This document shows positions 1 through 64,000 of a stretch of 64,000 nt of DNA, piece after piece. The stretch spans positions 59,688,255 to 59,752,254 of the forward strand of contig OZ024933.1 in the NCBI GenBank assembly GCA_964017235.1. Direction: 5' to 3'. Below the pieces are notes generated by a model. The model did no database searches, was not told where the DNA came from, and worked only from the letters and a program-made list of their open reading frames with translations. The translations under genes and the position numbers were made by a program. The first letter of the stretch is position 1; every line of letters begins with the position of its first letter. This stretch comes from Sabellastarte sp. h YS-2021. Taxonomy: Eukaryota > Annelida > Polychaeta > Sabellida > Sabellidae.

Positions 1-27
1 ATTGAGACAGACACCCAAGTTACTCAC

Positions 28-51
28 CATGTTGTAGCTATGAAAAAGTAG
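28..51 (-). CDS. Candidate micro-exon after the last firm MEAK7 exon
   Basis: On the minus strand a 24-base segment encoding LLFHSYNM sits between a good acceptor (gttattcag) and a strong donor (GTGAGT). It keeps phase 0 on both sides, which is what the preceding MEAK7-like exon (7,182-7,274) requires. An alternative upstream acceptor (gcatttag) would lengthen it to 51 bases, also open. I cannot match the peptide to the family tail, so this may be chance. Confidence 0.28.
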
Positions 52-299
52 CTGAATAACATATTTTAACAAAATGCTCTAAATGCAACACTTTTCAAGT
101 TATAAGTGATTTAGTGCATGATTTCATGAATTTTAATGCATTAAAAATTATTAAAAAAATTTATTAAAAAAAAACTAAGACAGATCCAGGTCTCATACTC
201 ACACAAGAGAATCTATCTCTGGCCTAGTACATACATGCAAGATATGAGAGAAATCCCTGCACTAGTCACTGAGAAAATTGTGATAAAGTGTTGAAATTT

Positions 300-560
300 T
301 CACACTTTTGGTGGGGGTACCTCCCTTGTAATGTCTCTAGCAAACAGACGAACAGACAGATTTGCATGCCTTGAACAATTTTTCATCCTCAATAGATAAG
401 GTATCTTTTAAAAAAAACAGCATGTCTCTAGGCCTTGTAGTTTTGGAGAAGAAGTTGTTCACACGGACGCGTACGCGGACGCCCATACCGCAGAGTGACG
501 ACATAATGTCAGCTGACTAACAAGTCAGCTGACATAAAAATGGAGTTGAGAGAGTGGGTT
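300..560. repeat. Dispersed-looking repeat segment ending in a hairpin
   Basis: The segment carries phrases typical of invertebrate interspersed repeats: 'gtagttttggagaagaag', then runs of 'cggacgc', and repeated 'acagacgaacagacag'. It contains a perfect 13-bp inverted repeat, ATGTCAGCTGACT (506-518) against its complement (523-535) with a 4-base AACA loop. No ORF is recognisable. Family unknown. Confidence 0.4.
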
Positions 561-1438
561 TGAGTTCCGATAATAGAGGTTTAACTGTATTTAAAGACGT
601 CTCAGTAACTAGTAGCATGATCCTAATTGCAGGGTACTGTACAAAGTTTACCAGAGAATTTTCCAGGTCCCAAAGACCTGCAACTCAAAAATGTTACAGG
701 TCACTAGCAAGGTTACCAGTCTGTACTTCAATGTAAGTTAAATGAAGAGTGATATTCAAAAATTGACCAAGTGGCAAGAGTTAACAGAATAAACTGTATT
801 TCAATAGTGGCAAGGATGTAAAAAGCAAAAATCTCATTAATTTCAGCGATTAAAAAACATATAAAAGAACAACTTAACAGTCTTCTTATTTGCAGGACAT
901 CAAGACCAGTAGCTCTAGAAGCTACAGGTCTATGAAGAAAAAGGCATAGTCTTGGACAGCAGGTAGATGTTGAATTCGTACACTGTTGTACACTTATATT
1001 ATGGCAGGCAATTAGCACTTCCAACATACTGAAATGAGTTGACTGGAATCAACTAACACACAAGGCAGTTTTCACTAACATGGATCATGGAAGATCACAT
1101 TAAATTTGAGCCAAAATGATCAACTTTTGATAAGAGTTTTAGATCAGCTCAGGTTGGTATTTGCAAAAATCTGATCTGATGTTTCAATCAAATTTCAGAT
1201 TAAGTTTGATCCATGCACTTTGATGGATAAACTTTTAGATCCATCAGGCCTTACAGGGGCAGAGGGTACTTCACAACTGAATAAACCCATTAGATTTTCT
1301 GAGTAATGAAGAACTCTAGTTGAAAACTTAAAATTGTGAGAAATACCAAAAATCAGATTACACCCCAAAATCAGATTACGTATATGTCTGTTTTCTTATT
1401 TGTCTGTGTTCAAGATAACTCCAAAAGTAATGGAGAGA
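560..1438. other. No recognisable feature
   Basis: AT-rich unique-looking sequence. The short open frames here show no protein similarity I recognise and no paired splice signals. It probably belongs to the 3' intron or flank of the MEAK7-like gene. Confidence 0.4.
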
Positions 1439-1454
1439 TTTTTTTTTTTTTTTT

Positions 1455-1485
<31 letters not shown>

Positions 1486-1486
1486 G
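1439..1486. repeat. Poly(T)26-poly(G)22 homopolymer junction
   Basis: 26 T directly followed by 22 G. A similar T-to-G junction occurs at about 38,629-38,671. Such runs are length-unstable and error-prone in assembly, so the exact counts should not be trusted. Confidence 0.85.
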
Positions 1487-1589
1487 AGAGGGGGTACAAA
1501 ATGTAACAGACTAGATTTACACTCTCACTGGAAGCAGAGAAAGGGAAATGATCGAAGAGAATCATAGTGTTCTAGGAAAGAACCTTGCA

Positions 1590-1818
1590 CAAAGTCCAGG
1601 CCTTCAACATCTGTTGCCTCCTTCAGAAAGAAGCTCAAAACTTACTTGTTTGCAAAAGCCTATCCGCCATAGCCTCCCCCGTCACTCCTCTGTCTCCTTG
1701 GTATGACCTGGCTATGTCCTTCGATTAACGTTAACTGCCTTGCTTTATGTTCAGATGCGCCTTAGAGTCCATCAGTGGTGGAGATTAAGCACTATAAAAG
1801 TCCACATTAGATTAGATT
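1590..1818 (+). mobile_element. LINE 3'-end fragment (CR1/L2-like)
   Basis: Reading about 1,612-1,672 gives SVASFRKKLKTYLFAKAYPP, the kind of peptide that closes the second ORF of CR1/L2/Jockey-type LINEs. It is followed by a short 3' tail ending in 'ttagattagatt', a microsatellite-like terminus typical of that group. No reverse transcriptase is present, so this is a severely 5'-truncated copy. Assignment rests on the terminal peptide only. Confidence 0.5.
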
Positions 1819-1879
1819 CTGATGCCCAAAGGGCTACACTGCACAAACACTTTATAGAATCACAGGGATGCTTAAAATC

Positions 1880-4800
1880 TTGCAAATTTAATAAGTAAAT
1901 TAAATTTTTATAAGCTAATACCCTATCCAATGGACAATTGCTTTACCAGTCGGCGCGACCGGTCCCGCCAAATGACAGAAAAAGTCATCCTGTATAAACT
2001 ACCAGCAGGACTGGTCACGGAGTGTACATTCGCCAGGTGTCGCCTCTTGCATACTTCCTGTCTAGACAGGATGACGTCATCACGTCTTTTTCGTTGTCTA
2101 AACCTATTAGACCCCTAGTAAGCTGATAGCGGGGCCGGTTGGGAGGGCCTTGCCTGTCCATTGGATAGGGTATTAACTTATAAAAATTTAATTTACTTAT
2201 TAAATTTGCAATTTTATTGCGTTAATACATCCTATCCAATGGACAATTGCTGAATAACTACCGCTTGGTAGGCGGGTAAGCTACTAGGACTTGAGTGAAC
2301 TCATAAGAACCACAATAATAATTTTCAGACCTGGGTTACTTATAGAACCCATGAGGTCAAGGTCTGATACTAGAATCCGGTTAACCGGGAGTATACAGAC
2401 ACTACCTCCCCCACCCTTTTTTTGTCATACCTGCTCTGAGGTTAGGGAAGAGGGGTGTGAGTTCAGTCCTAAGAAATAAACCTCCCAAAGGAAGCATGTC
2501 ACAGTTTTTTTTGTTTTTTTTTGATTGGATGATTTATACTTATCTAAGTATCAGTATATACACTATATACATATTTACAATAATTGTCCCCTCATTATTG
2601 GGCTTGTTGGTGGACCTGCTGAGCAGCCACCACTGGCCCTTGGTGGAAAAGCTCCGAGTCAGCCCAAGCCACATCCTTCAGGTAGAATTAAGTGAAGGTG
2701 TTATGTGATTTCCAGTGGCAGGCTGATAAAATTTGGTCTAAGGAGATTCCAGATTGGAATGCCTTAGAGGCAGCAAAGGCTCTAACATCATGGGCTTTAA
2801 CCTGATGTAAGATGAGAGCCTGCTGGTCAGAGAGCTCATAGCATAGGATCACAGTCTGTTTGATCCATGAGGAGACGGTGGCAGGGGAAATGTCCTTGTC
2901 GAAACCTTTCTTGAAGGACACAAGGACTAATTCCTTATTCTGTCTGAGATCTGAGGTCCTGTCCAGGTAGTAACGCAGGGCTCTGACTGGACATAATGAC
3001 CTGTCACCCTTGAGTGACTTATCCAGAGTGGGAGCCAGGGCTGGGATCACAACCGGGGCCACACTATCTGGACCTTCCTTAGCCAATTGATTCTTGGACA
3101 GAAAACTGGGCGAGGGGTATAAGGATACCTTGGACCAGTCAGCTTGGTGTATAATGCTCTTGTGTAACCAAGCATGAATCTCACTCCTGCCTTTACCTGA
3201 ACCCAGGGCCAATAGGAAAACAGTCTTGAAGGTCAAATGCTTCAAGGAGGCCTCTTTAAGGGTTCAAATGTAGCCTTGGTCAGCTGGTGCAACACCAGGG
3301 AGAGGTTCCAAGAGGGAATGCCCCTCCTACCCTTGGGTCTGTCTCCATGGAAACTATCCAGGAGACGAGTGAGGTTCTCATCCTTGCTGACATTTATGGG
3401 CACGTTGCCTAATTTGTCAGCAATGGCTGATCTGTAGCCATCAATAGTGCCTGGTTGTAACTTCCTGTCCTGGAACAAGTACAGGAGAAAGTCAGCTATG
3501 GCTTTTTAGAGGTGGTGTCCTGAAGTCCACCTGATTACTGAGGCACCACTTTGTAAAAATGGTCCACTTTGCCTCATAGACAGATCTGGTTGATCCTCTT
3601 TGAGGAGCCTCAATTCGTGCTGCCACTGCCTCAGAGAAGCCCTGCTCCTTGATTGCTGTGGCTCTAGGAGCCAGGCATGCAGATTCAGATTTGACAGGTT
3701 CCTGTGTAGGGTCTGGTTGAATGGCTGAGACACTAGGTTGGGTATGTTGGGCAGACACAGGGGAATCTGGCTGGACATTTCCACTAGATCCCAGAACCAG
3801 GGCATGTTGGGCCATCCCGGTGCAATCAGTATGATTCTGATGCAAGGGTAGCCCTGTACCTTCTCCACCACTTTGCCCAAGATGGCTGCTGGTGGAAAGG
3901 CATAAGGGTCCAGTCCTTCCCATGACAGGCTGAGAGCATCCACTGCCCATGCCTGGGGGTCTGGAACCGGTGAGACAAACTGTGGTAGCTTGATGTTGAA
4001 CCTGGTGGCAAACAGGTCCACAGTGGGTTGGTGCCACCGGTGACATATAGCTTGGAAAATTTCTGGACTGAGGGACCATTTGGTTTGAATGGTCTGGCCC
4101 AGTCTGGATAGTTTGTCGGCTATCACATTCAGATGGCCGGGAATGTGTCGAGCTTTGAGAGTAATCTGTTTTCTGGTACACCAGGTCAGAATTCTCCATA
4201 GTAGGGCACACAGGGGGCAGGGCACACATTTGTTCACTAACCAGCCCAATTCTCGACAGAGAGCTACCAAGGTTTATGTGTGTTGTAGACAAGTTTGGTG
4301 GGATCTGGCTCTGACCAACCAGTCGTCTAGGTACTGGTGGATTCTTACACCCTGTTTCAATGCCAGAAATTTGACCTCTTTGGCCACCACTGTAAACTCC
4401 ATAGGGGCTGTGGAAAGACCAAAGGGTAGTGCTTTGAATTGGTAAATCTTGTCCTGGACCTGAAAATGTATGTACTTCCAGGACTGGCTGTTTATTGGTA
4501 TATGGAAGTATGCGTCTTTGAAATCTATGGAGGTTACCCACTCGCCTGCCTGGAGGGAGGTCCGTATAGTCTCTGGAGTCTCCATTTTGAATGACTGTGT
4601 TTTCATATAATTGTTCAGTATGCTCAGGTCTAAGATAGGTCGCCACCGGTTGTTGGGTTTGGGTACCAGAAATAACCGGTTGTAAAATCCCAGGGACTGT
4701 GGATTTTGAACCAACTCTACAGCATCTTTGTCTAACAGCTGATGCAATGCCTCCAACAGGTAGCTGTTCCTGTGGGGATTTACATAGCAGCTTGTTATTG

Positions 4801-7176
4801 TGGGTTTTCTTGTTAGGTTGGGCCGGTACCGGAAGGGAAGAATGTAACCTCATATAACTGAGCACAGTAATTGTCATTTATACTGCTTCTGTGTCTTGGC
4901 CGGTCGCTGGAAAAACGAAGAGGTAGCCTTGCCCCTGTGAGATTTCTGACCACGTCTTCTGTTGCCAAGCTGTTTCCAAGCTGGGAGACCCTGTTTCCGG
5001 TCCGGTTCTTGCTGTTGCCTTGGAGGCTGAGAATACGGGTGAAAACGTTGAGGCTTTCTTTGTGAAGAGCCAAAAGTACGCTTATCTTCATGGTGGCGTA
5101 TTTCTTCCTCAGCCTTGGCAATAATGTGGTCCGGAAACAGTGCACTGAGGTGAAGTGGGGCAGTTCTGAGAGACGTTAAAGTTTCCTGTTATTCCAGCTT
5201 TGATGTACTCCAGGTAACTATCTCGTCGTGCAAGTGTCAAATTTGCAACATTTACAAACACCTCTTCTGATAAATCTTGCATGGTGCGAGCCATAGCCTG
5301 TGTAATGCTACGGTTAAAAGTCACAAGAAAATCCAATTCATCAGCAGCTTGGCTAACCTTGGTGGCTGATTACCCTTTGCACGTAACACTTCGAATAATC
5401 TTGAGCTGTGAAGTCATATTGTCCTGAACTTTAGTGAGGCACCGGCTAAAAGCTGCAGCCTGGTTACACATGTAGGACTGGTCACGTGCAGCTCATTCCC
5501 ATTTTCTTAGATTTTCTTGTGATACGGGCCTGGAAGCAGGGGCTGAGGGTAGGGACCTGTTGGCTATTCTTGGGAAGGTACTGTTCATCCTAGCTGGTTC
5601 ATTTGTCCAAGTATAAACAGAACGAGAAAAGTCCTTCTTTTCACCGTGCATCCCGTACCACTTCAATGTCTTTGGAGACTCGATGAACTGGTCCCTAGCT
5701 AAACCTGCAGTTTCAGATGTACGGGACGGGTAGCCCTCCTGCACAGTTATGTTGAGTTTCTCCATCTTTTTGCATAACCATTCGTCGACAGGGACTTTCA
5801 CTGACACTTTACCGGTATGAGAACTCTTGGAGCCGGTAAAAGGGTTGTCATCCTGTGAACTTGATGAAGAGTCAAACTCCGGAATGTCATTCCAGGCCAT
5901 AAATGACCTCACACCTCGCAGAATTTCCCTATAAGTCTGTTCAGCAGTGAGTTCCTGGTCCATATCTAATAATTCTTCACGATCTGGACCGGTAGATTCA
6001 CAGTCAGAGACCTCCCCTTCATCATCTAAGCTTGAAGCCCGGTCACTGAACTGTTCTGACTCTGCTGCCGGTTCCTCAACAGGGGCTACAGAACCGGGAT
6101 GAGATGTAGAACTCTACTTGGCTGTAGTAGATGGTTGAGCAGCAGGACCTGGGGGCTGAACTTCGGGTCTGTAGACTACTGCAGGTAGATCAGTTTCCTG
6201 ACCAGTGGTGTATGTCACAGATGCAGCACCGAGAGCCTCAACAGGCAGGGTGGCTAGCACAGCACCGGGAACCTGAACAGGTTGGGTGGCTCTCTCAACA
6301 TCCATCTGTACCGGTCGACTGCTTCTCACCGGTAACACCGGTAGCCTGTTGAACTGGTGGGATAAAAGGCCTATCAGTCACCACCACGTCTGACTTCTTG
6401 ACCAGTTCCACCGGTACTTGAAAACTCTTGGCCAGGAAAAGTGCTTCTAGCCGGGCAAAACGTTCTGACCACTTGTCATCCATAGATTTCAGGTCAGCTT
6501 GAAAGTCTACAGAAGTTTTGCCGGCTTTCTTCTTGGTGGGGGACTTGTGAGAGGACTTCTTGGCTTTCTTACTGGGAGTTTTGCCTCGATCACTATTCTC
6601 ACCCCTGCTCTCTACCTTCCCCAAAACAGTGACGTCAGCAGGATTAACAGTCTGGGAGGGAGAGCTTATCTTCTTCTGGAGCTCTTTACGTGTCCTGTAG
6701 GTAGGGGTGGCCATTTGCTTCTTCTGATCTTCAGACAGATTATCACAGATCTGACAAGGTTTCTTCTCTACACAAGGGTCTTGGCCAATGCCCTTCTCAC
6801 GGCAACGTGCACATTTAGAGTGTGCATCAAAAAGTGCCATAATGTGGCCACATGAACCCTTCTTTTGTCCAGGAGACGCCATAACTACTCCAGAAGCAAT
6901 AAAAGTTCTTTATAGTTGAAAATAAAATGAAAGTTTGTAGTTGTCTTAAAAATACTTCGCGTTGAAACACTCTCTGCAAAACACGTCTGTACACTCCATG
7001 CGCCAAACGAAAAAGACGCGAGGATGTCATCCTGTCTAGACACGAAGTATGCACGAAGCGACACCTGGCGAAGGTGGTAGTTTATACAGGATGACTTTTT
7101 CTGTCATTTGGCGGGACCGGTCGCGCCAACCGGTAAAGCAATTGTCCATTGGATAGGATGTATTAACGCAATAAAA
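1880..7176 (-). mobile_element. DIRS-type tyrosine-recombinase retrotransposon fossil 1
   Basis: A nearly full-length DIRS element lying antisense in the window. Parts, in element order from the right: terminal inverted repeat (about 6,960-7,176), gag-like region with Cys/His knuckles (about 5,100-6,890), reverse transcriptase/RNase H (about 3,500-4,760, with a YLDD box and PGHLNVIADKLSR), tyrosine recombinase (about 2,690-3,480, with GSGKGRSEIHAW and HDVRAFAASKAF), internal complementary region (about 2,135-2,250), and the other terminal arm (1,880-2,110). Its ends are fixed by the internal complementary region, which reads as the two termini joined head to tail. There is no clear target duplication, as usual for DIRS. 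The coding region is broken, with roughly half a dozen breaks. The inverted repeats remain very similar, suggesting moderate age. It sits in the intron after the 7,182-7,274 host exon, 5 bases from the splice donor. Confidence 0.9.
2135..2250 (-). repeat. Internal complementary region of DIRS fossil 1
   Basis: This stretch is the complement of the left terminus (about 1,880-1,942, 'gcaaatttaataagtaaatt') immediately followed by the complement of the right terminus (about 7,143-7,176, 'gtattaacgcaataaaa'). That is the head-to-tail end junction DIRS elements carry and are thought to use during circular-intermediate replication. It locates the element ends exactly. Confidence 0.85.
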
Positions 7177-7181
7177 TGTAC

Positions 7182-7274
7182 CTTTCTATCTTTATGTTTT
7201 TGAGTGTCTTTTTTCTCCCAGGCTCTCTGTTTTTGCTGTTCAGACAATATACTGTCACCTCCACAGCCCCAGAC
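7182..7274 (-). CDS. MEAK7: MEAK7-like exon 11 (TLDc end and C-terminal helix)
   Basis: 93 bases, residues 415-445: VWGCGGDSILSEQQKQRAWE then KKDTQKHKDRK. VWG closes the TLDc fold; the charged helix corresponds to the C-terminal helix of MEAK7. Acceptor gttattttaag; donor AAG|GTACA, after which DIRS fossil 1 begins. The donor is weaker than the others. Confidence 0.85.
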
Positions 7275-10200
7275 CTTAAAATAACAGCAAATATGTATGT
7301 CAAACATCAATGACTTTTTGAGTTTTAATGGGAATATTCACAAAATAAAAACCTACAAGGCTTTAAATTATTGGAAACAAACAGTTGTAGAATTTATTTA
7401 CCAACTTACCAAAAATTCAAATTTTCTTAAATATTTTCTTGTGCCCAAACCAATCTAGTCTCAAAGCTGCTTTAACCTATGTTTTTTATTTTATCAAGAC
7501 CATCTTTCCTTTCAATGGTTCGCATTTAGAACTCACTTCAATTCCAGTTTTTAAATCTATTTAATTCAAAATAAATATTGATAGATCTGTACAGGTAAAC
7601 GCTTAAATAACTTTGTGCTGATATAATAAACAACTTTTTATATCAGTCAGGTTTTAAAATCAGTGACAGAGGGTCCTCATTAAGTTATCTATAAATTCCA
7701 GATTTCTCTTGGAATTTCGGACATATATTCTTGCACCAGAAGAAATCCTCCATTTAGACAACTTCATTTTTACCAATATTCTTCATTCCATCCATACCAG
7801 AGCTCTTTTCAAAAAAAAAACTGCACACTGTTTTGATACTTTCATGTTTTCTTTGATAAACCAAGTACTTACCTCTGTTCTGTGCAGTTGCAGTTCAATT
7901 CCAAAATGCTTGACACATGTAAATTCACCATCTATTTCAAGAACTCGGGAGCGCCCCTGATTTCCAATCTGTATACCTTTAGGTAAAGACCGCTGGCTCC
8001 AGTTTAAAAACACTAAATCTGAACCACCTAAAATCAATAAAAACAATCTTCTAAATCCTCTGTCTTTTTAAATTTTGTCCTGAGAAGACATTGTCAACAC
8101 AAATGCCACACCACAGAAATAAAAAAAACACACAACATTCCAAAGAAAAATCTTAAGAAAATCCGAAATTAAATATACACATCCATACTCTAAGATGGCC
8201 AACAAAAACAATGAATGATGCCTATTGGCATGGTCACATGACCTTTGGCGGGGTGGGGTGGGGGTGGGGGTGGGGGTGGGGGGGGGGGGGGGCGCTGGCT
8301 TCCTAATTCACACTTACTCACTGGCTTCTTAAGGTAGCTTAAAATGTGTCTCAATGTTGGCCAGTGAGTTGGATGGCACCAACTTATAGCTATGGTCAGG
8401 AAATGGTAAGTGTATTGTTTGCAATAAAGACAAAACTAAAAGAAAAAAAATTCTATTCAGAAGGAATGGGTAAATGTGGGTAATATACTCACCTCCTACT
8501 TGAGTAAATTGTTAAGCTCACTGAAATTTGTGATTTTTAGTGCATTTACACAATTATTCTGAAAGACAATCTTTAAAATTATTGTATCATACCCAGGTAC
8601 TTCTGCATATGTAACACATGGACACAGTGGCACTGAAGGTAATATACTGGCTTCCAATCCTTTAGACCATGGGTTTAAATTTTTTCCACTTAAAGAGTGA
8701 AAGTTGGTAGTTCCTTGAGAGTGCACAAGGTTTTCAAGTGCAAAATCCTGACCAATCAGTATGCAACACATTCTTCCATCCCCTCAACTATTAGGCATGA
8801 TGTGATCTAGACAATGCTTTGAAAGTCACATTACATCAATCAATTTGGTATCACATGAAGACTTTGAAGTGGCACTAAAAAAATTAGGAAATAAATTTGA
8901 TCCAAAAAAGAAGACTTACTCTGCATTACTTTAAAGTGTGGCTCTAATTGAAGTAAACAACATTCTGTACCTCCCCAGAACTTGCTGCCCTCTCTGAAAA
9001 CAAGTGATAAACAATATACCCTGTATTATAAGAATATTGTACTTTCCCCACTTACCACTTTACAGTAAAACATGTCTACTATTTAAGGAAATTTTATTGT
9101 CCAAACAAATTACTACTTTCAAAATATTTGACCTGATTTTTAGATTCCCATCTAATACATTTTAAGGCTCTAAATAGAATAGGCAAGGAGATAATAAGGG
9201 GTGGTGGGGAGGGGGATTCAGACAAATTTAAGTTTTCTGAATGCCATAAAATCCTTCATTGGTATAAAATCCCTTATAAATTGCTCAATTTTGGTCCAAT
9301 TCCTCCAAAAATCTACTCAGCTCAAGATTTTAATAGCATTAACTTTTTGATCATGTCACCCTGATGGAGGTCAGAGATCAAATGTAGCAACTGGAAATAC
9401 TTTGGAATGTCTAACGTATATTATGTGCCAAAATCTGCCACTGTGGCCTAGCAGGTAACACACTTGTCTAGGAACTCAGAGGACATGGGTTCAAACCCAG
9501 GTACAGGCAGGATGACCACTTAAAATGGCGGTCCTCTGTCATTGGGTCCTATCCCCAGTGGCAGGCTAAAGAACCTCAAGGACGTTGATAAATGGTCATC
9601 CTTGAGCCTCTATCTTCCAGTTAGGGGAATGCCAGTTACTTGTGAGTTGGAGCTGTACCTGTGCAGTCGGATTGGTTAAATAGTGCTTTGAGTCCTGTAG
9701 TATATGGAGATTTTGCGCTGAGTATAAATACACAATACAAAATGGGTGCAAAGTGGCCACCAATAAGGGATGTATTGAAGGAAGACCATAATACGGCTGC
9801 AAAAAGGAACACCCTCCAAAAAAAAAAATTTAAATAATAATAACAAAACGTTAATATTCATCTCCAGTCGTACAGAAGTATAACATGTATTAATAAGTTA
9901 ACTTTTATCATACTAATTACTATTGTCACAATTTTCCACATTGTAACTTATTTCCGAACGAGTGTGTATGCCTAAAATTCAATAAGAAAAATTCAAAAAC
10001 ACTGATTACTTTTAATACATTTACATTTGCTTTAATGCTATTATGACTGATAACTGTACTGACACAGTTGAATATAGTGATGTTTAATCACCTACATGCA
10101 AAGTGTATTCTGGGCTATGTATTAAAATTATTTTTACCTCCATTCTTCATTGATACAGAGACAGTAGACATAACCTTCAAATGCTAGCAAGGTCACTGTA

Positions 10201-13200
10201 GGTCCTTTATACTGGAAGACATGGTGCTGAAATCTAATAAGAAAAGCAACATCAAATGTTTGGGTTTCATGTCTCTTTCAACAGCAAAGGGTCTAATCAG
10301 GACAGGCCCTTAAATAAGAAAAGCAAGACACATTTTAAGTAAAAAGTTCTTTTAATCACTGCAGAAATTTCTTTTGAAACTTTATCAGTGTTTCCTGAAC
10401 TATGCACTGCAAATAAGCAACAGGATTGTATTGATACCCTTTAAAAGGAAATCCTCCACCCTGGAAATCTCTCCTCCCCTGGGGTGGAGAATTTCCTAGG
10501 AAATCCTATCCCCTGAGCATGATTTCCAAGTAAATCCTACCCCTCGACCCCACCAGGAAATTCTACCCCAACCCAAGAATAAACAGTTTACATATTATAA
10601 ATAATTTCTTAACCTTTAAAAATGCAACTGTTATAGTCTTACTCAAATTCTGGTTATAAACTTAAGTTTATTGGTTTGGGATACTAAATAAACAAACATG
10701 TACCCCCAAAATGAACAGTTGATATTTCATAAATGTTTGTTTGTCTGAACTTAGTGCATATGTAGTGAATAATCATACATCTAGGTTGATAAATTTGGGA
10801 TATTAATTTTTGGATAATAACTAATGGACTAAATAGGATATTTTCTTTAATGCACTTGTCAAAATTGGTGAATATTTCTACATTCGTTGTTTTTTAGCTT
10901 TACAAGTGCAATTGCCATAACATTACACAAATTCTGCTTGCATGTCTTTCCTTTGACCTGAGAGAACACCCCCTTTTATTAACTCATCAAAGGGCACTAG
11001 TTCCTTCCCACTATTTAACTCTAACCAATATAATTCCAATAACATACATCTTACATTACATCTGCTATTTGCTTAGGCCTTTAAAGTGTACTCTGGTATA
11101 TATGTGCTTTAAAGTGTAGCCCCCTTTTATGTGAATAATGTGCCTAATAAGGTGATTTATTTGTTGTGAATTTAATGGTGGATAATATGTTGGTTTATGT
11201 GAATTTAATTGCGTATAATGGGGGAGTAGAATTTCCTGGTGGGGGGATAGATTTCCAGAGGGGAGGATTTACTTTTACAGTGTCAGTTCTGATGGAGATT
11301 ATAAATGCATTAGGATCTTCAAGTCTAAATTACTTTATGCCTCATCTCATTCAAGAGTAATGGTACTCCTACTTTCACAAAGTTACTTTTCAATCTGCCA
11401 CTGTTGCCTTGTGGTTAACACACTTGCCCAGGAATACAGAAGATGTGGGTTGAAACCTAGGTACACGCATATACATAGTGGCAAGGATGACCACTTAAAT
11501 TGTAAATTTTAACTAGAGGATCGCTCGCAAAAAAAAAAGATAATGTTTTTGCATAGCAAAAACAAAGCGTCCCGAAAAGGATATAAAGGTGAGTGCTAAA
11601 GTATTAAGAAAATGCTTCGTTTCTAGCCTTATACTGTTGTGGCAACCAAAGTCAGCGCAGTCTTCTCTATCTAGCACGGTTTTCAAGATATAAGCATTTT
11701 TGTGTTTTGCAAAAAATAAAAAAATTAAAAATGTCCGCTATATTTGGCGAGACAAAAATATTTTGAAAATTGGCATGGCTACTCTGCAGAGATACCCAGC
11801 AGGTCCAAAATTTTGTTGAGTTCGCTCCACATAGCACAGTTTTCGAGATATAAGCATTTTTGTGTTTTGCAAAAACTTTGACAATTCGAAATGGCCACCA
11901 TTTTTGGGGAGACAAAAATTTTTGTCAAGACCACTGCCATGGTGTGTATCTCCCACCGAGCATTAAAGCAGAAGAAATACCTTTTCCGAGATATTCACAA
12001 TTTTTCATTTTCGTGTGTGAAAGGTCTTCCAAAAGTAGGTGAATGAGTTATTTGAGAAAAATTGGCTATCTGCGATACTATTAAGAGATAATTCACATTT
12101 ACTCATTTTGAGTAGGTGAATAATTATCTATGGGTCTGAAACTTCACCAAGTGAAAGCTCTCCCAAAAGTAGGTGAATGAGTTATTTGAGAAAAATTGGC
12201 TATCTGCAATACTTTTAGAGATAATTCGCATTTACTCATTTTGAGTAGGTGAGTAATTAGCTATGGGTCTGAAACTTCACCATGTGAAAGCTCTCTCACA
12301 AGTAGATGAATGAGTATTTGATAAAAATTGGGTATCCGCAATACTTTTACAGATAATTAGCATTTACTCATTTTGAGTAGGTGAATAAATAGCTATGGGT
12401 CTGAAACTTCACAGAGTGAAAGCTCTCCCAAAAGTAGGTGAATGAGTTATTTGAGAAAAATTGGCTATCTGCAATACTTTTAGAGATAATTCACATTTAC
12501 TCATTTTGAGTAGGTGAATAATTAGCTATGGGTCTGAAACTTCACCAAGTGAAAGCTCTCCCAAAAGTAGGTGAATGAGTTATTTGAGAAAAATTGGCTA
12601 TCTGCAATACTTTTACAGATAATTCGCATTTACTCATTTTGAGTAGGTGAGTAATTAGCTATGGGTCTGAAACTTCACCAAGTGAAAGCTCTCCCAAAAG
12701 TAGGTGAATGATTAATTTGAGAAAAATTGGCTATCTGCAATACTTTTAGAGATAATTTGCATTTACTCATTTTGAGTAGGTGAGTAATTAGCTATGGGTC
12801 TGAAACTTCACAGAGTGAAAGCTCTCCCAAAAGTAGGTGAATGAGTTATTTGAGAAAAATTGGCTATCTGCAATACTTTTAGAGATAATTCACATTTACT
12901 CATTTTCAGTAGGTGAGTAATTAGCTATGGGTCTGAAACTTCACCAAGTGAAAGCTCTGCCAAAAGTAGGTGAATGAGTTATTTGAGAAAAATTGGCTAT
13001 CTGCAATACTTTTAGAGATAATTCGCATTTACTCATTTTGAGTAGGTGAGTAATTAGCTATGGGTCTGAAACTTCACAGAGTGAAAGCTCTCCCAAAAGT
13101 AGGTGAATGAGTTATTTGAGAAAAATTGGCTATCTGCAATACTTTTAGAGATAATTCGCATTTACTCATTTTGAGTAGGTGAGTAATTAGCTATGGGTCT

Positions 13201-16200
13201 GAAACTTCACCAAGTGAAAGCTCTCCCAAAAGTTGGTGAATGAGTTATTTGAGAAAAATTGGCTATCTGCAATACTTTTACAGATAATTCGCATTTACTC
13301 ATTTTGAGTAGGTGAGTAATTAGCTATGGGTCTGAAACTTCACCAAGTGAAAGCTCTCCCAAAAGTAGGTGAATGATTAATTTGAGAAAAATTGGCTATC
13401 TGCAATACTTTTAGAGATAATTTGCATTTACTCATTTTGAGTAGGTGAGTAATTAGCTATGGGTCTGAAACTTCACAGAGTGAAAGCTCTCCCAAAAGTA
13501 GGTGAATGAGTTATTTGAGAAAAATTGGCTATCTGCAATACTTTTAAAGATAATTCGCATTTACTCATTTTGAGTAGGTGAGTAATCAGCTATGGGTCTG
13601 AAACTTCACCAAGTGAAAGCTCTCCCAAAAGTAGGTGAATGAGTTATTTGAGAAAAATTGGCTATCTGCAATACTTTTAGAGATAATTCACATTTACTCA
13701 TTTTCAGTAGGTGAGTAATTAGCTATGGGTCTGAAACTTCACCAAGTGAAAGCTCTGCCAAAAGTAGGTGAATGAGTTATTTGAGAAAAATTGGCTATCT
13801 GCAATACTTTTAGAGATAATTCGCATTTACTCATTTTGAGTAGGTGAGTAATTAGCTATGGGTCTGAAACTTCACAGAGTGAAAGCTCTCCCAAAAGTAG
13901 GTGAATGAGTTATTTGAGAAAAATTGGCTATCTGCAATACTTTTAGAGATAATTCACATTTACTCATTTTGAGTAGGTGAGTAATTAGCTATGGGTCTGA
14001 AACTTCACCAAGTGAAAGCTCTCCCAAAAGTAGGTGAATGATTAATTTGGCAAAAATTGGCTATCTGCAATACTTTTAGAGATAATTCGCATTTACTCAT
14101 TTTGAGTAGGTGAGTAATTAGCTATGGGTCTGAAACTTCACCAAGTGAAAGCTCTCCCAAAAGTAGGTGAATGAGTTAGTTGAGAAAAATTGGCTATCTG
14201 CAATACTTTTAGAGATAATTCGCATTTACTCATTTTGAGTAGGTGAGTAATTAGCTATGGGTCTGAAACTTCACCATGTGAAAGCTCTTCCAAAAGTAGG
14301 TGAATGAGTTATTTGAGAAAAATTGGCCATCTGCAATACTTTTAGAGGTAATTCGCATTTACTCTTTTTGAGTAGGTGAGCAATTAGCTATGGGTCTGAA
14401 ACTTCACCAAGTGAAAGCTCTTTGGGATAGCTGCTCTGCAGAGATACCCTGAAGATAAAAAATTTCGTCGAAATCGCTCTATGTAGCACGGTTTTCGAAA
14501 TATTAGCATTTTTGTGTTTTGCAATTTTTGCGCAAAAATTCGAAAATTCAAAATGGCCGCCATTTTTGGCAAGACAAAATTTTTTTGATAATTGGCTTGG
14601 CTACTCTGTAGAGATACCCTGTGGGTCAAAAATTTCATCGAAATCGCTCTATCTAGCACGGTTTTCGAGATATAAGCATTTTTGTGTTTTGCAATTTTGC
14701 GAAAAATTCGAAAATTCAAAATGGCCGCCATTTTTTGCGAGAAATTTTTTGTTTGAAAATTGGCATGGCTACTCTTCAGAGATACCCTGCGGGTCAAAAA
14801 TTTCGTCGAAATCGCTCTATCTAGCAGGGTTTTTGAGATATAAGCATTTTTATGTTTTACAATTTTTGCGAAAAATTCGAAAATTCAAAATGGCCGCCAT
14901 TTTTGGCGAGACAAAAATTTTTTCAAAATTGGGATAACTACTCTGCAGAGATACCCTGCGGGTCAAAAATTTCGTCGAAATTGCTCTATCTAGCACGGTT
15001 TTGAGATATAAGCATTTTTGTGTTTTGCAATTTTTGCGAAAATTTCGAAAATTCAAAATGGCCGCCATTTTGGGCGAGACAAAAATTTTTTGAAAATTGG
15101 GAAAACTACTCCGCAGAGATACCCTGCGGGTCAAAAATTTCGTCGAAATCGCTCTATCTAGCACGGTTTTCGAGATATAAGCATTTTTGTGTTTTCCTTA
15201 TTTGGAAAATTCGTAATGATTAATTAATCATTAATTACTCGGCCATTTCTTGACCAATCAATGCCAAAATCTAATGATTTCCAGATTTTAATAGAATGAA
15301 TGTATTTGCCAAGTTTCAGGTGAATTGATAAAATTCCTTTCAAGTTATCATCCGGACAAGCTTCCCCATCGAAAAAAGACATTTTTGGTCATGTGACCTC
15401 TCTGATTGGTTGAAATGTCACTGCAGCATATTCAAAAAAATTCCCCAAGGCTACTGCCTAAACCTGCCAAATTTGAAAAGAATCCGCCTAACGGTTACAG
15501 AGTTATAAGGAAAACAAAATGCGGAGCCGGCAGAGCCGCCGGAGCCTGAAGCTCTCCCATACACAAACAAGCGTCCCTTGCGGGACGCTTAATTACTTAA
15601 ATGTAGCTTTTATAAGCTACAAGCTTACCATGTGGGACTTAATGCTGTTCTCGGGTTGCCACACCCGGGGCCAACGTCTTAGAAAAAAAGACCGTTCTTG
15701 TTAGCCACCGGATACACTGCTAGTTGTCGTCACGCGATAACCTCTGACCTCTCGCCCTACTTTCTCGTTGAAATTTTCTAAAACCTACCCCTCAGCTGTA
15801 AACAGCAGGGAGGCAGGGTGGGACTCTTCTAAGTCCCACATGGTAAGCTTGTAGCTTATAAAAGCTACATTTAAGTAATTAAAATTTACAATTTTATTAC
15901 GCTACAATAGCTTACCATGTGGGACTTAATGCTGAATTCAACCGCCCGGTGGCGGGATTACAGCTGAGACTGGAAGATATGTCATTTTTTTCTAAGATTT
16001 TGAATTAATATGTATAGAATAGTGCCAGAAATACCAGTCTGAGTCCCATTTACAGAGCCCCGATCCCGAAGACCGGGCCTGTAACGAGCCAAAAACTTAA
16101 ATAAAATGAGAGACAGGGCTGAAACTGTCTAGATGTTTGATTGTAGGACGGATGTGCAGCAGTGCTCACTTCGAGGTCTAAGGGTCCCTGAGGGCCCTTC

Positions 16201-19200
16201 ACTAGTGACTGACCAACCCATGGTTGGACATCTCATAAATTTTTACAACCTGAATATGAGATTAATGACAACTAAATAAGTCCTTAATATAAGTTACTTG
16301 ATAAGTGAAAAACAAAAATGACCTTACCCGTAACATCTTGAAGGTAAAGGAATACCTAGATCCTGGGAGAGACTCCTGAAGACTTGGTTGTAGCGGATGT
16401 GCCCCCCCCCCCCCCCCCCCTTTTTTTTTCTTTCCGAGGACAACTGGTCTGAGGGGAAGGATCTAGGACTTGTTGTGCCGCCACTACGGGTCCCAGATAC
16501 ATATTGTTGTCGGTGTTCGACCAAGTAAGGTCTTTTAGGTAAAAATTTGTAAATGTGTTGTGAGCTTTCCAGTGACAGGCTTGCATGATTTGGTCCACCG
16601 ATACCCCACCGTAAAAGGCCTTAGAGGCCGCGAAGGCCCGGATGTCATGCGCTTTGACTTGGACCAAGTCCAAGGCTTGTTGATCTGCTTGTTTGTAACG
16701 AAGTAGGATGGTTTGTTTCAACCATGAAGAGAGTGTAGCGGGTCTGATGTCTGAGGTATGTTCTTTCTTAAAGGAGATGAAAAGGAGAGAACGAGACCCT
16801 CTCAGGTCTTTTGTTCGGTCCAAATAAAACCTCAGGGCCCGCACGGGACACAGGGTCCTGTCTTCTTTAAATTGTCTATCTACAATGGTAGTCAAAGCAG
16901 GAATAGTCACCGGAGATACACTTTGAGAACCTTCTCTTGCTAGTTGGTTTTTGGCTATGAAATCAAAAGAAGGGAACAAGGCAACCTTTTCCCATTGGCC
17001 TAGATTAGATACTTGTTTGCGACCCAGGCATGGATTTCGCTGCGGCGCTTGCCGGAGGCCAAAGCTAGCAAGTAAGCAGTTTTGAGAGTAAGATGTTTGA
17101 GGTCTGTGTCTTTCATGGGCTCAAATGGTGCTTTTGTGAGCCCGTTGAGGACAACAGAAAGGTTCCACTTGGGTAAATTTCTGGAACTTTTGGGACGATC
17201 CCTGTGAAAACTGGAGAGTAACCTATGAAGGTCTGCATTGTGTGCAACATGTTGGGCCGTTGGGCCCAAAGTGTCAACGATTGCAGTCCTGTAACCATCA
17301 AAGATCGAGGGGCGCCTGTTTAGGTCTTGGTACAGGTACAATGAAAAAATCTGAGATTTGTTTGACAGATGGAGTGGAGAAATCCACCGAATTTTCTCTG
17401 CACCATTTTTCAAATAGGGCCCACTTTGACTTGTAGATGGCCCTTGTTGAAGACCGCTGAGGGGCGGCAATTCTCTCTGCCACCTCCACAGAGAAGTCTT
17501 GTTCTTGGAGTTGTCCGCTCCTAGACACCAGGCATGGAGGTTCAGGTGCTGGGGTTGTTGTGGAACACATACCTGTGGGACTGTTTGAGTAGGGTCGTTG
17601 ACACTGGGAGTTGTAGTGGGATCTCTGTTGAGAGCTGCACTAGGTCCCAAAACCAGGGCATCCCTGGCCAGCCTGGGGTTATTACGATGATCAGGCAATA
17701 ACATTGCCTGATCTTTTGGATCACCTTGTGAAGGAGCCGTAGGAGGGTACGCATAGGCCGTGAGGTTAGTCCAGTTTATGTTTAGAGCATCTATGTCCCA
17801 GGCCCTTGGGTCTGGGATAGGAGACACGTACAGTGGGAGCTTGTGGTTCAGGTGAGTGGCAAATAAGTCTACATGAGGTGTGAACCACTTCTGGCAGATC
17901 TGTTTGAACACCTGTGGGTGCAGAGACCATTCTGTTGCCTGCACTTGGTTGGACCTGGACAGTAGGTCGGCCATCACATTCAGGCACCCTAGAACGTGCC
18001 TGGCTTTCAATGTTATGAGGTAGTGATGGCCCCAGGTCGTGATCTTCCACAGGAGAGCACACATCTCTGCTGAGTGTGTTCCTTCTTGTTGTTGATGTAG
18101 GCTACCACTGTTGAGTTGTCCATCGCAACTAACACTGTTTGATGCTGGCACTGGTCCTTGAAGTCTCGAAGGGCCAGGGAGACCGCCTTCAATTCTAGGA
18201 CATATATGTGTAGCCTTTTTTCCCGATCTGACCACAGACCCTTTGTGGAATTTGGGTCTAAGTGAGGGCCCCAACCTTCGTTTGAGGCATCGGAAAAGAG
18301 TTGGATACTGTGGTCTTTGGGATGAAGGTCTGCACCTTTCATCACGTTTGAGGGATTTTGCCACCAATCTAGGTGGGCTGCAATGGCTTCTGTCCAAGGA
18401 AGGAGGTTGTGCAGCGACTGAGGATATCTCCAGTGCTCCTTGAGATGAAACTGAAAGGGACTCATGTGAAGGTGTCCCTCCGGGACCATTTTCTCCGTTG
18501 AGGCTAGCAACCCAATAGAGACATCAAACATCTTGTGGTCAAAACACGTTTTGACTTGAGGAGTAGGATCAAATCCTGAAGTTTGAGCCATCTCTCTTGA
18601 GTGGGTTTTATAAGGGCTGAATCTAGGTGGTATTCGTAGCCCATGAACGAAAAACACCTGAGTAGGTTTCAGTTCTGATTTTTTCTGATTTATTATCCAC
18701 CCCAAGGACTGAGTTAGGTCTACCACTGCCTGTGTGTTCACTTGGGCTTCCTCCTGAGACTGGGACCTGATCAGCCAGTCGTCCAGGTATTGGTGAATTC
18801 TGAGTCCTCTTGAGAGGGCTATTGGTTTCACTTCCTTTACGATCATTGTAAAGACCTGGGGGGCTGTGGCTAGTCCGAATGGGAGGGAGGTGAATTGGAA
18901 CACCTGAGACTTGTAGCAAAACCTTAGGTATTTCCTTGAGTTTGGATGGATGGGGATGTGTAGGTAAGTGTCCGACAGATCTATCGACGATACCCACTCC
19001 CCTGGAATCAGGGAGGTCCTGATGGACTCTGGAGTTTCCATTTTGAACTTTTCTACGTGTAGAAAAGTGTTGAGCCTGTTTAGGTCTATGACTGGCCTCC
19101 ACCTTAGGTGAGGCTTGGTACTAGGAACAGGCGACTGTAAAACCCGAGAGATTTTACATTTTCCACCCTTTCTATTGCGTTCTTTGACAGAAGAGACTGG

Positions 19201-20184
19201 GTACAGAGGTCAGGACTTGGTCTTTGAAGGGCCTTGTATTCTGACCGGGTCAGGAGTCTGACTGGACTTGGATTGAAAAGAATGACAGGATTTGTTTGCC
19301 AGTCTTATCTGAAAGAACGGAGAACTCCTACTGGTGGACTGAGTGAGGCTGGAGGAGTCATTGGGGGGGGAAGGGTTTTATGCCCTCGTCCCCTGGAGTG
19401 GGTCGAAAGACCTTGGAGCCTCGGCTACTCGATTTCCCCCTACCTGGGGAAAACGATGGATACTGCTTGGGATAGAATGACCCCCATAGGGGTGGTTCCT
19501 GTAGGAGCCTCTAGATGTGGGGAATTGGAAAGGGTTGATTAATAGGGCCTAAACCCTAAGTGTTATTACAGGTGCCTTGATGAGGGACTCCTGTCCCTCC
19601 TAAAGTAGTTGTGAATGGGAAACTTTAAGATCTAAAGATCCAGTATCTCACCTGAATTCACCATACCCCTTCTGACTACTTAAATGCACTATGGAATTGA
19701 GTTTGACCTGTCTGGTAGTAGCTGTGCTACTGTCTTAACATATATATATAACCAGGTTGTATTCAGAAAAAAACCTAGTGAAGAGCAGCCTGAAGCTCAA
19801 CTCTTGCTGACCAGAAGGGGAGGAGGGGCTTACCCAAGGAGGCCCCTAAGGAGATACAAATTTGAAAACTTGTTCCATTTTAAGGGAAATTAAACGGCCC
19901 AAGTTCCTGTTGGCCTAGTAAGTCATTCAGAGTCCGGACTGTGGAGGATCTAGGCATAAATTCCCTGGGGGCAGGGAGGTTCAAAAAACTACCTAAGTTT
20001 CAATGTCCTCAAAAATTGTTTAGGGTGAAGTCAGGCAACCTACTTCCCTAAAATACAGAGCCAGGACTGAATGAAGGACCTTGTTTAGAAGGCCTCTTGG
20101 GCTTGAGGACTTGGACTTGAACTTGGACCCAAGCCTCCAATAGGTGATATTTACTGCCAGGCTGGTGAACTATTAGTCCAAGTT

Positions 20185-20217
<33 letters not shown>

Positions 20218-23200
20218 AGGATTGTTAGTGTTCTGATCTGGAATCAACATCCGAGCATCAGATTAGATGATCCGATCATCCGAGGATCAGATCTACATAC
20301 AATCCACCAAGCATTAGATTTCAGATGATCCGAGAGATGCAATGAAAACCGAGTATCAAATCATACTTGGGCAAATAGAAGTTGGGAGTACTGCATCCGA
20401 TTCTCGGATGCATTAAAAATCTCGGATGAACTAAGATCTTATCTGAATTTAAGCAGGGATCTGATCCACCCTGGAGAAAGAAGTTGGATATTATAATTTC
20501 TATGTAAGCTTTCCTTAAGGTAAGCTTCCATGTAAGCTTTGCCTTTCCTTCTTTGAAGGAACTACACAACTAGATTTACGTAAGTAAATCAACTGTGACA
20601 CAAGGTCACCTGCCCCACCCGCCTCACTGCAGGTAGGGCTAGTTGTGAGAAAAGGAAAGCAGAAATTACACAGAATTTTATTAAATAACATAGAATCTAA
20701 AAAACAAGTAAATTATAATTTAAAACTGGATGAATTAAAATATAATTAAAATAATGGGTAACCAAGGTTACCTATAGCCTAAAGAGACACGTAATGTCTA
20801 GAGGATTAATGAAGAATTCTATTCCTGTTTATTTAAGTAATAACCTTATAAATGGTCAATAATACAGGAAAGAAGAGATAAAATATATTATTTAATTTTA
20901 TATTTTATTTATATTTATAGATGTACTGAAAGAAAACCCGCGTCTCTCAGCACATGCGGTCTAGACGTGACGTCATCACAGGGGTTTCCCCGAGGATTCC
21001 CCCAGTTAAAATCGTGCTTTACATCATATTTTAACCCTTAAAATGGACCAATAGAGTAGAAGAACGGGGATAAACCATTGCAAAATTTATTTTATTTGAT
21101 TTCAACAGGCATATATTCCTGTATATAAACTACCAACACGAGACGTGCAAATTGCTAAGAAATGCTGTTGTAAAATATGCTAAAAATACTTATCTGAACT
21201 ACGAAAAGACATCGAATTGTGATTCTATGTAATAAAATAAAGAAACTGGTGTAGTTTCCATATCCAACGACTAGAATATCCTTGTAAAAATGAAATAATA
21301 TTCCTTGTAAAATAAAGCATTGCTAATTCTCGTGGCCAACGAGAAAGTAGGGCGAGAGGTCAGAGGTTATTACGTGACGACAACTAGCAGTGTATCCGGT
21401 GGCTAACAAGAACGGTCTTTTTTTCTAAGACGTTGGCCCCGGGTGTGGCAACCCGAGAACAGCATTAAGTCCCACATGGTAAGCTATTGTAGCGCAATAA
21501 AAATGACCACTTAAAAGGATGCTGATAAATGGTCACCGTTGAGTCTGTCTTTTATTTAAGGGAACGTATGTAATTTGAGAGTTGGACTGTACTTGTACAG
21601 TGGGATAGACCAAATACTGCTTTGAGTCCTGTATTACATCATAGAGATATTGCGCTGATAATAAACACACAATACAATATGTATTGTTCTAAATACTCTT
21701 TGTAGCTTCACTAAATTTCATTTCAATATTTATTGATTTGATTTACTTGAGTTTAATGTTGCTTTCAAGACATTGTGTACGTTTTACATGACAGGCCGTT
21801 TTAAGGGCAGAGGAAACCAGTACATATTAGTTGGTGAGGATTCGGCACTATACACTGCTGGACATTTCTAAGCAACTACCAACTTTCCCCACATAGGGCT
21901 TTGGGTTTGAACCACAGACCTCAGATGTGGGAGGAAAGTATGTTAACCACTACACCACCAAGCCCCCTCTTCAATGTGTAATAGTCAAAAATGTATGAAT
22001 TCCAAATGTGTACAGTAGTCAAAAATGCATGAATTCCAAATGTGTACAGTACAAGTGTGTGATTATTTTTTATCAGAGTTCTGAAGCCAATACAGAAACA
22101 GGCTTGATTTTGGGTGAATCCCCTATTATGGGCTTTTCATCTTTTGTTCGTGTAAATAAAGAGGTTTTTTGTATATATTCAATATAAAGCAAGGAAACTG
22201 CATACTGGGACTACTGACAAAGCACATTACCATGACAACAGGAGGTTAAGCACAATTTAAACAGATACACTGTCACTATCTTGGTATGCCTTGAAAGAAA
22301 TTATTTGATGTTAACAATGTTTACCTGTGGTATTTGATATTATAGAATTTTATAGGTAAAATTTAACATTGAGAAATTTTACTATTTGCATTTTTAAATT
22401 GGGTGTCAGGGATTCTTATAACTGTAACGACAACTATAACTGTAATTTATAAACCAGTAGAGTTAGAGCCCATTTTTAAACTACTGAGGCTGAAATTTGT
22501 AGACACTGAAAATCACAAAGGAACTGAGATAATGTACTGACCTATTTATACTTAGTCCTTGTGCGTTACTATTATACAGCAACTGCCACCCTCCTTGTAA
22601 AACACTGCTCTAAAATAAAAACAGAATTATCAGTGTTTTCCCCAGATAATAACTTTTTTTTCCAATTGTTTCAATGTACCAATGTATTTATTTTAATGTG
22701 TTCAATACTTTTGTAAGTGTAGAATCTTTATATTTGCAGAATTCTGAGTAGAACTATATAATTATGAAATTCCAAAGAAGGCTCATACTAAAACCAAGGC
22801 TTGTGGACAAAAAATGTTTCAAGTTTGTTTCAGTGCTGGAATTAACAGTCAATTATTGGTACTGAAGAACAAAAATAGTACTTGTGTGTAATAGGTCATT
22901 ACTTTAGTCCAATAATCTTGACATGCCTAGTTTAAGCTTAGATACTTCATACACTACTTACTAGTGGGAGATGTAATCTGGATTCCAGCTGGTCAATGTG
23001 ACTAGAGGTGTTGCTAGGGAAGTAAACCGGAAACAGTTGGCATGACAACAAATAGATTGCCACCACTGACAACAGGTACTTGTTATTTGTAAGATCAATG
23101 AAGAATTCAGACTGACTGATTGCACTTGGCTGAAAATAGAGGAAGATAAAACTAGAGGATCGCTCGCAAAAAAAAGATAATGTTTTTGCATAGCAAAAAC

Positions 23201-26200
23201 AAAGCGTCCCGAAAAGGATATAAAGGTGAGTGCTAAAGTATTAAGAAAATGCTTCGTTTCTAGCCTTATAGTGTGGTGGCAACCAAAGTCAGCGCAGTCT
23301 GCTCTATGTAGCACGGTTTTCAAGATATAAGCATTTTTGTGTTTTGCAAAAAATTCGAAAATTCAAAATGTCCGCTATATTTGGCGAGACAAAAATATTT
23401 TTGAAAATTGGCATGGCTACTCTGCAGAGATACCCAGCAGGTCAAAAATTTTGTTCAGTTCGCTCCATGTAGCACGGTTTTCGAGATATAAGCATTTTTG
23501 TGTTTTGCAAAAACTTTGAAAATTCAAAATGGCCACCATTTTTGGTGAGACAAAAATTTTTGAAAACAAGACCACTGCCGCGGTGTGTATCTCCCGCCGA
23601 GCATTAAAGGAGAAGAAATAGCTTTTCCGAGATATTCACAATTTTTCATTTTTGTGTGTGAAAGCTCTTCCAAAAGTAGGTGAATGAGTTATTTGAGAAA
23701 AATTGGCTATCTGCATTACTATTAAGAGATAATTAGCATTTACTCCTTTTGAGTAGGTGAGTAATTATCTACGGGTCTGAAACTTCACCAAGTGAAAGTT
23801 CTCCCAAAAGAAGATGAATGAGTTATTTGATAAAAATTGGGTATCCGCAATACTTTTAGAGTTAATTCGCATTTACTCATTTTGAGTAGGTGAATAATTA
23901 GCTATGGGTCTGAAACTTCACCATGTGAAAGCTCTCCCACAAGTAGATGAATGAGTATTTGATAAAAACTGGGTATCCGCAATACTTTTACAGATAATTA
24001 GCATTTACTCATTTTAAGTAGGTGAATAATTAGCTATGGGTCTGAAACTTCACCGAGTGAAAGCTCTTCCAAAAGTAGGTGAATGAGTTATTTGAGAAAA
24101 ATTGGCTATCTGCAATACTTTGAGATAATTCGCATTTACTCATTTTGAGTAGGTGAGTAATTAGCTATGGGTCTGAAACTTCACCATGTGAAAGCTCTTC
24201 CAAAAGTAGGTGAATGAGTTATTTGAGAAAAATTGGTTATCTGCAATACTTTTAAGATATAATTCGCATTTACTCATTTTGAGTAGGTGAGTAATTATCT
24301 ACGGGTCTGAAACTTCACCATGTGAAAGCTCTCCCAAAAGTACATGAATGAGTTATTTGATAAAAATTGGGTATCTGCAATAGTTTTTGAGATAACTAGC
24401 ATTTACTCATTTTGAGCAGGTGAGTAATTAGCTACGGGTCTGAAACTTCACCATGTGAAAGCTCTCCCAAAAGTAGATGAATGAGTTATTTGAGAAAAAT
24501 TGACTATCTGCAATACTTTTAGAGGTAATTTGCATTTACTCATTTTGAGTAGGTGAGTAATTAGCTATGGGTCTGAAACTTCACAATGTAAAAGCTCTTC
24601 CGAAAGTAGGTGAATCAGTTATTTGAGAAAAATTGGCTATCTGCAATACTTTTAAGAGATAATTCGCATTTACTCATTTTGAGTAGGTGAGTAATTATCT
24701 ATGGGTCTGAAACTTCACCATGTGAAAGCTCTCCCAAAAGTACATGAATGAGTTATTTGATAAAAATTGGGTATCCGCAATAGTTTTTGAGATAATTAGC
24801 CTTTACTCATTTTAAGTAGTTGAGTAATTAGCTACGGGTTTCTAAACTTCACCGAGTGAAAGCTCTCCCAAAAGTAGGTGAATGAGTTATTTGAGAAAAA
24901 TTGGCTATCTGCAATACTTTTAGAGGTAATTCCCATTTACTCATTTTGAGTAGGTGAGTAATTAGCTATGGGTCTGAAACTTCACCATGTGAAAGCTCTT
25001 CCAAAAGTAGGTGAATGAGTTATTTGAGAAAAATTGGCTATCTGCAATACTTTTAAGAGATAATTCGCATTTACTCATTTTGAGTAGGTGAGTAATTATC
25101 TACGGGTCTGAAACTTCACCATGTGAAAGCTCTCCCAAAAGTACATGAATGAGTTATTTGATAAAAATTGGGTATCCGCAATAGTTTTTGAGATAATTAG
25201 CATTTACTCATTTTGAGTAGGTGAGTAATTAGCTACGGGTCTGAAACTTCACCATGTGAAAGCTCTCCCAAAAGTACATGAATGAGTTATTTGATAAAAA
25301 TTGGGTATCCGCAATAGTTTTTGAGATAATTAGCATTTACTCATTTTGAGTAGGTGAGTAATTAGCTACGGGTCTGAAACTTCACCATGTGTAAGCTCTT
25401 CCAAAAGTAGATGAATGAGTTATTTGAGAAAAATTGGCTATCTGCAATACTTTTAAGAGATAATTCGCATTTACTCATTTTGAGTAGGTGAGTAATTATC
25501 TACGGGTCTGAAACTTCACCATGTGAAAGCTCTCCCAAAAGTAGATGAATGAGTTATTTGATAAAAATTGGGTATCCGCAATAGTTTTTGAGATAATTAG
25601 CATTTACTCATTTTGAGTAGGTGAATAATTAGCTACGGGTCTGAAACTTCACCGAGTGAAAGCTCTTTGGGATAGCTGCTCTGCGGAGATACCCTGAAGA
25701 TAAAAAATTTCGTCGAAATTGCTCTATGTAGCACGGTTTTCGAAATATTAGCATTTTTGTGTTTTGCAATTTTTGCGCAAAAATTCTAAAATTCAAAATG
25801 GCCGCCATTTTTGGCAAGATAAAATTTTTTTGAAAACTGGCATGGGTACTCTGCAGAGATACCCTGTGGGTCAAACATTTCGTCGAAATCGCTCTATCTA
25901 GCACGGTTTTCGAGATATAAGCATTTTTATGTTTTGCAAAAACTTCGAAAATTCAAAATGGCTGCCATTTTTGGCGAGACAAAATTTTTTTGAAAATTGG
26001 CATGGCTACTCCCAAAATGGCCGCCATTTTTTGCGAGACAAAATTTTTTTGAAAATTGGCAAGGTCAAAAATTTCGTCGAAATCGCTCCATCTAGTACGG
26101 TTTTCGAGATATAAGCATTTTTATGTTTTGCAATTTTTGCGAAAAATTCGAAAATTCAAAATGGCTGCCATTTTTGGCGAGACAAAATTTTTTTGAAAAT

Positions 26201-29200
26201 TGGGATAACTACTCTGCAGAGATACCCTGTGGGTCAAAAATTTCGTCTAAATCGCTCTATCTAGTACGGTTTTCGACATAAAAGCATTTTTGTGTTTTCC
26301 TTATTTGGAAAATTCATAATGATTAATTAATCATTAATTACTCGGCCATTTCTTAACCAATCAATGCCAAAATCTAATGATTTCCAGATTTTAATAGAAT
26401 GAATGTATTTGCCAAGTTTCAGGTGAATTGATAAAATTCCTTTCAAGTTATCATCCGGACAAGCTTCCCCATCGAAAAAAAGACATTTTTGGTCATGTGA
26501 CCTCTCTGATTGGTTGAAATGTCACTGCAGCATATTCAAAAAAATTCCCCAAGGCTACTGCCTAAACCTGCCAAATTTGAAAAGAATCCGCCTAACGGTT
26601 ACAGAGTTATTAATGACTACTACAGACGCTTAATGACTACTTCTTCATTACATATTATTTTATCCCAGTATGAGAAAGTATTTACAAATAGGGATAATGT
26701 TTTATTGTTAAAAAAAACATTTCAATGAGATTTATATTTCTTTCCACATTGACCTGTGTTGAAAGCATCTTTATTTATTACACTTATTATAAATTAAATG
26801 AACAAAACATTCTGCAACATCTTATATATCTGCAACATATACAATAAAAATATTCCATTACATCACACTGACCCCCAAATCATCAAATAAAATCTCTAAA
26901 TACCTGTTGAAAGTCACATGACTTGAGTTTCTGACATACAAAAGTGTGAAGAGGATCAAGCAAGCGATGACAATTTCTATGTATCCATGATTCGAACTGG
27001 TCTTTTTTCAGAACACCATCCTGTGCCAGAGAAAGCTGAGTGCAAAACAATACAAACAGAAATAAACCTAGAAAAAAAAATTTAGGCACAAACAATGCAT
27101 CCCACTCAAGGAAGCTGAAGGTTTATAAAGTGGGAAAACGTACCAAGTGACATATACAAAAAGAAATATATTGCAAACTAAGATGACAAAATAAAACTAG
27201 AGGATCGCTCGCAAAAAAAAAAAGATAATGTTTTTGCATAGCAAAAACAAAGCGTCCCGAAAAGGATATAAAGGTGAGTGCTAAAGTATTAAGAAAATGC
27301 TTCGTTTCTAGCCTTATACTGTTGTGGCAACCAAAGTCAGCACAGTCTAGCACGGTTTTCAAGATATAAGCATTTTTGTGTTTTGCAAAAAATAAAAAAA
27401 TTAAAAATGTCCGCTATATTTGGCGAGACAAAAATATTTTGAAAATTGGCATGGCTACTCTGCAGAGATACCCAGCAGGTCCAAAATTTTGTTCAGTTCG
27501 CTCCATATAGCACGGTTTTCGAGATATAAGCATTTTTGTGTTTTGCAAAAACTTTGAAAATTCAAAATGGCCACCATTTTTGGGGAGACAAAAATTTTTG
27601 TCAAGACCACTGCCGCGGTGTGTATCTCCCGCCGAGCATTAAAGCAAAAGAAACAGCTTTTCCGAGATATTCACAATTTTTCATTTTCGTGTGTGAAAGC
27701 TCTCCCAAAAGTAGGTGAATGAGTTATTTGAGAAAAATTGGCTATCTGCAATACTTTTAGAGATAATTCGCATTTACTCATTTTGAGTAGGTGAGTAATT
27801 AGCTATGGGTCTGAAACTTCACCATGTGAAAGCTCTCCCACAAGTAGATGAATGAGTATTTGATAAAAATTGGGTATCCGCAATACTTTTACAGATAATT
27901 AGCATTTACTCATTTTGAGTGGGTGAATAATTAGCTATGGGTCTGAAACTTCACAGAGTGAAAGCTCTCCCAAAAGTAGGTGAATGAGTTATTTGAGAAA
28001 AATTGGCTATCTGCAATACTTTTAGAGATAATTCACATTTACTCATTTTGAGTAGGTGAATAATTAGCTATGGGTCTGAAACTTCACCAAGTGAAAGCTC
28101 TCCCAAAAGTAGGTGAATGAGTTATTTGAGAAAAATTGGCTATCTGCAATACTTTTAGAGATAATTCACATTTACTCATTTTGAGTAGGTGAGTAATTAG
28201 CTATGGGTCTGAAACTTCACCAAGTGAAAGCTCTCCCAAAAGTAGGTGAATGAGTTAATTGAGAAAAATTGGCTATCTGCAATACTTTTAGAGATAATTC
28301 GCATTTACTCATTTTGAGTAGGTGAGTAATTAGCTATGGGTCTGAAACTTCACCAAGTGAAAGCTCTCCCAAAAGTAGGTGAATGAGTTATTTGAGAAAA
28401 ATTGGCTATCTGCAATACTTTTAGAGATAATTCACATTTACTCATTTTCAGTAGGTGAGTAATTAGCTATGGGTCTGAAACTTCACCAAGTGAAAGCTCT
28501 TCCAAAAGTAGGTGAATGAGTTATTTGAGAAAAATTGGCTATCTGCAATACTTTTAGAGATAATTCGCATTTACTCATTTTGAGTAGGTGAGTAATTAGC
28601 TATGGGTCTGAAACTTCACCGAGTGAAAGCTCTCCCAAAAGTAGGTGAATGAGTTATTTGATAAAAATTGGCTATCTGCAATACTTTTAGAGATAATTCG
28701 CATTTACTCATTTTGAGTAGGTGAGTAATTAGCTATGGGTCTGAAACTTCACCAAGTGAAAACTCTCCAAAAAGTAGGTGAATGATTTATTTGAGAAAAA
28801 TTGGCTATCTGCAATACTTTTAGAGATAATTCGCATTTACTCCTTTTGAGTAGGTGAGTAAGTAGCTATGGGTCTGAAACTTCACCATGTGAAAGCTCTC
28901 CCACAAGTAGATGAATGAGTTATTTGATAAAAATTGGGTATCCGCAATAGTTTTAGAGATAATTAGCATTTACTCATTTTGAGTAAGTAAATAATTAGCT
29001 ATGGGTCTGAAACTTCACCATGTGAAAGCTCTCCCAAAAGTAGGTGAATGAGTTATTTGAGAAAAATTGGCTATCTGCAATACTTTTAGAGATAATTCGC
29101 ATTTACTCATTTTGAGTAGGTGAGTAATTAGCTATGGGTCTGAAACTTTACCATGTGAAAGCTCTTCCAAAAGTAGATGAATGAGTTATTTGAGAAAAAT

Positions 29201-32200
29201 TGGCTATCTGCAATACTTTTAAGAGATAATTCGCATTTACTCATTTTGAGTAGGTGAGTAATCATCTACGGGTCTGAAACTTCACCATGTGAAAGCTCTC
29301 CCAAAAGTACATGAATGAGTTATTTGATAAAAATTGGGTATCCGCAATAGTTTTTGAGATAATTAGCATTTACTCATTTTGAGTAGGTGAGTAATTAGCT
29401 ACGGGTCTGAAAAGTGAAAGCTCTTTGGGATAGCTGCTCTGCAGAGATATCCTGAAGATAAAAAATTTCGTCGAAATCGCTCTATGTAGCACGGTTTTCG
29501 AAATATTAGCATTTTTGTGTTTTGCAATTTTTGCGCAAAAATTTGAAAATTCAAAATGGCCGCCATTTTTGGCAAGATAAAATTTTTTTGAAAATTGGCA
29601 TGGCTACTCTGCAGAGATACCCTGTGGGTAAAAAATTTCGTCGAAATCGCTCTATCTAGCACGGTTTTCGAGATATAAGCATTTTTGTGTTTTGCAATTT
29701 TTGCGAAAAATTCGGAAATTCAAAATGGCCGCCATTTTTTGCGAGAAATTTTTTGTTTGAAAATTGGCATGGCTACTCTGCAGAGATACCCTGCAGGTCA
29801 AAAATTTCGTCGAAATCGCTCTATCTAGCAGGGTTTTCGAGATATAAGCATTTTTATGTTTTGCAATTTTTGCGAAAAATTCGAAAATTCAAAATGGCTG
29901 CCATTTTTGGCGAGATAAAATTTTTTTGAAAATTGGCATGGCTACTCTGCAGATATACCCTGTGGGTCAAAAATTTTGTCGAAATCGCTCTATCTTGCAG
30001 GGTTTTCGAGATATAAGCATTTTTATGTTTCGCAAAAATTGCGAAAATTTCGAAAATTCAAAATGGCCGCCATTTTTGGCGAGACAAAAATTTTTTGAAA
30101 ATTGGGAAAAGTACTCCGCAGAGATATCCTGCGGGTCAAAAATTTTGTCGAAATTGCTCTATCTAGCACGGTTTTTGAGATATAAGCATTTTTGTGTTTT
30201 GCAATTTTTGCGAAAATTTCGAAAATTCAAAATGGCCGCCATTTTGGGCGAGACAAAAATTTTTTGAATATTGGGAAAACTACTCCGCAGAGGGTCAAAA
30301 ATTTCGTCGAAATCGCTCTATCTAGCACGGTTTTCGAGATATAAGCATTTTTGTGTTTTCCTTATTTGGAAAATTCGTAATGATTAATTAATCATTAATT
30401 ACTCGGCCATTTCTTGACCAATCAATGCCAAAATCTAATGATTTCCAGATTTTAATAGAATGAATGTATTTGCCAAGTTTCAGGTGAATTGATAAAATTC
30501 CTTTCAAGTTATCATCCGGACAAGCTTCCCCATCGAAAAAAGACATTTTTGGTCATGTGACCTCTCTGATTGGTTGAAATGTCACTGCAGCATATTCAAA
30601 AAAATTCCCCAACGCTACTGCCTAAACCTGCCAAATTTGAAAAGAATCCGCCTAACGGTTACAGAGTTATAAGGAAAACAAAATGCGGAGCCGGCGGAGC
30701 CGCCGGAGCCTGAAGCTCTCCCATACACAAACAAGCGTCCCTTGCGGGACGCTTAATGAGTGCATGAGTATTATATTGTTAATCTTCATGAGTAATGTAT
30801 TTTGTTGTAGATGTCCAACTTGTATGTGTTTTAGTTTTATAATCCAGCATTTTGTATGAAAATTAAAGTACAGTAGCACCTTTATTATCCAATGCTCTAT
30901 TATCTGAACTTTTCAATTAACTGATCTCAAACTTACTGTCACAAATCCATTTAAACCTATTATTTTAGGCTTTCTATTATCTGACTTTTTGGTTAAGTGA
31001 CCTACCTGTCACTCACACAAAAGGGTCAGATAATACAGGTTCTACCTTAATTCAATATTTAAAAGAAAAAGATTAAAAAGGTTGTCATATATAGTACGTA
31101 GTGGTGGTATTGTAACATTGTTTACAGATATCAAAACCGGTTACTGGGGCTTTAAAAGGAAATGAAATCCGGTATTTTGTATGCTTGTTACTGTGCAGTG
31201 AAAATTAATCGCAGAGGTACATGTAACTTGCAAATGGAAATGGCTTTCATGAGATATCATTAAGTATGTAAACATGATTTTTGCTCAATATAAAGTAAAA
31301 ATGTGACATATTTTACAAAATATGTATATTTTTGTAGTTTTGATAAAGTATCAGCCATAGAAAACCTTAAAAAATAATATTTTTAATAACTGGTTCCCAA
31401 ATATTCTTTGCGGATTTTGTCGTTTCTACCACAACAAAATATACCAGATGCTGGCATACCATTAACAACACTAATACTTGGTACCAAAAATAAGAAAACT
31501 TTTATTTTTAACTTGAGATTTCTCTACCATTTCAGCATGGGTTTTAATGCAACAAAACCGAGTTGAATAATACTGTAGTAATTTATTTATTTATGTCAAT
31601 CATAAATTTTGAGTTCAGAAGACTGCAGCGTGGTTAAAACTCACTTTGTCAGGCTGTTCTAAAGTCCCACATTTTTTCCAGCCCCTTCAGCCATTCTGCA
31701 CCAACTTTCTTAACTCTCTTCTTTTCCACGTAAGAAGTAGCCCCTCAGTTATATCATTTACCAATCATCTTGAGATTCATCTCTTCAACTCAAGCTTTCC
31801 ACTTAGTCTTCTTCCCTCTGTTTACACTCTCAACCCTGGATTACTGACCTAGATCATCCATTGACTATCCCTTTAGTCATTTCTTTTGTTATTTAGTGCA
31901 CTAAGTTTCCTATAATGGGGGAACATTGTGCACCAGCGAAGCCGTTGAATAGTTAGATTAGACTGAAATGATAAGTTTGATTCTCTTTCAAATGGCTGAT
32001 GCCACATTCTAAAATATTTGTTAGTCTAATTTCATTGTTCCTGATTAATTTCCTCACCAGGCTCTGCACTGCAGATTTAATGGACTGGTTCTCAACTGCT
32101 TCAGTATGACTACAACCACAGAGCACCAGTCCAGCTTTACAGCAAGATTTGACTAGATCTCCACAATCTGAAACAAATCAACACAGTTGAGATCATAAAA

Positions 32201-35200
32201 GTAGAATTACCAATTAAGGGGATGCAAGTAAAGTTTTGAATACATCTGTACCATTAGTTTCAGTCCATGTACGCTGAAGTCAACTTTAAAAAGACCAACT
32301 TATTAAAAAGACCAGTCAATTTCTGCACTCTGCACAATAAAAAAAGCAAAATAAATACAGTCAAGACTGAGTTAAACTTAAGTTGAAGTAAATATCAAAT
32401 CTTAAATCTGGGGATAACAAGACATGGGAACAGAATGAAGGCTACATTTTTATTCAAATGCAAGATTTTGCTTCAGAGTTGCAAAACATTGCGAAAAAAA
32501 AGTTAAATTTAATTTGAGCTCTAAAATTATCACTTTACCATACATAGTAACATTCAATCACCTACCTTTTTCATTCAGACCCTCTTTATCTGATGAAAAC
32601 AAGTTGAAATAAAAATCAGAACATTCCTGAAAGTGCTCTTTCTGAGTCAGCTTATTAGCAAAGTCTATGAATGTCTTCTCTGTGATATTTTGGTCACTGG
32701 GTACCTTAGTTTCAACACTAGACACAACTAAATGATTCCCTGGCTGGCTAACTGTTCTCGTTTCTTCTGGGACAAATTCACCATCCTTTAGGGATTTTGA
32801 TGTTTCTCTTTCTTGATGCGATTTCAAGGACATGTAGATTAGTTCTGATAGCTCCAAGAAACTTGGAAACAAAATGGACTGAAATATATAAAGCACACTT
32901 GTGTCAAAATATAACTAGACCTAGCGCATCGGAGAACTGATGCAAATTGTATCCACCAGAAAGAAAACTCACCAAAGCCAATGAACCATCGCTTAACCTT
33001 GAAGGAGGAGCCCAAGGTGAAATCTGACCACATCAAAAGATTCTTAGCCCATGATTTCCTATAGGTTGGTGCGACATTGCAAACCTCTAGGAACATGAAT
33101 AAGCGAGATATAAGCATTTTTAATTTTGGCTATTCCCATTGGGCCTTGAAAGAGGGGCCAAAGGTCAAATGTGATCACATCAAAAGATTCCTAGCCCATG
33201 ATTTCCTATGGGTTGGTTTCACATTGGAAACCTCTAGGACCGATAACACGCGAGCTATAAGCACTTTTAAGTTTGGGTATCCTTGTTTGACCTTGAAGGA
33301 GAGGTCCAAGGTCAAATCTGACCACATCAAAAGAATCCCAGCCCATGATTTCCTATAACTTGCTTTCACATTGTAAACCTCTTGGACCAATATTAAGCGA
33401 GTTATAAGCACTTTTAGGTTTGGCTATCCTCATTTGACCTTGAAGGAGAAGCCCAAGGTCAAATCTGACCACACCAAAAGGTTCCCAGTCCATGATTTCC
33501 CATAAGTTGGTTTACCATCCCAAACCTCTAGGACCAATAATAAGCAAGTTATAAGCACTTTAAAGTTTGACTATCCTTGTTTGACCTTCAAGGAGGGGTC
33601 CAAGGTCAAATCTGACCACACCAAAAGATTCCCAGCCCATGATTTCCAAGAGGTTGGTTTGCCCTCCAAACCTCTAGGACCAATAATAAGTGGGTTATAA
33701 GCACTTTTAAGTTTGGTTATCCTTGTTTGACCTTCAAGGAGAGATCCAAGGTCAAATCTGACTACACCAAAAGATTCCCAGCCCATGAGTTCCTATAGGT
33801 TGGTTTACATTCCCAAACCTCTATGACCAATAATAAGCGAGTTATAAGCACTTTTAAGTTTGGCTATCCTTGTTGGACCTTGAAGGAGGGGTCCAAGGTC
33901 AAATCTGACCACACCAAAAGATTCCCAGCCCATGATTTCCAATAGGTTGGTTTGCCCTCCCAAACCTCTAGGACCAATAATAAGTGGTTTATAAGCACTT
34001 TTAAGTTTGGTTATCCTGGTTTGACCTTCAAGGAGAGGTCCAAGGTCAAATCTGACCACACCAAAAGATTCCCAGCCCATGATTTCCTATAGGTTGGTTT
34101 ACAATCCCAAACCTCTAGGACCAATAATAAGCGAGTTATAAGCACTTTTAAGTTTGGCTATCCTCGTTTGACCTTGAAGGAGGAGCCCAAGGTCAAATCC
34201 AATCACACCAAAAGATTCCCGCCCATGATTTCCTATAGCTTGGTTTACCATCCCAAACCTCTAGGACCAATAATTAGCGAGTTATAAGCACTTTTAGGTT
34301 TGGCTATCCTCGTTTGACCTTGAAGGAGGGGTCCAAGGTCAAATCTGACCACACCAAAAGATTCCCAGCCCATGATTTCCAATAGGTTGGTTTACCATCC
34401 CAGACCTCTAGGACCAATAATAAGCGAGTTATAAGCACTTTTAAGTTTGGCTATCCTCGTTTGACCTTGAAGGAGGGGTCCAAGGTCAAATCTGACCACA
34501 CCAGAAGATTCCCAGCGCATGATTTCCTATAAGTTGGTTTACCATCCCAAACCTGTATGACCAATAATAAGCGAGTTATAAGCACTTTTAGGCTTGGCTA
34601 TCCTCGTTTGACCTTGAAGGAGGGGCCCAAGGTCAAATGTTACCACACCAAAAGATTCCCAGCCCATGATTTCCTATAGGTTGGTTTACCATCCCAAACC
34701 TCTAGGACCAATAATAAGGGAGATATAAGCTCTTTTCATGACTGACAAAGAAACACCTGTGGCGGCCATCTTGTTTTTCAAAATGAGGCCAAAAATACTC
34801 CCAGTCAAGATTTTGTAATGAGGAACAGATCCTGCGAATTTAAGATCTCTACCTATAATACCCTTTGCTCTAGAGGGCCAATAAAAGTCCTTGCTTAAAG
34901 TCGAATAAACATCCCTGGCAGCCAGAAAGATTTCACGGTCATGAATATATCCTGCAAATTTGAGAAGGCTAGCTATGATATTTTTTCGTTAGAACGGTAA
35001 CAGTGAAATCTCTCTATACACTGCGGCGACGTAACGAAGCAAAATCTGTAGTATCCACCGGCAAGGCAAATTTAGGTCAAAGCAGAACCTGTTTGAAGTA
35101 CCAACATCAAAAATGCTATCATGTTGTAAGCATAAATACAAACTGGACAGAACTATTATAAATAAATCTGGTGGAATGGTGAAAGTTCCAGTTAAATAGT

Positions 35201-38200
35201 GCACTATATAATAATATTAAACATATCTGATACAGCAGACAACTGGTACAAACTAGTTCTTACATTTGAAAGCACTTTCCAGAAATGAAATGTCTATTAA
35301 CTCTACAATTTTGTAACTAACTGTAGCTGCCCATAATAATGTGTTGCAATACTATTTGGCTTGGTTATTGAGCACTCTCATTAAATCGGCACAAGCAGGA
35401 AGTACAGAGTTAATGCAATAATCAGTGATGAAAAAAAATATTGTAAGCTGATTCGTCATGCACATACTCAAGGCACTGACTGCAAGTAGAAAATTTGCAA
35501 GTGCCCCTTAAAAAGGCACTCTAAAGGCTCTATAATTAATATATGTTACCTAACAATACATGCTAAGTCTGTCATGTTTTTATAGAGTGCATTGTTGCAG
35601 TTAGAAGAAACCATTTTAAAGCAGCTGGTTTGAAAACTTACCTCTAACTCTCCACTTGTAAATTCTCTCTCCCCATTCTTTGTGACAGTCTAAAAATATA
35701 TTTAGTATTATATGCATCAATCAAATGAGCTGAAATTTGCAAGAAAAACACTTTTAAAACACACTTTTATGTACAAGTTGTGAAATTGGAACTTATACAC
35801 CCGGTAAAATCATTTTTGGAGTCAATCACTTCTTTCCACCTTCTACTGTCATAAGCAGCCTTTTTCCCCTCTCCCAATGGACCAGATAACTAGGTAATGC
35901 CCCTGTTCCACCAAAAGATTAAGCCCCGATCCTGTCGGCGACCCTTAATCGTGGACAGTCGGTGGAAAAATAACAAAAATGGGCGGGAATACTGGGTCGG
36001 TACTGAGGTCTGGGATTAAGAACAGATCGTCCCCAGGACGCCTGAGGACGCCTCAGGCGGCCGCAGACAGTCCCCGACTGGTCTGGGACTAAGAACCGAC
36101 TAAGCCAGTTTTCAGGTCGGTTTCAACCACGATCCTGTCGTACACATACCGACTGGGTCCCAGGACGCCTCAGGCCTCCTGGGACTAAGCCCCAACTAAC
36201 CCACGATTAACTACCGGCGTCCTCAGGCCTCCTCAGTCTTCCCCAGACCAGGATCCCCGATTCTTGTTTTCCAAAGTTGCTGGATTTTCTGGGTATATAT
36301 ATATAAAATTCGCGATCTAATCATCATTGCTTTTCTGGGAACACAGAAGGATGCCACCTTTTAATGGAAGACAGATTCAACAACAACTTAGGGCTTTTTT
36401 GGTTTTTATTCAGTTACAAATAATCATGTATTTCCATTTTTTACGTCGACCACAGCAACCACCACCAGCACCCATACAGAGACCTAGAAGAAGGCACAAC
36501 ATGTGGGTCAGGCCATGGCTGCTACAGAGAGAGGAGAGGGGGGCCTACCACAACATTATGGCTGATCTTTATGCCACAGATATTCCAGGATTCACCAACT
36601 ACATGAGGATGACCCCAGAATTTTTTGAAATGATTAAGACCAGACTGGAACCACACCTAGCCAGGCAGGCCACCAACTACAGAGCACCAATCAGTGTTGG
36701 TGAGAAGTTAGCCCTCACCATCAGATATCTGGCCACTGGAGAGTCCTACACATCATTGTCCTGTCAGTTCAGGGTTGGAAGATCCACCATCTCCAAGTTT
36801 ATACCAGAGGTCTGCAGGGCCATCCAGGATGAGTTCACCAGGGAGTACCTGAAATGTCCTACAACCCCAGATGAGTGGAAAGAACTGGAGAGGGAATTCA
36901 GGATCAGATGGAATGTTCCACATGCCCTGGGAGCTCTGGATGGGAAGCATGTGGCCCCGAAGAAGCCAAAGAACACTGGAGCCCTCTACCACAACTACAA
37001 GGGATTCTTTTCCATTGTGATGTTGGCCCTGGTAGATGGACAGTACAAGTTTAGATGGGTGGATGTGGGTACTGAATGATCCTGCTCGGATGGCCAGATA
37101 TTTAATGCCTCTCAGCTGAAGAGGAGGATTGAGGATGGCAGGATAGGCTTCCCTGACCCAGCTCCTATAACCCAGGGTGGGAGAGATGTCCCCTACTTCA
37201 TCCTGGCAGATGATGCTTTTGCCCTGAAGACCTGGCTCATGAAACCCTATGGCAGAAGGATGTTAACGAGAGAGGAAAGGATTGCCAATTATAGAATTTC
37301 AAGGGGCAGAAGAGTGGTGGAGAACGCTTTTGGCATCCTTGTGTCAAGATTCAGGGTGATGAGGACAACCATTGAACTACCCCCAGCAACAGTCAGGGAA
37401 GTGGTCTTGACCTGTGTTGTTCTACACAACATACTGAGAAGCCAGTATCAAGGTCAACCTGGTGGTCAGCAGCCTGGGGAGGACGATGATGATGATGTAC
37501 CTGATGATTGTGGATTGATTGGGGGTGCTGCTGGTGGTGGCCAAGACAGAAACCCTGCTAGAGAAGCCAAAAGACAGAGGGATTACCTGAAGGACTACTT
37601 CAACAATGAGGGAGCAGTGGCCTGGCAAGATGGCAGAATATAAGTCCTGTTGCAGTAACCAGTCCTTTTCAGGACTAACTATAACAGTCCTTTTCAGGAC
37701 TACCAATTATTCCAAAAACAATTAATCAGCTATGTTTGCTACAGACGGACGAACCCCATGCCAAACATAACTTGTACAGACGGACAAACATACAAACCCC
37801 ATGGCAAACATAACTTGTTGAGAGGGACAAACAGACAAACCCCATGCCAAACATAACTTGTTCAGACGGACAAACAGACAACCCCCATGCCAAACATAAC
37901 TTGTTCAGACGGACAAACAGACAAACACAACTTTCTCAGCCAACAAACAGACAAACCCACTGTTAAACAAAAGCCAAACACAAATTCACACATAATATCC
38001 GAAATTGAATTATTTTTTTATATATTTTCAAATCCACATCATAATTTCACCAATTCTTTTTGTTCATGGCTTGGAAATTTATTTGTAGCAGAAAGGTTTT
38101 CATGGAAATCTTCAATTTTAAATCTTCACTTCTAATCACAAAAATGTGGAAAATATAACCATGGAACTAGTTTTGCTTTCAATAATGGGGGATTGTGTTT

Positions 38201-38633
38201 GCAAAATAGTTTGTCAGTTTGTTGGCATGGGTTCTATTTAATTTTGGGTTTTTGTGTTTCTTGGTTGGTGGTTACTGGGGTTGGGTTTATTATTGGTAGT
38301 TGGATGTTGGGTTTCTTACTGGGTTTGTTATTTGGGGATTATGTTTGGTATTGAGTTTGTCTGTTTGTGGGTTGGCAAGTATGTAATAATCACTTTTAAC
38401 TCTAGGGAAGGTGTAAGTGTTGGACTTTTCAGTTACAGATTTTAAACTATCCCATGGATTTTACTCTAAAAATGGGCTGATTAATGGCCATATTGGGAGT
38501 TATTTTTATTTTTTTTTATGTGGCCTTTTTGTTATGTGTGGTACCATGGGTTATTTGTTTCATGTTTGGGGTGGTGTAGGTGTTGGACTTGAACTTTTTT
38601 TTTTCTTGTGATAAGTATTTGTCCGGAGTATTT

Positions 38634-38664
<31 letters not shown>

Positions 38665-41600
38665 GGGGGGGAATTGGAATAACATGTAGCTGAATAATTG
38701 TTTTTGGAAGATTTGGTGGCCCTGAAAAGGGCCTGGCAGGTCAAAGACCCGCCCTGACTGGATGGCTACTGAGGAGGCTGCTGTTGAGGCGGTGCTGAAG
38801 TGGTGATAGTAAAGAGCTGCTGCTGCGGTTGTTGCTGCTGCTGCTGAGGCTGCTCGACGATCTGTGTTGATGTCAGATCTGGTAGCTGGCTTAAGATTCC
38901 ACTCAGATTGTGTCTGCTCCCTTCGTCCTGTACAGTTAGGACAGATGTCGGGTTGCTGAAGCCAATAGGGCTTGGTGTATAGTACACAAAACTGCTGCTA
39001 GCTGCTGCTTGAGTGGAACTAGACGCCTGTGGAGTGGTTGTTGGCAGTAGGCCGACCCTCTGGGACTCCGTGGTAACAGTGGCTGATCTTCTGGGCAATG
39101 GCTGACGTCTGCGGTTACTCTTAATAGTTTCGATGTCTCTAAAAATCTTGCCCTTTAATTCTTCGAATTCTTCTTGAGTCATCTTTTCGGCCTCTGATGC
39201 CACGTAGTCAAAGAAGGGCTGCCTGTCTGACTTCTGATGCAGAAAACCAGAGATAAGTGTCCTCATCTGCTCAAAGTGTTCGAGAATCTTGGAGTCTGTA
39301 GTTGAAACGAGCGTTGATGTAATGATGGACTGACTCCTCTCCCTCAGGACACTGGACTCGAGGTGTTCTGTATCAGTAGTTGAGCCACGTGATTCGTCCT
39401 GCCTGCTGGTATTTGGACTGGCCTCAAAACCTGAACTTCTATTGGCCCCCTTTCTTCTGATGTGGGTTTTAAGAAAACCCATCTGTTGGTACACCCAGGA
39501 CTGTCTCTTGGTCATCTCCCACGGGGCTTGGCCAGATTGGAGCTTAGACAGCTTCCCATAACGGGTTCGCTGGGACTCGAACCAACGTCTCACATCAAAG
39601 GGCTGGAGCTTGAGTTCTGCAGATATTTCTGCCCAGAGAGCCTCTCTTCTGGTCCTGTCGTGGAAACATGAATGTTCCTTGTCATACAGTTCAGGGTGCA
39701 GCTTTACAAATTCCACAATGGAAACTTCCTGGCTGTCTGTAAAAGTGGCACACACCCTGGCTCTCTTGGCTGAAGAATGGCACTCCGGATCTTCCTCACA
39801 CCTCTCTTCTTCTTCTTCTGCCACAGCTTCCCCAATAGCTGGATCTTCCTGAATCTCCTCCTCCTCTCTCCTCTCACTTCCTTCTTCTGTAATAACCTCA
39901 CTCCTCTCCTCTACTTGACTTTCCTTCTCCCTCTCATCCATCTTTTTCCTTCCTCTCTTCCCTCCTTTCTCTTTCCTCATAATCCAGTCGACAAAATAAT
40001 AAAAAAATAGTAAAATGTGTCTCCTAACTGTGAAATTTGCCCTAAGCTCAAGTATATAAAATGTAAAATAAAAACTGAAAACCCCTACAAATCAGTGACA
40101 CACGTCTCTCAGTAGCCAAACAGTCAGTAACAAGAGGGTCACAGATGCCCCAAAAGGCGGGTTGCGCAGGCAGCAATAAGTTTAGCAACTGCTGTAATTA
40201 CATTTAGAAAAGAAGGAAAGAAATGTTAGGTTAACCAGTTAGCTGAATGTGCAAGACGTGCTAAGAAACGTAAACAAGACAAATGAACGGACGGATTTAC
40301 ACCAATTTCGAAAGGAACCTAGCTATGATGGTGATGTATGTCCCTGTGAAGTTTGAATTAGATTGGAGTAACCGTTTTCGAGTTAGAGTCCGGAAACAAA
40401 AATGTGGACGGACAGATGGATGGACAGAAAAACGGACAAAAACGAAGAAACGGACAGAAAAACGGACAAACAAACAGACGGAATTTCACCAATTTCGAAA
40501 GGAACCTAGCTATGATGGTGATCTATCTCCCTGTGAAGTTTGAATTTGATTGGTCAAACCGTTTTAAAGTTAGAGTCCGGAAACGAAAATGTGGACAAAC
40601 AGATGGACAGACAAACGGACGAAAAACGGACAAACGAACACACGGAATTTCACCAATTTCGAAAGGAACCTAGCTATGATGGTGATCTATCTCCCTGTGA
40701 AGTTTGAATTTGATTGGTCAAACCGTTTTAAAGTTAGAGTCCGGAAACGAAAAATGTGGACAAACAGATGGATGGACAGACAAACGGACGAAAAACGGAC
40801 AAACGAACACACGGAATTTCACCAATTTCTAAAGGAACCTAGCTATGATGGTGATCTATCTCCCTGTGAAGTTTGAATTTGATTGGTCAAACCGTTTTAA
40901 AGTTAGAGTCCGGAAACGAAAAATGTGGACGGACAGACGGACAGACAGACAGACGGACAGACGGACGTCGGACACATCAATCTAATAGACGGGTTGGTTA
41001 CACGCAACCCGCCTAACAACGACAAAGTGTGCGCGGTCGCTTATATAGTCTCAGACCCCCTCATTGCCTGGTTTTAATTTCCGACGCGCGGAAAACAGTC
41101 GGTTCTTAATCGGTTGTTAGTCCCAGGCCGCCGCAGACTGAAAATGTGTGGTCCCAGGCGTCCTGGGGAGGCCGGTTTGGATCGGTTACCCTTAGTCGGT
41201 TCTTAGTCCCAGACCTTGATTTTTGGGTCCCAGGACACCGCAGACGGTCTGAGGCTTCCGGGGACTAATGCAACCGACCCACTTTCAGACGCATGAAATT
41301 CATACGCATCATATTTGAGTCTGGGATTAACAACCGGCCTCCTGGGACTAAGCTAGGGAGGTCTGGGACTAAGGGTCGCAGGCGGCCTGGGACAACACAC
41401 GACGGTGTAAATTTGGGTCTGAGGAGGCCTGAGGACGCCTGGGACTGGACATTTAGTTGAGGGCGGGAAATATGAATCGGTTGTAGTCGTGTGAAATATC
41501 AAACATGTTTGATTTTTCACACGGCCCCAACCGACCACAACCGACCCTTACAGAAGGTCTGGGACTAAGCAAATATTTCAAACCGACCCCCCAAAACCCT

Positions 41601-42188
41601 TAATCGGGAGCCTTAGTCGTGTGGTGGAACACCCACATAAGTTTCAATGCAAAAGTTGACATACACACCCCCACCCCCACCCCCACCCCCACCCCCCCTT
41701 GGACTTAGCTAAGTCACCCTTTGTGAATACAGTTTTAAAACAAAACTTAGCTGAGACAAAAGTCTTAACGTTAAGCCTGCATTTAAGCCTAAGACCTGGC
41801 TAAGTCTAAGACCCTTCGTGAATACCGGCCCTGGCCTTCCAGGCTGTCTGCACCAGAATGCAAATATGTAATTTGTCATGATGAGTAGTTTATCAGAGGC
41901 CTGTCTACCTAGCTACTCATAACATATATATGAGAATGTATGGTGTATGTACCCCCAGTATTAATGAAATGGTAGTCTTCATCACAAGAAAAAAATATAT
42001 ATGTATATTTGAGAACATAATGAAAAATCATTATAATGCAATAAACAATTGTGCCTGTAGGACACCTGTTAAAGCCTGTAGCAAAGTTTACTTACTTTGT
42101 ATGTGTTACTAAATAATTCACCCTGCCCAACATGTGCAGTGTCTCTCTCCAAGTCCTTGGAAGTGTCTTTGGTGTTTTGATTCCCCAT
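7182..42188 (-). CDS. MEAK7: MEAK7/TLDC1-like TLDc-domain protein, 11 coding exons, 3' end missing
   Basis: Eleven minus-strand exons with GT-AG borders and matching phases give 445 codons. Order: 42096-42188, 35642-35689, 32566-32878, 32058-32167, 26904-27020, 22962-23129, 22542-22609, 10138-10233, 8920-8993, 7873-8027, 7182-7274. Seen: MGNQNTKD start with a glycine-2 myristoylation signal; helical region with two degenerate EF-hand-like stretches (around SSDKEGLNEKDC and DGVLKKDQFESW, residues about 130-210); TLDc domain at about 289-418 (GGWQLLYNS, YKGPTVTLLAF, KFWGGTECCLLQL, SLPKGIQIGNQG, VWGCGG); then a charged helix (SEQQKQRAWEKKD). Known of the family: MEAK7 is a lysosome-associated TLDc protein of about 456 residues that binds the V-ATPase and affects mTOR signalling. 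Orthology is inferred from domain order and length; another EF-hand/TLDc paralogue or Rtc5-like protein is the alternative. No stop codon was found, so the C-terminal exon lies at the left edge or beyond. Confidence 0.85.
7873..8027 (-). CDS. MEAK7: MEAK7-like exon 10 (TLDc)
   Basis: 155 bases, residues about 363-414. Contains VFLNWSQRSLPKGIQIGNQG, equivalent to the YLN..(L/I)PNGLG.GG block of TLDc, then IDGEFTCVKHFGIELQLH. Acceptor tgattttag, donor GAG|GTAAGT. Confidence 0.9.
8254..8293 (+). repeat. (GGGGGT)n / G-run microsatellite
   Basis: Alternating ggggt units grading into a run of G, inside intron 9 of the MEAK7-like gene. Possible G-quadruplex former and assembly-fragile. Confidence 0.8.
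8920..8993 (-). CDS. MEAK7: MEAK7-like exon 9 (TLDc)
   Basis: 74 bases: EGSKFWGGTECCLLQLEPHF then KVMQ. Acceptor cttgttttcag, donor GTAAGT. The F-W/F-G-G-x-x-C-x-L-x-Q-L block is the central TLDc motif. Confidence 0.9.
9433..9742 (+). mobile_element. tRNA-derived SINE, family 1, copy A
   Basis: The left part has pol III-type boxes: A box around 'tggcctagcaggtaacac' and B box GGTTCAAACCC. The body is shared with copies at 11,392/21,503 and 56,504 ('gtgctttgagtcctgtag', 'ttgcgctgagtataaa'). Lies in intron 8 of the MEAK7-like gene, sense with respect to the window. Confidence 0.75.
10138..10233 (-). CDS. MEAK7: MEAK7-like exon 8 (TLDc)
   Basis: 96 bases. The acceptor ttcttattag restores Arg306 across the junction, followed by FQHHVFQYKGPTVTLLAFEG and YVYCLCINEEW. 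The nearby 'atttcag' would break the phase, so the upstream AG is the right acceptor. Donor GAG|GTAAAA. The preceding intron (12.3 kb) holds the whole DIRS/Helentron/SINE nest. Confidence 0.88.
10440..11277. mobile_element. Non-autonomous terminal-inverted-repeat element (MITE-like)
   Basis: The left end (AAAGGAAATCCTCC..CTGGAAATCT) is the imperfect inverse of the right end (AGATTTCCAGAGGGGAGGAT). Inside both ends, 'ccaggaaattctaccc' is also inverted. No transposase. Superfamily not assigned; target duplication not resolved. Confidence 0.55.
11392..11499 (+). mobile_element. tRNA-derived SINE, family 1, copy B, 5' part
   Basis: Matches copy A from 'aatctgccactgt' through 'ggatgaccacttaaa', where it stops abruptly at the left end of DIRS fossil 2. 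The missing body resumes at 21,503. Confidence 0.75.
12030..14420 (+). repeat. Tandem array, ~133-bp unit, about 18 copies
   Basis: Unit landmarks: 'gggtctgaaacttcac', 'gtgaaagctctcccaaaag', 'ttgagaaaaattggctatct', 'catttactcattttgagtag'. Spacing of the first landmark averages 133 bases from 12,132 to 14,391. Units differ by a few bases each. Confidence 0.95.
14420..15190 (+). repeat. Tandem ~172-bp units with GGCCGCCAT core
   Basis: About 4.5 units, each holding 'gagataccctg', 'atttcgtcgaaatcgctcta', 'acggttttcgagatataagc', and 'aaaatggccgccatttt'. Equivalent units flank the left side of the main array in all three copies of the element. Confidence 0.9.
16399..16430. repeat. Poly(C)-poly(T) homopolymer junction
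   Basis: About 21 C followed by 9 T within DIRS fossil 2. Length likely unstable. Confidence 0.8.
20217..20450. repeat. Degenerate 'gatccgatcatccgagg' repeat stretch
   Basis: Repeated and partly inverted variants of 'atccgatcatccgag' and 'ctcggatg' follow a T-run (20,180-20,205) and a short TG run, within the non-coding part of DIRS fossil 2. Possibly a separate small insertion. Confidence 0.45.
21503..21680 (+). mobile_element. tRNA-derived SINE, family 1, copy B, 3' part
   Basis: Resumes at 'atgaccacttaaa' and follows copy A to its end ('tgctttgagtcctgta', 'ttgcgctgataataaacaca'). Together with 11,392-11,499 it makes one SINE interrupted by DIRS fossil 2. Confidence 0.75.
21787..21966 (-). 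mobile_element. tRNA-derived SINE, family 2, copy A
   Basis: On the minus strand the 5' end reads as a tRNA-like head: GGTGGTGTAGTGGTTAACAT (A-box region) and GGTTCAAACCC (B box). The body ('ggtagttgcttag', 'accaactaatatgtactgg') recurs in the copy at 49,290. Confidence 0.7.
21982..22049 (+). repeat. 34-bp direct duplication
   Basis: Two adjacent copies of a 34-base unit containing 'atgaattccaaatgtgtaca', differing at one base. Confidence 0.85.
22542..22609 (-). CDS. MEAK7: MEAK7-like exon 7 (TLDc start)
   Basis: 68 bases encoding SSVLQGGWQLLYNSNAQGLS-IN plus two bases. Acceptor tttattttag, donor AG|GTCAGT. W-x-LLY-x-S is the hallmark opening strand of TLDc domains. Confidence 0.88.
22962..23129 (-). 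CDS. MEAK7: MEAK7-like exon 6
   Basis: 168 bases, 56 codons (residues 228-283), phase 0 on both sides, acceptor ctattttcag, donor CTA|GTAAGT. Contains the hydrophobic helix KYLLSVVAIYLLSC, matching the position of the helical linker before TLDc in the family. Helentron-like copy 2 starts only 21 bases upstream of its acceptor border. Confidence 0.85.
23150..26631 (+). mobile_element. Helentron/pearl-like element, copy 2 (3' end altered)
   Basis: Same 5' terminus, 5' hairpin and conserved tail as copy 1, with a 15-unit array (about 23,660-25,660) whose units are more varied and often read 'aagtacatgaatgag'. The last ~90 bases before the terminus, including the 3' hairpin, are missing and replaced by a short filler with TTAATGACTAC occurring on both sides (26,610-26,620 and 26,630-26,640). 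It lies in intron 5 of the MEAK7-like gene, 21 bases from the border of exon 6. Confidence 0.75.
23660..25660 (+). repeat. Tandem array, ~133-bp unit, about 15 copies (copy 2)
   Basis: Same unit family as at 12,030-14,420, mean spacing about 134 bases, with alternating unit types ('gaaaaattggctatctgc' and 'taaaaattgggtatccgc'). Confidence 0.95.
26904..27020 (-). CDS. MEAK7: MEAK7-like exon 5
   Basis: 117 bases, residues 189-227, beginning DGVLKKDQFESWIHRN, an EF-hand-like DG-x-L-x(4)-F-x-x-W pattern. Donor CAG|GTATTT. Two in-phase acceptors are possible: after tctggcacag (used here) or after tgcactcag, which would add LSLAQ and move the border to 27,035. Confidence 0.85.
27195..30754 (+). 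mobile_element. Helentron/pearl-like element, copy 3 (complete ends)
   Basis: Complete at both termini: AACTAGAGGATCGC start, 5' hairpin, and 3' hairpin GCGTCCC-TTGC-GGGACGC. It differs from copy 1 mainly in array length (about 13 units against 18) and in small losses among the 172-bp units. Lies in intron 4 of the MEAK7-like gene. High similarity to copy 1 suggests recent spread. Confidence 0.78.
27700..29410 (+). repeat. Tandem array, ~133-bp unit, about 13 copies (copy 3)
   Basis: Same unit as copies 1 and 2; landmark 'gggtctgaaacttcac' spaced about 133 bases. Confidence 0.95.
30871..31047. mobile_element. Short pogo/Tigger-like MITE
   Basis: Left end CAGTAGCACCTTTATTATCC and right end (inverse) GGTAGAACCTGTATTATCTG form inverted repeats of the type seen in pogo/Tigger elements, with internal 'attatctga' repeats. 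About 177 bp, no coding. Probable TA target. Confidence 0.55.
31640..31970 (+). mobile_element. Possible LINE 3' remnant
   Basis: Pyrimidine-rich sequence ending in 'gaatagttagattaga', resembling the 3' terminus of the LINE fragment at 1,590-1,818. No conserved peptide is clear. Weak call. Confidence 0.3.
32058..32167 (-). CDS. MEAK7: MEAK7-like exon 4
   Basis: 110 bases, acceptor ttgtttcag, donor CTG|GTGAGG. The split codon with exon 3 makes Asp152, then CGDLVKSCCKAGLVLCGCSH. Ends in phase 0. Intron 3, between exons 3 and 4, is only 398 bases. Confidence 0.85.
32566..32878 (-). CDS. MEAK7: MEAK7-like exon 3
   Basis: 313 bases, residues 48-151, acceptor tatatttcag, donor GTAGGT, ending in phase 1. 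Starts SILFPSFLELSELIYMSL and ends with NLFSSDKEGLNEK. The middle (about residues 65-110) is polar and probably disordered; the ends look helical, consistent with the EF-hand-like N-terminal region of MEAK7. Confidence 0.85.
32913..34740 (+). repeat. Tandem array A, ~146-147-bp unit, about 12 copies
   Basis: Begins AACTAGACCTAGCGC (same first seven bases as the Helentron-like copies), then repeats of 'aaggtcaaatctgaccacac', 'aaaagattcccagcccatga', 'cgagttataagcacttttaa'. Landmarks at about 33,181, 33,327, 33,475, 33,622 and 33,768 give a 146-147 bp period. A tail with 'gtggcggccatcttg' follows to about 35,000. In intron 2 of the MEAK7-like gene, 35 bases from exon 3. Confidence 0.9.
35000..35641. 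other. Intron 2 sequence without a recognisable feature
   Basis: AT-rich sequence between array A's tail and exon 2 of the MEAK7-like gene. I see no ORF, repeat unit or inverted repeat that stands out. Confidence 0.4.
35642..35689 (-). CDS. MEAK7: MEAK7-like exon 2
   Basis: 48 bases encoding TVTKNGEREFTSGELE (residues 32-47), phase 0 on both sides, acceptor atatttttag, donor GAG|GTAAGT. It is short, but it is the only segment in the interval that fits phase and splice signals on both sides. Confidence 0.7.
36327..37643 (+). CDS. Harbinger transposase (DDE_Tnp_4), one in-frame TGA
   Basis: A 438-codon frame, close to the usual Harbinger length, with one in-frame TGA at 37,077-37,079 where related proteins have Gly (VDVG-x-x-G-S-x-SD context). 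Catalytic triad candidates: Asp205 (LGALDGKH), Asp246 (FRWVDVG), Glu332 (RRVVENAFGIL). Upstream lie a basic Pro-rich stretch (residues 42-57) and a helix-turn-helix-like segment (SLSCQFRVGRSTISKFI, about 143-159) for DNA binding. The true start may be Met9 (MPPFNGR). It catalyses cut-and-paste transposition together with the accessory protein. The single stop suggests a very recently disabled copy, or a sequencing error. Confidence 0.88.
37738..37960 (+). repeat. Tandem ~45-bp array inside Harbinger
   Basis: About 4-5 units containing 'catgccaaacataacttgtt' and 'cagacggacaaacagacaa', just downstream of the transposase gene. Confidence 0.9.
38629..38671. repeat. Poly(T)-poly(G) homopolymer junction
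   Basis: About 13 T followed by about 28 G inside the Harbinger element. Length uncertain. Confidence 0.8.
38766..39980 (-). CDS. Harbinger accessory MADF/Myb-like DNA-binding protein (404 aa)
   Basis: Intact 404-codon ORF. An acidic Glu-rich N-terminus (residues about 10-65) is followed by a MADF/trihelix-type domain (about 80-175; EFVKLHPELYDKEH, REALWAEISAEL, RRWFESQRTRYGKL), a Ser/Thr-rich linker, a helical segment (DYVASEAEKMTQEEFEEL, about 264-281), and a Gln-rich C-terminus (VEQPQQQQQQPQQQ). In Harbinger elements a second Myb/SANT/MADF protein helps import the transposase and bind the element's ends. Transcribed toward the transposase gene. Intactness while the transposase has a stop is notable. 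Confidence 0.85.
   Translation of the reverse strand: MRKEKGGKRGRKKMDEREKESQVEERSEVITEEGSERREEEEIQEDPAIGEAVAEEEEERCEEDPECHSSAKRARVCATFTDSQEVSIVEFVKLHPELYDKEHSCFHDRTRREALWAEISAELKLQPFDVRRWFESQRTRYGKLSKLQSGQAPWEMTKRQSWVYQQMGFLKTHIRRKGANRSSGFEASPNTSRQDESRGSTTDTEHLESSVLRERSQSIITSTLVSTTDSKILEHFEQMRTLISGFLHQKSDRQPFFDYVASEAEKMTQEEFEELKGKIFRDIETIKSNRRRQPLPRRSATVTTESQRVGLLPTTTPQASSSTQAAASSSFVYYTPSPIGFSNPTSVLTVQDEGSRHNLSGILSQLPDLTSTQIVEQPQQQQQQPQQQLFTITTSAPPQQQPPQ
40283..40980 (+). repeat. Tandem ~165-185-bp array inside Harbinger
   Basis: Four units with 'atttcaccaatttcgaaagg', 'aacctagctatgatggtgat', 'ccctgtgaagtttgaatt', 'gttagagtccggaaac', separated by variable 'ggacagacggac' microsatellite. It includes the cross-family ~50-base module described in the findings. 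Confidence 0.9.
41660..41697 (+). repeat. (CCCCCA)n microsatellite
   Basis: Five or six 'ccccca' units immediately right of the Harbinger element. Confidence 0.85.
41699..41836 (-). mobile_element. Solo end or short MITE related to the 46.6-49.1 kb element
   Basis: 'agtctaagacccttcgtgaa' and 'ggccctgg' at its right, with repeated 'ttaag' motifs, match the right end at 48,985-49,107 and the inverse of the left end at 46,562. Contains no ORF. Confidence 0.5.
42096..42188 (-). CDS. MEAK7: MEAK7-like exon 1 (start codon, myristoylation signal)
   Basis: ATG at 42,186-42,188 opens MGNQNTKDTSKDLERD and runs 31 codons to AAA|GTAAGT, ending in phase 0. Gly2 with Thr6 fits the N-myristoyltransferase pattern, and human MEAK7 also begins MGN. 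A possible acceptor (atttcccag) 24 bases upstream would imply a 5' untranslated exon further right. However, a candidate retrocopy begins at 42,205, so the true upstream leader may lie beyond 42,850. Confidence 0.8.
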
Positions 42189-42204
42189 TAAATTACAGTG
42201 TGCA

Positions 42205-42840
42205 TAGGAAGACTGGGAAATAAAATAATAGTAACACTTGTTTCAATAACTTAACAAAATGTATTCTTGGGTTATAAAACTTACAACTAAACAGCCTTTT
42301 TATAGTTATTGGGAAGAGCTTCAGTGTCTAAAAATTATAACACAAAGGCATATAGTAAGGTAGATTTCAGTACTTTGTCTTTGTTCCCGAAGGATAGCAA
42401 GAACCCAATGTTTGGAGACCAGATCACAACTAGGGGCAAAAAACTGGAAAACAGAGGTGTCTTTGTATTTGGAAAGGGTAATCCTATTAATACAGTACAC
42501 AGACTAGAAAAAGGTTTTGAAACAAAAACAGAACATCCCAAAAAGCTTAAAAAAATCAAAATTATTGAAGTTTAAATTAAGGGAAAAAGGACATAGTATG
42601 TTGTTGAAAATTTCCACATACAGAAATAATCATCACAGTAGCGCATTGGTAAAGTTATTGTTGAATATTAAACAGTGTAAAACAGATGTGCAAACAGTGT
42701 TTTCGGTAATAATGAATAAACACTAATAATGAATAAACACTCACAATGTTTGTGTTAAATACTTTATTGTAACTGTCATATGTACATGTATTGTAATATA
42801 ACATATACAAAAAGAGGCAATAAAATATTAAAAAAAAAAA
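42205..42840 (+). pseudogene. Candidate retrocopy: lysine-rich ORF with poly(A) tail and 10-bp flanking repeat
   Basis: An open frame at about 42,306-42,575 ends in TAA and encodes a basic peptide (SLFPKDSKNPMFGDQITTRG, then KKLENRGVFVFGKGN, ending KKLKKIKIIEV). A 3' region with AATAAA motifs (near 42,713, 42,728 and 42,819) leads to an A-run (42,830-42,840). ACAGTGTGCA stands at 42,195-42,204 and again at 42,841-42,850, as expected for a LINE-mobilised mRNA copy. I do not recognise the protein; the lysine content suggests a nuclear or nucleolar role, which is a guess. The alternative is the genuine last exon of a plus-strand gene (acceptor cctttttatag at 42,305), since the sequence upstream of the ORF is not open. 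Confidence 0.45.
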
Positions 42841-42850
42841 ACAGTGTGCA

Positions 42851-43185
42851 AAATCATGTGTTTTGATTTATTTTCTCCCCAAGTTATCTATCATGAGAGG
42901 AACCAGGTTCTTTTGTAAATAAGGGAAAATATACATAAACAAATTTCCTTGGCATCATATAATATTACATATACACATACTGGAATTGACATCAGCTATT
43001 TCTTAACATGTATGAGTGCTCTATGAATAGAAAACACATGTACATATTTGAAAAATGCATGGGAAAATTTGAGCCTAAAGCAAGGCTAGGGAAAAAAACA
43101 TCATATCCATTTGTACATATACCATTTTCAACACAAACAGATAGTGAGATAAACACTGCATGAAAGCAGCATTAAATGAGATATA
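42851..43185. other. No recognisable feature
   Basis: AT-rich sequence between the candidate retrocopy and array B. If the retrocopy call is right, this would hold the displaced 5' leader of the MEAK7-like gene. I see no clear promoter elements. Confidence 0.35.
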
Positions 43186-43189
43186 ACCA

Positions 43190-44020
43190 AAAAACACATC
43201 TGTGATTTTATGACCCCAGTTTGACCCACAAGGCAGGACCAGGAGTAAATATGACCAGCTTTCTAGATTCCCTGCATATGATTTTCTATCACCTCCTAAT
43301 ACATTCAAAAGCTCTAAAAATAATAATAAAGGAAATAAAAGCCAAAAACACAAAATCTGCGTTTTATGACCACAGTTTTACACCTAAAGGGACCAGAGGG
43401 TTAATCTGACTGGCTATATAGACTCCCTGTATATGGTTTCTTTTTACCTCCCAACACGTTCAAAACCTGTAAAGCAATAATAAAGGAGATAAAAGCCTAA
43501 ACACAAAATCTGTGATTTTGTAACCCCAGTTTGTCCCATAAAGGGGGTCTGGGGGTAAATCTGACCGGCTTTCTAGACTCCCTGCATGTGGTTTCCTACT
43601 ATCTCCCAATACATTCAAAACCTCTAAAAGCAATAATAAAGGAGATAAAAATGAAAAACACAAAACCTGTGATTTTATGACCCTACTTTCACCCATTACA
43701 GGGGACCAGGGGGTAAATCTGACCGGCTTTCTAGACTCCCTATTTATGGCTTCCTATTACCTTCCAATACATTCAAAACTTCTAAAAACAATAATAAAGT
43801 AGATAAAAGCCAAAAACACAAAATCTGTGATTTTATGACCCCAGTTTGACCCACAAGGGTTGGGGCAGGGGGTGAATCTGACTGTCTTTCTAGAATCCCT
43901 GCATATGGTTTCCTTCTACCTCCCAATACATTCAAAAACCTCTAAAAGCAATGATAAAGGAGATAAAAGCGAAAAACACAAAATCTGTGATTTTATGACC
44001 CCAGTCTGACACACTCCTAC
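43190..44020 (-). repeat. Tandem array B, ~146-bp unit, about 6 copies
   Basis: Units with 'tttatgaccccagtttgacc', 'gtaaatctgaccggctttct', 'agactccctgcatatggttt', 'aataataaaggagataaaag'. Aligns unit-for-unit with array A (both have '..aaatctgacc..', '..attcaaaacctcta..', 'caataataa..gagataaaagc'), so the two arrays are diverged relatives. Confidence 0.88.
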
Positions 44021-44595
44021 TGTAAGTAGTTTTTTGCTGAGCGGAGATGACAAGCAGGTGTTCAAGAAAAAATTAATTTCATCATGTGACCTTGATACAT
44101 GTCAAAGGTCAAAAATAAGCATGTGGAAAAACTTTCCAAGCATAAGGTATGTAATTAAAAATAGCATCAGAGATGCCCGTACCCCACAGCCTAGGGAAAT
44201 ATTTTCAACACCATGAGATACAGAAGTACTGTATCAGTATAAACTTTAGGATACTTTCAGAGCACTGTCAGTTATATAAAGGTCCAAATAATGTTTAAAA
44301 GAAAGATCATGCATATAAAGATGAAGTATTAAAACACGATAATTCAATAACAAGATGACAGCATTAATCAGCAAACTAAAATTCAACCCTCTTTATCTAC
44401 ATCTGCATGGCCAAATTATGGTTTAGATGGTTTGAATATTACCATGCATATATAAGTGGTAATACATTTAATGAATGCTTATGTGTGGTGTTGGAGCAAA
44501 ATCTGTGGCTCACTTGATGAAATTCTATCTCTTACAATGGGAAGTTATGAAAGTAAAATTCTTAATAAATTCTAATATGACTTTAACAGTGCTTA
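44021..44595. other. No recognisable feature between arrays B and C
   Basis: Contains scattered 'aaggtcaaa' phrases related to the neighbouring arrays but no ORF and no clear repeat unit. Confidence 0.4.
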
Positions 44596-44599
44596 ATCT

Positions 44600-46080
44600 G
44601 CATCAAAAGAGGGACCCAAAGGTGCAACAAGATTTTATAGGTCAAGGTCACTAGGACAAGGTCAAAGGTCAAACTAAGGTGACACCATGATAATACACAC
44701 CTACAGCCCCTAACCAATGTCCCTACCAAGTATCAACTTCCTCAACCCTACCGTTTCCAAGATATAGCCCGGACAAGATTTTATAGGTCAAGGTCACTAC
44801 GCCAAGGTCAAAGGTCAAATCAAGGTCAGACCATGACGTTGCACAACTATATCCCCTAACCAATGTCCCTACCAAGTACCAACTTCCTACACCTTACGGT
44901 TTCCGAGATATAGCCTGGACAACATTTTATAGGTCAAGGTCACTATGGCAAGGTCAAAGGTCAAATCAAGGTCAGACCATGACATTGCACACCTACACCC
45001 CCTGACCAATATCCCTACCAAGTATCAACTTCCTACACCTTACGGTTTCTGAGATATAGCCCGGACAAGATTTTATAGGTCAAGGCCACTACGGCAAGGT
45101 CAAAGGTCAAATCAAGGTCAGACCATGATACTGCACACCTACACCCCCTAGCAAATGTCCCTACCAAATATCAACTTCCTACACCTGACGGTTTCCGAGA
45201 TATAGCCCGAACAAGATTTTATAGGTCAAGGCCACTATGGCAAGGTCAAAGGTCAAATCAAGGTCAGACCATGACGTTGCACACCTACACCCCCTAACCA
45301 ATATCCCTACCAAGTATTAACTTCCTACACCTTACGGTTTCTGAGATATAGCCTGGACAAGATTTTATAGGTCAAGGTCACTACGGCAAGGTCAAATCAA
45401 GGTCACACCATGACGTTGCACACCTACACCCCCTAACCAATGTCCTTACCAAATATCAACTTCCTATACCTTACAGTTTCCGAGATATAGCCTGGACAAG
45501 AATTTATAGGTCAAGGTCACTACGGCAAGGTCAAAGGTCAAATCAAGGTCAGACCATGACGTTGCACAACTACACCCCCTAACCAATGTCCCTACCAAGT
45601 ATCACCTTCCTACACCTTACGGTTTCCGAGATATAGCCCAGACAAGATTTTATAGGTCAAGGTCACTACGGCAAGGTCAAATCAAGGTCAGACCATGACG
45701 TTGCACAACTACACCCCCTAACCAATGTCCCTACCAAGTATCAACTTCCTACACCTTACGGTTTCCGAGATACAGCCCGGACAAGATTTTCAAACTCAAG
45801 GTCACTACGGCAAGGTCGAAGGTCAAATCAAGGTCAGACCATGACGTTGCACAACTACACCCCCTAACCAATGTCCCTACCAAGTATCAACTTCCTACAC
45901 CTTACGGTTTCCGAGATACAGCCCGGACAAGATTTTCAAACTCAAGGTCACTACGGCAAGGTCAAAGGTCAAATCAAGGTCAGACCATGACGTTGCACAC
46001 CTACACCCCCTAACCAATGTCCCTACCAAGTATCAACTTCCTACACCTTATGGTTTCTGAGATACAGCCCGGACAAACTA
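44600..46080 (+). repeat. Tandem array C, ~146-bp unit, about 10 copies
   Basis: Units carry 'gattttataggtcaaggtca', 'aaggtcaaatcaaggtcaga', 'ccatgacgttgcacacctac', 'tccctaccaagtatcaactt', 'acggtttccgagatatagcc'. Landmark positions near 44,777, 44,923, 45,069 and 45,215 give 146 bp; later units vary slightly in length through loss or gain of 'caaaggt'. Confidence 0.95.
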
Positions 46081-46170
46081 TTTCCCGCCGCCCGCCCGCC
46101 CGCCCATCCGGACACCATGGGTGAAAACAATACCCTGACAGCCCTTAAGGGCTGTGGGGTAAAAATGGTT
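46081..46170 (+). mobile_element. Terminal region after array C with perfect 18-bp palindrome
   Basis: After a short (CCCG)n stretch, ACAGCCCTTAAGGGCTGT (46,138-46,155) is a perfect palindrome followed by 'ggggtaaaa'. A terminal hairpin after a tandem core is the layout of the Helentron-like elements, so array C is probably the core of another such element. Confidence 0.5.
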
Positions 46171-46561
46171 AGAATCTGCCCACTAATAAGGGAAATATTC
46201 ACGCAAAACGATAATGCGGCAGAGAAACTCAATGTGAACACAAATAAGAGCTCTTTTCAAGGGACGCTTAGCCATGAATGGTAATTGCATCAATTACACT
46301 TCAATAAAAATAAGTCTTATGTGTAAATGTAGACTACAAGTAAAAGTTTTAATATTCAATGTATTCACTCTGACTTATGTAGCAATGAAAGTAGAATGAC
46401 TGGTGGATATTATTTCTCAATTTGATTCTTCACAGTGGGCTTCCAAATAAGTGGACAAAGTGGGAATTAACATCATTTTCTACAACTTATCTTCATTAGT
46501 GCCAGGATTGGCAGGTTTTTGATCCCCAAATGTCAAAAAGTCCCTGGGAATATTGTCAAAA

Positions 46562-49107
46562 CCTGGGCCCATATTCACACAAGGTCCTAGCTAGGGCCTA
46601 GGCTTAAAGTTGAGACTTCTGTCTCAACTTTAGCAGAAAAATTGCTAAGACTTTTGTCTTAGCCTTAGCGGTATTCACAAAGAAGTAAAGACCGTTCTTA
46701 GGCTTAAATAGGGGCTTAACTTTAAGACTGGTATGTAGGAGACTTAAATTGGTCTTAAATATGGAACAGGCATTGACAAATGCCCACTTCAAAGTTCATT
46801 TGTGTACTGTATGTATTGATTTTCTAAAAAACTGGCACAGATAAGGTCAAACCACTGGCCACTTTTACTATTGATCCATTAACCAATCAAGTTTAAAAAA
46901 AAAAAAATGAATGTTTTACATCAGTGTTAACAAAACAAATATTGTAATGAGCATCATAAGTTGGATTTATAATCAATGATCAGTGTGGACAAATATTGGT
47001 AAATGATACAGTAAAAATGTTATTAATTTGGAGTTCAGATATGCACAATTTGCTGCATAAAATTGGGAAACAATGTTCCAGTTTAAAGGTCGTAGGAAAC
47101 ATTTTTCACAAAAATTGTGAAGTTAACTTAATTCAGTAGACAAACAACCTATGAGAATGAAAATGTGGTTTATTTTAAGAAATATATGGTACAAGAGCCA
47201 TAAATAGCATTAGAAAAAATAAATATCACGAAGTGGAGTGAAAAGCCGACATATTGTTTTTCTCATAGTAGATGACTGATGACGCCACAGGTTCATAATG
47301 AAGTATTGTTTAGTTGGAGATATAATGTATATATTTACAAAGTGAAGGAAGATAACATGTTCCTTTGTCAGAAAAAAACTCACTAGCCTTTATTTTTTCC
47401 AGATGCTTTTTTTTTTTTAAGTTTTACCTAATTTTTAACCACTAACAGTTCCAACAAACACAGATATACTATAAGTGGGCTTGTCTTGGAATGCAGAAAG
47501 AGTAAACATCTGTATGAGATATTGTCTCCTCCCATTTTTTCAAGGTTTTTAAACTGAGATGGGAAAGTAGCCTTTCACAAATTAGATATTTACATAAAAC
47601 TAAGAATCTGTTGACAATTTCAAAAGTTGTCATTAAAATGTACTGGATACTGTTTTTTGCCTTTAGTCACCGGTACTTCTATCCAGATAAGGTATGATGT
47701 AAAGTGAAATCAAAATATACAATTTGTTTTCATTTGCATAAATCATTTATAAATGCATGCTGTTGTAGTCAAATTTATCGAATTTATTCTGAAAGAATCC
47801 TTAAGTTCTAACTTTTATATTATCAGTTTATGAAATAATTCAGTATATAATGGGTTTTCCTTAAGATATATATATAGTTCAGTACTTCTTGACCTTAAGT
47901 TTGGATAATTTTAAGTTTTGGAAATTAGTTGGTAACATTTTCTTCTCAATTTAAGCCTTTATTGAGACCAAAAAAAAGGAATTGTGTTTGGGGGTTCAAC
48001 AGTATACACTGTAGAGTGTAGATGCCTAGGTGCATTATGTATACACATGTACTATGAAAGCAGCATTGTTTACAGGTTTGGTTGGAAATTCTGAACTATT
48101 TTGGGGAACATATATGATTATCCTTGCTTGAGGCCCAGTTCTAAAGACATTTATGTTGTATTTATTTCATCGCCTAGCAATAATTAGTTTTAAAAATTGA
48201 AAAAATAACTATCAAAACTCATCTCAGAGTTGAACTTGGTTGCATTGTTTTGTGATTTTTATCCAACTCGCTTAATACCTCTCTAAATAATTTTTTATCT
48301 GAAACAAATATGAAAGATGTTCTCAAGGCTATTTCAGAAACTTACTGTGGCAGAATGATGTCTTATAAACAAATAAACTTCATAAAAACAGATAATGCAA
48401 TCTTTTAAATACATATGTATTAAAAGGTGTACGAAAATGATAGTTTGTTTACATTGTCATGAACCTGTGACATCAAGACTAGTACTTTTTACGGGAGTTG
48501 TCAAGTGAAAAATAACAGCGACAGTTGTGAAAATCTTGAAAAAACAGCCAGAAAGTGACTGAATATACCATGTAACCTTGTCCAGACACATGTTATTTTT
48601 ACAGAAATTGAACTTTCATGTGTATATGTAATTATTGATGAATGATATGAAAATGCTTCCTATGAGCTTTAATATATTTCAGCAATGTAATTTTGTTTTC
48701 TTCTTCTTAAGTGCATAAAATAAAAAAATGAGAGTGATGGATAAAGTTTAATATTTAGAAATGATACACACTTTGTTGTTCTGTTACCCGAAAAAAATAT
48801 TTTAGACAACTTAAAATGTGCCAGCTATGTTTTGAAACTGTTCTATTTTTCTTTAAAACCACTTGTAATATAAGTATCATGCCTGATTTGCTCATTTCCT
48901 TTTTCTAACAACATATTGTTCAGTACATCTTTTATATGTACAAATAATGTCATATGCTAATCAAAAACCACTGTGGTTATGACAGTTAAGACTAAGCCCG
49001 AGGCTTAAGTCTAGGACAAAAGGCAAAGACAAAAGTCTTAACTTTAAGACTCGATTTAAGCCTAAGACCTGGCTAAGTCTAAGACCTTTCGTGAATATGG
49101 GCCCTGG
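46562..49107. mobile_element. Candidate 2.5-kb terminal-inverted-repeat element, no coding
   Basis: The left end CCTGGGCCCATATTCAC and the right end GTGAATATGGGCCCTGG are inverse of each other except for one base, and similarity continues inward (aaggtc, cctaggcttaaa, agacttttgtctt). The interior, about 46,750-48,980, is AT-rich with no recognisable ORF. Two independent solo ends remain possible, because a third related end lies at 41,699-41,836. Confidence 0.5.
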
Positions 49108-49289
49108 ATAATATGTCCACAACTTTTTTATACATGACAATACAATTAAACATCATTTTCAGTTTCCAACACAAAATGTACATTTAAAAATACTGAAAAC
49201 AGTGATGTGTAATCTTAGTTTCACTGTTGACACATCTTCTTAATATCTTCAGACACAATTGCACTTTATTTAGAGTCTAAATTTTAGAC

Positions 49290-49440
49290 TCCCAGTCCCA
49301 GTACATACAGTTAGTTGGTCAAGGTTTGGTACTGTAAACTGCCAACTAATGGCAAGCAACTACCAGTTTTCCTACTTGAGGACAGGCCAGGACTCGAACT
49401 CTAATCTCAGAAGTGGTTACAGTATCAGGACAGGCCCTGA
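49290..49440 (-). mobile_element. tRNA-derived SINE, family 2, copy B
   Basis: Shares 'agtttacagtaccaaacctt', 'ggtagttgcttgcc' and a degenerate B box (GTTCGAGTCC on the minus strand) with the copy at 21,787-21,966. The tRNA-like head is degraded. Confidence 0.6.
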
Positions 49441-49589
49441 GGACAACTCACATATTGTCATGAACATCATTTCTACTCACTACTGTACTACTCAGCCATT
49501 GAAGTTTGTCACCTCAGTGAAGTTTGTCACTCATATTTTATGACAACATGAAAACCTCCTTTGGCTGGAAATACACCTGTTCTTAATTA

Positions 49590-49885
49590 ACGCTCGACGA
49601 TAAGAGAGGGTTATTGTGATCAGTTTGTGTCTGTCTTTCTGTCTGTGCACCGTTTTGTCCTTATAACTCAAAAACTATAACATCAATTGAGCTCAAATTT
49701 GGAGGGCAGGTATTTCATGGGGTACAGACAAATTCTTCCAAATTTGGTGTTGTTTAAAAATTAAAGTCAGGAGAGAGTTTTTCTTATTTTTAATTGGGCA
49801 AATACAGTGAAATCTGCTTCTCTGCCTCACAAACCGAAATCAATATTTTGCTTTCTGATGATGTCATTATATTAATGATGTCACA
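49590..49885 (+). repeat. Dispersed ~290-bp repeat, copy 1
   Basis: 'gctcgacgataagagagggt', 'tattgtgatcagtttgt', a (TGTC)n microsatellite, 'cttataactcaaaaactata', 'aattcttccaaatttggtg' and 'caggagagagtttttctt' are all repeated at 63,667-63,960 in the same orientation. No ORF. Confidence 0.85.
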
Positions 49886-52800
49886 ATGTCATTTTCATTG
49901 TGAGGTCAAAAACCTTAGCCTGTGATATTTGCTGTCTTTGGCTAAAATATTTCTTCTCATTTTATATCTTCAAATTGACAAGGATAATCAAGAGAGTGGT
50001 GGTGTATTCATAATTTTTACATTTTTATCACTTTTTTCTCTCTCTTTTGCTTTCAATTCCCTGACATGCCATCACAAAAATTGTACCCTTATTTTCACCA
50101 GAACTTTATGTTTTTGTGTGTTCGTTTGTCATTTTTTGTCTGTCCGTTTTTTTTTTCTTTCTGATTTTCTTTCTTTTTGATAATAAATTTCTTGTAGGAA
50201 TTAAGGGCTTAGTCAAGGAAAGTAATTACATTTTAGGACTGATCCACTTCATATTCTGGATACCAATAAACCTCCAAAATTTGGGAAACACTACTCTGGT
50301 GGACATGAGCACTGATCAGTGGTTTCTAGAACACTTTAGGCCCATTTTATCAATTAACACTTACAGTTATGTCAGCCAGAGAGTGCCACGGCTCGATCTA
50401 CACGCAACTAAAGTAGAGCCAAGGTAACCACGTCTAGTATATTTTGTGAGTTACTGCTAACTTTCAGCATACAATTTATATGCTATCAAAAGTCATTACT
50501 CAGTTTACTACAATATTCACTGGCTGACCTGAAGAGGTAACAGCCAATATAACTTATGGCACTCAGCTGACTGTGAGTGATCAAACTCTCAAGTGGCCGA
50601 CCCCATGTGGCACTAAAACCAGATCTAAAAATATACAAAATCAGTAAAAAAAATACCCGTTGTCATCTAAATTAATTGTGCAAAGAGCTTTGATAATAAG
50701 AAATAGAGTGACTGCCAAGTGTTCAACGGTTGCATACAGCACTCCAGCACTCTTCCACTCTGTTTATAAACTTTAAAAAAGTGAAAGCCGTGTATTAATA
50801 TACTAGAGAATATTGACGCGCTGTATTGGTGTAGTTTGGACCCAGTTTTCCCGAAAATTGATATGGGCTGCACAAGTTCATTTCCCGATTTTCACCCAAA
50901 AATGCTATTATATTATGTATGTAAGCTCAATTACATTAAGATCAACACTTTTTTCAAAAATATTCATGCATTTATAAATGAATAATGCAAAATCCAAAAT
51001 CAGAAAAACCAAGAGGAATAATTACAGAATAAAACACTTCTTTTTATGAAGCCCGAGGGCAAGTGATATTACATATTATCTGTTTATTTTGCAGTAATTA
51101 GTATATATAAAAGTGAAAAAGTAGGGTAGAAAAAGTAGAGGCGAAGAGAGTAGAATGTTTGTGAAAAGTCTCTTACAATACAATGTGATGTCACAAACCA
51201 ATCCCATTCACATCATACACTGCAGTTTTTCTACAAAGGGACTGAAGAAAATTAATACCCCCTTGTTTTCTCATATGCTAAATAACACCATTATGTGAAG
51301 TGACAATGATGTATTTTGGTTAAATAGGCCATACAAGCTCTCAATTTAAAACCAATAATATTTCTATTTATTTACTGTTTACATTCTATGTATGTTTTTT
51401 TTCTGTCAGTATCATAATGTTTATTGCTCTTGAAGTCTTACACTATCCCTTGTTCAAAAGATTTTGCTAAACAGACAAATTAAGATGGCTGTTGCACTGT
51501 GCCTACCATCCTCTCCCACTTGATTTAATTGTGATTTTGAAAATTAGCCACTCTGGAGAATTCAGGTCAATATTTTCAACCACGATCTTAACATTTGGGG
51601 CTGGTGGCTAAACTTTAAGAAGGCTCCAGAGTAAATATTAGGTGTGTCTCCAATAAATTCAAAATGTTTGAACTTGTTATGAACCTTCTATAATCCTTAT
51701 AAGATGTTGTGGTAGAAACTCAATCCTAAAGGTATCTTAACATTTGTAAAACTTTTTTTTTATTTTCAACTCAGTCATAGTGATCAATTAGGCCTTTGTA
51801 AGGTTTAAAAACACTTCACTCAGAAAGCTATTTCTTATTGTACCTGTTTAAACCAGGAGTTACAATGTCAAATTACAGATTTTTTTTATCCTCCAAGGAT
51901 AGTCTTGCAACAGAATAATGGATTAAAGCCATTATACCAGACACTTTCCTTTAACTGGCAAATTATATACAATATTGAGACTTTATAGAATGTACTGGTG
52001 TTAAAATATTTTAAAGCAAAAAGTTACAAAGACAGGTTCAACTTACTTGGAATATTTTCTTCACGATTATGCTCTTACTTTGAACTCTTATCACTCCCAT
52101 TGTCCTTTGATTGCTCAGATAAGGGATGGCTATGAATTGTCCTCTATTGGTTTTTGTATTGAATGTGCATTCCCAGTGTTTTAGGATGAAATATATGTTT
52201 AAGTTAATCTGTAAAAAGTTTCATAAAATAATTTCGGGTGATGGGGGAATCTGTGGTTCATTAATTTCTTACACACTGGTTTATACTATCATAGCATATG
52301 CATCAACTTAATTTAAATTGTGGTTTTTATTTTTAGAACATTGAATCTCATCTCAAAATTCGACATCAATACTAGTTATTGTCCACATGATTAAATACTT
52401 GTCAGATAATTAAGCATCATTGATGTTATGGCTCATGGCACATGGAAACCAAGGGAAGTAGTTATGTGACATCCTTTAATAGAATTTTCATTTCATACAC
52501 AGAAAATAAACCTCATGATATGATTACAATGACACTGAAAGGCCCCAATTTTAAGTAATATAAACCTATATAGAACAACACTGTAGAAACATATATGTTT
52601 CTTTATATATATGAAGAAGAGTTAATCTGACTGAAACAGGCCATTCCTGTTTATTTTATTAATTAGGACACACAATTTACAATTTAGCTTTTAATCCAAG
52701 ATTAAAAAATATACATTGAATAATGGACTCTTTTATTTCATATTTTTGTGACATAAATATTTAAAGTTGTAGGTTGTGTAAATAAGTTACTCTTAAAAAG

Positions 52801-53020
52801 TAGATATTTTGTTAATGCTAACTGTGTAACATTTTAATTGCGTTCATATAACAATCAAACAAAAACACAATTTATTTACCTTTTTCCTTTGAAATAACAG
52901 TTTCACCATTTGTTACATATTTGTAGAACTTCTATACACAATAGGATGTTTCTTAAAGGTATTGGCAAAGTTTTTTCTTCGCTTATGCATGGAAATTATA
53001 TTTTCATACATAAGATTGAC
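49886..53020. other. Large interval without a recognisable feature
   Basis: AT-rich sequence with only short open frames. I looked for paired acceptor/donor signals around the longer frames (for example 50,116-50,427) and saw none that make a convincing exon. A few diffuse repeat scraps only. Confidence 0.4.
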
Positions 53021-53024
53021 TATT

Positions 53025-53150
53025 TTATGAAATGGGCAAGCCACAGTTGAATAAATTGCCTATTTCACGAAATGGGCAAATCAGTTGCCTATTTCAAGAT
53101 ATGGGCAAAATTCTTGCCTATTTCATAAAATGGGCAATTTCATGGATTTG
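53025..53150 (+). repeat. Four tandem ~30-bp units, each an imperfect palindrome
   Basis: Successive units are 'actattttatgaaatgggca', 'gcctatttcacgaaatgggc', 'gcctatttcaagatatgggc' and 'gcctatttcataaaatgggc'. Within each, GCCTATTTC pairs with GAAATGGGC (one G-T pair). Function unknown. Confidence 0.85.
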
Positions 53151-54655
53151 GCATAACATATATACTGAATCGCATTTGTCCAAGTCAAACGTCAACTCTC
53201 AGAGGAAAGGCTCGACACTCAATTTTCATTAAGAAGGAATAATAGAAAACAGTGGAACCTCATCACACATTATATTTTAACAATTACGTATCTTAGTTTT
53301 TCAAACTGAGGACAGAAAGAACTTAACCTAAGAGGAGGGGTGTTGTTGATGTTATTCTACAGCTAAATGGTTTAGTCTGTACAAATGAGTGGACAAAATC
53401 AGAGTCAACATTGGGGTTTTATGCCCCAGTCAATAGCTAGGGTCACATTGGGACTAGTCCTCAGCATTGTTACTTGTGGGCAAATGAGCAGACATTCTCA
53501 TTATACATGCAAATTGTCATTATTGCCTATAATTATATTATAGTGAGATAATTTTTGCAACATTACAACCCTAGTTGATGGTGCTTAAGATGTAAATACC
53601 CAACATATAAATTCTATCTAAATACCATTACAAGAAATATTGGCAGCATAATCATTGTGTCACAGAATATATATTTACTTTTACAATGTCGAGCTACTCG
53701 TTATTTAGTAATCCAACTTTACTTGTTCATAAATATTTATTAACTATGAAGATTATTTTCAGTATGTTAAAGCACATGCCATTTTACCTAGTTATAGTTT
53801 TGCTTTGAAAACAAAAGTATAAGTATGTACTAAAATTATATTCACCAGAGTTCAGTACTGGATTTAGAGAATGCTCTGTATTGCCTTTTTATCCATGTTT
53901 GCTACATCAGCAACATACAAAACTCACAACAGGACGCAATAAATTCTTAAAAGAATTGCCCAAAACAATTCTGAAAATATATGATATCAAAGAGAGACTT
54001 GATCATACTGGTACCATGAATAAATAAGTTACAGTGAAACATTTTTATTTTTTTTCATTAATTATTTCATAAGGCCAAAAAAAAGGAGAGAATAAATTTG
54101 CTTTACACTTTGGGTTAATGAAAATATAAGATAATATAATTGTATATGTTACTGTTAATCTGTTTAGTTTAAATGATGTGACTTGGACCTCCACTGCCAG
54201 GGTGTACCCTCACTATTAATATAATGCTAACTTACTTCACAAAAAATAAGTTTGCAAATAATTAAGTAAATAAATAAGTCGTACATTACTCCAGTCAAAG
54301 AAATCCACATGTCCATAATTATGGAAGTAAAAATCACAGTGAACTTACCACAAGGTACATATTCTATCCCGAAATTCTAACACAAAAAGTAAACCATATA
54401 TTTCTGAGTCCATCAATTAAAATGTTTAGTATAATAACACACAACCCCCCGAAATTAGGAAAACAAAACGGGGGGTTTTCCTGTAAAGATTGCATGTTTT
54501 GCTTTTTACTCTATTTAGAATTTAACTTTTATTCATATATTCAGGGAACTACCCACCCTGCATAGCCAGATTTTATCAAGTGCAGATTTGTTTGGATACA
54601 AATGTATTAGTGTACCCACGTTGTTTTAATTTTGCTTCTTTTGGTTTGAAAGCTA
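53151..54655. other. No recognisable feature
   Basis: AT-rich, no supported exon or repeat unit. Confidence 0.4.
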
Positions 54656-54659
54656 ATTT

Positions 54660-54800
54660 GAGTGGCTGAGGTTTTCAAATTTGTAGGTGCATGTACATCT
54701 CTTTCAAAAGCTGAGGTTATATTTGAACAGGCTCTTGGTAAACCTTCCCACCAGTGTAGAGGCATTAGTCGGATTCGAACCAACAACCACAAAAGTGAGA
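54660..54800 (-). mobile_element. SINE head fragment with tRNA-like B box
   Basis: Minus strand reads 'ttggttcgaatccgactaat' (GGTTCGAATCC is a perfect B box) preceded by 'ccttatggtctcac' as a degraded A-box region, then 'ctacactggtgggaaggttt'. A third SINE family or an old fragment. Confidence 0.5.
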
Positions 54801-54873
54801 CCATAAGGATTAAATGTAAGCTTCTTTGGTTTAAGTTGTATTTAACTTTTATGTTTATTTGAAAATTTCTAAT

Positions 54874-55679
54874 ATCCCAGTAAATATTTTTAGGTTTTGC
54901 AAACGTTTGATAGGAAATGTTTGGCAAAGGTTAAAAAATGATGGGTACGAAAACCATTTATAATAGAATGTTTTTAAAATGTTTATGTATACCATTTATA
55001 AAATGTTTAATGACAAATGTTGCAAAAACGTTACAAATGAACAGAATAATATCTGAATATTAATGGGGTCCAAGGTCAAATTCAATAAACTTTTAAGGTT
55101 GCTCACTAATGAAAATATTATTTTTATGTCTAAAATTGTAAGATAGTGGCTTAGAAATTGTGCCCCCATTCAATTCTTACTTTTAGGGATTACATGTGGG
55201 GCAATTTTTGACAAAGTCCTCTAAAATCCCCTATTACTGCTCACCGCCATCTTTGTTTGGACATGTTTGAAGGTGAAGGTTTAAAAATATGGGTTTTAAA
55301 AACTTTTTGATCGAATGTTTTTAAAACATTTGACAAGCAATGTTGTTTAAACATTTTATGTGTACTGTTTATCAAAAATTTTATGATGAATGCTTGAAAA
55401 ACATTTCCAGCAAAACCTTCATTTCTTCAGCTATTTTATAAATGGTTTAAAACCATTTCCAGTTAAACCTAGCTTCCTGAGTTATTTTATAAACGTTTAA
55501 TAAACATTTTCAGTAAGAACGTTTGTATAGAGAATGTTTATAAAACGTTTTTTAAACATTACAGCATAAACGTTTACTTGGAAAGGTTTAGAAAACCATA
55601 AGATAGGTTTTAAATAGGTTTTAAAAACGTTTTGTAAACGTTTAAACCATTTAAAAACGTTTCTAATGTTTACTGGGAT
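54874..55679. mobile_element. 0.8-kb MITE with ATCCCAGTAAA termini
   Basis: Left end ATCCCAGTAAATATT and right end (inverse) ATCCCAGTAAACATT match, and the ends continue with 'aaacgttt' motifs. The interior is packed with 'aaacgtttaaaaaacatt' variants in both orientations. No ORF. Confidence 0.65.
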
Positions 55680-56500
55680 GTATCAAACCATGGCATCAAG
55701 AAAAAACGAATGCTGTTGGATCATTGTTCATTATTAAACCAGACACTGGATCCATAGAAAAGCTTATGTTGAAGGTAAAACTGTATTCTTGCGAAGACAT
55801 ACTGATAGAAAGAGAGTAGATGTACATGCATACCTCACAGGCGCATTGCCATTTGCCATGGTGAAGACTTATGATTGGTAATTTGCAAATTGATTTTCTG
55901 AAGAAACATGCTGCATCATGACTTTGTACAAGGCATTTTGTTTGCGCAAATCTGTCTGTGTGGGTTGACATAACAAAGAGCTGTTGTTTGGTATATCACG
56001 AATATCTTATTAGGTATACACCTTGATTGATTCTGGCTGTTACAAAATACAAATGCAATATAAATGTCAGTAAAAAGGGGAAAAAGCTAAAACTACCTTT
56101 TACCTAAAGATGTTATTCACTTAAAAGAGAAAGGAAATTGTTATTATTTTTGAGGACAAAGAAAGGTACACATATATTTGAAACTACTGAAAGGGAATTT
56201 GTTTTTATGTTTTGAAAGAAGACAAAAGGAGCTAGTTGTTAATTAAAAACTCTGTGGGAGAAGCTTTCATTTTATATTTTCCAAGAAGTCAGAATAAAGG
56301 AAATATCAAAGGAATTTAATTTAAATTTGTCTCCTAAACACTTTCAGGCTAAAACTTTGTAAATCTCAGTAAAATGTTTGCTTGTTTGCTGAAATTATCC
56401 AGATATTGTTATGTCTTTGCAATAGTTATTCTGATACGTTTCTTGGGGCAGATGAGGTTGGTAGCAAATTTCTGAAAAAAATCCTATCATGGAAAAACGT
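55680..56500. other. No recognisable feature
   Basis: AT-rich sequence; a 91-codon minus-strand frame at 55,696-55,971 has no recognisable motif and no convincing splice pair. Confidence 0.35.
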
Positions 56501-56503
56501 TTG

Positions 56504-56805
56504 CCACTGTTATCTGCTGGGTAATATACTTGCCTAAGACCGCCGATTGTCTGGGTTTGATACCACATTGAAAACACATGATGACATAGTGAGTTATAGA
56601 TGATCAATTAAATGGTTTCTTCTATCATTAAATTCTATCCTAAAGAACTCAAGGGCTATTGATAAGTTGTCCACCCCGAGACTCTCTTTTCAGTTGGGGG
56701 AATGTCATTCACTAGAACCTGGCATGTACTTGTGCAATAGCGATGGGTCAGTTGGTGCTTTGAGTCTTGTAGGAGAGGACATATTGCACTGAGTATAAAC
56801 ACCAA
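56504..56805 (+). mobile_element. tRNA-derived SINE, family 1, copy C (old)
   Basis: Follows copy A end to end with many differences: 'gggtaatatacttgcctaag', a decayed B box (GGGTTTGATACCA), 'ctcaagggctattgataa', 'gtgctttgagtcttgtag', 'actgagtataaacac'. More diverged than copies A and B, so older. Confidence 0.65.
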
Positions 56806-56859
56806 CATTATTAAAATGGAAATGGAGAGTCATTATAGTTTAATATAATAGAATGTGTC

Positions 56860-57100
56860 ATTAGCACATAACAAGGCCGAAAAGTCTTTTTGGTCTACAT
56901 GCGGGAGCTGGACAGCCATCAGAGACATGAGTGGTGCCCTAGAATTTATATGAAAGTCTGGTGACAAAAGAAATTCCAACTCAGACACATTCCATAGCTG
57001 CTGTAGAACCCAGATAGGTCCCCCATCCCAGTACTAACATAGCCCATTGCCGCCTAACTTCAATGAAGAGACAGATACTGATCACACTACGCTACAATTC
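56860..57100 (-). mobile_element. 5S rRNA-derived SINE
   Basis: On the minus strand, 57,003-57,098 contains 'gaagttaggcggcaatgggc' and 'gttagtactgggatggggga', matching the internal pol III promoter and 3' half of 5S rRNA (..GAAGTTAAGCGGC.. and ..GGTTAGTACTTGGATGGG..). A non-5S body of about 120 bases follows. Substitutions in the promoter boxes argue against a functional 5S gene. Confidence 0.7.
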
Positions 57101-57405
57101 AGGAAAGTCCGGATGAAAAAAAAGGAGAAAAAGTGATTCCTAGAAGCACAAGCCTCGCTAGATCTCGCGCTTAAAAACATTTAAAATGTGACCCTTGTGT
57201 CACCAAAACAGGTAAACGGTCAGGTTATTTTTTGTGTTGCTATTGGGTGAACAGAGTAAGATATTCAGGGCAACATTTTTCATGGATCTGATATTGACCT
57301 GATCAAACTCACAAAAGAATTTCACAGTGTGCCAGATTTTAGAGACAAGTTTCCAAACGTGTACATTTGGGAGTCTTGCAAAATAGGATTATGGGATATA
57401 ACAAA

Positions 57406-57600
57406 AACTAGACAGCACTCATAAAGCGCAAACCTCCACAAGGGTGTGTTTCTGAAAAAAAAAAATAATTTGGTTTATCTCTAGAAACAAAATTACTTCA
57501 ACTGCTATTCTACTGATGTTTAAAAAGTTCAACTTTTGCACTTAGCAGAGAGTCAAATTGGGTGTGTGTCAAAAAATATAGATCGAGTGTTGTTGCATTT
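57406..57600 (+). mobile_element. Fragment with the AACTAGA-type Helentron-like 5' terminus
   Basis: Starts AACTAGACAGCACTCATAAA then 'gcgcaaacctcc', similar in position and sequence to the starts at 11,511, 23,150, 27,195 and 32,913. The extent to the right is unclear. Confidence 0.4.
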
Positions 57601-57856
57601 AGTAGTGTTAAATTGCGGACTTAGAATTAATTTTAAGTTGTGTCAATATATATTATAGAACTAGAGCCTTCACTCTTTCTAATGCTTTTAAAAAGTACTC
57701 TTAATATTCTATAATATGTGACCTGGATTTTGCTAGTAACTTCCATACTGTAGCTTGGATTTTGCTGATGCGGGTTTTATGGCTAAGTTTAGGATGAGCT
57801 TAAACATTACCATGGTATATCATCTATATTGATACCATATATTTATACTGGAAAAA

Positions 57857-58348
57857 TCAATTTAACTGGTACAAAACGTAAGTGGCATAAAAAGTAACTT
57901 TGGCTTGTACAAACCAGGGTTTTGTTAGTGTTGTGTACCTTTCCTTGAGAAAGTAGTTATTTGCTACTTTTGGCCTAAAATCATTTCTACCTGGTAAAAA
58001 GACAGTAATATTCCTGTAAAACAGTTTACATAAATCAGTGAGATATTTTAACATTAAACTGTCTGTGTAATGAAAGCCACAATGTGAAAAAGTTCCATTA
58101 GCATGTATGTGGGCACAAGAATTTCTATAAACTGTGCAAAGTTGCTCCATTTGTACACAACTTGACACAACTGGGACAGAAGTTGAATGTGAGTATGGGG
58201 AAGATCTTTTGAGTTTGTTCATCTTTAAGAATACTGTAGGGTTGTTATAGAGACTTTGGTAGATTGTTAGTAAGTTGATCCAGTTTTGTAGCACTATATC
58301 ATGGAAGCACACAACGGTGTATTGTATTCTTATATGATGTAAACTCAT
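57857..58348 (-). other. 163-codon open frame, unrecognised
   Basis: Longest frame in this AT-rich stretch. It has many Cys, Tyr and His and no domain I can identify; no signal peptide, and no splice context was established. It could be chance or a decayed mobile-element fragment. No function proposed. Confidence 0.15.
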
Positions 58349-58369
58349 TCATGTAGAACTATACATATA

Positions 58370-59110
58370 CCAGTGTTTTTGCCTTATATAACTTAAGTTA
58401 CGTTATGCACATAACTCTGTTTGTAGCATTTATTATATTATTCAAAATGATACAATTAGCACTGTTTTCTAGCATTATATCATTCAAGATCATATACATA
58501 ATAATATTATTGTAGCATCACATCATTTTAGATTATATACCAAGCCAAAAAGTAAGCCAAAATGGGATAAAAATTATTTGTTGGTAAAAACACATACTGT
58601 ACAAACATAAACACTAATAATTACTAAAACTATATCAACCACACTAATTAATTACTAAAATATACTACGTTAAGTTAGTAAATTACTGAAAAAATTAGGT
58701 TACCAAGTTGTTAAAAATTAGTACACTTGAGTGCTTACTGAAAGTATACTAATACTTGAGTTTTATAATTATAAGTTTAAGAATAAATAATTTTAGGATA
58801 CCAGCTAACCCACAATTAACAGACAGTGTTTCCTGCTGTAGGAGCTATGATTTATTTGCTGCTCTAGTCTAAGTCTACATGTGGAATAATTGGAATGACG
58901 AACTTTTCCCAAATGCCAAATAGGGGTACATATAAGAGTACTCTGTAATATCATATAATTTAATATTATACCGATACTAGTGTTTTATGACATTATATCA
59001 TTTAACACTATACACATACTAGTGTTTTATAACATTATATAATTTTAGATTATACACATAGCAATATGTCTTTGTAGCATTATCTGATTTAAGATTATAC
59101 ACATAGTGTT
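58370..59110 (+). repeat. Degenerate tandem stretch, unit about 43-60 bp
   Basis: Recurrent 'tagcattatatcattcaaga', 'attatacacatactagtgtt' and 'gtgttttataacattata', tightest at 58,975-59,105 where three units follow each other directly. Confidence 0.6.
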
Positions 59111-60225
59111 TCGAGACATACTACCACCTAGTTTTATTTATATATGTCATTACAGAGATTCAAATCTTGAGTTCTCTCTGTCAGTATAAAACTCTCTTTC
59201 TTCAACACATGAGAAATCGGTACTTTGTTGAATATATAGTTAATGTCGAATTATGTCAGATTTAAGTTAAGGGAAAATAGGTTGGGGAAATTAAGGTTTT
59301 AATTATTTTAATACATAGAAAATGTATCAGTGAGTAGGTTTAACTCCAACTGCAGTATACAAAGTTTACAAGGGTTAAGAAATTATATTGAAGGTGTTCT
59401 CACTGGATTATGAGGCAGAGCTGATCACTACGCTAAACCTATAAAATGTTAATAATTTAGAGAGGTTGCGCACTACGGTTTTCACCTCCGGTAACGTTAA
59501 AAATGCATGTATGACGTCATAAATTGTTGCGTGAAACCTCATGTCTAGACAGAACTACGGTAAAATTTAACATTTTATACGCAAGTGAGGCCTGAGTTAC
59601 GTACATAGTCTCCCTTAATCTTTTTGGTGCATTTATAAATTTTATTTTTTGAAAATTGATGAATATATATCTAAAGAAATATGTGTACAATCATTTATAA
59701 CACTCATTATATCCATACAATGTATATTGACCAATAAAAGGACGAATTTTCACAAGCTACCATTTCCTGGAGAAGTAATTTCCTCGGCACCATGAAGTAT
59801 GGTTTATAAAATGTAATACACCAAAACTTCAGGAAGTTTTCCTTGTGTAATATTGCAATTGTTTATAGTATCCAAAATTGGATATAATGTATTGTATTTA
59901 TATATTAAATTATTTATGGAACAAAGATAACTAGATTACAATAACTATTGTTTTGTATAATAGTCTAAAATATTTTTAAATTATCTTTTGAAAACCACTA
60001 ATGACACACTGCTGGTAATATATGTTGATAAACTGCTAAGGAGTTTAACCCCATATACAAAAACTTGTACTGGCTTTTAAATTGCTTCCATGACATTAAA
60101 TAAACCAGCCAGATTGTCTCGGCTTGCAATAATTACCATTATTAATGATAAAAAGATTTTGTAGATTTTTTTTCAACATATTATGCTTAGAATAGAACAT
60201 ATATTCGTACGTTTACAATATCATT
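59111..60225. other. No recognisable feature
   Basis: AT-rich. A local GC patch near 59,460-59,600 ('cacctccggtaacgtt', 'gtatgacgtcataaattg') includes a CRE-like TGACGTCA, but no associated gene is visible. Confidence 0.35.
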
Positions 60226-60228
60226 AAA

Positions 60229-60308
60229 TTTTAATAATTGTAATTGTAATTTTAATAATTGTAATTGTAATTTTAATAATTGTAATTGTAATTTTAATAA
60301 TTGTAAGT
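60229..60308 (+). repeat. 21-bp tandem repeat, about 3.7 copies
   Basis: Unit 'ttttaataattgtaattgta'+a, perfect across copies. Confidence 0.95.
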
Positions 60309-60744
60309 TTGACTGGTATGTTCATTCCATTTATATTTTTCACAGAATTCTTACTACTTTTTTCTATAAATTACAATTTTACTTATAGATGTATTAACTG
60401 CTTTTCCCCACCATTCCCAGACGGTGCCAAGAGTTTAACCCACAGTTGGGATTAAAAATAATTTATTTTCTCATTTCATAAGCACTAGATATAACAAATG
60501 TGATATTTGTTAGGTGGTTTAACTGTTTTTCCCCATTGCTGTTATATAAAGTTAAAACCGAAGAGCTGTTTAAAATGAATTTCACTTTCCTAAGAATGTC
60601 TTTAAACTTTATCCATTTTTCATAAAGTAAATCTACTTAATTTGTCATCAATCATAAAATTTGTTTTCATTGCTTTTAACGACTTTTTTTTAAACTGAAC
60701 CATATATTTTAAACTTTTTCTAACTCATTTATTACTGTTTTACC

Positions 60745-61200
60745 TGGTTCATTAATTTTGCTATGTAATAAATCACTAACTGTGTTAGTATAGTCTGCAA
60801 AGAAGATAAACTTTCATTATTTTAGCAGTTACATATATCATTAATATACAATATATAAAAAGGATTGGTCCTAGGAACCCCTGTGGTACATCACATATAA
60901 CATTTAAATATTCTGAAACTACCCCATTTACAGTGACATATTGTTTTCTGTTACTTAAATACGATTCCAACCAAACTTAAAGCCATATATTTTATTCCAT
61001 AACATTCAGGGCTTTTTTTCAACAGCAAACTATGATCAATTGTATCAAAAATGCCTTTTTCAGATCTATGAATACTCCAACTCTAATGCATGTGTTACCT
61101 AAAGATTTTGTTAATTTTTCTATTAGGTCAATAAGTCCTTGAGATGTTAATCTCTATGTTATGAAACTGTACTGGCCAGTTTCTTAACAATTTACATATC
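60745..61200 (-). mobile_element. LINE reverse-transcriptase fragment (CR1/Jockey-like)
   Basis: Minus-strand peptides include VGVFIDLKKAF, DTIDHSLLL, YLSNRKQYVTVNGVVSEYLN and CDVPQG-x-LGPILFIY, the RT palm region of CR1/L2/Jockey-type LINEs. Frame shifts separate these blocks (for example between KKAF and DTIDH), and the YADD box is not preserved. Both ends are truncated. An old inactive copy. Confidence 0.75.
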
Positions 61201-61996
61201 TGAAATGCAGGTATTTTTTGTGCTAAATTCTAGTTTATTTTGAGTCCCCTGTCCAGTTGTGAGATTGTCATGGTATTCCTGCTGTAAAATTTCTCATTAT
61301 TGTTTTCCTCACATTTTGTGTTTCAACATTTCACTGGAATTTGTGATAGATCTAACAGAATAATATGAATTAATACCATATAAACTATTTTATATACATT
61401 AAAGTTCTCACACGCCATACTCTTTAATACAGTCTAATTAAAACAAAATTGCCGAGGTGGTGCGTATATTTTGGTTTCTGTTAACCAGTGGAAATACATA
61501 TATATTTACAAAACATACTATCTTTAGGAACTACACAAAAAGAGGCACCGCGGGCATCCAAAAGTGCAGTAAAACAGAGATTTTTTGTAACTATTATTTT
61601 TTTGGTCACTGCCAAACGGTGATGATGAGAAGTTCTAATATATATTAAATAAGCTGTACAGTTTCATGGGATAAACTTCATGTCTAACATACTCTAAAAC
61701 AGACCTATACTATTATCATAATAAGAAGCCAACTTAAATCCAAACCTCTGATGAGATGATAATTCATATTTATCTGGTTAAAATATAAGTTTTCACCCTG
61801 TGTTTATATTCTATGGTTCAGTCATTTTCAGTCTCCCCACACAGCTTTTCTGTATAAAAAATGGGTCTTGTATCGGCTGCCATTTTAGGTCAAGGCCTTT
61901 CTTAGTGTCATTTTTTTCGAGTTTAAACAATCTCTTAGGTAGATGCTATATTGAGATTATATCTGTGCAACCACTATCAATAATAGTTTTGATTTA
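61201..61996. other. No recognisable feature; upstream region of the TSP1-like gene
   Basis: AT-rich. It may include the promoter or 5' untranslated exon of the gene starting at 62,025, but no element is clear enough to call. Confidence 0.35.
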
Positions 61997-62024
61997 TTTC
62001 AGTTTGATTTTTCAAGTCTAGAAG

Positions 62025-62085
62025 ATGTTTCTGCAGATAATTACAGTGTTTCTGGCATCCATGTGTATGGTGGATTGTCAAGAGT
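62025..62085 (+). CDS. TSP1-like gene exon 1 (signal peptide)
   Basis: ATG at 62,025; 61 coding bases; donor GAGT|GTATGT. An acceptor-like 'gatttatttcag' ends at 62,002, so this may be the second exon with a short leader 'tttgatttttcaagtctaga' before the ATG. Confidence 0.72.
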
Positions 62086-63470
62086 GTATGTATATTTAAA
62101 CTGATATGAAAATCACCAGCTTTACTCTTATAACTGAAAAAAAGGAAAAGTGCCTTTACATACAAAATAGTTCTAAAATGAAACAACTATAATGTTTAAA
62201 AGCCATAGGAATATGATATTGAATTTGCAGAGAATATGATTTTTTATGTTTAAAGCATTTTCTGGAACTATTAATTATTTGAATGATGTAATCCGTTCAA
62301 AACACAATAAAGTATGTTCTGTGAGTTCCTCTTGTGCTATAAAGAGCAATTGGTACTTTTGCTTAACTATGTAACTTTCCAATATGTATCTCAAATACTT
62401 GTGACATGCTGCAGGTTCTTGGGAGAACTGGTATGCTTGGGAAGCCACTGATTCGTTCTGTATTCAAACACGAAGGAGGGAATGCAGACAGCTCCTTGGG
62501 TGTAAACCATGCACTGGTCGTGACACTGATAGAAAAGGAGATGTTTATAGTAGGTTAATTATGTACAATATCATATCACATTGATATTTGCGGCTTCCAG
62601 ATTCTCACATGCTTGTAGGAGTGATCTGATAAAAAGATAATCCAGGGTTTTGAGATAAATATGAAAATAGTATTGATTTACATGTCCTTGGGATATAAAT
62701 ATAGAAAATGGCAAGATTTAGCTTGGGGATATAAATAAAGAAAAATATTATTGATTTTGCTGCTCTTGAGATAATGTTTAAAAATGCTTAATTTTGGTAA
62801 TATTTTCATTGGTAAAAGTAAATAAACAGACCTGAATTTCCTATGGAACTGTTGATATACCAATTGGAACTAAATTGATGAAAAATACTTTATAATGTAA
62901 ATATACGTAAAATATGCTATACAGTTCTATGCGCGATATAACATATTTCATTATACCTGTTCTCTTGTGCCCAATAACTTAATTAGTCATTGTATTTTGC
63001 AATGAATAAAAATAATCCAATTCAAGTGTTTATAGATGTGTCTTTTGTCGTCTCCCCAAGCTGCAGTTCTTTTGAAATAACTTAAGAAGCCTTGGTGTAT
63101 CATTAAACTCTAATACAATTACAACATAAAATGCAAATGCTATGGAGTTTTCATATTGTAGACTAAGACTTATTAAACGTATGTAAATCTAATTTGAGAA
63201 ATCTTTCTACAAGTATATTTCTAAGATGCTGTTTTACGTTTTTTTTCTGAAAACCTTATTATCACAGATTAAGCTTGAAACATTGTTTAGCCATTGTATA
63301 CGATACATCAACATACTAAATGTATTGAAATTTTTCAAGTAATTGACTTATGTGATCAACGTTAAGGTGTTTACTTATTTCAGCAACTTGGGGGAGTTGG
63401 AAAGTTTCTGCCTGCGTAAGAGGCAGTATCACTGCCAAAAGAAATTGTCGATACTATCCCACTTGTAGCT
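62025..63470 (+). CDS. Secreted TSP1-like protein, first three coding exons (partial)
   Basis: Exons 62025-62085, 62415-62549, 63384-63470 join in phase 1-1. The N-terminus MFLQIITVFLASMCMVDCQE is a signal peptide (hydrophobic core residues 2-15). Exon 2 begins C-SWENWYAWEATDSFC then RRRECRQLLGCKPC; exon 3 gives TWGSWKVSACVRGSITAKRN and CRYYPTCSC. The W-x-x-W start, stacked Arg (RRREC) and spaced Cys are the thrombospondin type 1 pattern, though each module is short and atypical. Known: TSP1 modules are extracellular, often O-/C-glycosylated, and mediate matrix or cell-surface binding. The gene continues beyond 64,000, so total length and other domains are unknown. The donor after exon 3 is a perfect GTAAGT. 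Confidence 0.75.
62415..62549 (+). CDS. TSP1-like gene exon 2
   Basis: 135 bases, acceptor catgctgcag, donor ATA|GTAGGT, phase 1-1. The split codon with exon 1 makes Cys (T+GT). Contains the W-x-x-W and RRREC motifs. Confidence 0.78.
63384..63470 (+). CDS. TSP1-like gene exon 3
   Basis: 87 bases, acceptor ttacttatttcag, donor GTAAGT, phase 1-1. Encodes TWGSWKVSACVRGSITAKRN then CRYYPTCS plus one base. Confidence 0.75.
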
Positions 63471-63666
63471 GTAAGTTTTACGCCATCTTCTATTTTTTTG
63501 TCTCTGTGATGTTTAGTCTGGTCTCCATACAACTTTTCTCTGTAAGCAGGGTTCGCCATTTTAATTCAATGTCTTTTCTCCACCAAGTAATGGTAGAAAA
63601 ATTGTTATGTACACATATCTTGCTTGCGTATATTTTGCACATTTTAAAAGATTATGTCTCCCTTTT

Positions 63667-63960
63667 TAATGCTCGACAATAGGAGAGGGTTATTGTGATC
63701 AGTTTGTTTCTGTCTTTCTGTCTGTCTGTCTGTCTGTGCACCGTTTTGCCCTTATAACTCAAAAACAATAACATCAATTGAGGTCATATTTGGTGGGCAG
63801 ATACGTCCTGGGGTACAGATGAATTCTTCCAAATTTGGTGCAATTTGTTTGAAAAGTAAAATCAGGAGAGAGTTTTTCTTTTTTTCAATTGGGCAAATAC
63901 AGAGAAATCTGATTCTCCTCATCACATACCTAAACAAGATGCACTCAGAGAGAGCAAAAC
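63667..63960 (+). repeat. Dispersed ~290-bp repeat, copy 2
   Basis: Same sequence and orientation as 49,590-49,885, with a longer (TGTC)n run. It ends near 'aaaacgctcgactcg', echoing its starting 'tgctcgac'. In the intron after exon 3 of the TSP1-like gene. Confidence 0.85.
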
Positions 63961-64000
63961 GCTCGACTCGATGTGACCAGTCTCACAAGTGTTATAAAGT

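Follow-up and report, generated by a model that had tools for sequence, protein, structure and literature searches.

A segment of about 75 bp recurs in the tandem repeats of several families of non-autonomous Helentrons (HINEs), and it is probably the relic of an ancestral monomer of about 130–190 bp common to these elements. We studied it in a 64,000-nucleotide stretch of DNA (the window, C7:59688255-59752254) and scanned the whole genome, which comprises 1.786 Gb in 647 contigs. An initial annotation had described a module of about 50 bases in at least six repeat families, and each of the instances it named was recovered, letter for letter and in place. These instances lie on the forward strand everywhere except in the two 290-bp repeats, where they lie on the reverse strand. 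When eight repeat units are compared in a common register, their similarity falls mainly within about 75 bp, from −45 to +34 around a GAGWTAT core, and units that share this segment in one register and orientation are mostly unalignable elsewhere. The initial description is confirmed in part. A module of some 50 bases is supported at full length in four hosts: array C, the 40.3-kb array, the 290-bp repeat and the 172/133-bp elements, in whose tails it lies. Elsewhere it is reduced to its right half (172-bp unit and array A) or is weak (133-bp unit and array B, the latter linked mainly via array A).

The 172/133-bp elements are represented by three forward-strand copies, at 11512-15592 (copy 1), 23151-26612 (copy 2) and 27196-30756 (copy 3), with a common 5' end (ACTAGAGGATCGCTCGC in copy 1). 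For copy 3, the computation gave a pair of subterminal inverted repeats (27250-27262 and 30742-30754; 13 bp with one mismatch). A 3' palindrome is found at 15569-15590 in copy 1 and at 30733-30754 in copy 3, while copy 2 is truncated, its 3' end being lost within the second tail module. The 172-bp units, which have a period of 169 bp and carry the right half of the module, occupy 14422-15195, 25667-26298 and 29425-30359, with short runs at 11665-11923, 23301-23566 and 27346-27599. The 133-bp units, in which the module is weak and which had not been listed previously, occupy 12017-14421, 23658-25666 and 27693-29424. Between both arrays stands a lone module-like phrase (11981-12013, 23622-23654 and 27657-27689), whose 1.9–4.1 bits lie inside the shuffle range. 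The tails contain two modules, T1 (15308-15360, 26411-26463 and 30472-30524) and T2 (15466-15510, 30630-30674 and, truncated, 26570-26614); the pairs starting at 26411/26570 and 30472/30630 add to those already known. T1 and T2 are separated by 158 bp from start to start in copy 1, and the arrangement resembles two degenerate monomers.

Further units occur in two other elements with recognizable ends. HINE A (32914-35066, forward strand) has its 5' end at 32914, a 5' subterminal repeat at 32947-32957 and an eroded 3' end; its array of 147-bp units (array A) spans 32989-34736 on the same strand. Four copies have a readable 5' end, in the window and at the genomic loci L048, L050 and L051. Only the copy in L050 is complete, with subterminal inverted repeats and palindrome; in L048 and L051 other arrays are reached before any 3' end. 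HINE C (44157-46166, forward strand) has subterminal inverted repeats at 44179-44191 and 46150-46162, a palindrome at 46138-46155, a CCCG-rich microsatellite, and an array of 146-bp units (array C) at 44627-46076, also forward. Its ends were found in 5/5 copies, including that of the window, with differing flanks: the subterminal repeat is TACCCCACAGCC and the palindrome is centred on TTAA, with a changed base in one of the five. Array B (43163-44010, forward strand), made of 158-bp units with a weak module, shows homology to array A over the greater part of the unit, and a search for HINE ends around it found none. The 290-bp repeat has two copies on the reverse strand, at 49591-49839 (module at 49651-49702) and 63670-63934 (module at 63742-63793). 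Its parts follow in the order common left end, GTCT microsatellite and module, and it belongs to a longer element, for which a common left end was found and no subterminal inverted repeats. At L053 the repeat is tandem at 187 bp, and a nested copy at this locus is compatible with insertion between two T nucleotides and no duplicated target.

The fourth element with HINE ends, HINE H (40134-41015, forward strand), has subterminal inverted repeats at 40154-40166 and 41003-41015, a palindrome at 40990-41011, and units at 40278-40966 (forward) that carry the module and a GACA-rich microsatellite. It is nested in a Harbinger element (35895-41640) that hosts it and is not part of the module. The initial annotation had placed this array, at 40.3 kb, inside the Harbinger element. 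The position is correct, and the array is a separate nested HINE that does not belong to its host. An empty, uninterrupted site was present in 2/2 other Harbinger copies, and two loci without Harbinger similarity contain the 5' end (L014) and the 3' end (L018) of HINE H. The empty sites are compatible with an insertion between two T's that duplicates no target, but a few shared bases leave them ambiguous. Given its own HINE ends and these empty sites, we rejected the array as a part of the PIF/Harbinger element. This matters for the proposal that a functional module was captured by several unrelated kinds of transposons (Helentron, Harbinger and others). The module array does sit inside Harbinger coordinates, and the hosts of array B and of the full 290-bp element are without class, which leaves room for other kinds of carriers. 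However, the Harbinger case is already refuted by the finding of a complete inserted HINE, so that capture has lost its main support, and we give it almost no credence.

The Harbinger element itself encodes a DDE transposase (PF13359) and a MADF protein (PF10545), and its 150 scored matches in the genome (of 14,212 first-look candidates) are all 99–100% identical. The transposase of the window has one in-frame stop (37077-37079), and open frames of about 430–446 aa exist in many copies elsewhere. A histone-type 3' stem-loop follows both genes, at 37661-37701 (forward) and 38718-38733 (reverse), with two copies after the transposase stop in the window. Against a cut-off of 34 bits, the Rfam Histone3 model gives 35.2 for the MADF side and 32.4, which falls below it, for the transposase side. 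Six other Harbinger copies have the stem-loop on the transposase side in 6/6 cases and on the MADF side in 5/6, one with a changed loop base; the sixth copy (L057) ends just before the position of the MADF-side stem-loop. Judging from these motifs, this may be a Harbinger element with histone-type mRNA 3' ends. No paper linking Harbinger elements and the histone stem-loop was found by title among the matches listed.

HINEs are described as having subterminal inverted repeats of about 11–15 bp, a palindrome near the 3' end, and insertions between T and T without duplication (PMC4067079). Four hosts of the segment (the 172-bp elements, A, C and H) have such ends, and each has a subterminal inverted repeat of its own. 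These repeats were found in the window for copy 3 of the 172-bp elements, C and H, and in L050 for A; the palindrome is present in the same elements and also in copy 1. These hosts count as four HINE families, because the family rule, as worded in PMC4067079, demands identical subterminal repeats. We found 24 matches to Helitron_like_N in the genome, which are candidates for autonomous Helentrons. The window also contains two stretches of retrotransposon-like frames, at 2688-6909 and 16356-19209, both on the reverse strand. A reverse transcriptase (PF00078) was identified in 18013-19209, and three other frames tested had no Pfam match. Two frames (2688-3263 and 16356-17120) resemble what we take to be the tyrosine recombinase of DIRS-type elements.

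The similarity between units could be a chance likeness of AT-rich repeats selected by eye. We tested this in six ways (profiles, alignment of consensus units, the left half of the module, sliding windows, decoys and genome counts). Profiles built from single families gave borderline matches to other families of the window: 11.8 bits from F1 to A (E 0.01), and 10.3 both from F1 to C and from C to F1. The best scores over 20 shuffles per profile were 2.6–9.7 for F1 and 2.7–9.2 for C. The C profile scored inside the shuffle range on the 40.3-kb array (7.8), the tail (6.5) and the 290-bp repeat (4.4). One or two pairs of profiles are not decisive, because single-family profiles reach other families weakly. 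We then compared the consensus units of 8 families in 28 pairs, using Smith-Waterman alignments against 200 dinucleotide shuffles. This revealed 10 pairs with p < 0.05 on the strand of the module versus 1/28 on the opposite strand. The best alignment spans the module in nine of these ten pairs, the exception being UA-UC, which aligns at another box. UA and UB are alignable over most of the unit, and array C aligns with the 40.3-kb array over 62 bp without gaps. In the shuffled control suggested by the initial annotation, these ten pairs of consensus units align better than shuffles, but several of the single-profile matches do not leave the shuffle range.

The left half of the module, i.e. the part that does not define the phrase, was compared in register in 36 pairs. 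It gave p < 0.05 in 11 pairs (1.8 expected) and p < 0.01 in 9; among array C (UC), the 40.3-kb array (UH), the 290-bp repeat (R290), T1 and T2, p was below 0.05 in 10/10 pairs and below 0.01 in 8/10. In-register windows sliding from −45 to +34 had 4–11 of 36 pairs with p < 0.01 (0.36 expected), in a scan that favours core windows because the anchors were picked on the core. Windows starting at +15 or beyond had none, showing that the segment is bounded. Windows to the left of the segment had 1–3 pairs, mostly UA-UB; the pairs UA-UC, T1-T2, UA-T1 and UC-R290 each turned up in just one or two of these windows. A weak second box lies near −90 in the pairs A-B, A-C and T1-T2, with similar spacing in UA-UC. 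The phrase itself matched 108/160 letters in 8 other units. The maxima for decoys were 100 (42 decoys from the phrase's own unit, the top one overlapping the module) and 98 (60 random 20-mers). When anchors were placed mechanically, the left half showed a small excess, with p < 0.01 in 3/27 pairs and p < 0.05 in 5/27 (UA-UB is omitted from the decoy count). Here the random 20-mers reached maxima of 2 pairs (p < 0.01) and 6 pairs (p < 0.05), and those decoys from the phrase's own unit that overlap the module reached 7 and 3, while the others among those listed reached at most 2. A chance likeness would account for the borderline profile comparisons, the modest excess under mechanical anchors and the weakness of U133 and UB. 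However, shuffles, opposite strand, register scan and phrase decoys all favour a genuine similarity. We conclude from these comparisons that the module is real, with five strong instances, and that chance is a highly improbable explanation.

The segment is abundant in the genome. The 20-base phrase, with at most 2 mismatches, has 77,614 matches (39,393 + 38,221), versus 1 + 0 for the reversed control. For the strong class, the two-part pattern, with at most 1 mismatch, has 41,672 (20,356 + 21,316), versus 190 (116 + 74) for its reversed form. These counts mostly reflect large families. Among the matches listed there are also forms absent from the window, with at most 8/35 mismatches (e.g. C1:3661614 and C1:12940281). 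At 13 arbitrarily placed 10-kb loci, we counted 16 arrays with units of 90–260 bp. Eleven are similar to families found in the window, though only distantly so in two cases, and six of the eleven are of the weak types (four of the 133-bp type and two of B). The remaining five comprise one simple-sequence array, a pair of arrays in L020, and single arrays in L013 and L021. At L021:798-1655, a 156-bp array outside the known families comes right after units of the array C type, and a module-like phrase can be seen in it by eye. Of 20 stretches requested, 13 existed. Loci L042, L047 and L052 are repeats of the window and were excluded from the analyses of breakpoints, conservation and array counts. 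Loci L002, L006 and L008 overlap L001, L005 and L007; they were excluded from the array count, as was L001, and kept for breakpoints and conservation. Viral contigs had 20 matches to a short pattern and none to the two-part pattern. A search of the window with Rfam (E up to 5) gave 8 matches, none inside the module arrays, and a search of paper texts for the letters of the module returned no transposon or satellite paper by title among the matches listed.

Of the two origins initially proposed, descent of several non-autonomous families from one ancient ancestor fits these observations, given the four hosts with HINE ends and the weak second box shared by UA-UB and UA-UC. The module would be a segment of about 75 bp in the monomers of about 130–190 bp that build the centres and tails of several HINEs. 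One ancestral monomer would have been amplified repeatedly within elements that move by rolling-circle transposition. The segment may have persisted in recognizable form after the rest diverged, either by slow long-term constraint or by occasional exchange between arrays, and its present high copy number would be carried by the elements. That the segment sits in units of similar length speaks for common descent. Under neutral descent, however, one would expect an even decay along the monomer, yet it is mainly this segment that can be aligned.

Alternatively, the segment may be a cis-acting site of Helentrons, bound for example by Rep/helicase or by a host protein in rolling-circle replication or array recombination, and selected and exchanged between families. 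Such a site would be expected to leave traces of selection within families. The 172-bp module did rank first of 175 windows for conservation in one analysis (17/169 once weighted by source), and the core of array B ranked 6/158, but the combined test of the module against its flanks in six families gave p = 0.21 (0.20 for the core). The module is thus not significantly more conserved than its flanks, an outcome that the initial annotation had listed among those that would refute its reading, although the closeness of many copies to one another limits the power of the test. The module of array A (rank 118/147) leans against conservation. A relative of the 172-bp unit in L021 has 4/18 letters of the core changed, and only 4 in the preceding 45 bp.

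The array boundaries and junctions can be read in the same two ways. Some boundaries fall just 3' of the core, as a cis-acting site might produce (+14 and +17 in array C, +16 in array A), but breakpoints are scattered all around the units. They include a loose group at about −10 to +31, which we do not claim as a recombination site because it was seen only after looking. Arrays of different families adjoin in three loci: an A-type array and its right flank are followed by array C units in L048 and L049, and by 172-like units in L051. Exchange at a cis site could bring such arrays together. However, when up to 3 mismatches are allowed, the genome contains a single instance of the L048 junction and a single one of the L051 junction, and therefore these are single events and not amplified composite elements, an option that we rejected for both. 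A segment bounded on both sides, in families with different ends, is what a cis-acting site would predict, but with these results we regard such a site as unlikely. We favour descent from a common monomer over repeated capture because the constraint within families is not significant, the array ends are scattered and the junctions are single events. What had appeared to be a mysterious signal in six unrelated families becomes a set of HINE families with different ends that share a segment of their monomers. This bears on the origin and persistence of Helentron-borne satellites, and on whether internal sequence is required by Helentrons in addition to their ends.

We compared the segment with DINE-1/mini-me, described as blocks A1-(CCGT/CTGT)n-A2 with central repeats, for which BLAST is reported to have found no related sequences outside Diptera (PMC2374699). 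Structurally similar elements are listed from molluscs and others (PMC4067079). The order of the 290-bp repeat, end-(GTCT)n-module, matches the order A1-(GTCY)n-A2 of DINE-1. Of 9 units compared with a putative DINE-1 stretch, array C and the 290-bp repeat align to it at the module, each with p = 0.001; the other seven units showed no alignment at the module with p < 0.05. Probes for DINE-1 gave nothing in two sequence collections, nor did pieces of the putative stretch in paper texts. We take the resemblance as a lead only, because the letters of this stretch matched no collection or paper searched. Were it verified, it would indicate a cis element of great age. The segment beside the (GACA)n/(GTCY)n microsatellite would then be a deeply conserved part of Helentrons, common to this animal and to the DINE-1 of flies and retained, from a time before the two lineages split, because of some function in rolling-circle transposition, a reading that we find possible, if rather doubtful.

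The elements of the window can also be compared with those of bivalves. According to the descriptions in PMC7492417, the Cg_HINE elements of oysters have subterminal inverted repeats, a 3' palindrome, a microsatellite and central arrays mostly of 140–180-bp units, as here, with two arrays in some elements. In the same source, the HINE monomers of cluster CL4 have two conserved segments common to CL1/2/10/13 and are otherwise dissimilar. Satellite repeats of oysters are dominated by Helitron-associated ones (PMC11136912). Unlike in Cg_HINE as described, a single segment here connects units whose hosts carry four different subterminal repeats, and joins them to element tails and to the 290-bp repeat. 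The initial annotation knew of no named description of the module. For the bivalve monomers BIV160/Cg170, the passages of PMC5139131 report two motifs that are well conserved despite divergence, and junctions loosely near these motifs, without statistical support. Repeats of the pearl element CvA are related to BIV160/Cg170, and Cg170 arrays occur in Helitron-type elements (PMC5139131). A named counterpart may accordingly exist, though we do not file the module under BIV160/Cg170. BIV160/Cg170 have two motifs, and the units of the window have one main segment and one weak second box. Set beside these oyster and clam monomers by description, the pattern of the module appears similar in kind.
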